From positions 1 through 53,084 of the forward strand of contig CANJVX010000020.1 in the NCBI GenBank assembly GCA_947478405.1: 53,084 nt of DNA, in the 5' to 3' direction. The notes beneath the pieces are model-generated. The model ran no database searches, was not told where the DNA came from, and saw nothing but the letters and a program-made list of their open reading frames with translations. The stretch is from Beijerinckiaceae bacterium (GTDB taxonomy: Bacteria > Pseudomonadota > Alphaproteobacteria > Rhizobiales > Beijerinckiaceae). Shown here piece after piece: positions 1 through 53,084 of this stretch. Position 1 is the stretch's first letter. Each line of letters begins with the position of its first letter. The position numbers were made by a program, and so were the translations under genes.

Positions 1-542
1 ATAAGATTAATGCCGCAGACTTCCTCGGCTTTGCGCTGCAGGGACTGAGCAGCCGTGTTGCAGAGAATGGTGACACCTAATTCACGCGCACGCCGCGATA
101 GTCTTTCGACATAGGCCCGTGAGCCAGGAATAACATTATGCATGCGTGGCACGCGATGAGGCGGCTCTTCAAAAGGTCCAACAAATTCAACACCGAGCAT
201 CTGTAGCCACACAAGTGTTTCCGGCGACTTACGAACAAGAAATTCACGTAATTCGGGCTCAGTCTCCGGCCTAACACGCGCATTCATGATTGACAGATCT
301 TCGCTATGCGCAGCGACATTGTCAGCAATGCCGCGCCGCGTCTGGTAGACTGTCCCGGATGCAGTGAGAGAACCAACAGACCAGCCGGTCGATCCGCCGA
401 GTTGCTCGGCCTTTTCTGCCAGAATAACTTTCGCACCCAAACCAGCAGCTTCTATTGCAGCAGCTAAACCGGCACCGCCGCCACCGATCACGACAACGTC
501 TGCTGTTGCGGGGACAACCAGACCCGGCGGGTGCTGCGCCAT
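1..542 (-). CDS. FAD-dependent oxidoreductase, FrdA/ketosteroid-dehydrogenase-like (C-terminus off window)
   Basis: Only the first 180 codons lie in the window; the gene runs off the left edge. Residues 15-30 contain a dinucleotide-binding motif (VVVIGGGGAGLAAAIEA), followed by an acidic strand end (ILAEKAEQLGGSTGWS) in which GGST-type residues contact the FAD pyrophosphate. This is the pattern of the fumarate-reductase/succinate-dehydrogenase/3-ketosteroid-dehydrogenase flavoprotein family. The ATG at 542 lies 6 bp after the stop of the CoA-ligase gene, so it is the third gene of a ligase-flavoprotein operon that starts at 3040. With a CoA ligase beside it, desaturation or reduction of a CoA- or acid-linked substrate is a plausible role, but the C-terminal catalytic domain that would tell these subfamilies apart is missing here. 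Confidence 0.85.
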   Translation of the reverse strand, partial: MAQHPPGLVVPATADVVVIGGGGAGLAAAIEAAGLGAKVILAEKAEQLGGSTGWSVGSLTASGTVYQTRRGIADNVAAHSEDLSIMNARVRPETEPELREFLVRKSPETLVWLQMLGVEFVGPFEEPPHRVPRMHNVIPGSRAYVERLSRRARELGVTILCNTAAQSLQRKAEEVCGINL

Positions 543-548
543 TTCGAT

Positions 549-2045
549 TTACGACGGTGTGGCTGCAAGATCCGCAGCGCGCTTAATCAAGGCCTTACGG
601 TCGATTTTACCCGCGCCTGTCAGCGGCAGATCTGAAACAAAAAATACTTTGCGCGGATGCATGTAAGGAGCGGCATTTTTTAGGACGTAATTTTTCACTT
701 CTTCTTCGGTGAGCCCTGCACCATTAACTTGCACCACAAACGCATAGGGTAGTCGGTGCTTCAATTCATCAGGCACCGGCACGACAACGGCCTGATGAAT
801 CCCGGGATGACGCTCAAGAACCGTTTCGACCTGACCTGGGAAAATATTGTTGCCACCCGAAGCAAACATATCATCCGCACGGTCGATAAAATAATACCAC
901 CCTTCCGCATCACGCCGTAATATATCGCCAGTTTCAAACCAGCCGTCCTTCAGACGCCGGTTCGTCTCCTCAGCATTGTTGTAATAACCCAGCATCATGC
1001 CCGGACTGCGGACAAACAAAACACCTTCATGATCGTCGACGCCGTCGATGAGACTGAATTCATTGCCGGCAATCGGCCAGCCGATAGAATGCCGCGGGCG
1101 CGGCTTGCCTTCTGGATGGGGGCCAAACAACGCAGCACTCGTTTCAGTGATCCCAAAAATCTGGACGATCTCCGCACTAGGAAAGATCTCCGCAAGATCA
1201 TCAATCAATGGATCTGACGCCGGCGCACCACCGACAGTCAAAAGCCTGACCTGCGAAACATCATCGCTGATAAGTAATTCGCGCTCCCGCAAGAGCATGG
1301 CGTAGATAGTAGGCACACCCGAGAGTGTTGTCGCCTTATAGCGATGCAAAGCATTCAGATATTGTCGCGCGTTGAAACGCGGCAACAATACAAGACTAGC
1401 ACCACCTACAAAGACAGATTTAACGGCATTCATAGCGTTCTTATGATAAAGTGGGGCGGAAACGATCATCCGATCGGCTGGCGAAATACGGCGATCACGC
1501 GCGATAGTCTGCGACACCCATACGTGCGCCTTATGCAAAAGTAGAACCCCTTTCGGTCGGCCAGTTGACCCCGATGTATATGGCTGGAAGGCAATATCAT
1601 CACTTTGAGGAACGATTGCAGTGAACGAACCCGGATCCTTGAAGGCCTCATAATCCGTCTCGAAAATTATTTTCTCGCAGAAATCCGGAGATAGAGGTTC
1701 AAAGCGTTGGCCACAAAAGACCAAACTTATGTATGAATCTGTTATGATCCATTCGATGGTCGATTTTGGAACTTCTATATTAATCGGCACAGGCACAAAG
1801 CCTGCACGCATGGCCCCGAAAAAAACTTCTAGAAATTCAAGCCTGTTCGACGAAATCAAGCCGACGCGGTCACCCGATTTCAGCCCGCGTTTAACGAGCG
1901 CCCGCGCCACCGCATTGCAGCTGGCGTCAAATTCACGATAGCTGACCTCATGGGGATGATCTCCATCATGCAAATCTATAATGACCGTACGATCGGACTG
2001 TCGGTGCACAGCGAACAAATCGCCGAGATTTTTGATGTCAATCAT
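549..2045 (-). CDS. AMP-dependent acyl-CoA synthetase/ligase
   Basis: A 498-residue ANL-superfamily enzyme, expected to activate a carboxylic acid to its CoA thioester through an acyl-adenylate in the cytoplasm. The AMP-binding loop YTSGSTGRPKG is at residues 156-166. Further on come FGITETSA, the hinge-region GWFETGDI and a C-terminal TGAGKIDRKAL whose lysine (about K480) is the adenylation lysine. The length is normal for a medium- or short-chain/aromatic acid ligase. The start overlaps the stop of the upstream MDR gene by 4 bp (ATGA-type), indicating translational coupling. Substrate identity cannot be read from the sequence. Confidence 0.93.
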   Translation of the reverse strand: MIDIKNLGDLFAVHRQSDRTVIIDLHDGDHPHEVSYREFDASCNAVARALVKRGLKSGDRVGLISSNRLEFLEVFFGAMRAGFVPVPINIEVPKSTIEWIITDSYISLVFCGQRFEPLSPDFCEKIIFETDYEAFKDPGSFTAIVPQSDDIAFQPYTSGSTGRPKGVLLLHKAHVWVSQTIARDRRISPADRMIVSAPLYHKNAMNAVKSVFVGGASLVLLPRFNARQYLNALHRYKATTLSGVPTIYAMLLRERELLISDDVSQVRLLTVGGAPASDPLIDDLAEIFPSAEIVQIFGITETSAALFGPHPEGKPRPRHSIGWPIAGNEFSLIDGVDDHEGVLFVRSPGMMLGYYNNAEETNRRLKDGWFETGDILRRDAEGWYYFIDRADDMFASGGNNIFPGQVETVLERHPGIHQAVVVPVPDELKHRLPYAFVVQVNGAGLTEEEVKNYVLKNAAPYMHPRKVFFVSDLPLTGAGKIDRKALIKRAADLAATPS

Positions 2046-3040
2046 GGGTTGAGAATCACCTTTCCGAAAACATGCCTATCTTCCAGCAAGGTCATGGCAT
2101 AGCGGATCTCTTCCAAAGGAAGAATGCTGTCAATAACTGGATCGAGACGGCCTTGCGAAACGAAATTTATTATTGCTTTGGTATCGCTCGGTAAATAAGC
2201 GCGCGACCCCAAGATCTGTAATTCCCGGTGCCAAACAAATCGGATATCAATCATCGAGAGATGGTTGGCTGTAGATCCACAAGTGACAATCCGACCATTG
2301 CGTGCCATCACGCGCAATGTCGGGATCCATGTAGTATCACCGGTAAAATTTACAGCAACGTCGACACCTTTTTTCTCAGAGAGTGTCCAGACTTCTTTCG
2401 AAAAATCATCACTATTGCCGTGCACGATTACATGATCAACGCCCAATATTCGTAATTTTTTGGCTTTTTCTTCAGAGCTTGTACCGGCGAAAACCTCCGC
2501 GCCAATCATTTTTGCCAGTTGAACACAGGCTGCTCCAACGCCTCCGCTCGCACCCAAAATAAAAATCCGTTCCCCTTTAGCCAACTGCGCTTTGGTGAAA
2601 AGCATTCTGTGAGCGGTGCCATAAGCGATCGGCAGTGCAGCCGCACGATTGAAATCTACGGATGCGGGGATTTCGATGAGCTGGCGTTCATCCACCGAGA
2701 TGAACTCACACAAGCCCCCATTCGCATGTTCACCGAGAATTCCGCCCGAAGGTAGACGCGGAAACAAAACGACGCGCTTTCCGATCCAAACGCTATCAAC
2801 ACCGCTCCCAACCTCGCAGACAGTTCCCGCAATATCGCCGCCACCAATGCGTGGCAAAATCACGGGCAAGTCCGGCATGCCACGCCTCACGAAAATATCT
2901 AGATAATTAAGCGCGCATGCAGCTATCTGGACGAGCACATGACCGGGTTCGGGCTCCGGACGCAGCCACGTCCGGATGTGAACATGACCGACATCCCCAT
3001 GCCCCTCGATCACTGCCGCTTTCATCTCTCTTCGAGACAT
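2042..3040 (-). CDS. Zinc-independent MDR oxidoreductase (quinone-oxidoreductase-like)
   Basis: A 332-residue medium-chain dehydrogenase/reductase. It has an N-terminal GroES-like fold (MKAAVIEGHG, ALNYLDIFVRRG) and a Rossmann motif ILGASGGVGAACVQLAK near residue 150. The structural-zinc cysteine cluster of true alcohol dehydrogenases is absent, which places it with NADPH:quinone reductase or enoyl reductase types. An upstream in-frame start at 3094 exists, but I chose 3040: it has a good ribosome site (GGAGAA, 9 nt away), and the longer version would run through the -10 and operator at 3049-3079. First gene of the operon that continues into the CoA ligase and the FAD oxidoreductase. Confidence 0.88.
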   Translation of the reverse strand: MSRREMKAAVIEGHGDVGHVHIRTWLRPEPEPGHVLVQIAACALNYLDIFVRRGMPDLPVILPRIGGGDIAGTVCEVGSGVDSVWIGKRVVLFPRLPSGGILGEHANGGLCEFISVDERQLIEIPASVDFNRAAALPIAYGTAHRMLFTKAQLAKGERIFILGASGGVGAACVQLAKMIGAEVFAGTSSEEKAKKLRILGVDHVIVHGNSDDFSKEVWTLSEKKGVDVAVNFTGDTTWIPTLRVMARNGRIVTCGSTANHLSMIDIRFVWHRELQILGSRAYLPSDTKAIINFVSQGRLDPVIDSILPLEEIRYAMTLLEDRHVFGKVILNP

Positions 3041-3048
3041 AACGATAT

Positions 3049-3102
3049 GTTCTCCAATAGGAAACACAGTTTCAATAATGACGTTAGTGTCCAAACTGTC
3101 AA
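3049..3102 (-). promoter_or_regulatory. Promoter and operator of the MDR-ligase-flavoprotein operon
   Basis: On the minus strand: -35 TTGACA (plus 3097-3102), 17-bp spacer, -10 ATTATT (3074-3079), then half-sites GAAAC (3069-3073), N3, GTTTC (3061-3065), N7 and a degenerate third half-site GTTCT-type (3049-3053). The operator begins at the -10 and covers the expected start of transcription, which fits a repressor. Same architecture as the sites at 3161, 14657, 17235 and 25195. Confidence 0.7.
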
Positions 3103-3127
3103 GTTCAGAAAATCCGATATCTTACGG

Positions 3128-3185
3128 TTGACACGGGGGCGAATGCCCCATCTAGTTGTAGAAACATAGTTTCTTTTAAAGAAAC
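3128..3185 (+). promoter_or_regulatory. Promoter and operator of the ABC-transporter operon
   Basis: -35 TTGACA at 3128-3133, 17-bp spacer, -10 TCTAGT at 3151-3156, then the half-sites GAAAC (3161-3165), N3, GTTTC (3169-3173), N7, GAAAC (3181-3185). It lies back to back with the promoter at 3049-3102, so both divergent operons carry their own copy of the operator. Start of translation is at 3206 behind an AGGAGG. Confidence 0.72.
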
Positions 3186-3205
3186 GGACAGCGAGGAGGA
3201 TGCAA

Positions 3206-4228
3206 ATGATCTTGATGCGCAATCCCAAACCATGCCTTGTCGCTGCAGCCTTGATGGCTTTCGCCATTACCGCGACCGGAGTAGCTCGTGCAGAAACAAC
3301 AAAGAATGTTCGTTTCGCCCTTCAGTGGGGGCTTGCATGGATGCCATATGTCGTGATGAAGCGGGAAAAGATTATTGAACGCCGCGCCAAAGAAGCAGGA
3401 CTGGGTGACGTAACCGCCGAATACCGCGAATTTGCGGGCGGGAATATAATGAACGACGCACTTCTTGCAGGCCAGATTGAATTTGCGACAACAGGGATCA
3501 CTAACTTTCTTGTTCTTTGGGACAAGGCTCGAAAAGTTCTCCCGGTCAAAGCGGCATCGGGATTTGCGACAATTCCCTATGCACTTGTGACGCGCAATCC
3601 TAACCTAAAAACTATGGCTGATATCAGCGCTAAAGATCGAATTGCACTACCAGCTGTAAAAATTTCTGCACAAGCAGTTTTGCTGCAGATGATTGCCACC
3701 AAAATGTACGGAAAAGAGAATTATACAAAATTTGATGATCTAACAATTTCACGCTCCATGCCCGACGGAATGGCAGCAATGCTTTCAGGCAGTGAGATCA
3801 ATAGTCATTTTTCATCGCCACCCTATCTTCAGGCTGAGTTGCGCGATCCTAATGTACGCACTGTCATAAAGACAAGTGACATCATCGACGTCCCGATCTC
3901 GAATGGTCTTCTCTATACAACCGAAAAATTTCATAACGAAAATCCAAAACTTTACAATGTAGTTCTCGACAGCCTCCAGGAAGCAATCGACATTATTAAT
4001 AAAGATAAGCTCCAAGCATCGAAAGATTACCTCGATCTTACAAAAGAAAAAGCCACGCCCGAAGAACTCGTCGCTATTTTATCGGAGGCCGGGTCAGAAT
4101 TTACAATGACCCCATCTGCTATCTATGTATTCGCTGAGTTTATGCACAAAGTTGGGACAATCAAAGAGCTTCCTCTATCATGGAAAGATTTCTTTTTTCC
4201 TGAAATCCACAACCGTCCGGGTAAGTAA
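3206..4228 (+). CDS. NitT/TauT-type ABC transporter substrate-binding protein (NMT1/THI5-like)
   Basis: A 340-residue periplasmic binding protein. Residues 1 to about 28 form a Sec signal peptide (hydrophobic AAALMAFAITATGVARA, ending in an AxA-type site). The mature start reads VRFALQWGLAWMPY, typical of the NMT1/SsuA family that binds nitrate, sulfonates, pyrimidine precursors or aromatic acids. The ATG at 3206 was preferred over that at 3200 because AGGAGG at 3194-3199 is correctly spaced only from 3206. It is followed by the ATPase and permease genes, giving a complete importer. The ligand cannot be deduced. Confidence 0.92.
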   Translation: MILMRNPKPCLVAAALMAFAITATGVARAETTKNVRFALQWGLAWMPYVVMKREKIIERRAKEAGLGDVTAEYREFAGGNIMNDALLAGQIEFATTGITNFLVLWDKARKVLPVKAASGFATIPYALVTRNPNLKTMADISAKDRIALPAVKISAQAVLLQMIATKMYGKENYTKFDDLTISRSMPDGMAAMLSGSEINSHFSSPPYLQAELRDPNVRTVIKTSDIIDVPISNGLLYTTEKFHNENPKLYNVVLDSLQEAIDIINKDKLQASKDYLDLTKEKATPEELVAILSEAGSEFTMTPSAIYVFAEFMHKVGTIKELPLSWKDFFFPEIHNRPGK

Positions 4229-4241
4229 CCTGGTTACGGAC

Positions 4242-5015
4242 ATGATTATATCAGACCAGGCTCCGCTCTTGCAACTTCGCAATGTCAATTTGAGCTATGA
4301 CACACATCAGGGACGCGTTCAGGCAACGGACAAGATATCTTTCGATATTTTTTTAAAGGAGAGATTTGTTCTTATCGGACCGTCCGGATGTGGAAAATCA
4401 AGCCTACTGAAAGCAGTAGCCGGCTTTATCCATCCGTCAGAGGGATCCATCAAGCTCAAGGGTGAGGAAATCAAAGGACCTGGGCCTGACAGAATGATGG
4501 TGTTTCAGGAATTTGACCAGCTTCTTCCGTGGAAGACGGTCGTAGAAAACGTAATGTTTCCTCTTGTAGCCACGCGCCGCTTTGAAAAGAGCGAAGCCCA
4601 TCATCGTGCCATGGCCTGCCTGTCCAAGGTTCAACTCGCTAAATATGCTGACAATTATTGCCATACTCTTTCAGGGGGAATGAAGCAGCGTGTAGCCATT
4701 GCTCGTGGCATGACAATGGAACCCGATATTCTGCTAATGGACGAACCATTTGCAGCACTAGATGCAATGACGCGAGAAAGCATGCAGGATGAATTATTAG
4801 CTTTATGTAAAGAAATGAATTTCGCGGTTATGTTTGTTACGCATTCGATATCGGAAGCTGTGAAAATTGGCACCCGAATTCTAATGCTTTCAGCAAATCC
4901 AGGTCGGGTAAAAGGCGTTGTATTAACGAATTCTGCGACCGGAAGCGAAGCAACAGATCTTGTGCACGAAATCGGTCAATCCCTGTTCGGAAACGCAGGA
5001 GGCCGTTGTGACTGA
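4242..5015 (+). CDS. ABC transporter ATP-binding protein, NitT/TauT family
   Basis: A 257-residue ATPase that drives the importer encoded by its neighbours. Walker A is GPSGCGKSS, the signature LSGGMKQRVAIARG and Walker B ILLMDEPFAALD, followed by the switch histidine in FVTHSI. The Q-loop is visible in MMVFQEFDQLLPW. The frame is open further upstream, but an ATG at 4242, 13 bp after the preceding stop, gives the normal family N-terminus (PLLQLRNVNLSYD). The 3' end overlaps the permease gene by 8 bp. Confidence 0.93.
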   Translation: MIISDQAPLLQLRNVNLSYDTHQGRVQATDKISFDIFLKERFVLIGPSGCGKSSLLKAVAGFIHPSEGSIKLKGEEIKGPGPDRMMVFQEFDQLLPWKTVVENVMFPLVATRRFEKSEAHHRAMACLSKVQLAKYADNYCHTLSGGMKQRVAIARGMTMEPDILLMDEPFAALDAMTRESMQDELLALCKEMNFAVMFVTHSISEAVKIGTRILMLSANPGRVKGVVLTNSATGSEATDLVHEIGQSLFGNAGGRCD

Positions 5016-5835
5016 CGAACCGATAATTGGGGAAACAACGCGTATTGAAGTCAAAAAATCTAAAGAAAATACAAAGCGTCGGTTGATCTCTGTCATTTTA
5101 ATTTGCGCAATGTGGGAAATATACGGGCGGTGGCTGAATTCCCCCTTACTCTTTCCCTCTCTAAGCGAAACAATAGTTGCACTAGTGAACAAAATAGGAT
5201 CAGGCGAACTTATTTCTGCAGGTTGGCATTCGATTGCAACTTTAACTAAGGGCTATCTACTTGGCGTCGGCCTGGCATTCGTGGCAACAACTTTAGCAAT
5301 GAGCAGCCGCTTCGCGCGTGAATTGCTTGAAACACTGACAGCCATGTTCAATCCGCTGCCAGCCATCGCGCTATTACCCCTTTCTCTAATCTGGTTTGGG
5401 CTAGGCGAGGGAAGCATTATTTTTGTTATTGTTCATTCTGTTCTATGGGCTGTAGCACTGAACATGAACTCTGGGTTCCGATCCGTATCGCCGACATGGC
5501 GAATGATTGGACAAAATTATGGTCTGTCGCTTATACGATTTGTTTATCTTATCCTCTTGCCCGGAGCATTTCCGAGTATTCTAGCAGGCCTTAAAGTTGG
5601 TTGGGCCTTCGCATGGCGTACACTTATTGCCGCTGAATTTGTTTTTGGCGTCAGCTCGGGCAGCGGCGGACTGGGTTGGTTCATCTATAACGAGCGTAAC
5701 CAGCTCGAGATACCGAATGTCTTTGCCGGTCTTGTGACCATAATGCTGTTCGGTGTTATTTTCGAATACGGGCTCTTCCGGACCATTGAAAATAGGACGG
5801 TTCGGCGTTGGGGTATGCAAATGGACGATCGCTAA
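5008..5835 (+). CDS. ABC transporter permease, NitT/TauT family
   Basis: A 275-residue inner-membrane protein with about six hydrophobic segments. The cytoplasmic coupling loop follows NYGLSLIRFVYLILLPGAFPSILAGLKVG in outline (EAA-type loop, short segments LPGAFPSILAGL). The GTG at 5008 was chosen: AGGAGG at 4997-5002 is 5 nt upstream and the gene overlaps the ATPase stop. An upstream in-frame ATG at 4960 would lie deep within the ATPase gene. The stop shares a base with the ATG of the thioesterase gene (TAATG), so the four genes from 3206 to 6230 are one operon. Confidence 0.92.
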   Translation: MTDEPIIGETTRIEVKKSKENTKRRLISVILICAMWEIYGRWLNSPLLFPSLSETIVALVNKIGSGELISAGWHSIATLTKGYLLGVGLAFVATTLAMSSRFARELLETLTAMFNPLPAIALLPLSLIWFGLGEGSIIFVIVHSVLWAVALNMNSGFRSVSPTWRMIGQNYGLSLIRFVYLILLPGAFPSILAGLKVGWAFAWRTLIAAEFVFGVSSGSGGLGWFIYNERNQLEIPNVFAGLVTIMLFGVIFEYGLFRTIENRTVRRWGMQMDDR

Positions 5836-6230
5836 TGGAGCCCAATGACCTAGAACAAATGATACTGAAAGCACCCTTTCACCGATGGCTCGGCTTAAAA
5901 GTTCTGGACGTTCAGGATGGACGCGTCAAACTCGAAGCACAATGGAATGAAAACTGGATCGCAAATACAGAACGGAAACATACACATGGAGGAATTCTCT
6001 GCGCTTTGATCGACATTGGAGCAAACTGGGCGATAGCAACAAAGGTCAAACACGGCGTTCCTACTATTGATCTACGTGTTGATTATCATGCCCCAAGCTA
6101 TGAGGAAAATCTTTTTGTAGAGGGAACCATTCTGCGGTTTGGCAAACGCTTATCGACTGCAGAGACAAAGATTTTTTCAGCCAACCAACCCCTCATTGCC
6201 AGCGGCCGTGGACTCTTTCTGACAGAGTAG
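5835..6230 (+). CDS. PaaI-like hotdog-fold thioesterase
   Basis: A 131-residue single hotdog domain. The segment ERKHTHGGILCALIDIGANWAI matches the HGG...D pattern of PaaI/YbgC-type acyl-CoA thioesterases, in which the HGG glycine and the helix acidic residue help catalysis. It is translationally coupled to the permease (TAATG). Hydrolysis of a CoA thioester made by the ligase of the neighbouring operon is a reasonable guess. The 3' end is only 11 bp from the end of the convergent regulator gene. Confidence 0.85.
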   Translation: MEPNDLEQMILKAPFHRWLGLKVLDVQDGRVKLEAQWNENWIANTERKHTHGGILCALIDIGANWAIATKVKHGVPTIDLRVDYHAPSYEENLFVEGTILRFGKRLSTAETKIFSANQPLIASGRGLFLTE

Positions 6231-6241
6231 CTGAAATGCAG

Positions 6242-7006
6242 TCAGTGCCCGAAAGGATATGTACCCGCACCAAGTCGAAGCGATATTTCGCGGGCACACT
6301 TCTGCAACGCAGGCAGAAGCCGATCTGCTTCCTCGTCTGTCAGAAGATGTTCGGGACAAATGAGTCCCAAAGTCGCGACCGCAAAGGGGGATCCGTCAAA
6401 AAGTGGAACCGCAAGCGCCGAAGACCCGGGCAGAGTTTCGCCGCGCGAAATAGCAAAACCGTTTTTCTCCGCTTTCTGGACCACATTACGGAATTTTCTC
6501 TGGTCCGTAATCGTCTTAGCCGTGACATAAGGTAGGCCCCGCGTCTTCAGTAGGTAATCAAGTTGGTTGGGCGCGCCAAAAGCCAGCAATACCTTACCTG
6601 CCGATGTCGCGTGATAAGGCATCCACAAACCTACACGCCAGCGGCCGTCGACAAAAAGTCTACCCTCAACTGCAAGAACATGGATCACATCCCCTCCCTG
6701 CATAACGCTGACCACGGCAGAATGACCTGTATCATCGACAAGCTTACGCATGCTTGGCAAAGACACTCGAGAGAGTCGATTAGAATTAATATAATTATTT
6801 CCAAGCGCGAAAGCGTTCAAGCCCACAAGATATTTTTTGGTGATAGGATCTTGATACAAATACCCGTTGTCGCGAAAGGTACTAAGAACTTTCGAGACAT
6901 TGCTCTTTTGAATACCCAGGCGTTCGGCCAGCTCAGTCACCCCAAGCGGTTCATTGCGCAACGCAAATTCATCCAAAATTCTTAGCGCAGAGGCGAGTGC
7001 TTTCAT
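6242..7006 (-). CDS. IclR-family transcriptional regulator
   Basis: A 254-residue DNA-binding regulator. The N-terminal winged helix-turn-helix (residues about 8-70, with LGVTELAERLGIQKSNVSKVL) is followed by an IclR effector-binding domain with HSAVVSVMQGGD and the family signature around HATSAGKVLLAF and SRGETLPGSSALAVPL. A TTG at 7012 is possible, but the ATG at 7006 has AGGA 7 nt upstream. It is the only regulator gene in the first 25 kb and the natural candidate to bind the repeated GTTTC/GAAAC operators. A copy of the core motif in front of its own gene suggests autoregulation. Confidence 0.93.
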   Translation of the reverse strand: MKALASALRILDEFALRNEPLGVTELAERLGIQKSNVSKVLSTFRDNGYLYQDPITKKYLVGLNAFALGNNYINSNRLSRVSLPSMRKLVDDTGHSAVVSVMQGGDVIHVLAVEGRLFVDGRWRVGLWMPYHATSAGKVLLAFGAPNQLDYLLKTRGLPYVTAKTITDQRKFRNVVQKAEKNGFAISRGETLPGSSALAVPLFDGSPFAVATLGLICPEHLLTDEEADRLLPALQKCAREISLRLGAGTYPFGH

Positions 7007-7019
7007 AACCAAATCCTAA

Positions 7020-7049
7020 GAAACCACGGTCTGTTTCCCATATAGAAAC
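7020..7049 (-). promoter_or_regulatory. Operator-like site in front of the IclR gene
   Basis: GTTTC (7033-7037), N7, GAAAC (7045-7049) is the core of the island operator. The third half-site is not at the usual 3-bp spacing; a GAAAC is present 8 bp away at 7020-7024. On the minus strand a TATATG at about 7038-7043 could be a -10 that overlaps the operator. Probably the autoregulatory site. Confidence 0.55.
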
Positions 7050-7138
7050 GGGATACCTTTGACAAGCTCAAGTTCGATGAAAAAAGAATTCCTCGCCAAA
7101 TTTAAGAAAAAAACTCGCCAGCTAAACCACACAGCCGA

Positions 7139-7726
7139 TCAACGAATATTCGGATTAGGCGGGAACCATTTGGCTTTACGCGTTGTAAGATCAAACTGAA
7201 GACGATCCTTCAAGTCTGACAATCGCCTACCATAAAGATGTAGATGCAGCGTGGCCTCTTCACTGTGGACATGGATGCTATGAATATCATCTGGCATAAG
7301 CGCGATCGGACTGCCCGCGCGCACCACATGCTCACGGTCCAGGACCAGGTCCACAGTATCATTGCTCGATCCATCGTCAGCGCGGCGGTAAATCCTATTC
7401 AATTCGTCACCGGCTATACCTACAATCACAGCCCAAGTTGCATGATTATGGGGAGGCGTTTCCTTACCCTTATTTGCCGAAGAGACATACAACGTATTTT
7501 GACCATCAGGATCCGAAACGATTTCATAAAGAATATTTGTCGGACCCTCAGGCGGCAGAAAAACATTCCGCGGAAACAATCCTTTGATGGCAGCAAGAGC
7601 AGCAAGCTCGTCAGTCACCAACTTTAAAGTGTCGCGCGAAAGACCCGCCATCATGATTTGCTTAACACGATCAACACTGTCCCGAGAGGCATCTTTTGTT
7701 TGCGGCGGAATTATAACGTTTGGCAT
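7139..7726 (-). CDS. Cysteine-dioxygenase-like cupin (thiol dioxygenase family)
   Basis: A 195-residue single cupin. The metal site is visible as PPHNHATWAV (H93, H95) with G and E spaced as in the first cupin motif (GIAGDELNRIY), and H149 in PDDIHSIHVH. This matches the bacterial thiol-dioxygenase group (cysteine, 3-mercaptopropionate or mercaptosuccinate dioxygenases), which turn a thiol into a sulfinate with Fe(II) and O2; the exact substrate is not readable. It is the last gene of a seven-gene operon starting at 14641 and lies 31 bp after a rhodanese gene, a pairing that favours sulfur chemistry. Confidence 0.75.
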   Translation of the reverse strand: MPNVIIPPQTKDASRDSVDRVKQIMMAGLSRDTLKLVTDELAALAAIKGLFPRNVFLPPEGPTNILYEIVSDPDGQNTLYVSSANKGKETPPHNHATWAVIVGIAGDELNRIYRRADDGSSNDTVDLVLDREHVVRAGSPIALMPDDIHSIHVHSEEATLHLHLYGRRLSDLKDRLQFDLTTRKAKWFPPNPNIR

Positions 7727-7757
7727 GCGAAACTCCTGCTTACATTCGGGTTAAAAA

Positions 7758-9314
7758 TCATAAACGCCGGAAAGCTGCGCCCGGCTCGCTGACAACATGG
7801 TCCATCAGACCCTTCTCCCAGTCGAGATAGGCACGCATGGAATCCTCGGCCGCATTAGTAAGATCATACGGTCGGTAAAAAACATCATTCGGATTAGAGG
7901 GTAAATTTCCATTGCCCTGCTCCACTGGTAAGCCTGCCTCACGCCACGCATGCATCCCGCCTTTCATCGCGTAGGCATTGAATCCCTTCGAAATCAGTTC
8001 ATGCGCTACGATTTGCGCGAGCCGCCCATCTGGGGATATGAGAATAATTTTGCTTCCCGCGGCAAGATCTCGCGCCAGAGCAGCTCGCTCGGCAAAAAGT
8101 GCACCCACAATATGACCGCGCCGGAAAACCTTGCTGGAAGAAAGGTCAAAAAGGGCATAGCCGCGCGAACTGTATGCTTCGAGATCGCCGACCTCGATAA
8201 GCCGCGCCTGCGCAACGAGTGCATCGGCGAGCTGAGATGGCGGCAGGTCACGGCTCGATGTGTCGCAATCAGTTAAACAAAAGACATCGACGATGCCCAT
8301 CTGCCGCAACCACGAAGCGACCATGAGCGCACGAATCCCTTCCTGATCGCACAAAATAACACGCGCGTTGCGCACGACTACAAATGTATCAAATGTTTGC
8401 ACTAGCTGTCCGCCTGGCGCGGAAACAGCTCCAGCACGATGACCTTTTCTGTAATCATTGGGGTCGCGAATATCAAATACATAGGTAGTGCGTTCTGGGT
8501 CCGACAAAAAGCTATCAACTTCTAAAGAACCGACAAAACGTACCCCTACCCGATCGGCCCGCTCGCGAATTCCCTCACGAATTGATTCAAGTTGCATAGA
8601 CGATGACGGTGCCATGCAGTTCTGCTGCATGTTTTCGAGGCTGAACCCGGCAAGATGCCAGCCCATCGTACCATCCCTAAGCGCAAAAACTGGATTTTTA
8701 AGTCCTGAATCAATTAGCGTTTGCGCCCCGATAATGCTGCGAGTGCGACCGGCGCAGTTGACTACGATTTTTTGATCGGGCTTTAGATTCAAACTTCCAA
8801 CGCGATATACAAGTTCCGCCCCGGGACAATTAACGGCGCCCCGAATACTCATGGCCTGATATTCATCATAGGGCCGCGCGTCAATTAGCACGAGCCGTGG
8901 ATCTTTTTCCAAAAAATTATGTAGTTCTTCGGGCGAGACGTGCGGCGTTCCAGCTGTATTTTCAATAAATTCACCAAAAGCCTTGCTAGGAACATTGATG
9001 CCGTCATAGAGCCGGAACCCCGCTTCCTCCCATGCCCGAGAGCCGCCATTCAACAAACACACATCACTGTAGCCAAACTGCGCGAAGACAGTCTCTGCGT
9101 CCTCAATCGAAGAGCCTGCTTCGACAAGAACAACCGGCGTTTTTTTGCGGGGAACCAAACCTTCAATGCGCAATTCCAACAAAGAGCGCGGGATGTTTGT
9201 TGCAAAAAACAAATGTCCCTTGGCGAAATCACCCTCGCGTCGTAGATCAAGAATAGCGTGTTCCGCATCACCCTTAACTAGGGCAACCAGATCGGAAACA
9301 GAGATTTGACGCAT
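7758..9314 (-). CDS. Four-domain rhodanese-like sulfurtransferase
   Basis: A 518-residue protein made of four consecutive rhodanese-like domains (about residues 1-105, 120-240, 250-370 and 375-480), each with the repeating DLR/DAR/DIR/DLS strand and AW..AG or GW..AG end. Only domain 2 has an active-site cysteine loop (NCAGRTRS, C187). The equivalent loops are LVEAGSS in domain 1, CDQEGIR in domain 3 (D at the nucleophile position) and ISPDGR in domain 4. The start at 9314 was preferred over 9359, which would overlap the upstream dehydrogenase. Expected to pass sulfane sulfur or cyanide; the inactive domains may bind partners. Confidence 0.85.
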   Translation of the reverse strand: MRQISVSDLVALVKGDAEHAILDLRREGDFAKGHLFFATNIPRSLLELRIEGLVPRKKTPVVLVEAGSSIEDAETVFAQFGYSDVCLLNGGSRAWEEAGFRLYDGINVPSKAFGEFIENTAGTPHVSPEELHNFLEKDPRLVLIDARPYDEYQAMSIRGAVNCPGAELVYRVGSLNLKPDQKIVVNCAGRTRSIIGAQTLIDSGLKNPVFALRDGTMGWHLAGFSLENMQQNCMAPSSSMQLESIREGIRERADRVGVRFVGSLEVDSFLSDPERTTYVFDIRDPNDYRKGHRAGAVSAPGGQLVQTFDTFVVVRNARVILCDQEGIRALMVASWLRQMGIVDVFCLTDCDTSSRDLPPSQLADALVAQARLIEVGDLEAYSSRGYALFDLSSSKVFRRGHIVGALFAERAALARDLAAGSKIILISPDGRLAQIVAHELISKGFNAYAMKGGMHAWREAGLPVEQGNGNLPSNPNDVFYRPYDLTNAAEDSMRAYLDWEKGLMDHVVSEPGAAFRRL

Positions 9315-9331
9315 GTCGTTTTTACTTCCGC

Positions 9332-10414
9332 TCAGGCTTGTGCTGTGACGGCTGTCCAAATGCGCTTACAAATTTCAGCCATATCGATTAGCCCCAGATC
9401 TCTCCGTGCTACAGCCGTATGCGGTGTCAGGATGACGTTTTTGAATTTTTTAAGCGGCTCGTCTACCCGTCCGGGCTCTTCATATCCAACGTCAAGTCCA
9501 TAGCCGCCAAGTTTGCCGCTTTCCAAAACATTGTTAAGTGCATCGCGATCAATTAGTTGCGCACGTGCAATGTTGATAACAATCGCTCCTGTTTTTAGTT
9601 TTTGTAGAGCGGCACTATCGATTATACCGCGGGTAAGATCACTTAGCGGCAGATGAATCGAAAGAAAATCTGATTTCTGCAACAATTCATCGAATGACAC
9701 GTATTCGGCGTTATAAATCGTCTCGTCTATTAGACTCATACGATTACGCTGGTGATATATAATTTTCATGCCGAAGGCTGCTGCACGCGAAGCCACTTCG
9801 CGCCCGATCTCACCCATGCCGAGAGCGCCAAAAGTTGCGCCGTAAAGAACCTTGATATCTGAAATCCGGCCATAATTTGAATTCGTCGTATAGCGGCGAT
9901 CATAGGGACGGGAATTGAACCCAGCAGCGTCGAGCGAAGCTGAATCAGTGATGTGATTAGTCTCACACAATCTGCGGGCAAGGGCGATCATAAGCATGAA
10001 GGCCTGTTCGGCAACGGCAATATTCACACGCCGCTTCTGGATACGCACAAGGAGATTATGCCGTGCACAAGCAGCAATATCAATATTCGAGCTCAATGTT
10101 CCGAATTTATGGACGATAGCGAGATCTCTACCCAGTACAATTTCCTTCTCGCCAAATGGCAGCGATTCAATAATCGCAGCTTTGGCCCCAGGCAATCTCG
10201 CCTGAAGATCGGCTTGATCTTTGACTAACTCTATTTTTGCTGGATAAAGCCCAGGGATTTCTGACTGAAATTTGCGTAGCCAAGCTTCGAAATCAGGTAT
10301 GTCGTGAGCCATAAAATCATTCAGTGCTGCCCTGTGTTCCCCCGTGATGCTAGGGTCAAGAAGAACTGGAACAATGCGCAAATAAGAATCGTCTTCAACT
10401 AGAACGCGAAGCAT
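9332..10414 (-). CDS. D-isomer-specific 2-hydroxyacid dehydrogenase
   Basis: A 360-residue NAD(P)-dependent dehydrogenase. The nucleotide-binding motif is LGMGEIGREV, and the catalytic arginine, glutamate and histidine sit in NIARAQLIDRDAL, YEEPGRVDEPL and LTPHTA. The start at 10414 (MLRVLVEDD) has AAAGGA 6 nt upstream. A full-length paralogue lies at 21131-22213. The two share unusual blocks not typical of the family, for example AHD-PDFE near the N-terminus and PYDRRYTTNSN against PFDRRHTANSN in the middle. Probably reduces or oxidises a 2-keto/2-hydroxy acid of the pathway. Confidence 0.9.
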   Translation of the reverse strand: MLRVLVEDDSYLRIVPVLLDPSITGEHRAALNDFMAHDIPDFEAWLRKFQSEIPGLYPAKIELVKDQADLQARLPGAKAAIIESLPFGEKEIVLGRDLAIVHKFGTLSSNIDIAACARHNLLVRIQKRRVNIAVAEQAFMLMIALARRLCETNHITDSASLDAAGFNSRPYDRRYTTNSNYGRISDIKVLYGATFGALGMGEIGREVASRAAAFGMKIIYHQRNRMSLIDETIYNAEYVSFDELLQKSDFLSIHLPLSDLTRGIIDSAALQKLKTGAIVINIARAQLIDRDALNNVLESGKLGGYGLDVGYEEPGRVDEPLKKFKNVILTPHTAVARRDLGLIDMAEICKRIWTAVTAQA

Positions 10415-10434
10415 GTTTTTTCCTTTCAATTTTT

Positions 10435-11268
10435 CTAATGCCTGCTCAGAAGGCTCCCGAACCCCTCTATCCGGTCATTGATTCCAACTTGACGGAGAGC
10501 GTGCCAGAAAGTAGCAAGGTTACTGGTGATCACGGGCTTACCCCGTTCTGCTTCAATCGCTTCAAGTTCCCCAACACCAGCCATATTAGCACAACTGATA
10601 AACAGGACGTCTGCTTTCTGATTGTCAATGTGGCGACAGAAACGATGCAACGATTGCGGCGGAACACGACCGATTCCACGTCGCTCTTCCTGTGTCACTC
10701 CGAGTTCCAACCCATACATGGAAACAACTTCAAATCCTTCTCTCTCAAGAAACTCGATTTCCGTTTCATTGATAAAACTCACATATGGCGTACCCAATGC
10801 AATTCGTCGAACATTCATAGCTTTCAATGCAGCGAGAACAGCCGTGATTGTGCAGAATGATGGGCATCCGGCCACTTTTGTGATGGCATCTTCGATTGCT
10901 TTAGGGGGCGTGAGAACGCTCCCCGATGTACAGGCCCAAGCAATGATATCGCAGTCAGCCGTTTCAAGTTCGCGCGCAGCACGTTCTGTGTCAGTCCACA
11001 TTGTTGAATAGGATTCCGCAGTCGCTTTTCCTGTTAGAAGAAGCTTAGTGGCATGGAACGAAACTCCCTTTGGTGCCATTTGATAAAGCTCCGGCTCAAG
11101 AGCCGTATTAACACCCGGTGTGATAATTCCGATTTTCGCGCGATAGCCGTATGGGCTATAAAACTGAACAGCCTTCATTACATTGCTTGCGATTTTCTCG
11201 GGTGCAGCAGCAACAGCCCGAGGCCGCAAGGCTTCGACTTTGGAAAATTCTGTCTTAGAAACGCTCAT
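10435..11268 (-). CDS. Maleate isomerase / arylmalonate decarboxylase-like (Asp/Glu racemase superfamily)
   Basis: A 277-residue protein with the two-cysteine layout of maleate cis-trans isomerases and Asp/Glu racemases: C113 in AWACTSGS and C226 in FISCANMAG. Substrate-loop features such as PGVNTALEPE are typical of the maleate-isomerase/AMDase group. Having both cysteines favours isomerase or racemase activity over the one-cysteine arylmalonate decarboxylases. AAAGGGG 6 nt before the ATG supports the start. It lies 20 bp before the hydroxyacid dehydrogenase in the same operon. Confidence 0.85.
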   Translation of the reverse strand: MSVSKTEFSKVEALRPRAVAAAPEKIASNVMKAVQFYSPYGYRAKIGIITPGVNTALEPELYQMAPKGVSFHATKLLLTGKATAESYSTMWTDTERAARELETADCDIIAWACTSGSVLTPPKAIEDAITKVAGCPSFCTITAVLAALKAMNVRRIALGTPYVSFINETEIEFLEREGFEVVSMYGLELGVTQEERRGIGRVPPQSLHRFCRHIDNQKADVLFISCANMAGVGELEAIEAERGKPVITSNLATFWHALRQVGINDRIEGFGSLLSRH

Positions 11269-11294
11269 CTTTCGCCCCTTTGAAAATATAATTT

Positions 11295-12503
11295 TTAACT
11301 TCCGCTATCGGGCTTATCAAAGAGTGAGTCCTCCATACGAGACTGAACATTTTCCCGAACGAGCATACGCAAATACTCCTCGCGAACAAATGGATCTTCA
11401 TCCCAATAAGGTATAGCCGTACCACCGTCCCGAATATCAATTGCGCCTTCGTCAATGGCTTTTTCACCAGGACGACCCGCTTTATGTGCGCGATGATTAT
11501 TTGGGCCGTACCATGCTAGTAAACGTAAAGGCTGAGAGCTGATACCGAAATGCTGATGATACCAGTCACCGCTCATAGGTGCGGCAGAAACCATCCCAAC
11601 ACATTCATAATCCTGGCGTAGCACCTGATCGCCCTTACCATCTTTCCATGGCGTCAATCCAAGTTCGACAGGCCATGTATACGTATATCCTTTTCCACCG
11701 ATACAAATGAGAACAGCAGCAGAGGCATGTGCATGTGCTTTGGAATAGCGACCATTCTCATGCTCGCCGATGAACTGATAAAAGACGTTACCTGCCATTC
11801 TTGGTTCGACGCGTCGATAACCTGGAGAACGCCTATTATCGAGATGCAAACCGGTGGTAAATACATCAGGGATTATATTCGTCCGTTGCATAGCTAGACC
11901 GCGTAAAGGGTCGGCCTCAATTTCATCACGCCTTTTGAAATAATCCGTACCGCCGTCATATCGATCTTTAAAAGTAGCGGGAGTATTAAAAATTACATCC
12001 GTATTTCGTAAGAGATTAATCATGTTAGGTGCGGTTGTTCCTACAAGTAGCAATGCTGGTGCAGACCCAGCATTTATTAAGCGATGATGCGTATTGATTG
12101 GAACCGAGAAAAGAGATCCTTCCTGCCATTCAAAACGTGAAGGCTTCTGTTGACCGTCATTCCAGAGTTCAACGGTTCCACGTCCGTTTACGACAAGAAA
12201 TATCTCCTCATACAAATGTCTTTCTAGATTCACGGAGCCAGCGGGCGGGATTTCTACGACATAAGAACCCCACAATCCCTCTGTGCCAAGAAGTTGAATG
12301 AAACATCCTCGGCCACCCATACGCGGCCACGGCTTCAAATCTAGATCCTGAATGCGATTGACACCAATGGAACGATAAATTGGGATGCCCTGCGACTCCA
12401 TGAAATCATCATAAGGAGTATTCGGACGATTCCACGAGCCATAACCAGCGTTTTTATCTTTCTCTGGTTCATGCCAGTGTTTTTCATCATTCGCGTCATG
12501 CAT
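11295..12503 (-). CDS. Bicupin protein, possible dioxygenase
   Basis: 402 residues with two cupin domains. The first has NLERHLYEEIFLVV (H and E ligand pattern) and the second SKAHAHASAAVLICI plus a later WYHQHFG, giving the H-x-H...H set of a metal-binding cupin. No signal peptide is seen, so it is cytoplasmic. Bicupins of this size include gentisate- and hydroxynaphthoate-type ring-cleaving dioxygenases, but the sequence is not close enough to any that I can name. It sits between a binding-protein gene (24 bp) and the isomerase gene (26 bp). Confidence 0.75.
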   Translation of the reverse strand: MHDANDEKHWHEPEKDKNAGYGSWNRPNTPYDDFMESQGIPIYRSIGVNRIQDLDLKPWPRMGGRGCFIQLLGTEGLWGSYVVEIPPAGSVNLERHLYEEIFLVVNGRGTVELWNDGQQKPSRFEWQEGSLFSVPINTHHRLINAGSAPALLLVGTTAPNMINLLRNTDVIFNTPATFKDRYDGGTDYFKRRDEIEADPLRGLAMQRTNIIPDVFTTGLHLDNRRSPGYRRVEPRMAGNVFYQFIGEHENGRYSKAHAHASAAVLICIGGKGYTYTWPVELGLTPWKDGKGDQVLRQDYECVGMVSAAPMSGDWYHQHFGISSQPLRLLAWYGPNNHRAHKAGRPGEKAIDEGAIDIRDGGTAIPYWDEDPFVREEYLRMLVRENVQSRMEDSLFDKPDSGS

Positions 12504-12526
12504 AAGAAATCTCCCTAGATTTTCTT

Positions 12527-13588
12527 CTAATCTTCACCAGAAATACGCCTCGCTTCAGCAACAACCTCTGGTTGACTTTTGTAAACCTGCATCAAACGAG
12601 AATCGACCTGCGCTGCAGACATCGGTGTAACCGTTAGACGCTGTCTCTTGGCATCTGCAAGAAATTCTGTATCAGCCATAGTCTTCTGAAAAGCGTCTCT
12701 CATTGACGCTAAACGCATTGGTGGAACCTCAGAAGACATAATGAAAGGACGGCCTATTTCCTCAGGCGCCATCAAGAGTGCAAAGGCACTACGTTCCAAC
12801 TTGCCGCTTATCAGATCGCCCGCATAGGGCATCGAAATATCAAGCCCTTGAATTAGGCTCGGCGAGAATCGAACAATGACTTTAACTTTTTTGCCTATAA
12901 TCCATTCCTCGGGCACATTGACCCAACCACCGCAATCACCCTCTAGCTCACCACTTTCAATCGCAATTCGTTTTTCAGCACTACCTGGATAACCAACAAT
13001 CAATCGCAGCGGGATCTTTAGATATTCCTTGATGATCCGCGCTTCGATATAGCCGAGAGTACCTGGAGATGTGCCGCCGAACTGCATCTCTTTCTGACTT
13101 TGTAAATCTTTGAGGTTCTGCCATTTGCGTGTTTGCCAAGTAAAACACATGCGAATATCTTCGCTGACACTACCAAGCCACGCAAATTTCTGAAAATCAG
13201 TATTTACCTTCTCTGGTGCTACAATCGATTGGACAATTAAGCCGGGGTTAAAAGTGCTTATCACAGTCCCGTCTTTTCCAGCAGAAGAATTCAGAAAACG
13301 AACCGATTTAAGGCTACCGGCACCTGGCATATTTTGCACAGTAACTGTGGGTGCACCTGGAATGTGCCTACCCATATGGCGGGCTAACAAACGAGCATAA
13401 ACGTCATATCCGCCGCCGGGATTAAAACCAACAACAAGATTGATTAGGCGCCCTTCGTAAAATTTATCAATTTCCGGAGCGGCTTGTGAAGCGGAAGAAT
13501 ATAAACTGCAAAAATATAGATTGATAAAAAAGAAACCGAGTAAAGTCAGTCTCAAACCTCGCCGTATAGGGCTTTTGTTTGTAATCAT
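12527..13588 (-). CDS. Bug/TctC-like periplasmic binding protein, variant 2
   Basis: 353 residues. A hydrophobic N-terminus (about residues 15-36, ending ASQA) acts as a signal peptide. The mature protein has GGGYDVYARLLARHMG and QNMPGAGS, the tripartite-tricarboxylate-transporter binding-protein (Bug) blocks, with the canonical PxxxGG...D pattern altered to NPGGGYDVY. Close relatives are encoded next door (13622-14641) and at 19483-20535. No TctA/TctB membrane genes are in the window, so the transport partner is unknown; Bug proteins can also act as orphan sensors. Confidence 0.85.
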   Translation of the reverse strand: MITNKSPIRRGLRLTLLGFFFINLYFCSLYSSASQAAPEIDKFYEGRLINLVVGFNPGGGYDVYARLLARHMGRHIPGAPTVTVQNMPGAGSLKSVRFLNSSAGKDGTVISTFNPGLIVQSIVAPEKVNTDFQKFAWLGSVSEDIRMCFTWQTRKWQNLKDLQSQKEMQFGGTSPGTLGYIEARIIKEYLKIPLRLIVGYPGSAEKRIAIESGELEGDCGGWVNVPEEWIIGKKVKVIVRFSPSLIQGLDISMPYAGDLISGKLERSAFALLMAPEEIGRPFIMSSEVPPMRLASMRDAFQKTMADTEFLADAKRQRLTVTPMSAAQVDSRLMQVYKSQPEVVAEARRISGED

Positions 13589-13621
13589 GGTTTTGTTCCT
13601 AACTCCGCTGTTGACGAAACT

Positions 13622-14641
13622 TCAGTGAGTAGGGGTTTTGGCGGCCTTCGCCTCAGCTATTACGGTTTCAGGTGTCGAGCCAATTTCGACCACAAGCTTT
13701 TGGAGGACACTGCCTTCCATCGGCGAAATATCTATGTTTTGCTTGGTTGCAATTTCAACCAGCTCTTTGTCGGCCATTACTTGCATGAATGCTTTGCGAA
13801 GAGCATCCGTGCGATCGCGCGGCATACTGGGGGGCCCCATTAACGCACGGCCAATATCACCCGACGCAGCAAAAAGTTTAAGAATTTGCTTCTGTCGCTC
13901 CGTTGTTCCGAGCTCGACGAAGGTTGGCACATCTGGAAAAGCGGGATGACGCTCGATTGATATTTGGGTCAGAACTGTCACCCGTTTTTCAGTCAGCCAT
14001 TGCGGAAATTCAGATGTCAATGTCGAAACATTAATCGCACCGCAGCCATCGGTCTCGCCGCGCTCCATCGCAAGTAGCATTTCTTTTGTACCAGCATAGC
14101 CGCTGACAACTTTGAATTTAGTACCTATCAATGAGTTCAAAACGATCGGATATATAGCTGAACCAGAAGATGGACCCGTTGCCGCAATAGCTGCAACTGT
14201 AGAGCGGGCCTGATCCATGCTTCGCACGGGGCTCGTGTGCCACGTTGTGATAGTCTCCACACCCGAAGCCATTCGGCCAATCCAGGTAAATTTTGCAGAA
14301 TCGAATGTCTTTTTGCCATCCTCCATCAATTCGTCGATCGGAATAGTTTGGCCAATAACACCAAGGGTGGTGCCGTCCTTCGGAGCAACGTTATAGATAA
14401 AATCCGCGGCGCGCAGACTTCCTGCACCGGTCATATTCTGTGGAATGACGATTGGCGCGCCGTCTAGATATTTAGGAAGGAAGCGGGCTACCAACCGCCC
14501 GTAAACATCATATCCGCCCCCGACCCCATATCCGATCAATATTGAGATTTTTTGATCCTTGAAACTTGGCTCTTTTGCAATCGACTGTGTTGAGATTAAT
14601 GCGAGACAAATCCACGCCCCGATCACATTCAGACATTTCAT
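13622..14641 (-). CDS. Bug/TctC-like periplasmic binding protein, variant 1
   Basis: A 339-residue secreted binding protein. The signal peptide (MKCLNVIGAWICLALISTQS, cleaved near IAK) is followed by GYGVGGGYDVYGRLVARF and QNMTGAGSLRAADF. The frame is open up to 14884, but the start at 14641 has GGGAG 6 nt upstream and a proper signal sequence; the longer form would contain the promoter and operator. It is the first gene of the seven-gene operon 14641-7139 and the neighbour of a second, paralogous binding protein 33 bp away. Confidence 0.87.
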   Translation of the reverse strand: MKCLNVIGAWICLALISTQSIAKEPSFKDQKISILIGYGVGGGYDVYGRLVARFLPKYLDGAPIVIPQNMTGAGSLRAADFIYNVAPKDGTTLGVIGQTIPIDELMEDGKKTFDSAKFTWIGRMASGVETITTWHTSPVRSMDQARSTVAAIAATGPSSGSAIYPIVLNSLIGTKFKVVSGYAGTKEMLLAMERGETDGCGAINVSTLTSEFPQWLTEKRVTVLTQISIERHPAFPDVPTFVELGTTERQKQILKLFAASGDIGRALMGPPSMPRDRTDALRKAFMQVMADKELVEIATKQNIDISPMEGSVLQKLVVEIGSTPETVIAEAKAAKTPTH

Positions 14642-14656
14642 TGCAAGCTCCCGGCG

Positions 14657-14716
14657 GTTTCTTATAAAGAAACAGTGTTTCAGCCAAATATTGACAGGTG
14701 TTTGATCTCCCCGCAA
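14657..14716 (-). promoter_or_regulatory. Promoter and operator of the seven-gene operon
   Basis: Minus strand: -35 TTGCGG (plus 14711-14716), 17-bp spacer, -10 CAATAT (14688-14693), then GAAAC (14677-14681), N3, GTTTC (14669-14673), N7, GAAAC (14657-14661). The 25-bp operator is identical, base for base, to that at 17235-17259. It also lies in the divergent gap in front of the MmgE/PrpD gene and could control both directions. Confidence 0.72.
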
Positions 14717-14806
14717 GCTCCGATTGCGAGAATTTACGTCTAAAGTCAGTCGGAAAACCTCACCTAATAAATGACAGAAAACGCGGGCGTAACAAAGGGG
14801 ACGCGA

Positions 14807-16207
14807 ATGGCGAATGACGATATCGAACTCACCGAAGAGATAACGGAATTTATGGGCTCTGTTCGATATGAGTCCCTGCCTCAAGAAATGATAGAATTAG
14901 GCAAGACACACATCCTAGACTCAATCGCATGTGGCATTGCCGGCGCAAAATCCCAGGCAGCAAAAATTGCGCTAGATTACTTGGAAAATGGTGGCGGGGC
15001 ATTGGGAAGTAGCACAGTAATTGGCGCCCCGGTGAGGCTTGCACCGCGCTTTGCTGCCTTCATAAATGGCCTCTCTATGCATGCTGATGACTTCGACGAT
15101 ACAGGTCCGCAACCCTCGTCTGCACGCAATGGAGGCATTCATGCGACAGTTCCAATACTCTCGGTGCTCCTCGCACTCTCGGAGGAGAAGAAATCAACCG
15201 GGCGCGAGATTATAACAGCGTTACATACGGGTGTTGAAATTACCTGCAAGCTGAACCATGCAAGCAACGAAGAGCATTACCGTCGAGGCTATCATTCGAC
15301 CGCAACAATTGGCATGTTTGGTACAACTGCTGCTGCTGCCTTGTGTCTAGGACTTAACAAAGAGCAGCAAGCAACAGCGCTCAATATCGTATCCAGCCAA
15401 TCATCAGGATTGCGTTTGAATTTCGGATCGATGATGAATCCTTTTCACGCTGGGCATGTTGCCGAATGCGCAATTGTCTCTACGGAACTGGCCAGGCGTG
15501 GATTTACAGCATCAAAAAAAATGCTCGAACATCCCGAAATCGGCTTTTTAAAAGCAACAGGTGGCACCTTTGATGCCGATGCCATCATGAACAAACTTGG
15601 AAAGCCCTGGGCTTTTATTGATCCAGGCATGTGGATCAAACCTTATCCTTGCGGCGCTCTGACCCACCCAGCCTTAACCGCGCTGATTGATCTGACGATT
15701 CGTGAAAACATAATGCCTGAAAAAATAAAATCTGTGAAAGTCCAGACGAACCGGAATCTCGTCAACACGCTTATTCATAATAGGCCGACGATAGCGCTTC
15801 AGGCGAAGTTCAGCATGCCTTTTGCCGTTGCCATTGCGATAAAACGACGTCGCGCCAGTTTAGGTGATTATACGGACGAAGTAGTGAATGAGCCAATGAT
15901 ACAAGAGCTGATAAAAAAAGTAGAATTCACGGCTTATGACAAACGTGAGGAAAACTATACTAACGTCACAACTCTTATCCAGGTCGAACTCACCGACGGC
16001 CATCATTTTGAAATTCGAGCCGATTTTGGAAAAGGTAATCCTCGAAATCCAATGCGCTTCGACGATGTTTCAGAAAAATTTTTAGGGTGTGCAGATTTTG
16101 CTGGTTGGTCAACTAAACGAGCGAACGACATTATCGAATTTATCAGAAGCTTCGATAAGATCGATAATATTTGCAAACTAACTGCACTTCTACGGCCGAC
16201 ACCCTGA
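14807..16207 (+). CDS. MmgE/PrpD-family protein
   Basis: 466 residues of the MmgE/PrpD family (2-methylcitrate dehydratase, cis-aconitate decarboxylase, iminodisuccinate epimerase). Recognisable blocks are the N-terminal helical part with DSIACGIAG, the HADDFDDT segment (usual HxxDxDD), GYHSTATIGMFG and KPYPCGALTHPA. The start at 14807 was preferred over 14771 because AAGGGG lies 6 nt upstream. The typical reaction is water loss or decarboxylation of a tricarboxylate-like acid. It is monocistronic and divergent from the seven-gene operon. Confidence 0.9.
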   Translation: MANDDIELTEEITEFMGSVRYESLPQEMIELGKTHILDSIACGIAGAKSQAAKIALDYLENGGGALGSSTVIGAPVRLAPRFAAFINGLSMHADDFDDTGPQPSSARNGGIHATVPILSVLLALSEEKKSTGREIITALHTGVEITCKLNHASNEEHYRRGYHSTATIGMFGTTAAAALCLGLNKEQQATALNIVSSQSSGLRLNFGSMMNPFHAGHVAECAIVSTELARRGFTASKKMLEHPEIGFLKATGGTFDADAIMNKLGKPWAFIDPGMWIKPYPCGALTHPALTALIDLTIRENIMPEKIKSVKVQTNRNLVNTLIHNRPTIALQAKFSMPFAVAIAIKRRRASLGDYTDEVVNEPMIQELIKKVEFTAYDKREENYTNVTTLIQVELTDGHHFEIRADFGKGNPRNPMRFDDVSEKFLGCADFAGWSTKRANDIIEFIRSFDKIDNICKLTALLRPTP

Positions 16208-16218
16208 CCCAAAAAAAA

Positions 16219-16240
16219 GAGGCGCTCAGATGAGCGCCTC
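16219..16240 (-). terminator. Rho-independent terminator after the DHDPS-family gene
   Basis: Perfect 10-bp stem (GAGGCGCTCA / TGAGCGCCTC, 2-nt centre). On the minus strand it is followed by a run of eight T, so it ends the leftward DHDPS-family transcript. It may also help to end the convergent MmgE/PrpD message. Confidence 0.85.
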
Positions 16241-16263
16241 GTTTCTATCTCTTCATCGCTCGA

Positions 16264-17220
16264 TCAGGCCGATTTAACAGTTGTCCCCGTTTTGGCTCGC
16301 AGCTGAGAATAGCGTTTCAGCAATTCCGCTTTTTCGGCTTCGCCGATGCCCATCTGCGGTGCACGCACTAAATCATTTGCAATCAAACCCTCGTTTTTCA
16401 ACACGGTCTTGATACGCGAAACTGCTTCAACAATGGGCTCAGAAAAGATCAGATCACTTATAGGTTTAAGCTCTTCCTGCATTTGGAGCGCGCGAGTGAA
16501 ATCGCCAGCACGACCAACGCGGTCGAGTTCAGCCCACTGGTCAGGGGCTACATTGGCGACACCAATCAAAGCGCCTCTTGCACCCAGCTCATAGCTCTTG
16601 CCAACAAAGCGGTCATTGCCTGTCAGCATGCGCATCGAAGCATTGTCTTCCTTCAGACGGCGGCAGATTTCCGTATACAGTTCCAGATTGAAAGATGCTT
16701 CCTTGAAAGAAACTAGATGTGGCAAACGTGCGATCCGGCAAACTGTGTCGGCATCATACCAATAGCTTTGGACCGGAATTTGGAACAACGTGATCGGCAT
16801 TTGCGTCGCTTTGACGAGGTCTTCATAGAAACGGACTTTCAAATCAGCACTAACCTTGCCCCAGGCAAAGAGTAGTGGCGGGAAGATCATCACTGCATCC
16901 ACCGGCATTTTCTCAAGCTTACGAATGAGATGGATCGCTTCGGCCGTCGATTGCGGGGCAATGGTCGCGGTGTGAATCTTGCCATGCTCATGCGCTACAC
17001 GGCCCATGACTTCATGAACCTTCATCTTTTCGTCGGGCGTGAGAACAGTGCCCTCACCGATCCGCGCGCAAGATGACAGCGATGCAACACCGTTAACCGC
17101 TGCCTGAGAATGAGACAAACGTTCAAGGCTTTTTAGATCCAATTCTCCGCTAGTATCGAAAGGTGTTACTGTCGGGATGCATAAGCCTTCGTATCGCGAC
17201 GGGGTGTAGTCATAGGCCAT
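16264..17220 (-). CDS. Dihydrodipicolinate-synthase-family protein with altered active site
   Basis: A 318-residue TIM-barrel protein of the DapA/NanA family of pyruvate-dependent aldolases and dehydratases. The Schiff-base lysine is present (VSFKEAS, K173). The catalytic tyrosine position, normally YN-P, reads FQIP (F146), and the GTTGE substrate loop reads CARIGE. It is therefore unlikely to be DapA itself; it may be a 2-keto-acid aldolase or dehydratase working on another substrate. It stands alone between its own operator-controlled promoter and a strong terminator. Confidence 0.85.
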   Translation of the reverse strand: MAYDYTPSRYEGLCIPTVTPFDTSGELDLKSLERLSHSQAAVNGVASLSSCARIGEGTVLTPDEKMKVHEVMGRVAHEHGKIHTATIAPQSTAEAIHLIRKLEKMPVDAVMIFPPLLFAWGKVSADLKVRFYEDLVKATQMPITLFQIPVQSYWYDADTVCRIARLPHLVSFKEASFNLELYTEICRRLKEDNASMRMLTGNDRFVGKSYELGARGALIGVANVAPDQWAELDRVGRAGDFTRALQMQEELKPISDLIFSEPIVEAVSRIKTVLKNEGLIANDLVRAPQMGIGEAEKAELLKRYSQLRAKTGTTVKSA

Positions 17221-17234
17221 TTAAAAGCTCCATA

Positions 17235-17289
17235 GTTTCTTATAAAGAAACAGTGTTTCAATATGAACATAATTTGCCACCCCGGTCAA
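17235..17289 (-). promoter_or_regulatory. Promoter and operator of the DHDPS-family gene
   Basis: Minus strand: -35 TTGACC (plus 17284-17289), 17-bp spacer, -10 TCATAT (17261-17266), then GAAAC (17255-17259), N3, GTTTC (17247-17251), N7, GAAAC (17235-17239). It is also in the divergent gap in front of the MFS gene at 17393. Confidence 0.72.
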
Positions 17290-17392
17290 CATTGACGCTT
17301 CCCAGAATTCCTTTGAATATTTGCAATGAATCCTGTCCTGCGTTGCGTTTTCTGCGCCTTTCTCGACCTCGGATGGAAAAAGCCTGTGACCT

Positions 17393-18586
17393 ATGAATGA
17401 TGATATCGGAAAGCCTTCGAACCTATCTATCTATGCCATATATGCGATCGCTCTCCTCGCAGAAGGCGCAGGGACGGTAGTCATTCCGCTCTGGGTACTC
17501 AGCCTAAATCCGACGCCAGCAATGTTCGGCATTGTCATCGGTGCAAAGGGCCTCCTTCCACTGCTTTTTTCAATTCACGGCGGTGTGCTGATGGACCGCT
17601 TTGGTGCTGACCGCATTTTGCGTGCTGCATCTCTGGTTGGTGTTTTTTTGCCTATTTTTTTTCCGCTTCTCCCCAATCTATGGGCTGCAATTTTTCTTCA
17701 AATGATTAGCGGATTAATTATCACCATCAGCTGGATTGGAGTGCAAACATTAATCAGCCAGAGCCTCAAAGGCGAAAGGCATTATTTTTCGCGCCTCAGT
17801 TTTGCGAACAGAACGGGGGTTTTCATATGCCCTCTGGTTGCCGGCTTTTCTTGGGATGTCTGGGGCTCAAACGCCGGATTTGTTACCATGTTTGTAATGA
17901 GTGTCATTGCACTGACCTCCTCATTCCTTCTCCCTAAGCCGGAGACCAAGCTCGTATTACGCTCGTTTACATCCGCAGAATTTATTCCACGCTTGGCAGA
18001 TTATCGCGACGCTTTGTTACTCCTGTCCATTCCAGCCGTGTTACTGACCTCGCTGGCCTCGGTGATTAATGTCGCCGTTGGAACCGTGCAGCAATCTTTC
18101 TATATTGTTTATCTCGAAAAACTGGGGATGACCGGAACGATGATCGCTATTCTTGTCGCTGCTCCAAATCTTCTCGGGGTTATGGGCGCAATGGGAATCG
18201 GAAATGCGGTTCGTAAAATTGGCGACGTGAAGATGCTGGTCTATGTCGTCATGTTATCGAGCCTGGTCGTTTGCCTAACCCCTATCTTCGTTCAATTTCC
18301 TGCACTTCTTTTGCTCGGAAGTCTGCGTGGATGGGGGATGGGCGCAGCACAGCCTCTCATGATGTCCATTCCAGCAGGAGTTGTTCCGAATGGCGCACAT
18401 GGATCGGTGGCTGGCCTACGGATCAGCATCAACCGACTGGTCCAGACTTTGCTGCCGCCGGCCATGGGGCTTATCGTTGAACTGGCCGGTTTGGAAAATA
18501 GCTTTTTTATTACAGGCACTCTAATGCTATTATTAACAATCATGATACTCAGAATGGCGAATCGTGAAGAAAAAATAAGACACTAA
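17393..18586 (+). CDS. Major facilitator superfamily transporter
   Basis: 397 residues with about twelve hydrophobic segments. The loop after TM2 reads GGVLMDRFGADRILRAA, a good match to the MFS G-x-L-x-D-R-x-G-R motif. Its length is normal for a sugar/organic-acid or drug permease. With a class II aldolase gene 64 bp downstream in the same direction it may move a pathway substrate or product. The specificity is unknown. Confidence 0.9.
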   Translation: MNDDIGKPSNLSIYAIYAIALLAEGAGTVVIPLWVLSLNPTPAMFGIVIGAKGLLPLLFSIHGGVLMDRFGADRILRAASLVGVFLPIFFPLLPNLWAAIFLQMISGLIITISWIGVQTLISQSLKGERHYFSRLSFANRTGVFICPLVAGFSWDVWGSNAGFVTMFVMSVIALTSSFLLPKPETKLVLRSFTSAEFIPRLADYRDALLLLSIPAVLLTSLASVINVAVGTVQQSFYIVYLEKLGMTGTMIAILVAAPNLLGVMGAMGIGNAVRKIGDVKMLVYVVMLSSLVVCLTPIFVQFPALLLLGSLRGWGMGAAQPLMMSIPAGVVPNGAHGSVAGLRISINRLVQTLLPPAMGLIVELAGLENSFFITGTLMLLLTIMILRMANREEKIRH

Positions 18587-18650
18587 GATATAATTTGAAC
18601 CACCTTTACAACAATCAATCGTTCAAAAAATAGAACTGTGGGGGCAACTA

Positions 18651-19418
18651 ATGTCTACGATCGAGAAGCTCAAAGAAGAACTGGCGACGGCAAACCGCAT
18701 TCTTGCTCATCACAACGTTGTCGATTCCTTCGGTCATATTTCCGCAAGAAACCCTGAGAATCCAAATCATTTTTTGATGTCACGCGCTCGAGCGCCAGCC
18801 TGTGTTGAAGATTCAGACATCATGGAATTCACTCTCGATGGCAATGTGATCGGAACCGAAGTTGGAAAACCATATTCGGAGCGATTTATCCACGGGGCGA
18901 TTCTCGAAGCGCGGCCAGACGTACAGGCGGTCGTGCACAATCACAGCCCTAACGTTGTACCCTTCACGGTAACTGGACGAAAAATGCGCCCGATCATGCA
19001 TATGTGCGCACCTATCGGGACAGATATTCCCAATTGGGACATAGCTACAAAATTCGGAGACGAGACAAATCTGCTCGTAACCAATATGGATATGGGCCGC
19101 GATCTTGCGAAGACCCTCGGCAGAAATACGGTCTCATTAATGAGAGGCCATGGCAGTGTAGTGTGCGGCCGATCGGTTCGTGAAGCTGTCTTCACCTCTA
19201 TTTTTATGGAAATCAACGCGGAAATGCTCATTAAGGCGCTGCAAATGGGCGAGGTTCATTATCTGCATGATAGCGAAGTCGCTGCAAACACGCGGGGACG
19301 TGCGGGATTCACCTGGGAACGCGGCTGGGAAAATTGGTGCCGTGAGGTTAATCGACCCTATCGTTCTAACTCTTGGGAAATGGGTCCCGGCTTTTCAAAG
19401 ACAGATCCCATCGGCTGA
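18651..19418 (+). CDS. Class II aldolase/adducin-family protein
   Basis: 255 residues of the FucA/AraD/adducin-head family. The divalent metal would be held by H96 and H98 (VVHNHSP) and H167 (LMRGHGS), and the acidic residue E77 is in PYSERFIHG, so the metal site looks complete. Members act as retro-aldolases, epimerases or hydroxy-acid decarboxylases. No sugar-phosphate genes are nearby, so a decarboxylase or aldolase on a hydroxy acid is as likely as a sugar role. Confidence 0.88.
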   Translation: MSTIEKLKEELATANRILAHHNVVDSFGHISARNPENPNHFLMSRARAPACVEDSDIMEFTLDGNVIGTEVGKPYSERFIHGAILEARPDVQAVVHNHSPNVVPFTVTGRKMRPIMHMCAPIGTDIPNWDIATKFGDETNLLVTNMDMGRDLAKTLGRNTVSLMRGHGSVVCGRSVREAVFTSIFMEINAEMLIKALQMGEVHYLHDSEVAANTRGRAGFTWERGWENWCREVNRPYRSNSWEMGPGFSKTDPIG

Positions 19419-19448
19419 GCCTCACACAGGTTCCATACAAGAAAAAGC

Positions 19449-19476
19449 TGGAGGCTCGGATTACCGCGGGCCTCCA
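19449..19476 (-). terminator. Terminator after the binding-protein-3 operon
   Basis: Stem TGGAGGC / GCCTCCA with inner CGG-ATTA-CCG pairing. On the minus strand it is followed by GCTTTTTC. It lies 6 bp after the stop of the gene at 19483-20535 and also downstream of the convergent aldolase gene. Confidence 0.7.
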
Positions 19477-19482
19477 TCGATT

Positions 19483-20535
19483 TCAGAACTTGCTTGCCGC
19501 CGAAGCACTTTTTAAAATATCAGGAGGAATTTTTCCAACACCCTCGATCATTTTCTGCAGAGACTTTCCGTCAAGAGGATCAAGATCGAGCTTTGCTTTC
19601 TCAATGTCATTAATGAAAGCATTATCGTGCATCACATCCATAAAAGCTCGCTGTAACTCATCAAGACGCTCAGGTGGCAATCCGGGAGGGGCTATGATCG
19701 AACGACCCACATCGCCGCCGATGGCAAAAATGCGCATCACCTCGCGCATCTTGTCGTCTGTAGCCAACTCAATCGTTGTTGGCACATCCTTGAACAATGG
19801 ACTACGCTTCATGGAATTCAGAACAAGCGGCCGAACTAGACCACTCTCAGCCAAGCGAGCAAACTGTGACACATAAGAGGATGAAATGACTGATGTCGCA
19901 TCTACTTCATTTCGCTCGAGCGCTATTACCATTTCATTTGTGCCAGGATAACCCATTACGAGCTTAAATTTTGTTTTCAGTAAATTATTCAGTACTGCGG
20001 GCAAAATCGTAGCCTCTGATGAAGGGCCAGTAGTCGAAATTGCGACTTCGTGTTGTGTCACATCTTGTAAGTTACGTACTGGAGAATCCATTCTACTAAT
20101 AATCAGAGTCTGACTGGTTGCAATACGACCAATCATTCCGAATTTAAAAAAATCGAAACTAATTCCCTGCCCGCCAAGCAATTGGTCAACCGGAAGAGTT
20201 TGCGCCACCATCCCGATCGCACTACCGTCTTTAAGAGAAGACGAATAAAGAATATTTGCGAGCTTGATACTACCGGCACCTGGCACATTCTGCACTATCA
20301 CTGTCGGGAGCATCGGTAGATGTTGACCGAGATAGCGGGCAAGAAAGCGGCAATAAAGATCAAAGCCACCACCAGGACCAAAGCCTACTGAGATAGTGAT
20401 CTGCTGCGGCCGTGCGGATACGCTTTCTAGCGCCAGCGCGGGTGTATATATTGTTCCAAAATATAACAGGGAAAAAGTACCAAGTTTTGTAACTCTAGGT
20501 TTAATCTGTTGCATAATATTGAAAAATAATTTCAT
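19483..20535 (-). CDS. Bug/TctC-like periplasmic binding protein, variant 3
   Basis: 350 residues. The signal peptide covers about residues 15-36 (LLYFGTIYTPALA). The mature part has GFGPGGGFDLYCRFLARYLG and QNVPGAGSIK, then GPSSEATILPAVLNNLL, closely parallel to the binding proteins at 12527 and 13622. GAAGGG 6 nt before the ATG supports the start. It is the last gene of the six-gene operon that starts at 25165. Confidence 0.86.
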   Translation of the reverse strand: MKLFFNIMQQIKPRVTKLGTFSLLYFGTIYTPALALESVSARPQQITISVGFGPGGGFDLYCRFLARYLGQHLPMLPTVIVQNVPGAGSIKLANILYSSSLKDGSAIGMVAQTLPVDQLLGGQGISFDFFKFGMIGRIATSQTLIISRMDSPVRNLQDVTQHEVAISTTGPSSEATILPAVLNNLLKTKFKLVMGYPGTNEMVIALERNEVDATSVISSSYVSQFARLAESGLVRPLVLNSMKRSPLFKDVPTTIELATDDKMREVMRIFAIGGDVGRSIIAPPGLPPERLDELQRAFMDVMHDNAFINDIEKAKLDLDPLDGKSLQKMIEGVGKIPPDILKSASAASKF

Positions 20536-20569
20536 CGTGCACCCTTCACCATCCGTAAATAACTACTAC

Positions 20570-21106
20570 TTAGGCACCATTCTTTTCCGGATCGATCTCC
20601 AGAGTGTCAAAGACCAGCCGCGCCATATCGTACATCCCGACAACGATCATCAGTTCAATCTGCTCCGGCAGGGAAAATAAATCTTTTACCTCGTTGAAGG
20701 TTGAATCTGATATTTTCCCGTTTTTCATCATTTCTTCGGTACAACAAAGCGCAGCACGCTCGCGCAAAGATAACTTTATAAGATTGCGCCAATCTTGAAT
20801 TTCAAAGCATTCTTCAAGCGTGACACCTGCAGCTATTGCGAGCGTCGGAATATGCTGTCCGCTCACGTAGGCGGAAGCTGTTAAACGAGCGATTAAAACA
20901 ACCATCAGCTCACGCAATCTTGCATCAAGAGAGCCTGCTGTTCGAACCGTGTTGGTAAATTCAAACCAGGCGCGCGCCAACTCAGGTGCATGCAAAAGCG
21001 CTTTGTAGGGATTGAGTAATTTGCCTCGCCTACCTCGTTTGATGCGGTCTAATAGACCAGCATGTTCAGATAAATCGCTTTCTTCCAGATAGGGGACACG
21101 TGCCAT
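20570..21106 (-). CDS. Carboxymuconolactone-decarboxylase-family protein
   Basis: 178 residues with the AhpD/CMD fold. The core LRELMVVLIARLTASAY...GQHIPTLAIAAG matches the family E...Y....H block. The CxxC pair of AhpD peroxidases is replaced by Ser/Val (SAYVSGQH), so alkylhydroperoxidase-type redox chemistry is unlikely and a decarboxylase-like or binding role is preferred. The start at 21106 (MARVPYLEE) fits better than 21130, given AGG spacing and the family N-terminus. Confidence 0.82.
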   Translation of the reverse strand: MARVPYLEESDLSEHAGLLDRIKRGRRGKLLNPYKALLHAPELARAWFEFTNTVRTAGSLDARLRELMVVLIARLTASAYVSGQHIPTLAIAAGVTLEECFEIQDWRNLIKLSLRERAALCCTEEMMKNGKISDSTFNEVKDLFSLPEQIELMIVVGMYDMARLVFDTLEIDPEKNGA

Positions 21107-21130
21107 CGGATGCATACCTGTTAGGTGCAA

Positions 21131-22213
21131 TCACCAATATTTTTGTATATCCGCGACCATATGCTGCAGATCAGACAATACATTCGTCCGAGGCTGCGCA
21201 GCAATATGCGGAGTTAGAACAACATTCGGGAATGACAATAATTCATCATCTGAGCTGCCCGGTGTTTCATATTGCGTATCTAAAGCAAAACCGCCAAGCC
21301 TCTCTTTCCGTAAAATATCAATCAGCGCCGCGCGGTCGATAAAATCGGCCCGCGAAATATTGATAAGAAATGCACCCTTTTTAAGAAGCGCTAGTTCCCT
21401 TGGCCCCAACAGACAGGTTCGCACATCGGTATCCGATCGCAAGGTGAGAATGATCCAATCGCACTCACGCAGCAATGTGTTGAGATCATTATAAGTCAGA
21501 CAAAATGCTAGCTCTTCGGCCAGCGGTAGCCGCGTGCGCTGGTGATAAAAAAGCTGCGATCCGAAGCCGGAGAGGCGACGCACAACCTGTTTGCCTATTT
21601 CACCGACGCCGATAATGCCGACCTTACTTCCTGCAATAACTTGAAAGCCTGGAATACGCGCCCAGTTCGAATTGGCCGTATGCCGCCTGTCAAACGGCCT
21701 GAAAGTTTTACCTGCAGATTCCATTCTGCTGACACTGATATGCCCCGCCCAACGCGTGATCTGCTTTCCAAGCACCAGCATGAATGCGATGACCATTTCA
21801 GCGCACGCTGCGGTTGATTTTCTGTCGATGGTCAAAACAGGAATCTTGCGCCTCTCGCATGCCTCAATATCGATCCCGCGCGATGAGGATCCAAATTTCT
21901 GTATGAGTCGCAAATTCGGAGCATGTGCGAGATCTTCAGCACTGACGATAAACGATTCGACAATCAAAGCATGCGCATCGGGCAACGCATGATACATGGC
22001 AGCAATATCACTTACGAGCCGGATGGACGCCGGGAAAACCGAAGGCGCACTTTTACGAATTGTCGAGCAATACCCTTCGAAATCGGGCAGATCATGCGCG
22101 AAAAAGTCGGCGAAGGCGGCGATACGCACGGGATCACAGGCCGGATCAAGGAGAACCTGAAACATGCGCGTGAACCAATCGTCTTCGACTATAATCATCC
22201 TGCGTTGGGTCAT
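21131..22213 (-). CDS. D-isomer-specific 2-hydroxyacid dehydrogenase (second copy)
   Basis: 360 residues, same length as its paralogue at 9332-10414. The Rossmann motif is IGVGEIGKQVV, and the catalytic R, E and H are in NISRADFIDRAAL, YETPGSSDDELL and LTPHIA. The N-terminal AHDLPDFEGY and mid-protein PFDRRHTANSNWARI segments are shared with the paralogue and not usual in the family. The duplication is old, since the two differ at most other positions. It probably acts on a related 2-hydroxy acid. Confidence 0.9.
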   Translation of the reverse strand: MTQRRMIIVEDDWFTRMFQVLLDPACDPVRIAAFADFFAHDLPDFEGYCSTIRKSAPSVFPASIRLVSDIAAMYHALPDAHALIVESFIVSAEDLAHAPNLRLIQKFGSSSRGIDIEACERRKIPVLTIDRKSTAACAEMVIAFMLVLGKQITRWAGHISVSRMESAGKTFRPFDRRHTANSNWARIPGFQVIAGSKVGIIGVGEIGKQVVRRLSGFGSQLFYHQRTRLPLAEELAFCLTYNDLNTLLRECDWIILTLRSDTDVRTCLLGPRELALLKKGAFLINISRADFIDRAALIDILRKERLGGFALDTQYETPGSSDDELLSFPNVVLTPHIAAQPRTNVLSDLQHMVADIQKYW

Positions 22214-22258
22214 CTTTTCATCCCGCTCTACCGAACCAGGAGCACTGTCTCACAAAGA

Positions 22259-23242
22259 TTATTGCGCGCTTAAATTTGCCGCCTCTAGAGCATCTTTGTA
22301 TAGCCCTTGATCAGCCTTGATAATCTCTGAAAATTCTTTTCGCGATGCAGTTCCCGGATATACGCCAAGCTGTGCTAGACGTTCCATAGTGGCGGGATCT
22401 TTCAATCCCTCTCCAATAGTTTCAGAAATCATATTGGCAATTGCCTCCGGTATGGCAGGTGGCGCAAGCAGGCCATTCCACGCACTGACCTGAAAGCCCT
22501 TAATGAATTCCGCGATGGTCGGCACATCCTTGAAAGCCGGCAAACGGTTGTTTCCCGATGTCGCTAGCAAAACTATTGATTTACTTTCAATATGGGGGAG
22601 GAGCTCCGAGGGCGTACCTAAGAACAGATCGACATGTCCCCCGATCAGATCATTGGTGGCTGGCGCCGAACCCTTGTAGGGAACATGAACGATCTGGATG
22701 CCGGCGCGCTTTGCCAGCAATGCCGTAACAATATGGCTGACTGATCCCGAACCGCCAGAAGCATAATTAAGTTTCGTCGGATTCTTTTTCGCATATTCTA
22801 TAAAATCCTGAAAATTGTTTATCCCCAGTTTCGCATTGATCGTTAGAAAGAGAGGGAATTGCGCCACAATCGCAAGCGGGCTGAATTGCTCTGGCGTATA
22901 ATTGACATTCTGCATGAAAGGTGCGGTTACAATAGGTCCCGGCGGGCTTAGTAAAAGCGTATAGCCGTCTGCTCGCGCAGTTGCCGTCGCATGAGCGGCT
23001 ATAATACCGCCGCCTGCCACCCGATTTTCAATAATGAATGGCTTCCCGAATTTTTTCGATAGCATTTCCGCACTCAGGCGCGCCAGCAAATCAGCTATCC
23101 CGCCAGCTGCATAAGGCACAAGAATGGTGACCGTCTTGCTCGGCCATGTTTCCTGCGCATGCCCGTTTGCACTGAAACAAGAAAGAGCCCCCAATCCCTG
23201 CAGAAAAACCCGGCGAGTTGAGATGATGCGATGGTCAGACAT
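22259..23242 (-). CDS. Bug/TctC tripartite tricarboxylate binding protein with Tat-like signal
   Basis: 327 residues from the ATG at 23242 (another ATG lies at 23248). The N-terminus contains STRRVFLQGLGALSC, a twin-arginine motif, so export through Tat is possible. The mature protein is a canonical Bug: VPYAAGGIADLLARL, VENR-like IIENRVAGGG, HVPYKGSAPATNDLIGG and a late DVPTIAEF. It is more typical of the family than the three GGGYDVY-type proteins nearby. It overlaps the upstream cyclodeaminase-like gene by 8 bp. Confidence 0.92.
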   Translation of the reverse strand: MSDHRIISTRRVFLQGLGALSCFSANGHAQETWPSKTVTILVPYAAGGIADLLARLSAEMLSKKFGKPFIIENRVAGGGIIAAHATATARADGYTLLLSPPGPIVTAPFMQNVNYTPEQFSPLAIVAQFPLFLTINAKLGINNFQDFIEYAKKNPTKLNYASGGSGSVSHIVTALLAKRAGIQIVHVPYKGSAPATNDLIGGHVDLFLGTPSELLPHIESKSIVLLATSGNNRLPAFKDVPTIAEFIKGFQVSAWNGLLAPPAIPEAIANMISETIGEGLKDPATMERLAQLGVYPGTASRKEFSEIIKADQGLYKDALEAANLSAQ

Positions 23243-24281
23243 AATCATGACGGCCTCCAGACTGATTTATTGGATGCGCTCGCGGGAGCCAGAGACCTTT
23301 ACCTTCTGCCAAGGCACGCAGATAGACATGATGGTTGCAAGCGATATCCTGCGACACGAGCCCACCTGTATGGATTAGAATTTTCTCGTCTTCGCGAGTA
23401 CGCCCCGACCTGTTGCCACACACGACATCGGCAATTTCGCCGTGCAGCCACTCCCTTAAGAATAAACCAGTCTCAACCATGTTGCGGAAGACGGGCTGTG
23501 TCATGTTCAGATCCCAACTGTCGACCACGACTTTATCCATTTTCTGCCAGTCGTGCGGCGCCATTTCTCGGCGCGCAAGAGAGATGAACAAGGCACCCGG
23601 TTTCAGCCAAGATTCGCGACACATGACATCAGACGATGTCGTGCTGCCTATGACAATATCGGCATTGTACACTGTCTCTTCGACGCTTGTGCAGGCTACA
23701 CATTCGACGCCATAATCCTGTTCTGTTTTTTTTGTAAAAGCGTTACGCGTTTCTTCTCGTCTGGATGTGCAGCGAATCTGGGTGAATGAAAAGAGCTCCA
23801 TCAGGCAAATCAAAGCACTTGCACCCATTGTGCCAATACCAACCAAAGCCAGTATTTTGGGTTTAGCCGGCGCGAGCCATTTGGCTGCAACAATAGGAGC
23901 GGCCGCACTGCGAAGACCATATGTCCAGTGATCATCGATAATGGCGAGGGGACGTCCGTTGAAAGGATCTGAAAGAATTACATAGCCCAAACGTTCGAGC
24001 GACCCGACATTATTCTGGTGACCATCATCGATATAATTATAAACGCGCACACCGGTTATCGGTGGATCTTTCAGAAACGCTGTTTTTAGATGCCAGTGAT
24101 TGTGGAAGGGTGCACCGATATCGAGCTTTAGGCTCGACGGATTTGGCAAAACTACCTCGTCCCTTTTCTGCATGCGATAGACATTTTCACAAATATCGAG
24201 AGCATCTTTAGCCTTGAAGAGGGATATAGTCTCCTCATAGGATAGAAACAAGACGCCCCGGTCTTCTCCGCGATCTATCAT
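23235..24281 (-). CDS. Ornithine cyclodeaminase / mu-crystallin-family protein
   Basis: 348 residues. The NAD(P)-binding core is ALVGIGTMGASALICLME, followed by RCTSRREETRNAF and IVIGSTTSSDVM, the hallmark of the OCD/mu-crystallin family (alanine or tauropine-type dehydrogenases, ketimine reductases, ornithine cyclodeaminase). The substrate lysine region VRVYNYIDDG differs from bona fide cyclodeaminases, so an imine reductase or dehydrogenase is likelier. It overlaps the hydrolase stop by 4 bp and the next gene by 8 bp, hence is translationally coupled. Confidence 0.88.
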   Translation of the reverse strand: MIDRGEDRGVLFLSYEETISLFKAKDALDICENVYRMQKRDEVVLPNPSSLKLDIGAPFHNHWHLKTAFLKDPPITGVRVYNYIDDGHQNNVGSLERLGYVILSDPFNGRPLAIIDDHWTYGLRSAAAPIVAAKWLAPAKPKILALVGIGTMGASALICLMELFSFTQIRCTSRREETRNAFTKKTEQDYGVECVACTSVEETVYNADIVIGSTTSSDVMCRESWLKPGALFISLARREMAPHDWQKMDKVVVDSWDLNMTQPVFRNMVETGLFLREWLHGEIADVVCGNRSGRTREDEKILIHTGGLVSQDIACNHHVYLRALAEGKGLWLPRAHPINQSGGRHDYV

Positions 24282-25165
24282 TTGCAGTCGACCAAGTGCC
24301 GATTGAACCAGGCAATTGCTTGTTCGGCGACGGGTTCCAGCAAGTCTCCATAGACCGAATGGTGATAGCCGTGCTGGAAGAAAAATATCTTTTTAGGACC
24401 AGCAAGTTTTTCATAAAGCCATTCGGTCTGCTCGTGCGGCACGAGCATGTCGCCTTTGATGCCAATAACACCTACGGGTATTTTTATTTTTCCTGCTACA
24501 GCCAAAGGATCATGATTAACGACATGGATAAAGGTCTCGAGACTAAATTGCTGCGCGGTCACATGGCGATCGCGTGATTTAGGATCTGGCGGAACAAGAT
24601 CGAAACGATCCACCATAGTCATATGGCCGTTTTGCTCTTTCTCGAGGAGAGCTGTGTGCGCGCGTTCTTTTAGATCTATATATTCATAATAACGGCAGAC
24701 TGCTCGCAACCATTGATTACCCGAGACGACAGGCACAGTGACAAAAGCCGCTTTGATTTTCGGCATTTCTGCGGCCGCCATCAAAGCAATCCCGCCACCA
24801 AAACTCGTGCCGTAAACACCGAGTCTATCGGGATCTACCCCAAAATCTTTAGAAAGAAATTCGACCGCACGGATTGCATCCTCCGTCTGTTCTTGCGGAA
24901 CAAGATGCCCGCGCGGGCCCTCGCTTTCACCAAAACCACGATAATCAAACGACAAAGCTGTATAACCGGCGAGCGCCAGTTTATCGCACAACCCTAGGGG
25001 CGTTCCTTCCTTCACACCCCCGAAGCCGTGGCAAAAAACTATGCCTGTTTTAATGTCTCTTTCGGGAGCAGGCAGATATACTCTCGCCGCCAGCCGCAAG
25101 CCCGAACTGGAAACGAAACTCCGATCTATCGTGCGCGATACTGCATGCTTCGGTTCGGTGGCCAC
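24278..25165 (-). CDS. Alpha/beta hydrolase
   Basis: 295 residues. The oxyanion-hole HG motif is FCHGFGG, the nucleophile elbow GTSFGG (S121), and the later acid and histidine are in GIKGDMLVPHEQ and HGYHHSVY, so the triad is complete. It is the first gene of a six-gene operon (hydrolase, cyclodeaminase-like, Bug protein, dehydrogenase, CMD-like, binding protein). No secretion signal is seen, so a cytoplasmic esterase, lactonase or C-C hydrolase is likely. Confidence 0.9.
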   Translation of the reverse strand: MATEPKHAVSRTIDRSFVSSSGLRLAARVYLPAPERDIKTGIVFCHGFGGVKEGTPLGLCDKLALAGYTALSFDYRGFGESEGPRGHLVPQEQTEDAIRAVEFLSKDFGVDPDRLGVYGTSFGGGIALMAAAEMPKIKAAFVTVPVVSGNQWLRAVCRYYEYIDLKERAHTALLEKEQNGHMTMVDRFDLVPPDPKSRDRHVTAQQFSLETFIHVVNHDPLAVAGKIKIPVGVIGIKGDMLVPHEQTEWLYEKLAGPKKIFFFQHGYHHSVYGDLLEPVAEQAIAWFNRHLVDCK

Positions 25166-25194
25166 ATATGCCTCTCAAACGTCTAAGCCAAAAT

Positions 25195-25250
25195 GTTTCC
25201 TTTAAAGAAACAAGGTTTCTAATGAGATCTTGCCTTTTAGCTTAAGTCAA
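25195..25250 (-). promoter_or_regulatory. Promoter and operator of the hydrolase operon
   Basis: Minus strand: -35 TTGACT (plus 25245-25250), 17-bp spacer, -10 TCTCAT (25222-25227), then GAAAC (25215-25219), N3, GTTTC (25207-25211), N7, GAAAC (25195-25199). It is the rightmost of the five complete promoter-operator units. Confidence 0.72.
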
Positions 25251-25459
25251 CATGTCCAATTTGATGCATGCATTACGAGGACGGATGTGTGCTAACGGCT
25301 GCGCCATATTGATCAGGGTTAAATTCACGCAGGCAGTTCCCTGCCCAAACGCAATTACCCTAACCGCCGGGTGCCTTTAGCTGATCAACAGGGCGTGGCT
25401 CTTTGCCAGTGACACCGGAACCACCGGCTCTCTATGCGGCATTTATGCTAATCTCCTTC
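25251..25459. other. Non-coding stretch between the catabolic cluster and the integration module
   Basis: No convincing gene, RNA gene or copy of the tRNA-Glu 3' end was seen here. It separates the operator-controlled catabolic genes from the hairpin and excisionase-like gene of the integration module. Confidence 0.5.
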
Positions 25460-25502
25460 AAATCTAAAAACCGCTACGGTTTTTAACCTCCTAATTAGAT
25501 TT
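25460..25502. promoter_or_regulatory. Nested inverted repeat in front of the excisionase-like gene
   Basis: An inner 9-bp hairpin TAAAAACCG-CTA-CGGTTTTTA (25465-25485) lies inside an outer pair AAATCTAA (25460-25467) / TTAGATTT (25495-25502). It sits 33 bp before the HTH gene. Possible roles are a terminator, an operator for the HTH protein or a recombinase/excisionase site; the sequence alone does not decide. Confidence 0.5.
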
Positions 25503-25534
25503 ACCGGATCTGGCCCCTGTCGTTGGCTACCGCC

Positions 25535-25858
25535 ATGACACGCGCTGAGAAAGCCCCCTTCCCGAACCAAAAGGTCCCCACCTGGGCCTTGGATAACGTC
25601 GCGCGGCCTCGCGGCCGTTCAGGCACGGGAGGACATGCAGCCAACAACGGCGAGCTTTTACGGGTTGATGAAGCTGCCCTCCACCTAAACGTCTCAGAAA
25701 AAACCGTCCGCCGTCTGATCAAGGCGAAGGCCTTATCGGTCATTCGCATCGGCCGCATGCTCCGCATCACCCCTAACGAGATTGACCGCTTCATCGCTGC
25801 GGCCTGCTGCCCCACCGACACTACCCAAATCTCAGCAGAGGAGGATGGCAATGACTAA
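25535..25858 (+). CDS. Excisionase-like helix-turn-helix protein
   Basis: 107 residues. The C-terminal half (about 45-95) is a MerR/excisionase-type HTH: LLRVDEAALHLNVSEKTVRRLIKAK followed by the wing VIRIGRMLRITPNEIDRFI. Such proteins act as recombination directionality factors or element regulators. The ATG at 25535 was preferred to a TTG at 25523. It is the first gene of the recombinase module, and the palindrome at 25460-25502 may be its target. Confidence 0.8.
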   Translation: MTRAEKAPFPNQKVPTWALDNVARPRGRSGTGGHAANNGELLRVDEAALHLNVSEKTVRRLIKAKALSVIRIGRMLRITPNEIDRFIAAACCPTDTTQISAEEDGND

Positions 25859-25965
25859 TTATTCTATTTTTCGTTATTAGGCCTTCATCAGAACCGCATT
25901 GTTCTTCTGTTTGCTGTAATAACGATTCTTCAACCTTGGCCCCTCAAGGCATAACGAGACCAAAG

Positions 25966-27690
25966 ATGACCACGAAGCCTCCTTCACGAAAGACCATCGC
26001 GGACCTTTTTCCTCTGATTTCCCAATCGGATATCGCGGAAAAAGCGAAAGCTGAGTTGGCCTCCGCAGTCCGCAAGGTCACAAGAGTTATTGGAACCGAC
26101 CCAAGTCTACTCCCCATCGATCCGCCAGGCCTAAGACGCCGCTTGGACGGGATCTCCCATCAAATGGCCGGGGTCAGTCGGGGTCGCTGGAATAATATCC
26201 GTTCACTCTTCGGGAAGGCCCTAGCGTTAGCCACCCCCATCCTCCCCGGCCGCAGCTTCACACCCATCATGCCAGAATGGCTGGCGCTGGCCGAACGCCT
26301 GGAGTTCGGCCGCCGCACTCGTCTTCTGCCGATGATGCGCCGCCTAAGCGAACTCAACATCGCGCCCCATCAGCTGACCCTCGCGGATCTTGAGGCCTAT
26401 CAAGTTGCAATCTGCGAAGACCGCCTCCGCACGAACCCAGAAAAAACGTGGGATACGCTTATCTGGTCGTGGAACGCTTGCGTGCGAGAGATCCCTGGCT
26501 GGCCGCAGGTCTCAGTCCCGCGCCTTGCTAAACGCGAAGTCTACACCTTTCCTTGGGAATACTTCCCCGCCTCTCTGCATGACGACGCCAAAGCCTATCT
26601 TCGACGTCTGGCTATGACGAGCCTTGAAGAGGATGGCCCCAACAAACCAGCGCGCCCCTCGACGCTTGAGACGCGCGAACGTCAATTGCGCATGGCAGCC
26701 TCCGCCGCTGTCCATCAAGGCATACCGCGTGAAGAACTTGTATCCCTTGAAGCCCTCGTTCGCTTCGATCGCTTCCAACAGATTTTGCGCTTCTTCTTGG
26801 ACCGGAATGGCGGACAACCATCCCCACAGTCTGGATATATGGCCTCGTTCTTAAAAACGGTCGCTAAATATTGGCTCAAACTGGATGAAGACGCCCTGCG
26901 CCCATATGAGAAAATCAGCGGCCGCTTCAATCAAAAAAACCGCCGTCGGAAAATGACCACAAAGAACCGCGAGCGCCTTCGCCCGTTCGATGATCCTGAG
27001 ATGGTTCAAAAATTTCTGTCTTTGCCCTTCAAAATCCGGGAGGACGTGGAGAAAGACAAGAAGAGCCCGATCAAACGCCGCGCAATTCGCGCCCAGATGG
27101 CTGCCGCAATCGCAATCCTCCAAATCATGCCCGTGCGACGTAAAAACATCCACGAAATCGATATGAACAAACATCTCATTCAGCGCGGTAAGCGCCTCTA
27201 CCTCGTCTTCGACGACGATGACGTGAAGAATGAGGAGCCCGTTGACTTTGAATTTACGCTAGAAACCAAGGAATTGGTCGCATGGTATGTACGCGAATAT
27301 CGGCCTCACCTGCTGCGCGCTGAGACAAGCGCTTTATTTCCTGGAGAGGGCGCTGGCCCAAAAAGTGCCGGCACATTATCCGGCCAGGTCAAGAAGATCA
27401 TCCATGATTACCTTGGGCTTGAATTCAACATGCACTTGTTCCGCCACGCCGGAACAAAGATTTATCTGGATGTGCGCCCCGGAAATTATGAAGTCATGCG
27501 CCGTGTTCTGGGTCACCGCTCCATCAACACAACAACATCCACCTATGCTGGAGCAGAGAACAAAACTGCGGGCTTGCACTTCGCAGCAGTTCTCAACGAA
27601 CGCCGCAAGTCGAGCGAATTGCCGGAACGCCTGCGCCCGCCTCGTCGAAAGACAAAAAAGGACAAGGGTAATAAAGGAGGCGACACATGA
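25966..27690 (+). CDS. Tyrosine recombinase, large (574 aa)
   Basis: Site-specific recombinase/integrase with the catalytic set visible: arginine I at MPVRRKNI (R391 or R392), H490-x-x-R493 (MHLFRHAG), H517 in VLGHRS and the nucleophile Y527 in STYAG. The long N-terminal part (to about residue 370) would hold the core-binding domains. Family members rejoin DNA through a 3'-phosphotyrosine. The stop overlaps the ATG of a second tyrosine recombinase by 4 bp. The ATG at 25966 was preferred to an upstream TTG. Confidence 0.92.
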   Translation: MTTKPPSRKTIADLFPLISQSDIAEKAKAELASAVRKVTRVIGTDPSLLPIDPPGLRRRLDGISHQMAGVSRGRWNNIRSLFGKALALATPILPGRSFTPIMPEWLALAERLEFGRRTRLLPMMRRLSELNIAPHQLTLADLEAYQVAICEDRLRTNPEKTWDTLIWSWNACVREIPGWPQVSVPRLAKREVYTFPWEYFPASLHDDAKAYLRRLAMTSLEEDGPNKPARPSTLETRERQLRMAASAAVHQGIPREELVSLEALVRFDRFQQILRFFLDRNGGQPSPQSGYMASFLKTVAKYWLKLDEDALRPYEKISGRFNQKNRRRKMTTKNRERLRPFDDPEMVQKFLSLPFKIREDVEKDKKSPIKRRAIRAQMAAAIAILQIMPVRRKNIHEIDMNKHLIQRGKRLYLVFDDDDVKNEEPVDFEFTLETKELVAWYVREYRPHLLRAETSALFPGEGAGPKSAGTLSGQVKKIIHDYLGLEFNMHLFRHAGTKIYLDVRPGNYEVMRRVLGHRSINTTTSTYAGAENKTAGLHFAAVLNERRKSSELPERLRPPRRKTKKDKGNKGGDT

Positions 27691-28778
27691 GCGGTGGTCC
27701 CTACGGGCGCGGCAAAGCGCCGGAACGTGCATGTCTGAAGCCGAAGGACTGGCCAGACGATGATAGGCAGATCTGGGAACAGGCCTGCCAGCCGGCAGAT
27801 ATTCTGTCGCTTGATGCAGGCCTCCGGGCCAATCATGCCCAAATTTCCAATTTCAAAGCACAACAAGGCTATGGGCGCTGGCTGACCTTTCTGTACTTTA
27901 ACGACAAAGATGCACTCTCGTTGAAAGCGGCAGATCGCATTACGAGCGGGCGGGTCATCGCCTATGTGCAATGCCTACAAGGGCTAGGTAATAGCACCCA
28001 GACGATCATGAGCCGCCTGCAGGAATTAGGGGAAGCCGCAAAAGTCTTTGATCCCGATCGTAAGTGGTCATTTATCAATAAGCTTGCCGCCAAAGTCCGC
28101 GCCCACCATAAGCCGGCGCGCTCCAAGAAGCACCTCAAACTCTCTGACGAATTGGTGGGCCTCGGCAAAAGCCTTATGGACCAAGCAAAGTCAGCCGATG
28201 AGCTTGAGGCTGCCATTCTTTTTCGAGATGGGCTCATGATTGCTATGACAGCCTATGTCCCATTCCGACGACGCAACATTGCCAAAAGCAAAATCGGCGA
28301 AAACCTCATTCCAATGGGGGGCATTTATCTACTAATCCTCAATGAGAAAGAAACCAAAACCTACAACGAGCAGGAATTCTATGTAGCCGAAGATCTCATC
28401 GAGCCCCTCGACGAATATCTCCAAAAATATCGCCCTTATCTGATGTCGCGCACGGGGCGTTGGACAAAACCTGTCAGCCATGAACTTTGGGTATCCAAAG
28501 ACGGCTCGCCCATGACCCAGATCGCCATTTACGATCGCATCTGCCATCGTACCGGAGAGGCTTTTGGGACACCCATGAACCCGCATCTATTCCGTGATGC
28601 TGCAGCAACCCTCATGGCAATAGCCGATCCAGCCCATGTGCGGATTGCCGCCCCTCTATTAGGGCACCGCACCTTCGCAACAACCGAGCGCTATTACCAG
28701 CAAGCAACGGCCATGCAAGCGCACCGCAATTTTGTTAATGTCATCCGCAGTCTGGGAGGCCCTAATGAAGACGAATAA
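27687..28778 (+). CDS. Tyrosine recombinase, small (363 aa)
   Basis: A second recombinase in the same operon. The arginine I motif YVPFRRRNI (about R194-196) is very like the MPVRRKNI of its neighbour. H300-x-x-R303 (NPHLFRD), H327 in LLGHRT and Y336 or Y337 in TTERYYQQ complete the site. Tandem, co-translated tyrosine recombinases are known in Tn554-like and recombinase-trio elements, where all are needed for movement. It overlaps the next gene by 14 bp. Confidence 0.92.
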   Translation: MSGGPYGRGKAPERACLKPKDWPDDDRQIWEQACQPADILSLDAGLRANHAQISNFKAQQGYGRWLTFLYFNDKDALSLKAADRITSGRVIAYVQCLQGLGNSTQTIMSRLQELGEAAKVFDPDRKWSFINKLAAKVRAHHKPARSKKHLKLSDELVGLGKSLMDQAKSADELEAAILFRDGLMIAMTAYVPFRRRNIAKSKIGENLIPMGGIYLLILNEKETKTYNEQEFYVAEDLIEPLDEYLQKYRPYLMSRTGRWTKPVSHELWVSKDGSPMTQIAIYDRICHRTGEAFGTPMNPHLFRDAAATLMAIADPAHVRIAAPLLGHRTFATTERYYQQATAMQAHRNFVNVIRSLGGPNEDE

Positions 28779-29577
28779 TAAAAAACTTTCGACCAAGAAA
28801 AGTGAAACGCAAGTAGATTACGAAATTAAACGCCCATCTGAAGGAACAATCGGGGCAATTGCGCAGGATATGCGGCTGACCGCGCAACAGGCTACAGCGC
28901 TATACCATGCGGTTGATCATGCTTTTTCACAGATCAATCTCTATAAGCAAAGAAATCATTCTCCTCAGAAGAGGAAAGACCTGATTGCCCGGATGCGCAA
29001 TCTTGAAAAAGTCTTAGCCAAACTCGATTATGAAATCACCCGAAGCAAAAGCTATATGAGCGACTATCTACCCTTTGATGCTCTGGAGATGATTGGAACC
29101 CGTTCATCACCAGCTTTTGTGAAAGAGGTTTTGGGTGAAAAATCCATCTCTCCATCGATTGACCGTCAAATCAGTTCTGAGTTTGCAGAGAAAGATAAAG
29201 TCGATCTTATGAAGATCGATTCCTTCTTGCATCCTATTTTGCAAGCCGTTGGATTAAAACATGGACCGGAGCTGTTTGAGCATTATATCAGCGACCTGCT
29301 TACCACTCTCGTAACCTGGCGGCTCTTGAACGCTGATAGCTCAAAAAAACGCCCTACCCTCGTCTATCGCCAACATCTCGTCCGAATATTGATCCTGTTT
29401 TCAGAAGATATTTTGGGCAAGCGTGCAGCCAAAAGCCCGAACGGGAAATTCGTTGTTCTATGCGAACAAGTTCTCACTGCATGTGGACTTCAAGGCATGA
29501 CAATCGGCCCATCGATACCAAAATTGGTAGAAGAGCTCTACTCCGCTACTGGCACAAATGGGGCAAAGAAGAAATGA
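28765..29577 (+). CDS. Unrecognised protein of the recombinase operon (270 aa)
   Basis: I do not recognise this protein. It is helical and charged: a lysine-rich N-terminus (KTNNKKLSTKKSE), a probable coiled-coil around residues 50-95 (QKRKDLIARMRNLEKVLAKL) and a hydrophobic, tryptophan-containing middle (TLVTWRLLNAD). No R/H-x-x-R/Y recombinase signature or helix-turn-helix is visible. The start overlaps the small tyrosine recombinase by 14 bp behind GGGAGG, so it is expressed with both recombinases. By position it resembles the third gene of recombinase trios, but the family is not established. Confidence 0.75.
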   Translation: MKTNNKKLSTKKSETQVDYEIKRPSEGTIGAIAQDMRLTAQQATALYHAVDHAFSQINLYKQRNHSPQKRKDLIARMRNLEKVLAKLDYEITRSKSYMSDYLPFDALEMIGTRSSPAFVKEVLGEKSISPSIDRQISSEFAEKDKVDLMKIDSFLHPILQAVGLKHGPELFEHYISDLLTTLVTWRLLNADSSKKRPTLVYRQHLVRILILFSEDILGKRAAKSPNGKFVVLCEQVLTACGLQGMTIGPSIPKLVEELYSATGTNGAKKK

Positions 29578-29659
29578 GCCCAGAAAGTGTAAAATACCCC
29601 GGCCATTTTCTTGGACTTCCTAAATCGAGTTACCTCGCAGACCGTGCAATGTCTGCCAT

Positions 29660-29899
29660 ATGCCGAGGGCAAAAAAGACATATCGGGCTCAAACCCAGAA
29701 CAACGGAACTCCACAAACAGGAGCTCCAAATGCCCTGCCGCGCGCCCTCAATCAACGCGCCCGTAACCGCACAATCGAATGCCGCTGGCTACCAGATGTC
29801 GAGAGCGAATTGGGCGCGACAAGTCCGGTCACCTCTGCCGAACTGGATGCTGTCTGTCAGCTTTTGGGGGAAGACTTTGAGCGCCTCTTACGAGACTGA
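29660..29899 (+). CDS. Small hypothetical protein upstream of the serine recombinase
   Basis: 79 residues with a basic N-terminus (MPRAKKTYRAQTQNNG) and an acidic, helical end (SAELDAVCQLLGEDFERLLRD). The composition looks like a real small protein, perhaps a recombinase accessory factor. No strong ribosome site is seen. A second open frame, 29574-29990, starts with an ATGA overlap on the preceding gene and runs to the serine recombinase; its translation looks less protein-like. One of the two probably is translated. Confidence 0.45.
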   Translation: MPRAKKTYRAQTQNNGTPQTGAPNALPRALNQRARNRTIECRWLPDVESELGATSPVTSAELDAVCQLLGEDFERLLRD

Positions 29900-29986
29900 G
29901 GAAAGCGGGGGATTGATTGGAGCAATCACGAGCAAGAGGCTTTTGCTGGATCTGCCGAGTGATAGGCTCGTCCAGAAGGTGATCCG

Positions 29987-31669
29987 ATGAGCTTCAAAAC
30001 GTCTTCCATCCCGAATGAGAGCGGACCCAAGCGGGCGGCTCTTTACTTGCGCGTTAGCACAGGCCGCCAAGCGGCAGGGGATGTCTCCATCCCCTCACAG
30101 CGAGACCTGACGAAACGCTATTGCGATGCGCAGAGCTGGGTCGTTGCGACAGAGTTTGTAGAGCCAGGAGCATCGGCGACAGATGATAGGCGCCCGGTCT
30201 TTCAACGAATGCTGGAAGAAGCAGCATCCCCAGACCGTCGCTTTGATATAATCTGCATTCACGCCTTTTCGCGCTTCTATCGCAATGGCGCAGAAATGGA
30301 GCTCACGATCCGCCGCCTGCGCAAAATGGGGGTTGAGGTCATCTCAGTGACCCAGCCGACCGGCGACGATCCCTCTCAAGAATTAATGCGCAAAATCATA
30401 GGCGTCTTCGACGAGTACACATCACGTGAAAACGGCAAGAATGTCATTCGCTCTATGAGAGAATCTGCCAAACAAGGTTTTTGGAACGGAGCCCGCGCAC
30501 CTCTGGGCTATCGCATCGTTGATGCTGAAAAACGGGGCTCCAAAATCAAGAAACGGCTCGATATTGATCCGGTTGAGGCTGAAACTCTTCGCCTGATTTA
30601 TCAGCTCTATACAGAGGGCGACGGGCATTCAGCCCCACTCGGGATCAAAGACACATGCAAATGGCTCAACAGCCATGGCTACCGAACCCGCCTTGGGTCC
30701 ACATTTGGTGTTGGTCCACTGCACAAGATCCTGACCAATGCAGGTTATGCGACCGGCAAGTGGCCTTTTGGCAAACTCAACTCCCGCACCGGGCAATTGC
30801 ACGACCCCTCGCTCATCGTCGACGTTCCCGTTCCGCCCATTATCTCGATGGAATTATTTGAGCGTGTTCAAGCCCGTCTTGCGATGAATAATCCCCGAGT
30901 GACCCCGCCGCGTGTGGTGAACGGCCCGATCCTGCTTTCAGGCCTCGCAACTTGTGCCACCTGCAGCGCTAGCATGACCCGCACAGGAACAACGCGCCGC
31001 CATAAGAGCTATACATATTACAGCTGCAGCGGCTGTCAGCGGAAGGGCAAGTCTGTCTGCAAGGGACGCCACGTTCCCATGCCTAAGCTTGACGCACTTG
31101 TCCTTCAAAACGTCAAAGAACAACTTCTCGTCCCCGAACGCCTGACAAGTATCCTCGAGGCGCTCATGGAACGACGCTCTGAAAAAGATCAGGCCGTTGC
31201 AGATCGCCGTAAATCTCTGGAAGGCGAGTTAAGCGAAAAGAAGGACAAACTCGCCCGCCTCTACCGCGCGATTGAAGAAGGGGTGGCAGATCTCGACGCC
31301 GACCTAAAAGAACGTATCAACACCCTGAAGAACGAACGAGACATCGTCCATTCCACCCTCGAGCGGATTGAGATCCAAGCCCGTCAAGGCTTCAGGGTCA
31401 CGCCAGAACACATCGAGGCCTTCTCCAAGCTCATGCGTGAAAAGCTCGATAACGGTGACACACAAGCCCGCAAGGCCTATCTCAGGTCCGTCATCTCAAG
31501 GATTGAAGTCGACGACAAAACTGTCCGTATCATCGGAGAAAAAGCCTCGCTGGTCGACGTCATCGCGGGACGCCAGACACACGCGGGAAATGTTCGTGGT
31601 TTTGTACGTAAATGGCGCGACCTAGGGGAATCGAACCCCTCTTTGCTGCGTGAAAGGCAGCCGTCCTAA
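29987..31669 (+). CDS. Large serine recombinase
   Basis: 560 residues. The resolvase domain has the catalytic serine S24 in YLRVSTGRQ and conserved arginines such as in FSRFYRNG. A recombinase domain follows (GFWNGARAPLGYR), then a zinc ribbon (C323, C326, C347, C350) and a coiled-coil (about 390-470), as in phage-type large serine integrases. Its last 18 codons and stop lie antisense within the tRNA-Glu gene, so the terminal WRDLGESNPSLL sequence is encoded by the tRNA. This is usual for enzymes whose gene borders the attachment site. Confidence 0.93.
   Translation: MSFKTSSIPNESGPKRAALYLRVSTGRQAAGDVSIPSQRDLTKRYCDAQSWVVATEFVEPGASATDDRRPVFQRMLEEAASPDRRFDIICIHAFSRFYRNGAEMELTIRRLRKMGVEVISVTQPTGDDPSQELMRKIIGVFDEYTSRENGKNVIRSMRESAKQGFWNGARAPLGYRIVDAEKRGSKIKKRLDIDPVEAETLRLIYQLYTEGDGHSAPLGIKDTCKWLNSHGYRTRLGSTFGVGPLHKILTNAGYATGKWPFGKLNSRTGQLHDPSLIVDVPVPPIISMELFERVQARLAMNNPRVTPPRVVNGPILLSGLATCATCSASMTRTGTTRRHKSYTYYSCSGCQRKGKSVCKGRHVPMPKLDALVLQNVKEQLLVPERLTSILEALMERRSEKDQAVADRRKSLEGELSEKKDKLARLYRAIEEGVADLDADLKERINTLKNERDIVHSTLERIEIQARQGFRVTPEHIEAFSKLMREKLDNGDTQARKAYLRSVISRIEVDDKTVRIIGEKASLVDVIAGRQTHAGNVRGFVRKWRDLGESNPSLLRERQPS
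31613..31669. other. Probable right attachment site in the tRNA-Glu 3' part
   Basis: The recombinase module stops within the 3' half of an intact tRNA gene and GC-rich core genes start directly after it, as expected for att at the tRNA 3' end. No second copy of the tRNA 3' sequence was found in the window, so the left attachment site would be beyond position 1 or is not tRNA-derived. Confidence 0.5.
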
Positions 31670-31687
31670 CCGATAGACGAAGGTCGC
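31613..31687 (-). tRNA. tRNA-Glu (anticodon UUC)
   Basis: 75 nt with CCA encoded. The acceptor stem GCGACCT pairs perfectly with AGGTCGC, the D stem is GTCT/GGAC, the anticodon loop CTTTCAC contains TTC, and the T arm is AGGGG-TTCGATT-CCCCT. The 3' half (31613-31669) is covered antisense by the end of the serine recombinase gene. Confidence 0.96.
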
Positions 31688-31803
31688 GCGGAACGTCCAA
31701 CAAGCCGTTTCACACAGCTCGCGGACGGGTTGGGGTATAGTAGGCCGTCCGCTCTCTGGCAAGCCTCAGCCCTGACTTTCTGCCTCGAAACGCTCACTTT
31801 TCG

Positions 31804-33633
31804 CTAGCTCATGCGACGTTCGGGCACAGCCATGTCGATGAGCCGCATCTGCACGCGTTCACGTCCGCCCCAGCTGTCGAGTGAGAGTGTTCCAGCCAAG
31901 TGGGCGCTTTGCCCCTCGCGCGCGCGCAAGGCGGCCCCCAGAGCGCTGTCTGCGGCCCGAAAGGCCATCAGATCAATCCCTGCTCCATCGCCCGCAACGG
32001 CGCGGATTTTAAGGTGATTGGTTCCCACGGGAATCACTTTGGCAATACGGTGGTCGGGCAGCACAAAAACCGGCTCCGGATTACCCGCGCCATAGGGGCC
32101 TGCGGCCTCCAGCATGCGCACCAGATCGGGCGTTGCGCCGGCCGCCGTCAGCGCCGCATCAATCGAGAGCGCATCATGGGCTCGGGCGCGCTCCACAATC
32201 TCGCCCAGCCTCGCCTCAAGGAACGAGCGGAAATCCACAAGCCTTCCCTTTTCAATCGTGAGCCCGGCCGCCATGGCATGTCCACCGCCCTTCACCAGCA
32301 AACCCTCATCGACCGCGGCACGCACGATGCGGCCTAGATCGACGCCAGGGATGGAACGCGCAGAGCCCGTGCCGAGCTTGCCATTCATTGCAATGGCAAA
32401 AGCGGGTTTCCGGAATTTTTCTTTCAGCCGCGAGGCCACCAGCCCCACCACACCGGGATGCCATCCCTCGCCCGCTGTCACCACGCAGGCGCCGGTTTCA
32501 TCAAGGCCCGCGGCAAGTGCTTCGGCTTCGGCTTGCGCGACCGTCTCCACTTCTATCGTCTGGCGCTCGCCATTCAACCGGTGCAATTCGGCAGCCATGC
32601 GTGCGGCCTCATCCTCATCATGCAGCATGAGCAATTTGGCGCCCAGTGCCGCATCGCCAATGCGTCCACCCGCATTGATGCGCGGGCCGATAAGATAACC
32701 CAGGTGATAGGGACGCGGCGGGCCATCCGCGCGCGCCACATCGAACAAATGGCGCAAGCCCACGCGTCCGCGCGCGCGCATGACGGCCAGACCCTTTGCG
32801 ACAAAAGCGCGGTTCAAGCCTTTCAGCGGCACGACATCGGCAATGGTTGCCAGAGCAACAAGATCAAGCTCGGCGAGCAGATCGGGGACGGGCCTGTCTG
32901 GCGTCCAGAAGCCCTTGTCACGCAGCGCTCTGTTGAGCGCGATGATGACCATATAGACGACGCCTGCAGCACACAGATGGCCAAGGCCAGACAAGTCATC
33001 CTGTCGGTTCGGATTGACGATGGCAAATGCCTCGGGAAGAATCTCAGGCGCTTGGTGGTGATCGATGACCAGGGTTTCGAGACCCAGTTTTTGGGCTTCC
33101 CCAATCGGTTCGAAAGATGTGGTCCCGCAATCAACTGTCACAAGAAGCTTGGCGCCTTCGGAACTGAGCTTTTTGATAGCCTCTACATTGGGCCCGTAGC
33201 CTTCGAAAATCCGGTCTGGAATATGGATTACAAACGGCGTTCCGCAAGCGGTGAGAAAATCACCGAGCAAGGCTGACGAACAGGCGCCATCGACGTCGTA
33301 ATCGCCAAAGATCGCGATTTTGTCGCCAGCCAAGATCGCCTGCATGAGACGTGCGACCAGCACCTCCATGCCAACAAGAATATTGGGGTCGGGCATTAAG
33401 GCGCGAATGGTAGGATCGAGAAAGGACCCGACATCGTCGGGAGTCACACCGCGCCCAGCCAAAACCCGCGCCAGAAGATCGGGGTGGCCATGCAATTGGA
33501 CGATGGCTTCCGCCCGCCCCTGCGCTTCCAGATCAAGCCGGTCACGCCAGGCCCGTCCCAAAGCCGATTGCGCCACGCCTAGGAAAAGGCGTCGCGGCAA
33601 CGTCCCGGGATTGGAATCGGCACCTTGGCTCAT
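31804..33633 (-). CDS. recJ: Single-stranded-DNA-specific exonuclease RecJ
   Basis: 609 residues of the DHH phosphoesterase family, the 5'-3' ssDNA exonuclease of recombination and mismatch repair. The metal-binding motifs are FGDYDVDGACSSALL (D111-D115), VTVDCGTTS and VIDHHQAPE (DHH at 191-193), followed by the DHHA1 domain (GEGWHPGVVGLVASRL and GGGHAMAAG). Length and layout are normal. It is the last of a run of same-strand genes hom, glpX, recJ, separated from glpX by 166 bp including a terminator. Confidence 0.97.
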   Translation of the reverse strand: MSQGADSNPGTLPRRLFLGVAQSALGRAWRDRLDLEAQGRAEAIVQLHGHPDLLARVLAGRGVTPDDVGSFLDPTIRALMPDPNILVGMEVLVARLMQAILAGDKIAIFGDYDVDGACSSALLGDFLTACGTPFVIHIPDRIFEGYGPNVEAIKKLSSEGAKLLVTVDCGTTSFEPIGEAQKLGLETLVIDHHQAPEILPEAFAIVNPNRQDDLSGLGHLCAAGVVYMVIIALNRALRDKGFWTPDRPVPDLLAELDLVALATIADVVPLKGLNRAFVAKGLAVMRARGRVGLRHLFDVARADGPPRPYHLGYLIGPRINAGGRIGDAALGAKLLMLHDEDEAARMAAELHRLNGERQTIEVETVAQAEAEALAAGLDETGACVVTAGEGWHPGVVGLVASRLKEKFRKPAFAIAMNGKLGTGSARSIPGVDLGRIVRAAVDEGLLVKGGGHAMAAGLTIEKGRLVDFRSFLEARLGEIVERARAHDALSIDAALTAAGATPDLVRMLEAAGPYGAGNPEPVFVLPDHRIAKVIPVGTNHLKIRAVAGDGAGIDLMAFRAADSALGAALRAREGQSAHLAGTLSLDSWGGRERVQMRLIDMAVPERRMS

Positions 33634-33697
33634 GCCCTTTTATGACACAGACAGATGACAGGTGTGAGCATGCGCAGATGGGATCATGGGGATGGCA

Positions 33698-33730
33698 GCC
33701 TCTGGATTGCTTCGCATCGCTCCCATTGAG
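33698..33730. repeat. Decayed REP-like repeat
   Basis: GCCTCTGGATTGCTTCGC followed by ATCGCTCCCATTGAG is a mutated copy of the arm seen at 47372-47404. It lies between recJ and the glpX terminator. Confidence 0.5.
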
Positions 33731-33751
33731 TGCGTGAGATGCAAACAAAAA

Positions 33752-33773
33752 GGGCGCCGCTGATGCGACGCCC
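33752..33773 (-). terminator. Terminator after glpX
   Basis: GGGCGCCGC-TGAT-GCGACGCCC hairpin (one mismatch) followed on the minus strand by CTTTTTGTTT. It ends 26 bp from the glpX stop. Confidence 0.75.
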
Positions 33774-33799
33774 CTGTTCTCTCTGGCCTGAGCCAAACA

Positions 33800-34795
33800 T
33801 CAATCGAGACGGAATTTTTCCATCTGGCGATGTTCGGCCATGATGCGGCGCACTGTCCCGGTGACCGAGCGATAGATCACGGTTTCGGTCTCGATAATCT
33901 CGCGACCAAATTTCACGCCCTGCAGCAGCGGGCCTGTGGTGACGCCCGTCGCGCAGACAATGACATCGCCGGAGGCCAGTTCTGTCATGTCGTATTTTTT
34001 CTTCGGATCTTTGATGCCCATCTTAAGTGAGCGCTCGCGCTTTTCTTCCGTGTCGAGGATGAGACGGCCCTGCATCTGTCCCCCCACGCAACGCAGTGCG
34101 CCAGCCGCAATCACGCCCTCGGGCGCGCCGCCCGTACCGAAATAGATATCGACGCCGGTCGTTTCAGACTGCGCTGTGAAGATCACGCCAGCGATATCGC
34201 CATCAGTGATGAAGCGAATGCCCGCGCCCACTTTGCGGCAGGCATCAACGAGATTCTGGTGGCGCGGACGCTCCAGAATGAGCGCGGTGATCTCTGAGGG
34301 CTTCACGCCCTTGGCTTTGGCCAGAGAGAGAAGGTTTTCTTCCGCGCTCATGTCGAGATCAATGGTGCCCCTGGCATAGCCGGGGCCGATGGCAATCTTG
34401 TCCATATAGACGTCGGGCGCGTTCAGCAGCGAGCCAGCAGGTGCCATCGCCATAACCGCGATCGAACCGGGAAGATCTTTCGCGCAAAGCGTCGTGCCTT
34501 CGAGCGGGTCGACGGCGATGTCGACCTTCGGGCCTGTGGCCGTGCCAACCTTTTCGCCGATGAAGAGCATCGGCGCTTCGTCGCGCTCACCTTCGCCAAT
34601 CACCACCGTGCCATCGATGGGCAGGCGGTTCAATTCGCGGCGCATGGCATCCACCGCTGCCTGATCTGCTGCCTTCTCGTCACCGCGCCCGCGCAGACGC
34701 GCAGCCGCCACAGCGGCGCGCTCGGTCACGCGGACGAGTTCGAGTGTAAGGATACGCTCGATGATATCCTTCTGCTTGATGACAAGATCAGTCAT
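33800..34795 (-). CDS. glpX: Fructose-1,6-bisphosphatase, class II
   Basis: 331 residues of the GlpX family. It hydrolyses fructose-1,6-bisphosphate to fructose-6-phosphate in gluconeogenesis. Motifs visible are VVIGEGERDEAPMLFIGE (metal-binding acids), AVDPLEGTTLCAKD (DPLEGT, Li-sensitive phosphatase core) and GTGGAPEGVIAAGAL. Length is normal. It follows hom by 27 bp, an order common in Rhizobiales. Confidence 0.97.
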   Translation of the reverse strand: MTDLVIKQKDIIERILTLELVRVTERAAVAAARLRGRGDEKAADQAAVDAMRRELNRLPIDGTVVIGEGERDEAPMLFIGEKVGTATGPKVDIAVDPLEGTTLCAKDLPGSIAVMAMAPAGSLLNAPDVYMDKIAIGPGYARGTIDLDMSAEENLLSLAKAKGVKPSEITALILERPRHQNLVDACRKVGAGIRFITDGDIAGVIFTAQSETTGVDIYFGTGGAPEGVIAAGALRCVGGQMQGRLILDTEEKRERSLKMGIKDPKKKYDMTELASGDVIVCATGVTTGPLLQGVKFGREIIETETVIYRSVTGTVRRIMAEHRQMEKFRLD

Positions 34796-34822
34796 GGTCG
34801 GTCCTTCTGGGCCTTTGAGAAA

Positions 34823-36142
34823 TTATTCGCGTTCGATGCGGATGACTTGCGGCGTGCCTGCGAGATAGCCGTCTTTCACAACGGCTTCGAGCGCTTCACG
34901 AATGCTGGATTCCGATGTTGCATAGGTAATGAGAACCACAGGCACAGCTTCTGCATGTGCGCTAGCGGTTGCGCCCCGCTTCGTCACAGGCTTGCGCTGC
35001 ATGATACTCTCGAGAGAAATCTGGCGCTCGGCCATGCGGGTTGCAATAGCGGCAGCCGCACCGGGACGATCGTGCACGGTGAGGCGAATGTAATAGCCGC
35101 CTTCATGCCGCTGCACGGGAATGCGTTCTGCCTTCTCCAAGGACGCAGATGGCAGGCCAAAGGGCGCAGAACGAATGCCCTTGGCAATATCGGCAATGTC
35201 CGCCACCACAGCAGAAGCTGTCGCCATACCGCCAGCACCGGGACCAACAAGAGTGAGCTCTTTCACCGCGTCAGCATCGATCGTCACCGCATTGGTGACA
35301 CCCATCACTTCTGCGATTGCCGAGGATTTCGGCACCATGGTCGGATGCACGCGCTGCTCGATGCCCTTGCTCGTGCGCTGCGCAACGCCCAAAAGCTTGA
35401 TGCGATAGCCCAGTTCTTCAGCGGCCTTCAGATCGGCCAGTGTGATCGACTGGATGCCTTCGACATGCACGGCTTCCGCATCGACCGCCGTGCCAAAGGC
35501 CAGCGCGGTCAGAATAGCGAGCTTGTGTGCGGTATCGAAACCGCCGATGTCAAAAGTAGGATCGGCTTCGGCATAGCCAAGTCGCTGCGCATCAGCGAGG
35601 CACTCTTCAAACGAGAGGCCTTCAAGTTCCATGCGCGAGAGAATGTAATTGCAGGTGCCATTGAGAATGCCATAGACGCGGCTGATCGCATTGCCGGCAA
35701 GACCTTCGCGCAACGTCTTCACAATCGGAATGCCACCGGCAACCGAGGCTTCAAAAGCGAGTGCCACGCGCTTGTCTTCGGCGAGTTTGGCCAGTGCCAT
35801 GCCGTGTTTGGCGAGCAAGGCCTTGTTGGCGGTTACCACAGATTTGCCGGACGACAGTGCTGCTTCAATGGAGGCGCGTGCGGGGCCCTCATCGCCGCCG
35901 ATCAATTCGACGAAGAGATCAATGTCGGGGCTATTGGCCAGCGCGACTGGATCATCGAACCAAGCGATGCCTGCGAGATTGACACCGCGATCACGCACTT
36001 TGTCACGCGCCGAAACGGCAGTGACCCTGACGCCACGCCCGGCACGAGCAGCCAGCGCGCTAGCCTGCCTCTCAAGAAGGCGGATGACAGAAGCCCCAAC
36101 GGTGCCAAGACCGGCAATGCCAACGCGCAAAGGTTCAGCCAT
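34823..36142 (-). CDS. hom: Homoserine dehydrogenase
   Basis: 439 residues. It reduces aspartate semialdehyde to homoserine for threonine and methionine. The N-terminal NAD-binding motif is GIAGLGTVGASVIRLL, the catalytic domain has GILNGTCNYIL and PTFDIGGFDTAHKLAIL, and the C-terminal ACT domain (about 350-439, RLTVHDRPGAAAAIAT) allows threonine feedback. Downstream glpX follows closely. An MetY sulfhydrylase elsewhere in the window (48978) uses the acylated product. Confidence 0.97.
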   Translation of the reverse strand: MAEPLRVGIAGLGTVGASVIRLLERQASALAARAGRGVRVTAVSARDKVRDRGVNLAGIAWFDDPVALANSPDIDLFVELIGGDEGPARASIEAALSSGKSVVTANKALLAKHGMALAKLAEDKRVALAFEASVAGGIPIVKTLREGLAGNAISRVYGILNGTCNYILSRMELEGLSFEECLADAQRLGYAEADPTFDIGGFDTAHKLAILTALAFGTAVDAEAVHVEGIQSITLADLKAAEELGYRIKLLGVAQRTSKGIEQRVHPTMVPKSSAIAEVMGVTNAVTIDADAVKELTLVGPGAGGMATASAVVADIADIAKGIRSAPFGLPSASLEKAERIPVQRHEGGYYIRLTVHDRPGAAAAIATRMAERQISLESIMQRKPVTKRGATASAHAEAVPVVLITYATSESSIREALEAVVKDGYLAGTPQVIRIERE

Positions 36143-36276
36143 GATGGGTTCCGGGCCTTACGTGGGCCGCCGCAGGCCCCTGAGGGGGCCCGGCGACCGG
36201 ATGCGCTCTTCTGCAATGTTTCTGCGGGGGTTTCAAGGCGCGGGGACGAATGATGAACAATAGCCAACACCCACCT

Positions 36277-36296
36277 CTCTCCCGCAAGCGGGAGAG
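36277..36296 (-). terminator. Hairpin after the aminotransferase gene
   Basis: CTCTCCCGC-AA-GCGGGAGAG stem, 10 bp after the aminotransferase stop. No T-run follows on the minus strand, so it may be either a terminator or a fragment of the CTCTCCC-type repeat seen at 50267-50400. Confidence 0.5.
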
Positions 36297-36306
36297 GGAA
36301 AGCCCC

Positions 36307-37524
36307 TCAAGCCGGCTTTTTCAGCTCGATCACATTATGGAGGGCTGTGTCGGCCCCATCGAAGAAGCGGCGGATGCCACGGGCTGCCTGCCGGATGCGC
36401 TGCTCGTTCTCAACGATCGCTAGGCGCACAAAACCATCGCCGTGCTCGCCAAAGCCAATGCCTGGCGCCACTGCCACATCGGCCTTTTCGATCAACAATT
36501 TCGAAAATTCCACGCTGCCCAGATGACGGAATTTCTCAGGCAGCGGCACCCAAGCAAACATGGTTGCTTGCGGCACAGGAATATCCCAGCCAGCCGCCGC
36601 AAAGCTCTCGACCAAGACATCGCGACGCTTTTTGTAGATGGCCCGCATTTCATGGATACAATCTTCCGGCCCATTCAAGGCGGCCGCGGCCGCCACCTGA
36701 ATCGGAGTGAATGCACCGTAATCCAGATACGACTTCACACGCGCCAGAGCCGCCAGCAGGCGCTCATTGCCCACCGCAAAACCCATGCGCCAGCCGGCCA
36801 TGGAGAAGGTCTTCGACATGGAGGTGAATTCCACGCAGACATCATTGGCGCCATTCACCTGCAGCATGGAGGGAGGCGGATTGTCGTCGAAATAGACTTC
36901 GGCATAAGCCAGATCCGAGAGCACAAAGATTTCGTGCTTCTTAGCGAAAGCCACCAGATCCTTGTAGAAATCGAGAGAAGCGACATTGGCCGTCGGATTG
37001 GCGGGATAGCAGGACACCACCGCAATTGGCTTTGGAATTGAATGCTGGATCGCGCGCTCAAGCGCCACAAAAAACTCGGGCGTCGGGTCAGCCGGTACTT
37101 CGCGGATGACACCGCCCGCCATCAAAAAGCCGAAGGCATGGATCGGATAGGACGGATTGGGAACGATCACCACATCACCGGGCGCCGTAATGGCCTGCGC
37201 CATATTGGCGAAGCCTTCTTTCGAGCCGAGTGTCGCCACAACCTGCGTGTCGGGATTGAGCTTCACGCCGAAGCGGCGCTCGTAATAGGCAGCTTGCGCC
37301 TTGCGCAGGCCCGCAATTCCCTTGGAGGCCGAATAGCGGTCGGTGCGCGGCTTGCCGGCTGTCTCGACCAACTTTTCGATGACGTGCTTTGGGGCTGGCA
37401 GATCAGGATTACCCATGCCCAAATCCACAATATCGGCACCATTGGCACGAGCGGCGGCCTTCAGCCGGTTCACCTGCTCGAACACATATGGAGGCAAGCG
37501 CCGCACCCTGTGGAATTCCGACAT
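36307..37524 (-). CDS. alaC: Alanine/LL-diaminopimelate-type aminotransferase (class I/II)
   Basis: 405 residues, PLP fold type I. The start (FHRVRRLPPYVFEQV), the SKEGFANMAQA and PNPSYPIHAFG blocks and the PLP lysine in SKTFSMAGWRMGF match the E. coli AlaC group closely. In alphaproteobacteria this family is often labelled LL-diaminopimelate aminotransferase. Alanine/glutamate-pyruvate transamination is the better-supported function; the lysine route is possible. The neighbouring hom gene makes an amino-acid role natural. Confidence 0.9.
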   Translation of the reverse strand: MSEFHRVRRLPPYVFEQVNRLKAAARANGADIVDLGMGNPDLPAPKHVIEKLVETAGKPRTDRYSASKGIAGLRKAQAAYYERRFGVKLNPDTQVVATLGSKEGFANMAQAITAPGDVVIVPNPSYPIHAFGFLMAGGVIREVPADPTPEFFVALERAIQHSIPKPIAVVSCYPANPTANVASLDFYKDLVAFAKKHEIFVLSDLAYAEVYFDDNPPPSMLQVNGANDVCVEFTSMSKTFSMAGWRMGFAVGNERLLAALARVKSYLDYGAFTPIQVAAAAALNGPEDCIHEMRAIYKKRRDVLVESFAAAGWDIPVPQATMFAWVPLPEKFRHLGSVEFSKLLIEKADVAVAPGIGFGEHGDGFVRLAIVENEQRIRQAARGIRRFFDGADTALHNVIELKKPA

Positions 37525-37595
37525 CGTCCTTTTCCTCTTCCCAAACCCCTCCGGAATGATCTCATTGCCGGCGGACGGTCCATGCTCTGAAGTTT

Positions 37596-38051
37596 TTACC
37601 GGTATTCGCGACCCGGCTGGGCTGGCAGCAGGCTAGGATTGGCGCAGGTCAAGCCCTCGCAACTATCCAGCTTCTTGCCGCGTTGCTTCTGATCGGCGGG
37701 CCCGTCTGCCACCGATTTCCCGGTCTTGGTACCCGCGCGACCGACAATTTTGTTATGGGTATTGAGCGACGAATCGAGAGACTTTTCCTGGGCGACCACC
37801 TGATCACGTGACATTGGCCTGCTCTGAGGCCCAATGCGGGGGGTATGAACAGGGACGTAATCTGATTTGGCCGGCCGTGTCTTTTGCACGAATGCCGGGC
37901 TCACAGGCGCATCTGTGCGCAAACCAAGCACTTTGGTGAGCCAGCCTGGCCCCTCATCTGCCCGCGCAGGCCCAGAAAGGGCGATAAAAACAGTCGCCAG
38001 CCCAAGAGCCAGCGCAAAAGCCTTGCGATCCATGCCGAGAAAAGCCGTCAT
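37596..38051 (-). CDS. Hypothetical exported protein
   Basis: 151 residues. Residues 9-31 form a signal peptide (FALALGLATVFIALSGPARA). The mature part is basic, rich in Lys, Pro and Ser, and has no domain I recognise; two cysteines near the C-terminus (DSCEGLTCANPS) could form a disulfide. It is preceded by the divergent phaC gene (202 bp gap). Probably a small periplasmic protein of unknown role. Confidence 0.75.
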   Translation of the reverse strand: MTAFLGMDRKAFALALGLATVFIALSGPARADEGPGWLTKVLGLRTDAPVSPAFVQKTRPAKSDYVPVHTPRIGPQSRPMSRDQVVAQEKSLDSSLNTHNKIVGRAGTKTGKSVADGPADQKQRGKKLDSCEGLTCANPSLLPAQPGREYR

Positions 38052-38253
38052 GAGCCCGTCTCACCTATTCCTCAAGTGGCACCTGCGCCGCAATGGCGCA
38101 GGCCTCAATCCTTTTGATCATTGGTACGAACAATGAATAAAGACCTATTATGTCCGAAACGGGACCGGCGCCAGTGTTCATTCGGCGAACAGGACATCAA
38201 ATCTGAAAATCCGAGGCCTGGCTGGCTGGGCCAATTGAAGCGGGACGCGAGAG

Positions 38254-40143
38254 ATGAGTGACAAAACAACGGGAGCCGAAGGCGCAAGGGCGCCCAAAAG
38301 CCCCGCCAGCGCCCCCGCCCCGGCGGTGCCGCCAGCACCACCGGTCGCCGGACCGGCGCCCGACCCCGCCATGCCCATACCTGACTTCACCGCCTTATCG
38401 CAAAATCTCGCGCGGCTCGTCGAACAGGGTGGGAAGGCAGCGGCGGCCTATTTCCGCCCTCTCGAAGAGGGCCGCACCAATACGGATGTCGCCGATCAGG
38501 TTGAGGATGCGGTGAAGACGCTCGGCCATGTCGCCGAACATTGGCTCTCCGACCCCGCCCGAACATTTGAAGCACAAAGCAAAATCTCGGGCGATATGCT
38601 CGAACTCTGGTCGCATACATTGCGCAAAATGTCGGGCGAAGAAACGCAGCCCGTGCGCGCGCCAGACCCCGGCGACAAGCGCTTCGCTGATCCGGAATGG
38701 ACGAAAAATCCCGTCTACGATTTCCTCAGCCAAGCTTATATGATCACCACCGATTGGGCGAATGACCTCATTGCGCGCGCTGACACGCTTGAGCCGTTCG
38801 AGCGCGAGAAGGCGCAATTTTATTTGCGCCAGATTGCAGGCGCCGTCTCGCCCTCGAATTTCATTGCAACCAATCCCGAATTGTTGCGCACGACACTGGA
38901 ACAAAGCGGCGACAATCTCGTGCGCGGCATGCAAATGCTGACTGAGGATATTGAGGCTGGCCATGGCCAGTTGAAAATCCGCCAGTCCGATGCATCGAAA
39001 TTCGTGCTCGGCCGCGATATGGCGGCAACACCGGGCAAGGTCATCTATCGCAATGATCTGATGGAGCTGATTCAATATGCGCCATCAACCGAAACTGTTT
39101 TCAAGCGCCCCCTGCTGATCTGTCCCCCGTGGATCAACAAATTCTATGTTCTCGATCTCAATCCGGAAAAGAGTTTTATCCGCTGGTGCGTCGCCCAAGG
39201 TCTGACCGTCTTCGTCATTTCCTGGGTCAATCCGGATGAGCGCCAGGCGGCCAAATCTTTTGAAGATTATATGCGCGAGGGAATCCTCACCGCGCTCGAC
39301 CAAATCGAAGAATCCACCGGCGAGAAACAAGTTTCAGCCATTGGCTATTGCGTGGGCGGCACTTTGCTGGCCATCGCTGCCGCATGGATGGCCGCAACCG
39401 CCGATAACCGCATTGATGCCATCACCTTCCTCACCACGCAGGTCGATTTCAGCGACGCGGGCGAATTGAAACTTTTCGTCGATCAGGTGCGCATCAAAGC
39501 CATCGAAGAGAAGATGAAAGAGACGGGCTATCTGGAGGGGTCGAAAATGGCGACCGCCTTCAACATGCTGCGCCCCAATGAGCTCATCTGGAATTATGTG
39601 GTGAACAATTATCTGAAGGGCAAAGAACCCATGCCTTTCGATCTGCTGGTGTGGAATTCAGATTCCACACGCATGCCGGCCGCCAATCATTCTTTCTATT
39701 TGCGCAACTGCTATCTCGAAAACAATCTCACGCAGGGCCGATTGGATTTCGGCGGACAGCGACTTGATCTGAAAAAAGTGAAAATCCCCGTCTATCATCT
39801 GGCCGCCAAAGAAGATCATATTGCCCCTGCCCGCTCGGTCTATATGGGAGCAGCCTTTTTTGGCGGAGATGTCCGCTATGTGCTGGCGGGTTCGGGCCAT
39901 ATTGCGGGTGTTGTGAACCCGCCAGGGAAACCAAAATATCAATATTGGTCTGGCCCCGCGGTTTCAGGCTCGTTTGATGAATGGTTGGAAAAAGCAACCG
40001 AGACACAGGGCTCATGGTGGAACGATTGGATCAACTGGATCAGTGCACAAGAGCCAGAACGCGTGCCCGCCCGCGAACCGGGCGGCGGAAAACTGACGCC
40101 ATTGTGCGATGCGCCAGGCGACTATGTGCGTGTGAAAGCATGA
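38254..40143 (+). CDS. phaC: Class I poly(3-hydroxyalkanoate) synthase
   Basis: 629 residues. It polymerises 3-hydroxyacyl-CoA to PHA storage polyester on the granule surface. An Ala/Pro-rich N-terminal tail (1-45) precedes the PhaC N-domain ([11 protein letters not shown]...YDFLSQAY) and the alpha/beta core. The lipase-like box is GYCVGGT (C366), and the acid and histidine lie in AAKEDHIAP and GSGHIAG. The length is typical for class I enzymes that act alone. A strong terminator follows. Confidence 0.97.
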
Positions 40144-40147
40144 AACA

Positions 40148-40176
40148 AAAAAGGCCCGCGAGATGCGGGCCTTTTT
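40148..40176 (+). terminator. Rho-independent terminator after phaC
   Basis: Stem AAAAAGGCCCGC / GCGGGCCTTTTT with a 5-nt loop (GAGAT), starting 4 bp after the phaC stop. The flanking A and T runs make it usable in both directions. Confidence 0.9.
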
Positions 40177-40200
40177 ATTTGTCCCTGACGCAGCAAGTGT

Positions 40201-40232
40201 TCTGGATGGCTTCACTTGCTCTCGCAATGACG
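40201..40232. repeat. Decayed REP-like repeat
   Basis: TCTGGATGGCTTCACTTGCT followed by CTCGCAATGACGGC, a mutated copy of the REP arm at 47372-47404, between the phaC terminator and the end of the porin gene. Confidence 0.5.
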
Positions 40233-40235
40233 GCT

Positions 40236-41516
40236 TTACTTTGTAATCATCGCCGCTTTGGTCGCCACCTTCTTGGGCTCAGCACCGAGCTTGAAGTTCA
40301 GGCCGATGGCAAAAATATCGACGCGGCCTTTGGTGTTGGCGTAGAGCGTCAGTCCTGACGTTGTTGAGGTGATTGTGCCCTCTTTCGCAAACAAATGCGC
40401 ATAAGATGCATCGAAAGAAATCATGTCATTGAGTGCATAAGTTGCACCAATGGTCGTCCACGTGCGGTTGCTGTCAGGCAGACGCACGCTACGATTATCG
40501 TTGTTGATCGGTGAATGTTCGAAGCCCAGACCTGCCCGCAGAGTCCATGTATTGTTGAGTTTGTATTCCCCGCCAAGTGACGAATACCATCCATCTTTAT
40601 AATCAAATGTCAGTGTCGTGGCTGTTGCACCGCTGGTGGTCAGAACGGGGAAGCGCGAGAACTTGCTCCAATGCGTCCACTCAAAACCAGCCAGCAAGGT
40701 GAAATCATCGGTAATAGTCTGACGTAGTCCGACAGTCACTTGATCCGGCAATGTCAAATCAGAGTGAATGTCCTGGGCAGAACTTGTCGTCAATGTTCCT
40801 TCGAGTTTCGGCTTCACCTGTGAGCGATAACCAATACCGATTTCTGTTCCCGTCATTGGCTTATAAGTCGCGCCCAGAGTATAGCCGAACGCCACATCGT
40901 CGCCTTCGAGTGTGGCGCTTGACGCGCCAGCCGTGACCCCTGTGGCGCTTGTCAGACGCACTTTAAATTTCATGATTTGCACACCGGCCGCCACCGAGAA
41001 CTGGTCATTGAAGCGGTAGGCTAGTGTCGGCGTCGCATTGATGGACATCACCTTGGACGTGCGCCCAAAAAGCTGGCCTGCCGAATTATAAGGATTCTGC
41101 GTCACCAATCCGTACGGCGTGTTGATCGAGATACCCAGCCAAACACTGTCATTGACCTGATAGCTGGCATAGCTCGCCGGGATCACGGCGTCCTGCGCCA
41201 TGTCGCCCGAGTCTGTCAGGCCGTTCGACAATTGCAGAGCAGCGGACGTCCCGCTTGTCGGTGTGATCTTCGAATTGGGCATAATGGCAAACAGTGCCAG
41301 CGAACTTTGGATGCCCGCGAAATTGGTCATGGTGGCCGGGTTCCAGAACATGGAGCCCAGGCCCGAGCCGCCAGCGGCCGCGCCCGCAAAGGCATTGCCC
41401 AGCCCCACCGCGCTTTGCTCGCGCAGGGCAAAACCGCCCGCTTGTGCTGAACCCATTCCAGCACACACAACACCGGCCGCTACGCCAGCCGCCAGCAGAG
41501 ATTTGAAATTGCGCAT
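40236..41516 (-). CDS. FadL/OMPP1/TodX-family outer-membrane transport protein
   Basis: 426 residues. The signal peptide (residues 1-26, ending SAQA) precedes GGFALREQSAVGLGNAFAGAAAGG, the inserted hatch sequence shared by FadL-type porins that carry fatty acids or aromatic hydrocarbons. Alternating beta-strand stretches fill the rest, and a C-terminal strand ends the barrel (IFAIGLNFKLG) before a short tail. A possible role is hydrophobic-substrate uptake. The gap 41517-41815 upstream holds its promoter and no gene. Confidence 0.93.
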   Translation of the reverse strand: MRNFKSLLAAGVAAGVVCAGMGSAQAGGFALREQSAVGLGNAFAGAAAGGSGLGSMFWNPATMTNFAGIQSSLALFAIMPNSKITPTSGTSAALQLSNGLTDSGDMAQDAVIPASYASYQVNDSVWLGISINTPYGLVTQNPYNSAGQLFGRTSKVMSINATPTLAYRFNDQFSVAAGVQIMKFKVRLTSATGVTAGASSATLEGDDVAFGYTLGATYKPMTGTEIGIGYRSQVKPKLEGTLTTSSAQDIHSDLTLPDQVTVGLRQTITDDFTLLAGFEWTHWSKFSRFPVLTTSGATATTLTFDYKDGWYSSLGGEYKLNNTWTLRAGLGFEHSPINNDNRSVRLPDSNRTWTTIGATYALNDMISFDASYAHLFAKEGTITSTTSGLTLYANTKGRVDIFAIGLNFKLGAEPKKVATKAAMITK

Positions 41517-41815
41517 CGTGTCCCCCCAAGTCGTCGGCCGGGACTCAAACCCCGCAAACCAACAATCTTGAGCGAAGCTATCAATGTGTCTATTTACGAT
41601 GCAATCGTTACGTTTTCAGAAAATATACGAACGAGCGAAGGCAAAACTTCCGCCAGGCTCGCTGAGCCAAGACGAAGCCTCGGTAAGAAAAAAGGAATTT
41701 TGAAATTTGCTCGTGTCAGGCGCAGCCGAGCCCCGACCGCACTCATTTCGCTTTATCACAAGCCTGTCGCGACTATGTCACACTGTCCTGAAGACAGGAC
41801 CCGCCCGAACAGCGC
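41517..41815. other. Intergenic region between fadL-like gene and argC
   Basis: 299 bp with no gene I can support; both neighbours point left, so it holds the promoter of the porin gene and the end of the argC transcript. The strand is AT-richer near 41580-41700. No clear terminator or repeat was seen. Confidence 0.4.
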
Positions 41816-42736
41816 TCAGGCGAGATCCAACCCCAGCATCAGGGAGAGATTCTGCACCGCCGCACCAGATGCGCCCTTGCCCAGATTATCGAGCCGGGCG
41901 ATCAAGACGGCATGGCCATGCGTGGCCTGAGCCACCACGCGGATGTCGAGCTGGTTGGTGTCGTTGAGCCCCTCGGCATCGAGCTTGCCATTCGTCTCTG
42001 CCGCCACCACAGAAACAAATGCGCTTTCCTCATAATGCTTTGCAAGCGCCTGTTGAATATCTGCTGCAGCTGGTTTTCCAGACAAGCTAGCCAGATGCAG
42101 CGGGATCGAGACGATCATGCCCTGCCGAAAATTGCCAACGGAGGGCACAAAAAGTACGCGCGTTTCCATCCGGCTATATGCCTGGATTTCCGGAATATGC
42201 TTGTGCTCCAGACCCAGCGCATAGAGCTCAAAAGGCGCGGCTGTGCCTGCCTCATAAGCCTCGATCATGGCCTTGCCGCCGCCCGAATAGCCTGAGACGG
42301 CATTGATGGTCAGGGGCATCGCAGGGGCGATCAGAGCAGCGTCAACAAGCGGGCGCAGCAGCGCAATGGCGCCTGTCGCGTAGCAGCCGGGATTGGCGAC
42401 CCGCCGGGCCGCGGCAATGGCTGCGCCCTGCCCTTTGACGAGCTCGGGAAATCCATAGGTCCAGCCCGGGGCAATACGATGGGCGGTCGAGGCATCCAGA
42501 ATGCGCGGCCCGCCACCCGGCAGGCTGTCGGCCAGAGCCACGGTTTCCTTGGCAGCATCGTCTGGCAGGCAGAGCACAACCACATCGACGCCCGCCATCA
42601 GGTCGCGCTTGGCCTGCGGGTTCTTGCGCTGGGCCGGATCAATGCTGACGAGCTCCACACCCGCCTGATGGGCCAGACGCTCGCGGATACCCAGGCCCGT
42701 TGTGCCTGCCTCTCCATCGATGAAAATCCGCGCCAT
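41816..42736 (-). CDS. argC: N-acetyl-gamma-glutamyl-phosphate reductase (type 2)
   Basis: 306 residues, the shorter ArgC type. It reduces N-acetylglutamyl phosphate to the semialdehyde in arginine synthesis. Motifs: [14 protein letters not shown] (NADP-binding), LDASTAHR and the catalytic cysteine C118 in NPGCYATG, followed by SGYSGGGK and EHKHIPEI (substrate/NADP binding). Normal length; no arginine genes adjoin it. A small membrane-protein gene lies 115 bp upstream. Confidence 0.96.
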
Positions 42737-42806
42737 CTCTGCCTCCAGCTCTCAACTGCCGCCTCGTCGCGCTTTGCGTCGTCGCAGTCAACCCGCAAAT
42801 GAGAAA

Positions 42807-42826
42807 AGCCCCGGCATGCCGGGGCT
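42807..42826 (-). terminator. Terminator after the 28-aa membrane protein gene
   Basis: Perfect 20-bp palindrome (AGCCCCGGCA / TGCCGGGGCT), followed on the minus strand by TTTTCTC. It ends 25 bp from the stop of the small gene. Confidence 0.8.
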
Positions 42827-42851
42827 CTTTCAGATAAATCCGGATCTCTTC

Positions 42852-42938
42852 TTACGCGAAGAAGGGAACCAGAGCAGCAAGGGCGGTCAGAACGATGCCA
42901 GTACCGACTGCATAAAGTTCAACGCGGTTCTCAACCAT
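42852..42938 (-). CDS. 28-residue single-pass membrane protein
   Basis: Shorter than usual ORF cut-offs. The peptide begins MVENRVELYAVG and continues as one hydrophobic helix (about residues 9-27) ending PFFA. GGAG is 6 nt before the ATG, and a strong terminator follows the stop, giving a stand-alone transcription unit. The short charged head with one membrane helix resembles accessory subunits of respiratory or transport complexes, but I do not recognise the family. Confidence 0.6.
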   Translation of the reverse strand: MVENRVELYAVGTGIVLTALAALVPFFA

Positions 42939-43108
42939 TTTAGTCTCCGGTCTGTTGCGGTGCAGAATTGCTTGTGTGCACTGCATATAAACCGGATCAG
43001 CCGATCAACAAGAGCTGAGATCGAGGGGCAGCCATGCGCTATGCGCATGGAAAGTTAATTTTCAGAAAGGAATCGACTTCCCGCATGCTGTTTAAGCATG
43101 GCTGTAGT

Positions 43109-44353
43109 CTATTGATTCGATTTCAGTGTCACTTCGACCAAAGCTAAGAAAGTCGCGGGATCGCCAATGGCCGACAGGCGCCCCAAGGGGAGAGGCGCAC
43201 CGCGCGACTTCAGCGTCAGCGTGAAGTTTTTCGAATCTTTCAGGAAGGTCTGAACCGACTGGGCCAACGGAAGCGACGAGGGATCACCGCCCAAGAGCAT
43301 GGGGAGGAATTGCACTGCCAGTGCCGAGGTCTCGGCACGCAAGGCGGCTGCACTCTTGCCCTGCTGAACCGCAGCAAAGGCAAAGCCATTGTCGACGAGC
43401 CCCTCATTCACGAAGCGGATTTCCAGCTCCGAGACATTGGCTAAGAACAATGCTGCCAACTTTTCATTCGGCACGGCCATGCCCAAAAGTGCTGGATCGA
43501 CATTACCGAACTTGCCAGAAAGCCTGAGCTGTCCAGCCTGAATGCCTTTCAGCATGTAATTTTCAAGCACCAGCGCGCGGGTGGCGGCATCATAGCGGGC
43601 TTCGCCCGACATGGAGAGGTCGAGCTTGCTATAGCCAAGCCCTGCCAGCGTGCGCCCACCCTCGGATGCCGGTGGCAGCTCAATGACGAGGTTTCCGATC
43701 TCCCCAACGGAGCGCACCAGCGTGTCGCCCGCATATTGATTGGTGCTGATCAACTTGCCCAGTGAGACGCGGATGCGGTTGCCGCCGGCTGCATTAGCTG
43801 ACAAATCCGCGTCGGGCACCGAAGCCTCAAAACCGCCCCAGACCAAGCGCTCGGCGCGAAAGCCCGCGATTTCCGCATCGCCGCGCGTCAAGGCACTCAT
43901 AAGAGGAGCAAAATCCGCCTTTTCCATCTCCAGCGCTTTGAACTTAACAGAGACAGCCCCCGCGCCTTCGATATTTTTCAGATCGACGTCAACGCCCGCG
44001 CAGATCAGCCGTTCGAGTCGCCCCTTCTGAATCCCTGTTGCCAGAATGGGGGCGAAAATCATTGTTCCCTCGTCCCCAGAAAACGACGCACCGCTGATTG
44101 CGAATTTGTCGGCGGAAAAGCGCATCAGCATCGCAAGCGCTTCTTTTCCGTCCGCTGACGTATCCAGCAAACGCCGAATCTCATCGCTCGAGAGATTGGT
44201 GTTGAGCGCCTCGACCCGCGCAATGCGCAAGACGCCCTTGTCCTCGTTGATAGTCAGATTTTCCAGCACGACATCGCCAGCCAAGGCCGGGGCAAAGGAA
44301 AAAGCCAAAAGAAAAGCAGCCGTCACGAAACGGATTTTGGTCAAACGCAGCAT
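43109..44353 (-). CDS. Hypothetical exported protein (414 aa)
   Basis: The signal peptide is residues 1-25 (FVTAAFLLAFSFAPALA). The mature part is a long series of beta-rich, alternating hydrophobic segments with repeated phrases on the theme L-I-pattern (LENLTINEDKGVLRIARVEAL, RLICAGVDVDLKNIEG, LVWGGFEASVPDADLS), as in AsmA-like or beta-helical envelope proteins. No catalytic motif is visible. Probably a periplasmic protein; the function is unknown. Confidence 0.75.
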   Translation of the reverse strand: MLRLTKIRFVTAAFLLAFSFAPALAGDVVLENLTINEDKGVLRIARVEALNTNLSSDEIRRLLDTSADGKEALAMLMRFSADKFAISGASFSGDEGTMIFAPILATGIQKGRLERLICAGVDVDLKNIEGAGAVSVKFKALEMEKADFAPLMSALTRGDAEIAGFRAERLVWGGFEASVPDADLSANAAGGNRIRVSLGKLISTNQYAGDTLVRSVGEIGNLVIELPPASEGGRTLAGLGYSKLDLSMSGEARYDAATRALVLENYMLKGIQAGQLRLSGKFGNVDPALLGMAVPNEKLAALFLANVSELEIRFVNEGLVDNGFAFAAVQQGKSAAALRAETSALAVQFLPMLLGGDPSSLPLAQSVQTFLKDSKNFTLTLKSRGAPLPLGRLSAIGDPATFLALVEVTLKSNQ

Positions 44354-44453
44354 TGATGAGAATCCCAGCCCAAATGTGAGCTCAACATGCAGGACAGGGC
44401 CGGCTGGCGCAAGAACCCAAGCAAGGACCGATGCAGATCAGCCCCCACTCAGT

Positions 44454-44888
44454 TCACGACTTGGATGGATTCCGACGTTGGCCAAGACCAATCTTCTTCG
44501 CCATGGCAGATCGCGCCTCGGCATAATTCGGGGCTACCATCGGATAATCGGGCGGCAAGTTCCACTTTGCGCGGTAATCCTGTGGCGTCATCTGATGCGC
44601 GGTCCCGAGATGGCGCTTGAGCGAGCGAAAGGCCTGCCCGTCTTCCAGGCAGACAATATGGTCGGGGTGGACCGCCTCAGAGATCGGCACGGCAGGCTTT
44701 TTAACGGCGGCCGCAGGTTTTGCCCCCTGGAGTGCTGCCGATCCAGCCAAGGTGTGCAAAGACTGATGTATCGACTTCAGCAAATCAGGCAGATCAGATG
44801 CGGGCAGCGAATTATTAGCCACATAGGCAGCAACGACTTCAGCCGCCAGATGAATGAAATCATCGGCGCCGGCGGGATCATGATCCAT
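44454..44888 (-). CDS. mucR: MucR/Ros-family zinc-finger transcriptional regulator
   Basis: 144 residues. The prokaryotic zinc-finger region is CLEDGQAFRSLKRHLGTAHQM, followed by the family signature MTPQDYRAKWNLPPDYPMVAPNYAEARSxxAKKIGLG in parts. MucR/Ros proteins are global regulators of exopolysaccharide, motility and virulence in alphaproteobacteria, binding AT-rich DNA. The start at 44888 (MDHDPAGADD) was preferred to a non-ATG start at 44915. An alanine-rich linker separates the N-terminal helical part from the finger. Confidence 0.93.
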   Translation of the reverse strand: MDHDPAGADDFIHLAAEVVAAYVANNSLPASDLPDLLKSIHQSLHTLAGSAALQGAKPAAAVKKPAVPISEAVHPDHIVCLEDGQAFRSLKRHLGTAHQMTPQDYRAKWNLPPDYPMVAPNYAEARSAMAKKIGLGQRRNPSKS

Positions 44889-45107
44889 TTGGTACTCACG
44901 GGAATTGAATTGCACCCAATCGGGGCAGCGAAGCCCAAAACTAGCCGAGCAGATCTACCAAGTAAACAGACAAAGTGAGTCAAGCTGCTGCAGGCCAAGG
45001 ACAATTTGTCTCAGGCCAAGCTCCAGCCTCAATGTCTTCATGACCTAGCTCGATCCAAGCGTGGTCCCAAGCGTGCCGTGCTTGTGAATAACATCTCCCA
45101 AAAGAAA

Positions 45108-45134
45108 ACGGCCGCACCTGAAGGGCGCGGCCGT
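45108..45134 (-). terminator. Terminator after rpsI
   Basis: ACGGCCGC / GCGGCCGT stem around an 11-nt loop, followed on the minus strand by TTTTC. It lies 38 bp after the rpsI stop and closes the rplM-rpsI operon. Confidence 0.8.
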
Positions 45135-45172
45135 CAAAACTTCTGAAGTTGGGGCGAAGGCCCCTACTCCAA

Positions 45173-45649
45173 TTAGCGCTTCGAGAACTGGAAGCTGCGG
45201 CGAGCTTTTTTCTTGCCGTACTTCTTGCGTTCGACAACGCGCGAGTCACGGGTGAGAAAGCCTTCTCGCTTCAGAGACGGGCGAAGCTCAGGTTCGAAAT
45301 AGGTCAACGCCTTGGCAAGGCCATGACGCACAGCGCCCGCCTGACCAGACAGGCCGCCGCCAGCGCAGGTGACCATGAGGTCATACTGGCCAACACGCTT
45401 GGCGATTTCCAACGGCTGCTTGAGGATCATGCGCAGGACAGGACGCGCGAAGTAAACTTCGAGCGCACGGCCGTTGATGGTCACCTTGCCCGAACCGGGC
45501 TTGATCCAGACACGGGCGACGGCGTTCTTGCGCTTGCCAGTGGCATAGGCGCGGCCGAGCTTGTCGAGCTTCTGGACATGGATGGGGGCAGCATCTTGCG
45601 CGGGCGCAGAACCCGCCAGGTCAGCGAGAGAATTCAGGGTCTCGGCCAT
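45173..45649 (-). CDS. rpsI: 30S ribosomal protein S9
   Basis: 158 residues. The conserved body [28 protein letters not shown], the [19 protein letters not shown] segment in pieces, and the basic tail ending FSKR (the part that reaches the P-site tRNA) are all present. An Ala/Pro-rich N-terminal extension of about 30 residues is normal for alphaproteobacteria. It follows rplM by 2 bp, the standard L13-S9 operon. Confidence 0.98.
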
Positions 45650-45651
45650 GA

Positions 45652-46122
45652 TCAGGCGCTCCGCACATTCTTGGAGTTGAGGCTCGCGACGTCGAGCGTC
45701 ACAGGGTTCTGGGCGACATGCGGATGTTCACCGCCCTTGTAGACGCGCAGATTGCCGAGCTGCTTGCGGCCAAGCGGGCCACGGGGAAGCATACGCTCCA
45801 CGGCCTTTTCGACGATGCGCTCAGGGAAGCGGCCTTCCAGGATGAACTTGGCGGAGCGTTCCTTGATGCCACCGATAAAGCCGGTGTGATGATAATAGAT
45901 CTTCTGGTCGCGCTTGCGGCCCGTGAACACCACCTTGTCTGCGTTGATGACAATGATGTTGTCGCCATCGTCCATATGGGGAGTGTAGGAGGGCTTATGC
46001 TTGCCGCGCAGGCGCATGGCGATGATCGTGGCGAGGCGGCCCACAACGAGGCCGTTCGCGTCGATCAACACCCAATTCTTCTGGACCTCGGCGGTCTTGG
46101 TCGAAGTGGTCTTGCCGAACAT
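45652..46122 (-). CDS. rplM: 50S ribosomal protein L13
   Basis: 156 residues. Typical blocks are [32 protein letters not shown] and PHVAQNP at the end. The start was placed at 46122 ([10 protein letters not shown]), preceded by GGAAAGCGAAC; a longer frame to 46173 lacks support. It is the first gene of the rplM-rpsI operon and lies divergently from nothing, with a 159-bp leader gap upstream. Confidence 0.98.
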
Positions 46123-46281
46123 GTTCGCTTTCCGTCTGGTGGGGAGAATGCACGACTGAAGCGCTTCTCCCAAAGGATGGCTGCTTATAGAGCCGCGCCA
46201 TCACCCCCGTCAAACGATTTCTACACACCATATTTTGAGAAAGTTAAATAAAAACAGGGCTAAAATAATTAAGGTATTATA

Positions 46282-46704
46282 TTACCGTACCGGCGGGATT
46301 GAATAAGTGGCCGTCGCATGTGCAACCATATCACCGCCACCGGCTGGCCGAATGGAACATTCGCCGATGGCGAGTCTTTTTCCAAGTTTCAGGATGGTGC
46401 AATCGGCGACGAGGTCGGTGGCGCCGGGCAGGCGCAGGAAATTGATGTTGAGATTGGTGGTGACCACCATGCCCACGGGACCGATCTGGGCCAGCACGGC
46501 CAGCCAAATGCCGATATCGGCCAAGGCAAACATGGTGGGGCCTGAGACGGTTTCTCCGGGGCGCAGATGATGGTGGCCGTGATTGAGGCGCAATTTGGCG
46601 GACATGTCGCCGGTTTCAAGAACCGTGAAATCACCCGATGCCGCGATCTGCGGGAATTCCCGCGCCAAAAAGGCCTCGACCTCGGCCACGCTCATCTTCA
46701 CCAC
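46282..46704 (-). CDS. PaaI-family hotdog thioesterase
   Basis: About 140 residues. The hotdog core GETVSGPTMFALADIGIWLAV and VTTNLNINFLRLP is the PaaI/YiiD-type thioesterase pattern, with the acid at D in ALADIG. A GTG at 46704 was chosen because GGAGG lies 5 nt upstream; the longer frame to 46767 would overlap the divergent CoA-binding gene. Hydrolyses a CoA thioester, specificity unknown. Only distantly similar to the thioesterase at 5835. Confidence 0.85.
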   Translation of the reverse strand: MVKMSVAEVEAFLAREFPQIAASGDFTVLETGDMSAKLRLNHGHHHLRPGETVSGPTMFALADIGIWLAVLAQIGPVGMVVTTNLNINFLRLPGATDLVADCTILKLGKRLAIGECSIRPAGGGDMVAHATATYSIPPVR

Positions 46705-46752
46705 GAAAACCTCCAATCGACTTTTCACATCGCCTTTGGCATGAAGGCGCCT

Positions 46753-47301
46753 ATGACCCACGATCAATATCCTGACGAACTCATCCGCGGCATCCTCAAC
46801 AGCGTCAAGACCATTGCGCTGGTTGGCGCCTCATCCAATGAGGTAAGGCCGTCTTATTTCGTGCTGAAATATCTCTCGCAGCGCGGCTTTCGGATCATTG
46901 GTGTGAATCCGGGTCTGGCCGGCCAAGAGGTTTTGGGCTGCCCCTTCTATGCCAAATTGTCCGACATTCCTGAGCCGGTGGACATGGTCGAAATCTTCCG
47001 CAATTCGGAAGCGGCCTCCGGCATTGTTGACGAAGCGCTGGCGCTCGACCCTTTACCCAAAGTGATCTGGATGCAGCTCACCGTGCGCAATGATGAAGCG
47101 GCCGCCCGCGCCGAAGAAAAAGGCATCACGGTCATCATGAACCGCTGCCCGAAGATTGAATATGGGCGCCTGTCAGGTGAGATCGGCTGGACGGGCGTGA
47201 ACTCGCGCATCATTTCATCCAAGCGCCAGATCATGTCGGGCAAGGGATTTCAAAAGCGCGCACTGGCGCCAGGCGCCAATCCATTTGGTGCGAAGAAGTA
47301 A
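46753..47301 (+). CDS. CoA-binding domain protein (YccU-like)
   Basis: 182 residues with a Rossmann-type CoA_binding_2 domain: VKTIALVGASSNEVRPSY (glycine-rich loop), GFRIIGVNPGLAGQEVLG and MNRCPKIEYGRL near the end. The family resembles the N-terminal part of succinyl-CoA synthetase alpha but lacks the phosphohistidine region, and its role is undefined. The ATG at 46753 with AAGG 6 nt upstream was preferred. Divergent from the thioesterase gene. Confidence 0.9.
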   Translation: MTHDQYPDELIRGILNSVKTIALVGASSNEVRPSYFVLKYLSQRGFRIIGVNPGLAGQEVLGCPFYAKLSDIPEPVDMVEIFRNSEAASGIVDEALALDPLPKVIWMQLTVRNDEAAARAEEKGITVIMNRCPKIEYGRLSGEIGWTGVNSRIISSKRQIMSGKGFQKRALAPGANPFGAKK

Positions 47302-47313
47302 CGACATACCGCG

Positions 47314-47404
47314 TCGTCATTGCGAGGAGGCCGTAGGCCGACGCGGCAATCCAGAAGCCACACGTGAGGCCTCTGGATTGCTTCGCTTCGCTCGCAATGA
47401 CGGG
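47314..47404. repeat. REP-like inverted repeat
   Basis: An inverted repeat with arms GTCATTGCGAGG...GCGGCAATCCAGAAGCC and GGCCTCTGGATTGC...CTCGCAATGACGG, between the CoA-binding gene and sbtB. The same arm sequence recurs in this window at 33698, 40201 and 48801. Confidence 0.75.
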
Positions 47405-47406
47405 GC

Positions 47407-47718
47407 TCAAAAACGTTCGCCGCGTACCACTTGCACTTCCGAGATTGTCAAAATCGCCTTGCGGGGCTGCACGAACTCATAAACGGCTTCCATCACGCGT
47501 AGGGCTTGCGCGGGATCGACGATGCAAATCACCATCACCATGCCCTCGGCTGATGTCACCTGCCCTGCTTCTTCCCAAGGTCCGTGTTGGCCCGAGCCCG
47601 AAATGACGGGCACCACCGAATAGCCGGTTACCTTTTGCGCATCGAGAATGGCGCACAGGCCTTTGCGTGCCGGATGTTCGATGACGATTTCGAGCCGCTT
47701 TTTGATAAAGGTCTGCAT
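47407..47718 (-). CDS. sbtB: PII-like protein SbtB
   Basis: 103 residues. Beta-alpha fold with VIEHPARKGLCAILDA, TGYSVVPVISGSG (T-loop region) and VVRGERF at the end, as in SbtB proteins that pair with the bicarbonate transporter SbtA. SbtB senses adenine nucleotides, including cAMP in cyanobacteria, and controls bicarbonate transport. Next to sbtA (4-bp gap, stop of sbtA first), as in known sbtAB operons. Its length is typical. Confidence 0.85.
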   Translation of the reverse strand: MQTFIKKRLEIVIEHPARKGLCAILDAQKVTGYSVVPVISGSGQHGPWEEAGQVTSAEGMVMVICIVDPAQALRVMEAVYEFVQPRKAILTISEVQVVRGERF

Positions 47719-47722
47719 CGCA

Positions 47723-48700
47723 TCATCCTTTCAGCATTTGCGCGGCAGCCAGATAGAGCGGCAGGCCCAGCGTCAGATTAAAGGGAAAGGTCACACCAAG
47801 CGAGAGCGTGAGATAGATGGCGGGCTCTGCTTGCGGGAGCGCAATGCGCATCGCTGCCGGCACAGCAATATAAGAGGCAGAGGCTGCCAGCGTGATGAAC
47901 ACCATTGTGCCGCCAATCGACAGACCCATGCCAAGCGACATGACAGCCGCTATCGCACCCGCCACCAGCGGCATGAGAATGCCAAAGGCCACCAACCGCA
48001 GATCCAGATATTTTTTGGCACGCGCAAGACCGCGCCCCGCCACCAATCCCATGTCGAGCAGGAAGATGCAGAGAAGCCCGCGGAAGAGATCGGTGAAGAG
48101 TGGCGACACGGGCTTCACACCATCAGGCCCCGCAATCCAGCCGATGAAGAAAGCGCCAACCAGCGTGATCACCGAACCATTGAGACTTGCTTCGTGCAGA
48201 AGTTCGCGGGTGGTGGTGCTCGAGGCTTTGGGCACTGCGCGCCGCGCGATGAGAAGCGCGGAAATAATGGCGGGCGTTTCCATCACCGCCGCCACTGCGA
48301 CCATGTAACCCTCCGAAGTGAGGCCGACGCGATTGAGCACATCCAGTGCGGCGGCCAGCGTCACCGCTGAGATCGAACCATAGTGAGCCGCCACCGCTGC
48401 CGCATCGAGTGCCGAGAGTTTCGTCATGGCGCGCAAGACCGCATAGGCCAGAAGCGGGATCAGGAAAGACAGCGCCAGACCTGCAAGAACAGCCAGAAGC
48501 AAGGTGGGGGTGAGGCCCTGTTTGGCGACCTCCACCCCACCCTTCAATCCGATGGCCATCATCAGATAGAGCGCCAGAAATTTGGCGACCGCTTCGGGGA
48601 TGCTGAGATCCGAGCGCGCGATGGCCGCGCCCACGCCGAGCAGAAAAAAAAGGACAACAGGCGAGAGAAGATTGCCGAGGGCGAGATCGAGAAAACTCAT
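47723..48700 (-). CDS. sbtA: Sodium-dependent bicarbonate transport permease SbtA
   Basis: 325 residues with about ten hydrophobic segments arranged as an inverted repeat. SbtA hallmarks are LSPVVLFFLLGVGAA at the start, KGGVEVAKQGL, AAHYGSISAVTLAAAL and METPAIISALLIARR. It imports bicarbonate with sodium in cyanobacteria; here it may supply carboxylases in a heterotroph. GGAG lies 5 nt before the ATG. Transcribed before sbtB in the same direction. Confidence 0.93.
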   Translation of the reverse strand: MSFLDLALGNLLSPVVLFFLLGVGAAIARSDLSIPEAVAKFLALYLMMAIGLKGGVEVAKQGLTPTLLLAVLAGLALSFLIPLLAYAVLRAMTKLSALDAAAVAAHYGSISAVTLAAALDVLNRVGLTSEGYMVAVAAVMETPAIISALLIARRAVPKASSTTTRELLHEASLNGSVITLVGAFFIGWIAGPDGVKPVSPLFTDLFRGLLCIFLLDMGLVAGRGLARAKKYLDLRLVAFGILMPLVAGAIAAVMSLGMGLSIGGTMVFITLAASASYIAVPAAMRIALPQAEPAIYLTLSLGVTFPFNLTLGLPLYLAAAQMLKG

Positions 48701-48800
48701 GTTTGCTCCTGCGGATTTTCACCCTGTTATCGCAGTGCAAAAGTAATTCAACATAATTTTTTGTGAAATAAACACCTGGTTTAAATGTGGAATGCCCCGT

Positions 48801-48911
48801 CTCGTCATTGCGAGGAGCCGAAGGCGACGCGGCAATCCATAGCGCCATGATGGTGGAGATGGGCGCTATGGATTGCCGCGTCGGCCCTTTGGGCCTCCTC
48901 GCAATGACGAG
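48801..48911. repeat. Long REP-like hairpin repeat
   Basis: Near-complete inverted repeat of about 45-bp arms (CTCGTCATTGCGAGGAG...GCGGCAATCCATAGCGCC against its complement), in the divergent gap between sbtA and metY. It carries the same REP arm as 47314-47404. Confidence 0.8.
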
Positions 48912-48977
48912 GCTCAATTGACGCCCCTGAGAGGGCGAGCGTAGATAAAGCCATCACATTCATCAGGATGCACTCCC

Positions 48978-50264
48978 ATGACCGACCAGGCGCCCGGCTT
49001 TAACACTCTGGCTATTCACGCGGGCGCGGCGCCCGATCCCGCGACCGGCGCGCGTGCGACGCCGATCTATCAGACGACCTCTTTCGTCTTTGATGATGTG
49101 GACCATGCCGCCTCGCTCTTCGGCTTGCAGGCCTTCGGCAATATTTACACACGCATCACCAACCCGACCAATGCTGTGCTTGAAGAGCGCGTCGCCGCTC
49201 TTGAAGGCGGCACCGCGGCGCTCGCTGTGGCCTCAGGTCACGCAGCAGAATTCTTGTGCTTCCACACGATGATGCAGCCGGGGGATGAATTCATCTCGTC
49301 GAACAAGCTCTATGGCGGCTCGATCAACCAGTTCAATCAAGCCTATAAAAATTTCGGCTGGAATGTGAAATGGGCTGATCCCGATGATCTGTCGACCTTC
49401 GAAGCCGCCATCACTCCGCGCACCAAGGCGATCTTCATTGAATCCATCGCCAATCCGGGTGGCGTGATTTGCGACATTGAAGCGATTTCCAAAATCGCCA
49501 AGCGTGCGCGCGTGCCGCTCATTGTCGACAACACACTCGCCTCGCCCTATCTCGTGCGCCCGTTTGAACATGGCGCCGATATTATCGTGCATTCGGCAAC
49601 AAAATTTCTCGGTGGCCATGGCAATTCCATCGGCGGTATCATTGTCGATGGCGGAACATTCGACTGGATGGCTGACAAGCGCTATCCGATGCTCTCGGCA
49701 CCGCGTCCAGAATATGGTGGCATGGTGCTGGGCGAAACTTTTGGCAATTTCGCTTTTGCCATTGCCTGCCGCGTGCTGGGCTTGCGCGATCTGGGACCGG
49801 CGCTGGCTCCCTTCAATGCTTTCATGCTGCTGACCGGCATTGAAACCCTGCCTCTGCGCATGCAGCGCCATTCGGAAAACGCGCTCGCCGTTGCCGAATA
49901 TTTGTCGAACCACAAGGCTGTGAAATGGGTCAGCTATCCGGGCCTGAAGGGTGACCGCTATTACAATCTCGCGCAAAAATATTGCCCGAAGGGTTGTGGC
50001 GCAGTGTTCACTTTCGGTCTGAAAGGTGGCTTTGATGCAGGCGTCTCGCTTGTGTCCAATCTGCAGCTCTTCTCGCATCTGGCCAATGTCGGCGACACAC
50101 GCTCGCTGGTCATTCACCCCGCTTCCACCACACATCGCCAGCTGACGGATGAGCAAAAGGCTGTGTCAGGTGCAGGCCCCGATGTGGTGCGCCTGTCGGT
50201 CGGCTTGGAAGACACGAAAGATATTATCGCTGATCTGGAGCAGGCGCTGGCAGCGGCTGGTTAA
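48978..50264 (+). CDS. metY: O-acetylhomoserine sulfhydrylase
   Basis: 428 residues, PLP-dependent, trans-sulfuration fold type I. It makes homocysteine from O-acetylhomoserine and sulfide. Recognisable segments are GFNTLAIHAGAAPDPATGAR, TNPTNAVLEERVAALEGG, ESIANPGG and the PLP lysine in HSATKFLGGHG. The length is right for MetY rather than MetB. The leader (48912-48977) contains a small CGCCC-CTGAGA-GGGCG hairpin. Confidence 0.95.
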   Translation: MTDQAPGFNTLAIHAGAAPDPATGARATPIYQTTSFVFDDVDHAASLFGLQAFGNIYTRITNPTNAVLEERVAALEGGTAALAVASGHAAEFLCFHTMMQPGDEFISSNKLYGGSINQFNQAYKNFGWNVKWADPDDLSTFEAAITPRTKAIFIESIANPGGVICDIEAISKIAKRARVPLIVDNTLASPYLVRPFEHGADIIVHSATKFLGGHGNSIGGIIVDGGTFDWMADKRYPMLSAPRPEYGGMVLGETFGNFAFAIACRVLGLRDLGPALAPFNAFMLLTGIETLPLRMQRHSENALAVAEYLSNHKAVKWVSYPGLKGDRYYNLAQKYCPKGCGAVFTFGLKGGFDAGVSLVSNLQLFSHLANVGDTRSLVIHPASTTHRQLTDEQKAVSGAGPDVVRLSVGLEDTKDIIADLEQALAAAG

Positions 50265-50266
50265 TC

Positions 50267-50400
50267 ACCCTCTCCCAGAGGGAGAGGGTGGACTCGGGGC
50301 CCGTGGCCCCGAGCCGGGTGAGGGGTTACGCCCTCACCTGCAAAATTGTAACCCCTCATCCGTCGCGCTACGCGCGCCACCTTCTCCCTCTGGGAGAAGG
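50267..50400. repeat. Composite hairpin repeat
   Basis: About 134 bp of nested hairpins: CCCTCTCC..GGAGAGGG, CTCGGGGCC-CGT-GGCCCCGAG, and CTTCTCCC..GGGAGAAGG, bounding GTAACCCCTCATCCGTC. The two ends are complementary to each other. It sits between the convergent metY and ctaA genes. Confidence 0.8.
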
Positions 50401-51468
50401 TCAAGCTTCGCTCACACGCCGTGCATGCACCACGCACATGGCGAGAACCACCATCGCAAAGGCTTGATGCAAAAGTGCAGCGTGCAATTGCACCACGCTG
50501 AGCAGCGTTACAATGCCGATGACCGCTTGCGTCAAAACTAAAGCTGCAATGGCGCGCGCGCGTTTGGCAGCTGATGTGCCTTTCGCATGGCGCATCACAT
50601 CCACCACATGCAACAGAGCCAGCGCCAAAAGCGCATAGGCCGTCATGCGATGATTGAATTGAACCGTCGTCACATTATCGAGCAGATTGGCCCACCAGGG
50701 TGAAAGGCGCCCAAGGTTTTCAAGCGGCGGGATGAAGTGTCCATCCATCAGCGGCCATGTGTTGTAGGTGTATCCAGCGCGCAGGCCTGCCACCAAACCA
50801 CCCAGACCAATTTGTGTCAGCGTCAGCACAACCAGTGCGATAGATGTGGCGCGCAGACGCCCAACGGCGGCACCGAGAACTTCTGCAGCTTTGGGCTTCA
50901 GGCTGACTGCAAGCCAAAGCAAGAATGTAAATGTGAGCGAGGCGAGCAGCAGATGCACGGCGAGGCGCTCTTGGGCGACTTCAACGCGGCCCGTCAGACC
51001 TGACGTCACCATCCACCAACCGACAGCTCCTTGCAGTCCACCCAATGCCAACAGGCCAAAGCATTTCCATTTCAACGCGCCTTGCAAGCGGCCCGTGATC
51101 CAGAAAAAGGCGAGCGGCAGCGCGAAGGCCAAACCGATCACCCGGCCAAGCATGCGATGGCCCCATTCCCAGAAGAAGATGATCTTGAACTGAGCCACAT
51201 CCATATTCGGGAAGAGCTGCGTATATTGGGGAATGGCTTTGTATTTCTCGAATTCCACGAGCCATTGCGCATCGCTCAGCGGCGGAATGACGCCCGTCAC
51301 CACTTTCCACTCGGTGATCGACAGGCCCGATTCCGTCAGACGCGTGGCCCCGCCCACAATCACCATCAGAAAAACGAGCCCCGCGACTGCAAAAAGCCAG
51401 AAGCGCACGGGACGCATCGGATCAGCTGCTGTGGTGTCAGAGGTGGAGAAATGGGCAGCCAGGGTCAT
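50401..51468 (-). CDS. ctaA: Heme A synthase (CtaA/Cox15)
   Basis: 355 residues and about eight transmembrane helices. It oxidises heme O to heme A for aa3-type cytochrome oxidases. The heme-ligating histidines are visible in EWGHRMLGR, AVHLLLAS, NHRMTAYALLALALLHV and LHAALLHQAFA. The N-terminal part includes LIxWGxxTRLTESGL-type GGATRLTESGLS. Length is that of the alphaproteobacterial/mitochondrial Cox15 type. Confidence 0.97.
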   Translation of the reverse strand: MTLAAHFSTSDTTAADPMRPVRFWLFAVAGLVFLMVIVGGATRLTESGLSITEWKVVTGVIPPLSDAQWLVEFEKYKAIPQYTQLFPNMDVAQFKIIFFWEWGHRMLGRVIGLAFALPLAFFWITGRLQGALKWKCFGLLALGGLQGAVGWWMVTSGLTGRVEVAQERLAVHLLLASLTFTFLLWLAVSLKPKAAEVLGAAVGRLRATSIALVVLTLTQIGLGGLVAGLRAGYTYNTWPLMDGHFIPPLENLGRLSPWWANLLDNVTTVQFNHRMTAYALLALALLHVVDVMRHAKGTSAAKRARAIAALVLTQAVIGIVTLLSVVQLHAALLHQAFAMVVLAMCVVHARRVSEA

Positions 51469-51598
51469 TTTGTCTCTCGAGGCGTGATCATGTCATATTC
51501 TTGGCCCGCATTGATATTCGCGAGACGCCGAGACATATAGCTGCGGGCAGGCTCATGACAACGCTTCTCCCTGTCGCACCCCAAGGACGCCCATCACG

Positions 51599-51817
51599 AT
51601 GACCAGACGCACCCGCAAATTGATCGGCGCCTTTGTGATCATGATCTTCGTCGTGGTCTATGCGCTGGTCGCCATGGCACTGGCGCAGGCCCGCTTCGTG
51701 CAAGAGGCTTCCGGGATTGCTCAGGGCTTGATCTATGCAGGGCTTGGCATGGGCTGGATCATCCCGATCATGCCGCTCATCACCTGGATGGAGCGGCCGG
51801 ACCCCGACGAAGCCTAG
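51599..51817 (+). CDS. DUF2842 family membrane protein
   Basis: 72 residues with two membrane helices (about 8-29 and 44-62). The RRTRKLIGAFVIM start and the GMGWIIPIMPLITWM segment are typical of the DUF2842 family, found in alphaproteobacteria next to heme A synthase or cytochrome oxidase assembly genes. Its function is unknown. Its stop overlaps the convergent gene by 4 bp. Confidence 0.85.
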   Translation: MTRRTRKLIGAFVIMIFVVVYALVAMALAQARFVQEASGIAQGLIYAGLGMGWIIPIMPLITWMERPDPDEA

Positions 51818-52659
51818 GCCGCCATTTCCCCGCGCGCCGAAAGGCCGATCCGGGCGGCGATGATTTCGGCGGCGCCCTCCTGCCGCAGGGCATCACGCAT
51901 GGCGACCGTCTCAGGACTGCCGATTGGCCCCACACAGCCAATGACAGCGTGATCAATGCGCGGCGCCAAAGCACGTGCGAGGAGCTCCTGTGCAACACTA
52001 TCCTCGTCCAGAACGGCAAGAATAACGAAATCATAGGTCTCGGCCAGAGCATCCATGACCACGGCCAGCCCGTCTCCGGCCGCCGACCTTCGATAGCCAG
52101 CGGGCAGGATATGCAAGCGCGAACCCGCCTCACGATGAATGGCCTGCGAGAACGAGGCTGATCCGTCGATCAACTCAGACAGACCAGGACGGGACGCCGA
52201 TCCAGCACCGAAAACCACAAGAATAGCGCGGCCCTCGAGCGCCAGTGCGCGAGCAAATTGCGAGGCAAAGGCCGTGCAATCAAGGTGACTGAGCGGATGA
52301 TCGGACCCCGGTGCATGGGTCACAAGCAGGCGCTTGGCACGGGCCGGACGATCGGAGGCGGCCACATGCAATACCAGCCGCTCAATCTCATCGGCGGGGG
52401 TCGGTGCCGGCTCAGCATGGCGGGCGGGAACCGCGGCAGGCTCCTCAGCAAGCGGCATAGGCAATGAGGCAGGACGCGGCAGCTCGCCAATTATCCGGGG
52501 CAAAGACAGGTCGGCAGGCGAAGCCGGCAACGACGCATTGCCGAAAATTTTTCCGATATTCAACAGCCCGCTCAGCAGGGAACCATGCTCGCGGAATCCT
52601 TCAGTGCGGGGCTCGGTGGCCCCAAATTCCAAAGGATGCGAAGGCGTTACGCGGCTCAT
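51814..52659 (-). CDS. CpsD/BY-kinase-like protein lacking a Walker A motif
   Basis: 281 residues. A low-complexity N-terminus (1-100) precedes a domain shaped like the polysaccharide tyrosine-kinase/ParA ATPases: LLVTHAPGSDHPLSHLDC aligns with the P-loop region (normally TSxxPGEGKS), FARALALEGRAILVVFGAG with the Walker A' strand, and GLSELIDGSASFSQAIHR then LHILPAG with the usual BY-kinase C-terminal blocks. The P-loop lysine is missing, so it probably does not hydrolyse ATP. GGAG 6 nt before 52659 supports the start. Confidence 0.75.
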   Translation of the reverse strand: MSRVTPSHPLEFGATEPRTEGFREHGSLLSGLLNIGKIFGNASLPASPADLSLPRIIGELPRPASLPMPLAEEPAAVPARHAEPAPTPADEIERLVLHVAASDRPARAKRLLVTHAPGSDHPLSHLDCTAFASQFARALALEGRAILVVFGAGSASRPGLSELIDGSASFSQAIHREAGSRLHILPAGYRRSAAGDGLAVVMDALAETYDFVILAVLDEDSVAQELLARALAPRIDHAVIGCVGPIGSPETVAMRDALRQEGAAEIIAARIGLSARGEMAA

Positions 52660-53084
52660 GCCAAACTCCACGACTCGATGGCTTGAGTAGACAGCAACAT
52701 GGTTGAGAGCTGGTTAATTCTCCTCAGCGCAATGCTCAACCCAAAGCATCATTGACCTGCCTCTCCTTCATCTTTTACGTGAGGTTTCGAGTTCACCCTG
52801 TTGCGTAAACCATTCGGTGGTCGTGTGTTTCGAATCTTGGACTTCCCGGTCTTTGTGCTTCAAGCAGGCTCTGTTTTGGCCTTCTGCCTCACGCTTCCGT
52901 TGCTCCTCACCCTGGCGCTCTTGCTCTCTTTCGAAACCGGTCGTCCGCCTTTCATGCGCAGCGGTGGAGTGCCTGCATTCCGATTCCAAACGCGCCGCAC
53001 CAATGGAATGATCGGGCGTTGGGGAGCAAGGGTTGAGGTCACCGGACTGGTACATCTGCCGGCCCTGCGTGATGTCATTGCGGG
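52660..53084. other. Right-end region without a supported gene
   Basis: 425 bp to the window edge. A frame open from about 52790 to the end on the plus strand (hydrophobic in part) has no convincing start, and the minus-strand frame 52768-53055 is highly charged and looks like a shadow. The last bases (GATGTCATTGCGGG) look like the beginning of another REP-like copy. I cannot assign a gene. Confidence 0.4.

Follow-up and report, generated by a model that had tools for sequence, protein, structure and literature searches.

A repeated IclR-type operator in a low-GC catabolic island of a Beijerinckiaceae bacterium points to a local, autoregulated regulon

We propose that a low-GC catabolic gene cluster of roughly 25 kb in a Beijerinckiaceae bacterium forms a local regulon under an autoregulated IclR-family repressor encoded within the cluster itself, a reading to which we give a probability of roughly 85% on sequence evidence. 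The cluster lies in the window, by which we mean the whole stretch of 53,084 nucleotides that was analyzed (contig CANJVX010000020.1), and its genes and putative operators are listed in Table 1. When we scanned the window, the three-box pattern GAAAC-N3-GTTTC-N7-GAAAC matched exactly at 3161, 14657, 17235, and 25195 and with two mismatches, both within the third box, at 3049. A first-pass annotation of this DNA had placed half-sites at the same five positions and had described the 14657 and 17235 sites as identical across 25 bp, and the scan agrees with it on both points. Allowing up to three mismatches, the window contains nine matches, compared with a mean of 1.59 in shuffled sequences, and none of 100 shuffles reached nine. 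We also found a sixth site, absent from the earlier list, which consists of the palindrome GTTTC-N7-GAAAC at the promoter of the regulator gene (iclR). This inner 17-bp palindrome is the core common to all six sites, and its presence in front of iclR makes autoregulation likely. By arithmetic from site and start positions, the palindrome centers fall 17–38 bp ahead of the likely gene starts. The sites at 3049 and 14657 lie inside open reading frames when these are read from their first possible start. Unit A more likely begins at ATG 3040 or 3025 and unit D at ATG 14641, in both cases downstream of the respective site. The likely start of iclR, ATG 7006, lies inside a longer open reading frame, as does ATG 14641.

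Table 1. Genes and putative operators of the cluster, in window coordinates (G397 is the closest relative, described in the text).
Position	Strand	Feature	Remarks
3..542	-	FAD-dependent oxidoreductase, start only, truncated at the contig end	Possibly third gene of unit A; G397 counterpart matches FAD_binding_2
549..3040	-	Unit A: quinone-oxidoreductase-like gene, then AMP-forming acyl-CoA ligase	
3049..3073	-	Three-box operator, third box degenerate (AGAAC)	Precedes quinone-oxidoreductase-like gene and AMP ligase; 2 mismatches
3161..3185	+	Three-box operator	Precedes NitT/TauT-like ABC transporter and thioesterase unit; exact match
3200..6230	+	Unit B: SsuA/NitT-like binding protein, ATPase, permease, hotdog thioesterase	
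6242..7012	-	IclR-family regulator iclR, 254-256 aa, HTH_IclR and IclR_C	Pfam above cut-off
7033..7049	-	Two-box operator GTTTC-N7-GAAAC	iclR promoter; one-mismatch copy kept in closest relative
7139..14641	-	Unit D: two TctC-like binding proteins, cupin, arylmalonate-decarboxylase-like protein, 2-hydroxyacid dehydrogenase, multi-rhodanese protein, 195-aa ORF without known family	One of the two TctC-like proteins assigned by cross-matches only
14657..14681	-	Three-box operator	Precedes unit 14641 to 7139; orthologous site G397:C8:11745
14771..16207	+	MmgE/PrpD-family gene	Divergent from unit D
16264..17220	-	DapA-superfamily lyase	
17235..17259	-	Three-box operator	Precedes DapA-like gene; orthologous site G397:C8:14324
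17393..19418	+	MFS transporter and class II aldolase-like decarboxylase	Divergent from DapA
19483..25165	-	Unit F: alpha/beta hydrolase, OCD-family dehydrogenase, two TctC-like proteins, 2-hydroxyacid dehydrogenase, CMD-family protein	
25195..25219	-	Three-box operator	Precedes unit 25165 to 19483; orthologous site G397:C8:22267

The exact three-box site is restricted to the cluster. In the whole assembly (3.03 Mb, 79 contigs, 95% complete) it occurs four times, each time within the cluster, whereas the reversed control gave no match and about 0.005 matches per genome are expected from the base composition of the window. Many equally good matches in unrelated genes, which the first-pass annotation had listed as counting against a single regulon, were thus not found. 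With up to two mismatches, the genome contains seven three-box matches (adding 3049 and two sites outside the cluster) against four in the reversed control, and such loose matches therefore carry little weight. The perfect palindrome occurs at eight places genome-wide, five of them in the cluster including 7033-7049, against composition-based expectations of 2.5 for the genome and 0.02 for a 25-kb stretch; at up to one mismatch, the genome shows no excess of it (64 places versus 203 in the control). All three perfect palindromes outside the cluster (on C14, C21, and C26) sit in stop-to-stop frames 120 codons or more in length, and both outlying two-mismatch three-box matches, one of them on C4, sit in long stop-to-stop frames as well. 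We rejected the three palindromes and the C4 site as additional targets on this basis, which uses stop-to-stop frames without gene calling and offers an imperfect contrast, since the 3049 and 14657 sites also fall in open reading frames when the first start is taken. The C21 palindrome and its counterpart in the closest relative (on C11) seem to belong to a single conserved coding gene, probably that of ribosomal protein S17.

The closest relative is G397 (MAG Jr-28jun17-108, Beijerinckiaceae, 3.1 Mb), whose IclR protein is 84% identical to that of the window. It was the one relative returned by the contig scan, and a search of the family (199 genomes) likewise gave one besides the window genome; this entry, G479 (84%, C8, same position; marked as same genus), is evidently the same genome as G397. 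G397 contains exactly three exact three-box sites, located at the orthologous promoters of unit D, the DapA-like gene, and unit F. In the three site pairs, all 45 box bases agree, against 14 of the 30 in the spacers; the identity of the boxes is given by construction, as the sites were found via their boxes, but their placement at orthologous promoters is not. With up to two mismatches, G397 has eight matches versus 13 in the control, so that only the exact sites count there. In G397, iclR does not have the 549-6230 module next to it: an FAD oxidoreductase gene directly follows iclR, and the contig ends 3.3 kb further on. We searched for two of the module's six genes across G397, and the best matches were 31% and 30% identical and on other contigs. 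The difference may reflect an insertion in the window genome or a loss in G397.

To relate the operator to the protein, we considered iclR and its relatives. The 6242-7012 product carries both IclR-family domains, HTH_IclR at the N-terminus (PF09339, 48.0 bits, cut-off 22) and IclR_C at the C-terminus (PF01614, 108.8 bits, cut-off 24), and iclR is the only transcription-factor gene recognized among the scanned open reading frames of the cluster. Its best NCBIfam models are BhcR (NF045644, 139.8 bits) and PcaR/PcaU/PobR (TIGR02431, 139.1 bits); both scores are far under the curated cut-offs (350 and 284.75, respectively), and we rejected membership in either group. In a protein-first search of 385 genomes of the class (relatives at E up to 1e-50, at most six candidates scored per genome), at least four genomes besides the own one carry such a relative. 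In each of the examined genomes with a relative at 46–84% identity (G397, G004, G609, G737, and G834), this relative is encoded close to an exact site, while G591, with a 39% relative, has no site with zero or one mismatch. Three genomes of one other genus, with 48–49% relatives, each have a single exact site three bases before the matched part of the gene. G004 is the one other genome with such IclR relatives among 397 genomes of the order: an exact site adjoins its 46% relative, two further exact sites lie within about 13 kb, and a 41% paralogue has a one-mismatch site 96 bp off and another at 2.3 kb. Among 28 window proteins compared with the 40 kb of G004 that was read, IclR and a generic ABC ATPase were the only ones with relatives there. 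A motif-first search of the same 397 genomes gave a consistent picture: 13 contain an exact three-box site (18 sites versus one control match), and in 10 of the 12 genomes other than the own one an IclR_C match lies within about 4.1 kb of an exact site, in seven of them within about 330 bp. By arithmetic from IclR gene density, such proximity is expected in about 2% of genomes. The 10 genomes are not independent (three belong to g57 and pairs to g12, g27, and g83), and with several sharing a genus the number of independent cases is smaller; in two others, G354 and G050, the exact site has no IclR gene near it. The operator is thus associated with this IclR subfamily. The first-pass annotation had named iclR as the repressor of all five units, and possibly of two divergent ones, and the link to this gene gains support from the palindrome at its own promoter and from the relatives near exact sites, from which we infer binding.

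The arrangement of the boxes is known in the IclR family. A survey by Suvorova and Gelfand (2021; PMC8222616) predicts three-box sites of alternating direction in 32 orthologous groups (199 proteins), which combine both family consensuses: the group 1 pair GKTYC-RY-W3-4-RY-GRAMC, with 7–8 bases between boxes, and the group 2 pair TGRAACA-N1-2-TGTTYCA, with 3–4. The window sites conform to this definition, as GTTTC-N7-GAAAC fits the boxes and spacing of group 1 and GAAAC-N3-GTTTC those of group 2, in alternating direction; the flanking letters fit partly (for example, TT and not RY follows GTTTC at 14657). The closeness of the palindrome centers to gene starts also agrees with the published peak of site position at -22 (PMC8222616). 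According to that survey, PcaU, PobR, and HmgR are three-box precedents, of which PcaU is an experimental one, with binding that needs the external direct repeat (as cited in PMC8222616). Like these, the window operators combine a palindrome with an outlying direct repeat of one of its half-sites; they differ from the PcaU operator (TTTGTTCGATWATCGMACAMA) in sequence. Moreover, the window boxes lie downstream of the predicted -10, unlike those of PcaU, PobR, and HmgR. Our literature search for IclR operators with an additional half-site or GTTTC/GAAAC boxes returned no matching paper, and the one for three-box IclR or PcaU direct-repeat sites returned only PMC8222616. The switch design is therefore one already described for the family, and the regulon is ordinary in kind.

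We next consider the predicted promoters and how the regulator may act on them. TTGAC stands 29–33 bp upstream of box 1 at four of the five sites (3049, 3161, 17235, and 25195), as TTGACA 29 bp ahead at 3049 and 33 bp ahead at 3161, and is kept in the closest relative at 17235 and 25195. At 14657, a weak TTGCGG takes its place. The distance from the -35 to the box varies by about 6 bp among sites, and the predicted -10 hexamers are weak (3–4 of 6 consensus matches). The first-pass annotation had claimed a TTGAC/TTGCGG -35 and a 17-bp spacer throughout: the -35 claim stands at the four TTGAC sites and is weak at 14657, and a 17-bp spacer, readable at all five, scores best only at 3161 and 25195 (16 bp at 3049, 18 bp at 14657 and 17235). 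The best -35/-10 scores with spacers of 16–18 bp are 10, 10, 7, 9, and 9 out of 12. Among random 60-mers of the window, which are mostly coding, about 0.6% score at least 9, and when the scores of five random segments were summed 20,000 times, no total was as high as the observed one. At iclR, we read by eye, unscored, a promoter TTGTCA-N17-TATGGG whose -10 lies mostly between the two boxes, and in the closest relative TTGTCA-N17-TATAGG at the same place.

From this layout, we propose that the iclR product binds GTTTC-N7-GAAAC as a dimer and that the third box would be contacted at the five structural-gene promoters, 20 bp (two helical turns) from its like-oriented partner, probably by a dimer of dimers. 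Since box 1 begins 0–6 bp downstream of the predicted -10 at these promoters, transcription would start in or beside the operator, and the bound protein would block initiation. The presence of just two boxes at iclR, with the predicted -10 mostly between them, suggests weaker autorepression. A pathway intermediate or substrate may release the regulator, probably an organic acid taken up via the TctC-like, NitT-like, and MFS transporters.

Repression as the sign of control is deduced from site position, and the same protein could instead act as an activator, or with both signs, as PcaU does. PcaU and PobR, both with three-box sites, are activators, and the type of motif therefore does not settle the sign. 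An operator downstream of the -10 usually blocks RNA polymerase, while activators usually bind upstream of the -35; as the boxes follow the predicted -10 at the five structural-gene promoters and flank it at iclR, we regard activation as unlikely, even though PcaR/PcaU/PobR is among the nearest named models and PcaU, PobR, and HmgR have documented sites of the three-box type (PMC8222616). Another IclR-family protein of this genome, or a different regulator altogether, might read the operators, given that PF01614 has nine matches in the genome and that boxes of the GTTTC/GAAAC type are common in the family according to the same survey (PMC8222616). This would leave unexplained why exact sites accompany relatives of the cluster's own IclR in other genomes. 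Furthermore, the flanks of the eight other IclR_C matches (up to 1.5 kb, less at contig ends) contain no palindrome with zero or one mismatch, whereas the cluster iclR has one; we rejected these paralogues as the binder and consider a different reader very improbable. Finally, the sites could be copies of a repeat element or chance matches, as the identity of two of them across 25 bp might suggest. The G397 orthologues of these two sites differ in their spacers, both from each other and from the window, while the boxes stay unchanged, and exact matches are too rare by composition for chance to account for the sites. We give this last explanation next to no credence and retain repression by the cluster's IclR protein as the preferred reading.

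Beyond the genes directly behind the operators, the 14657 site possibly controls the divergent MmgE/PrpD gene as well, and the 17235 site may be shared with the divergent MFS and class II aldolase genes. An organic acid as the substrate is a guess from transporters and enzymes. Against solved structures, the cupin gave one weak match to an auxin-binding protein and the DapA-like gene gave generic superfamily matches only, neither of which points to a substrate. The cluster has a G+C content of 48–50%, compared with 58% for the window beyond 31.7 kb, recombinase genes come after it, and the regulator is present (E up to 1e-40) in only one of the nine other same-genus genomes listed. These signs suggest that the island was acquired or has been retained in a patchy manner.

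We also asked whether the three-box operator derives from a longer one. Among 11 extended exact or near-exact sites of relatives, three (L033, L034, and L035; two from one genus) carry a fourth, imperfect box, in which 3, 3, and 4 of 5 bases fit and which turns the site into two palindromes spaced by 20 bp; in the remaining eight, 0–1 of 5 bases fit. Tandem palindromes with centers 18–22 nt apart are read as tetramer sites in the survey (PMC8222616). At the five window sites, the fourth slot has 0–1 of 5 bases and falls within the predicted -10 or immediately ahead of it, overlapping it at 3161 and 14657 and by one base at 25195, and not at 3049 and 17235. The three-box operator might thus be a four-box tetramer site that was trimmed, an idea we offer tentatively and think rather less probable than not.

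In summary, most of an otherwise uncharacterized catabolic island can be assigned to one regulator. The occurrence of two- and three-box sites for a single regulator, and possibly four-box sites in its relatives, provides a test case for the alternative dimerization and tetramer binding predicted for this family. If the trimmed-site idea were true, the regulator would grade its targets by box number, with two at iclR and three at the enzymes, and operons would join the island already equipped with matched operators, as may be the case for the 549-6230 module that is absent beside iclR in G397.

Four TctC-like binding proteins are predicted in the low-GC catabolic cluster, and no TctA or TctB membrane gene was recognised among the scanned cluster ORFs. 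In unit D, the operon behind operator 14657, the rhodanese-type protein shares 65% identity with its counterpart in the closest relative (G397, a Beijerinckiaceae MAG), compared with 77-94% for the remaining genes of the unit. The candidate four-box operators that we found in order-level relatives (stretches L033, L034 and L035) have an N7-N3-N7 layout, that is, a palindrome pair 20 bp apart in which box four is imperfect.

Features of the cluster, its flank and related loci
Feature	Location	Remark
Rhodanese-type protein, 533 aa	window 7758-9359	several rhodanese-type stretches; catabolic operon (unit D)
TctC-like binding protein	window 12527-13588	cross-matches only
TctC-like binding protein	window 13622-14641	
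TctC-like binding protein	window 19483-20535	
TctC-like binding protein	window 22259-23248	
584-aa ORF	within window 25936-31669	no Pfam match
Tyrosine recombinase	within window 25936-31669	
Two ORFs	within window 25936-31669	unmatched
Large serine recombinase	within window 25936-31669	CcrB-like
Candidate four-box operator	L033 10047-10083	near IclR gene
Candidate four-box operator	L034 9128-9164	near IclR gene
Candidate four-box operator	L035 10231-10267	near IclR gene

Window 549-6230 forms a module of an acyl-CoA ligase, a quinone-oxidoreductase-like gene, an ABC transporter and a thioesterase, with two predicted operators of its own; when the surroundings of iclR were compared, this module did not turn up next to iclR in G397. 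Directly past the orthologue of site 25195, the three-box operator before unit F, G397 carries two extra ORFs (contig C8, L051 2380-4563), one of which weakly matches a phosphonate/NMT1-type binding protein, and their counterpart in the window is a gap of ~0.7 kb. After the cluster, and ahead of recJ and glpX, recombinase-like genes lie in series, and G397 has ORFs similar to this run in size and order (L051 5463-11234).
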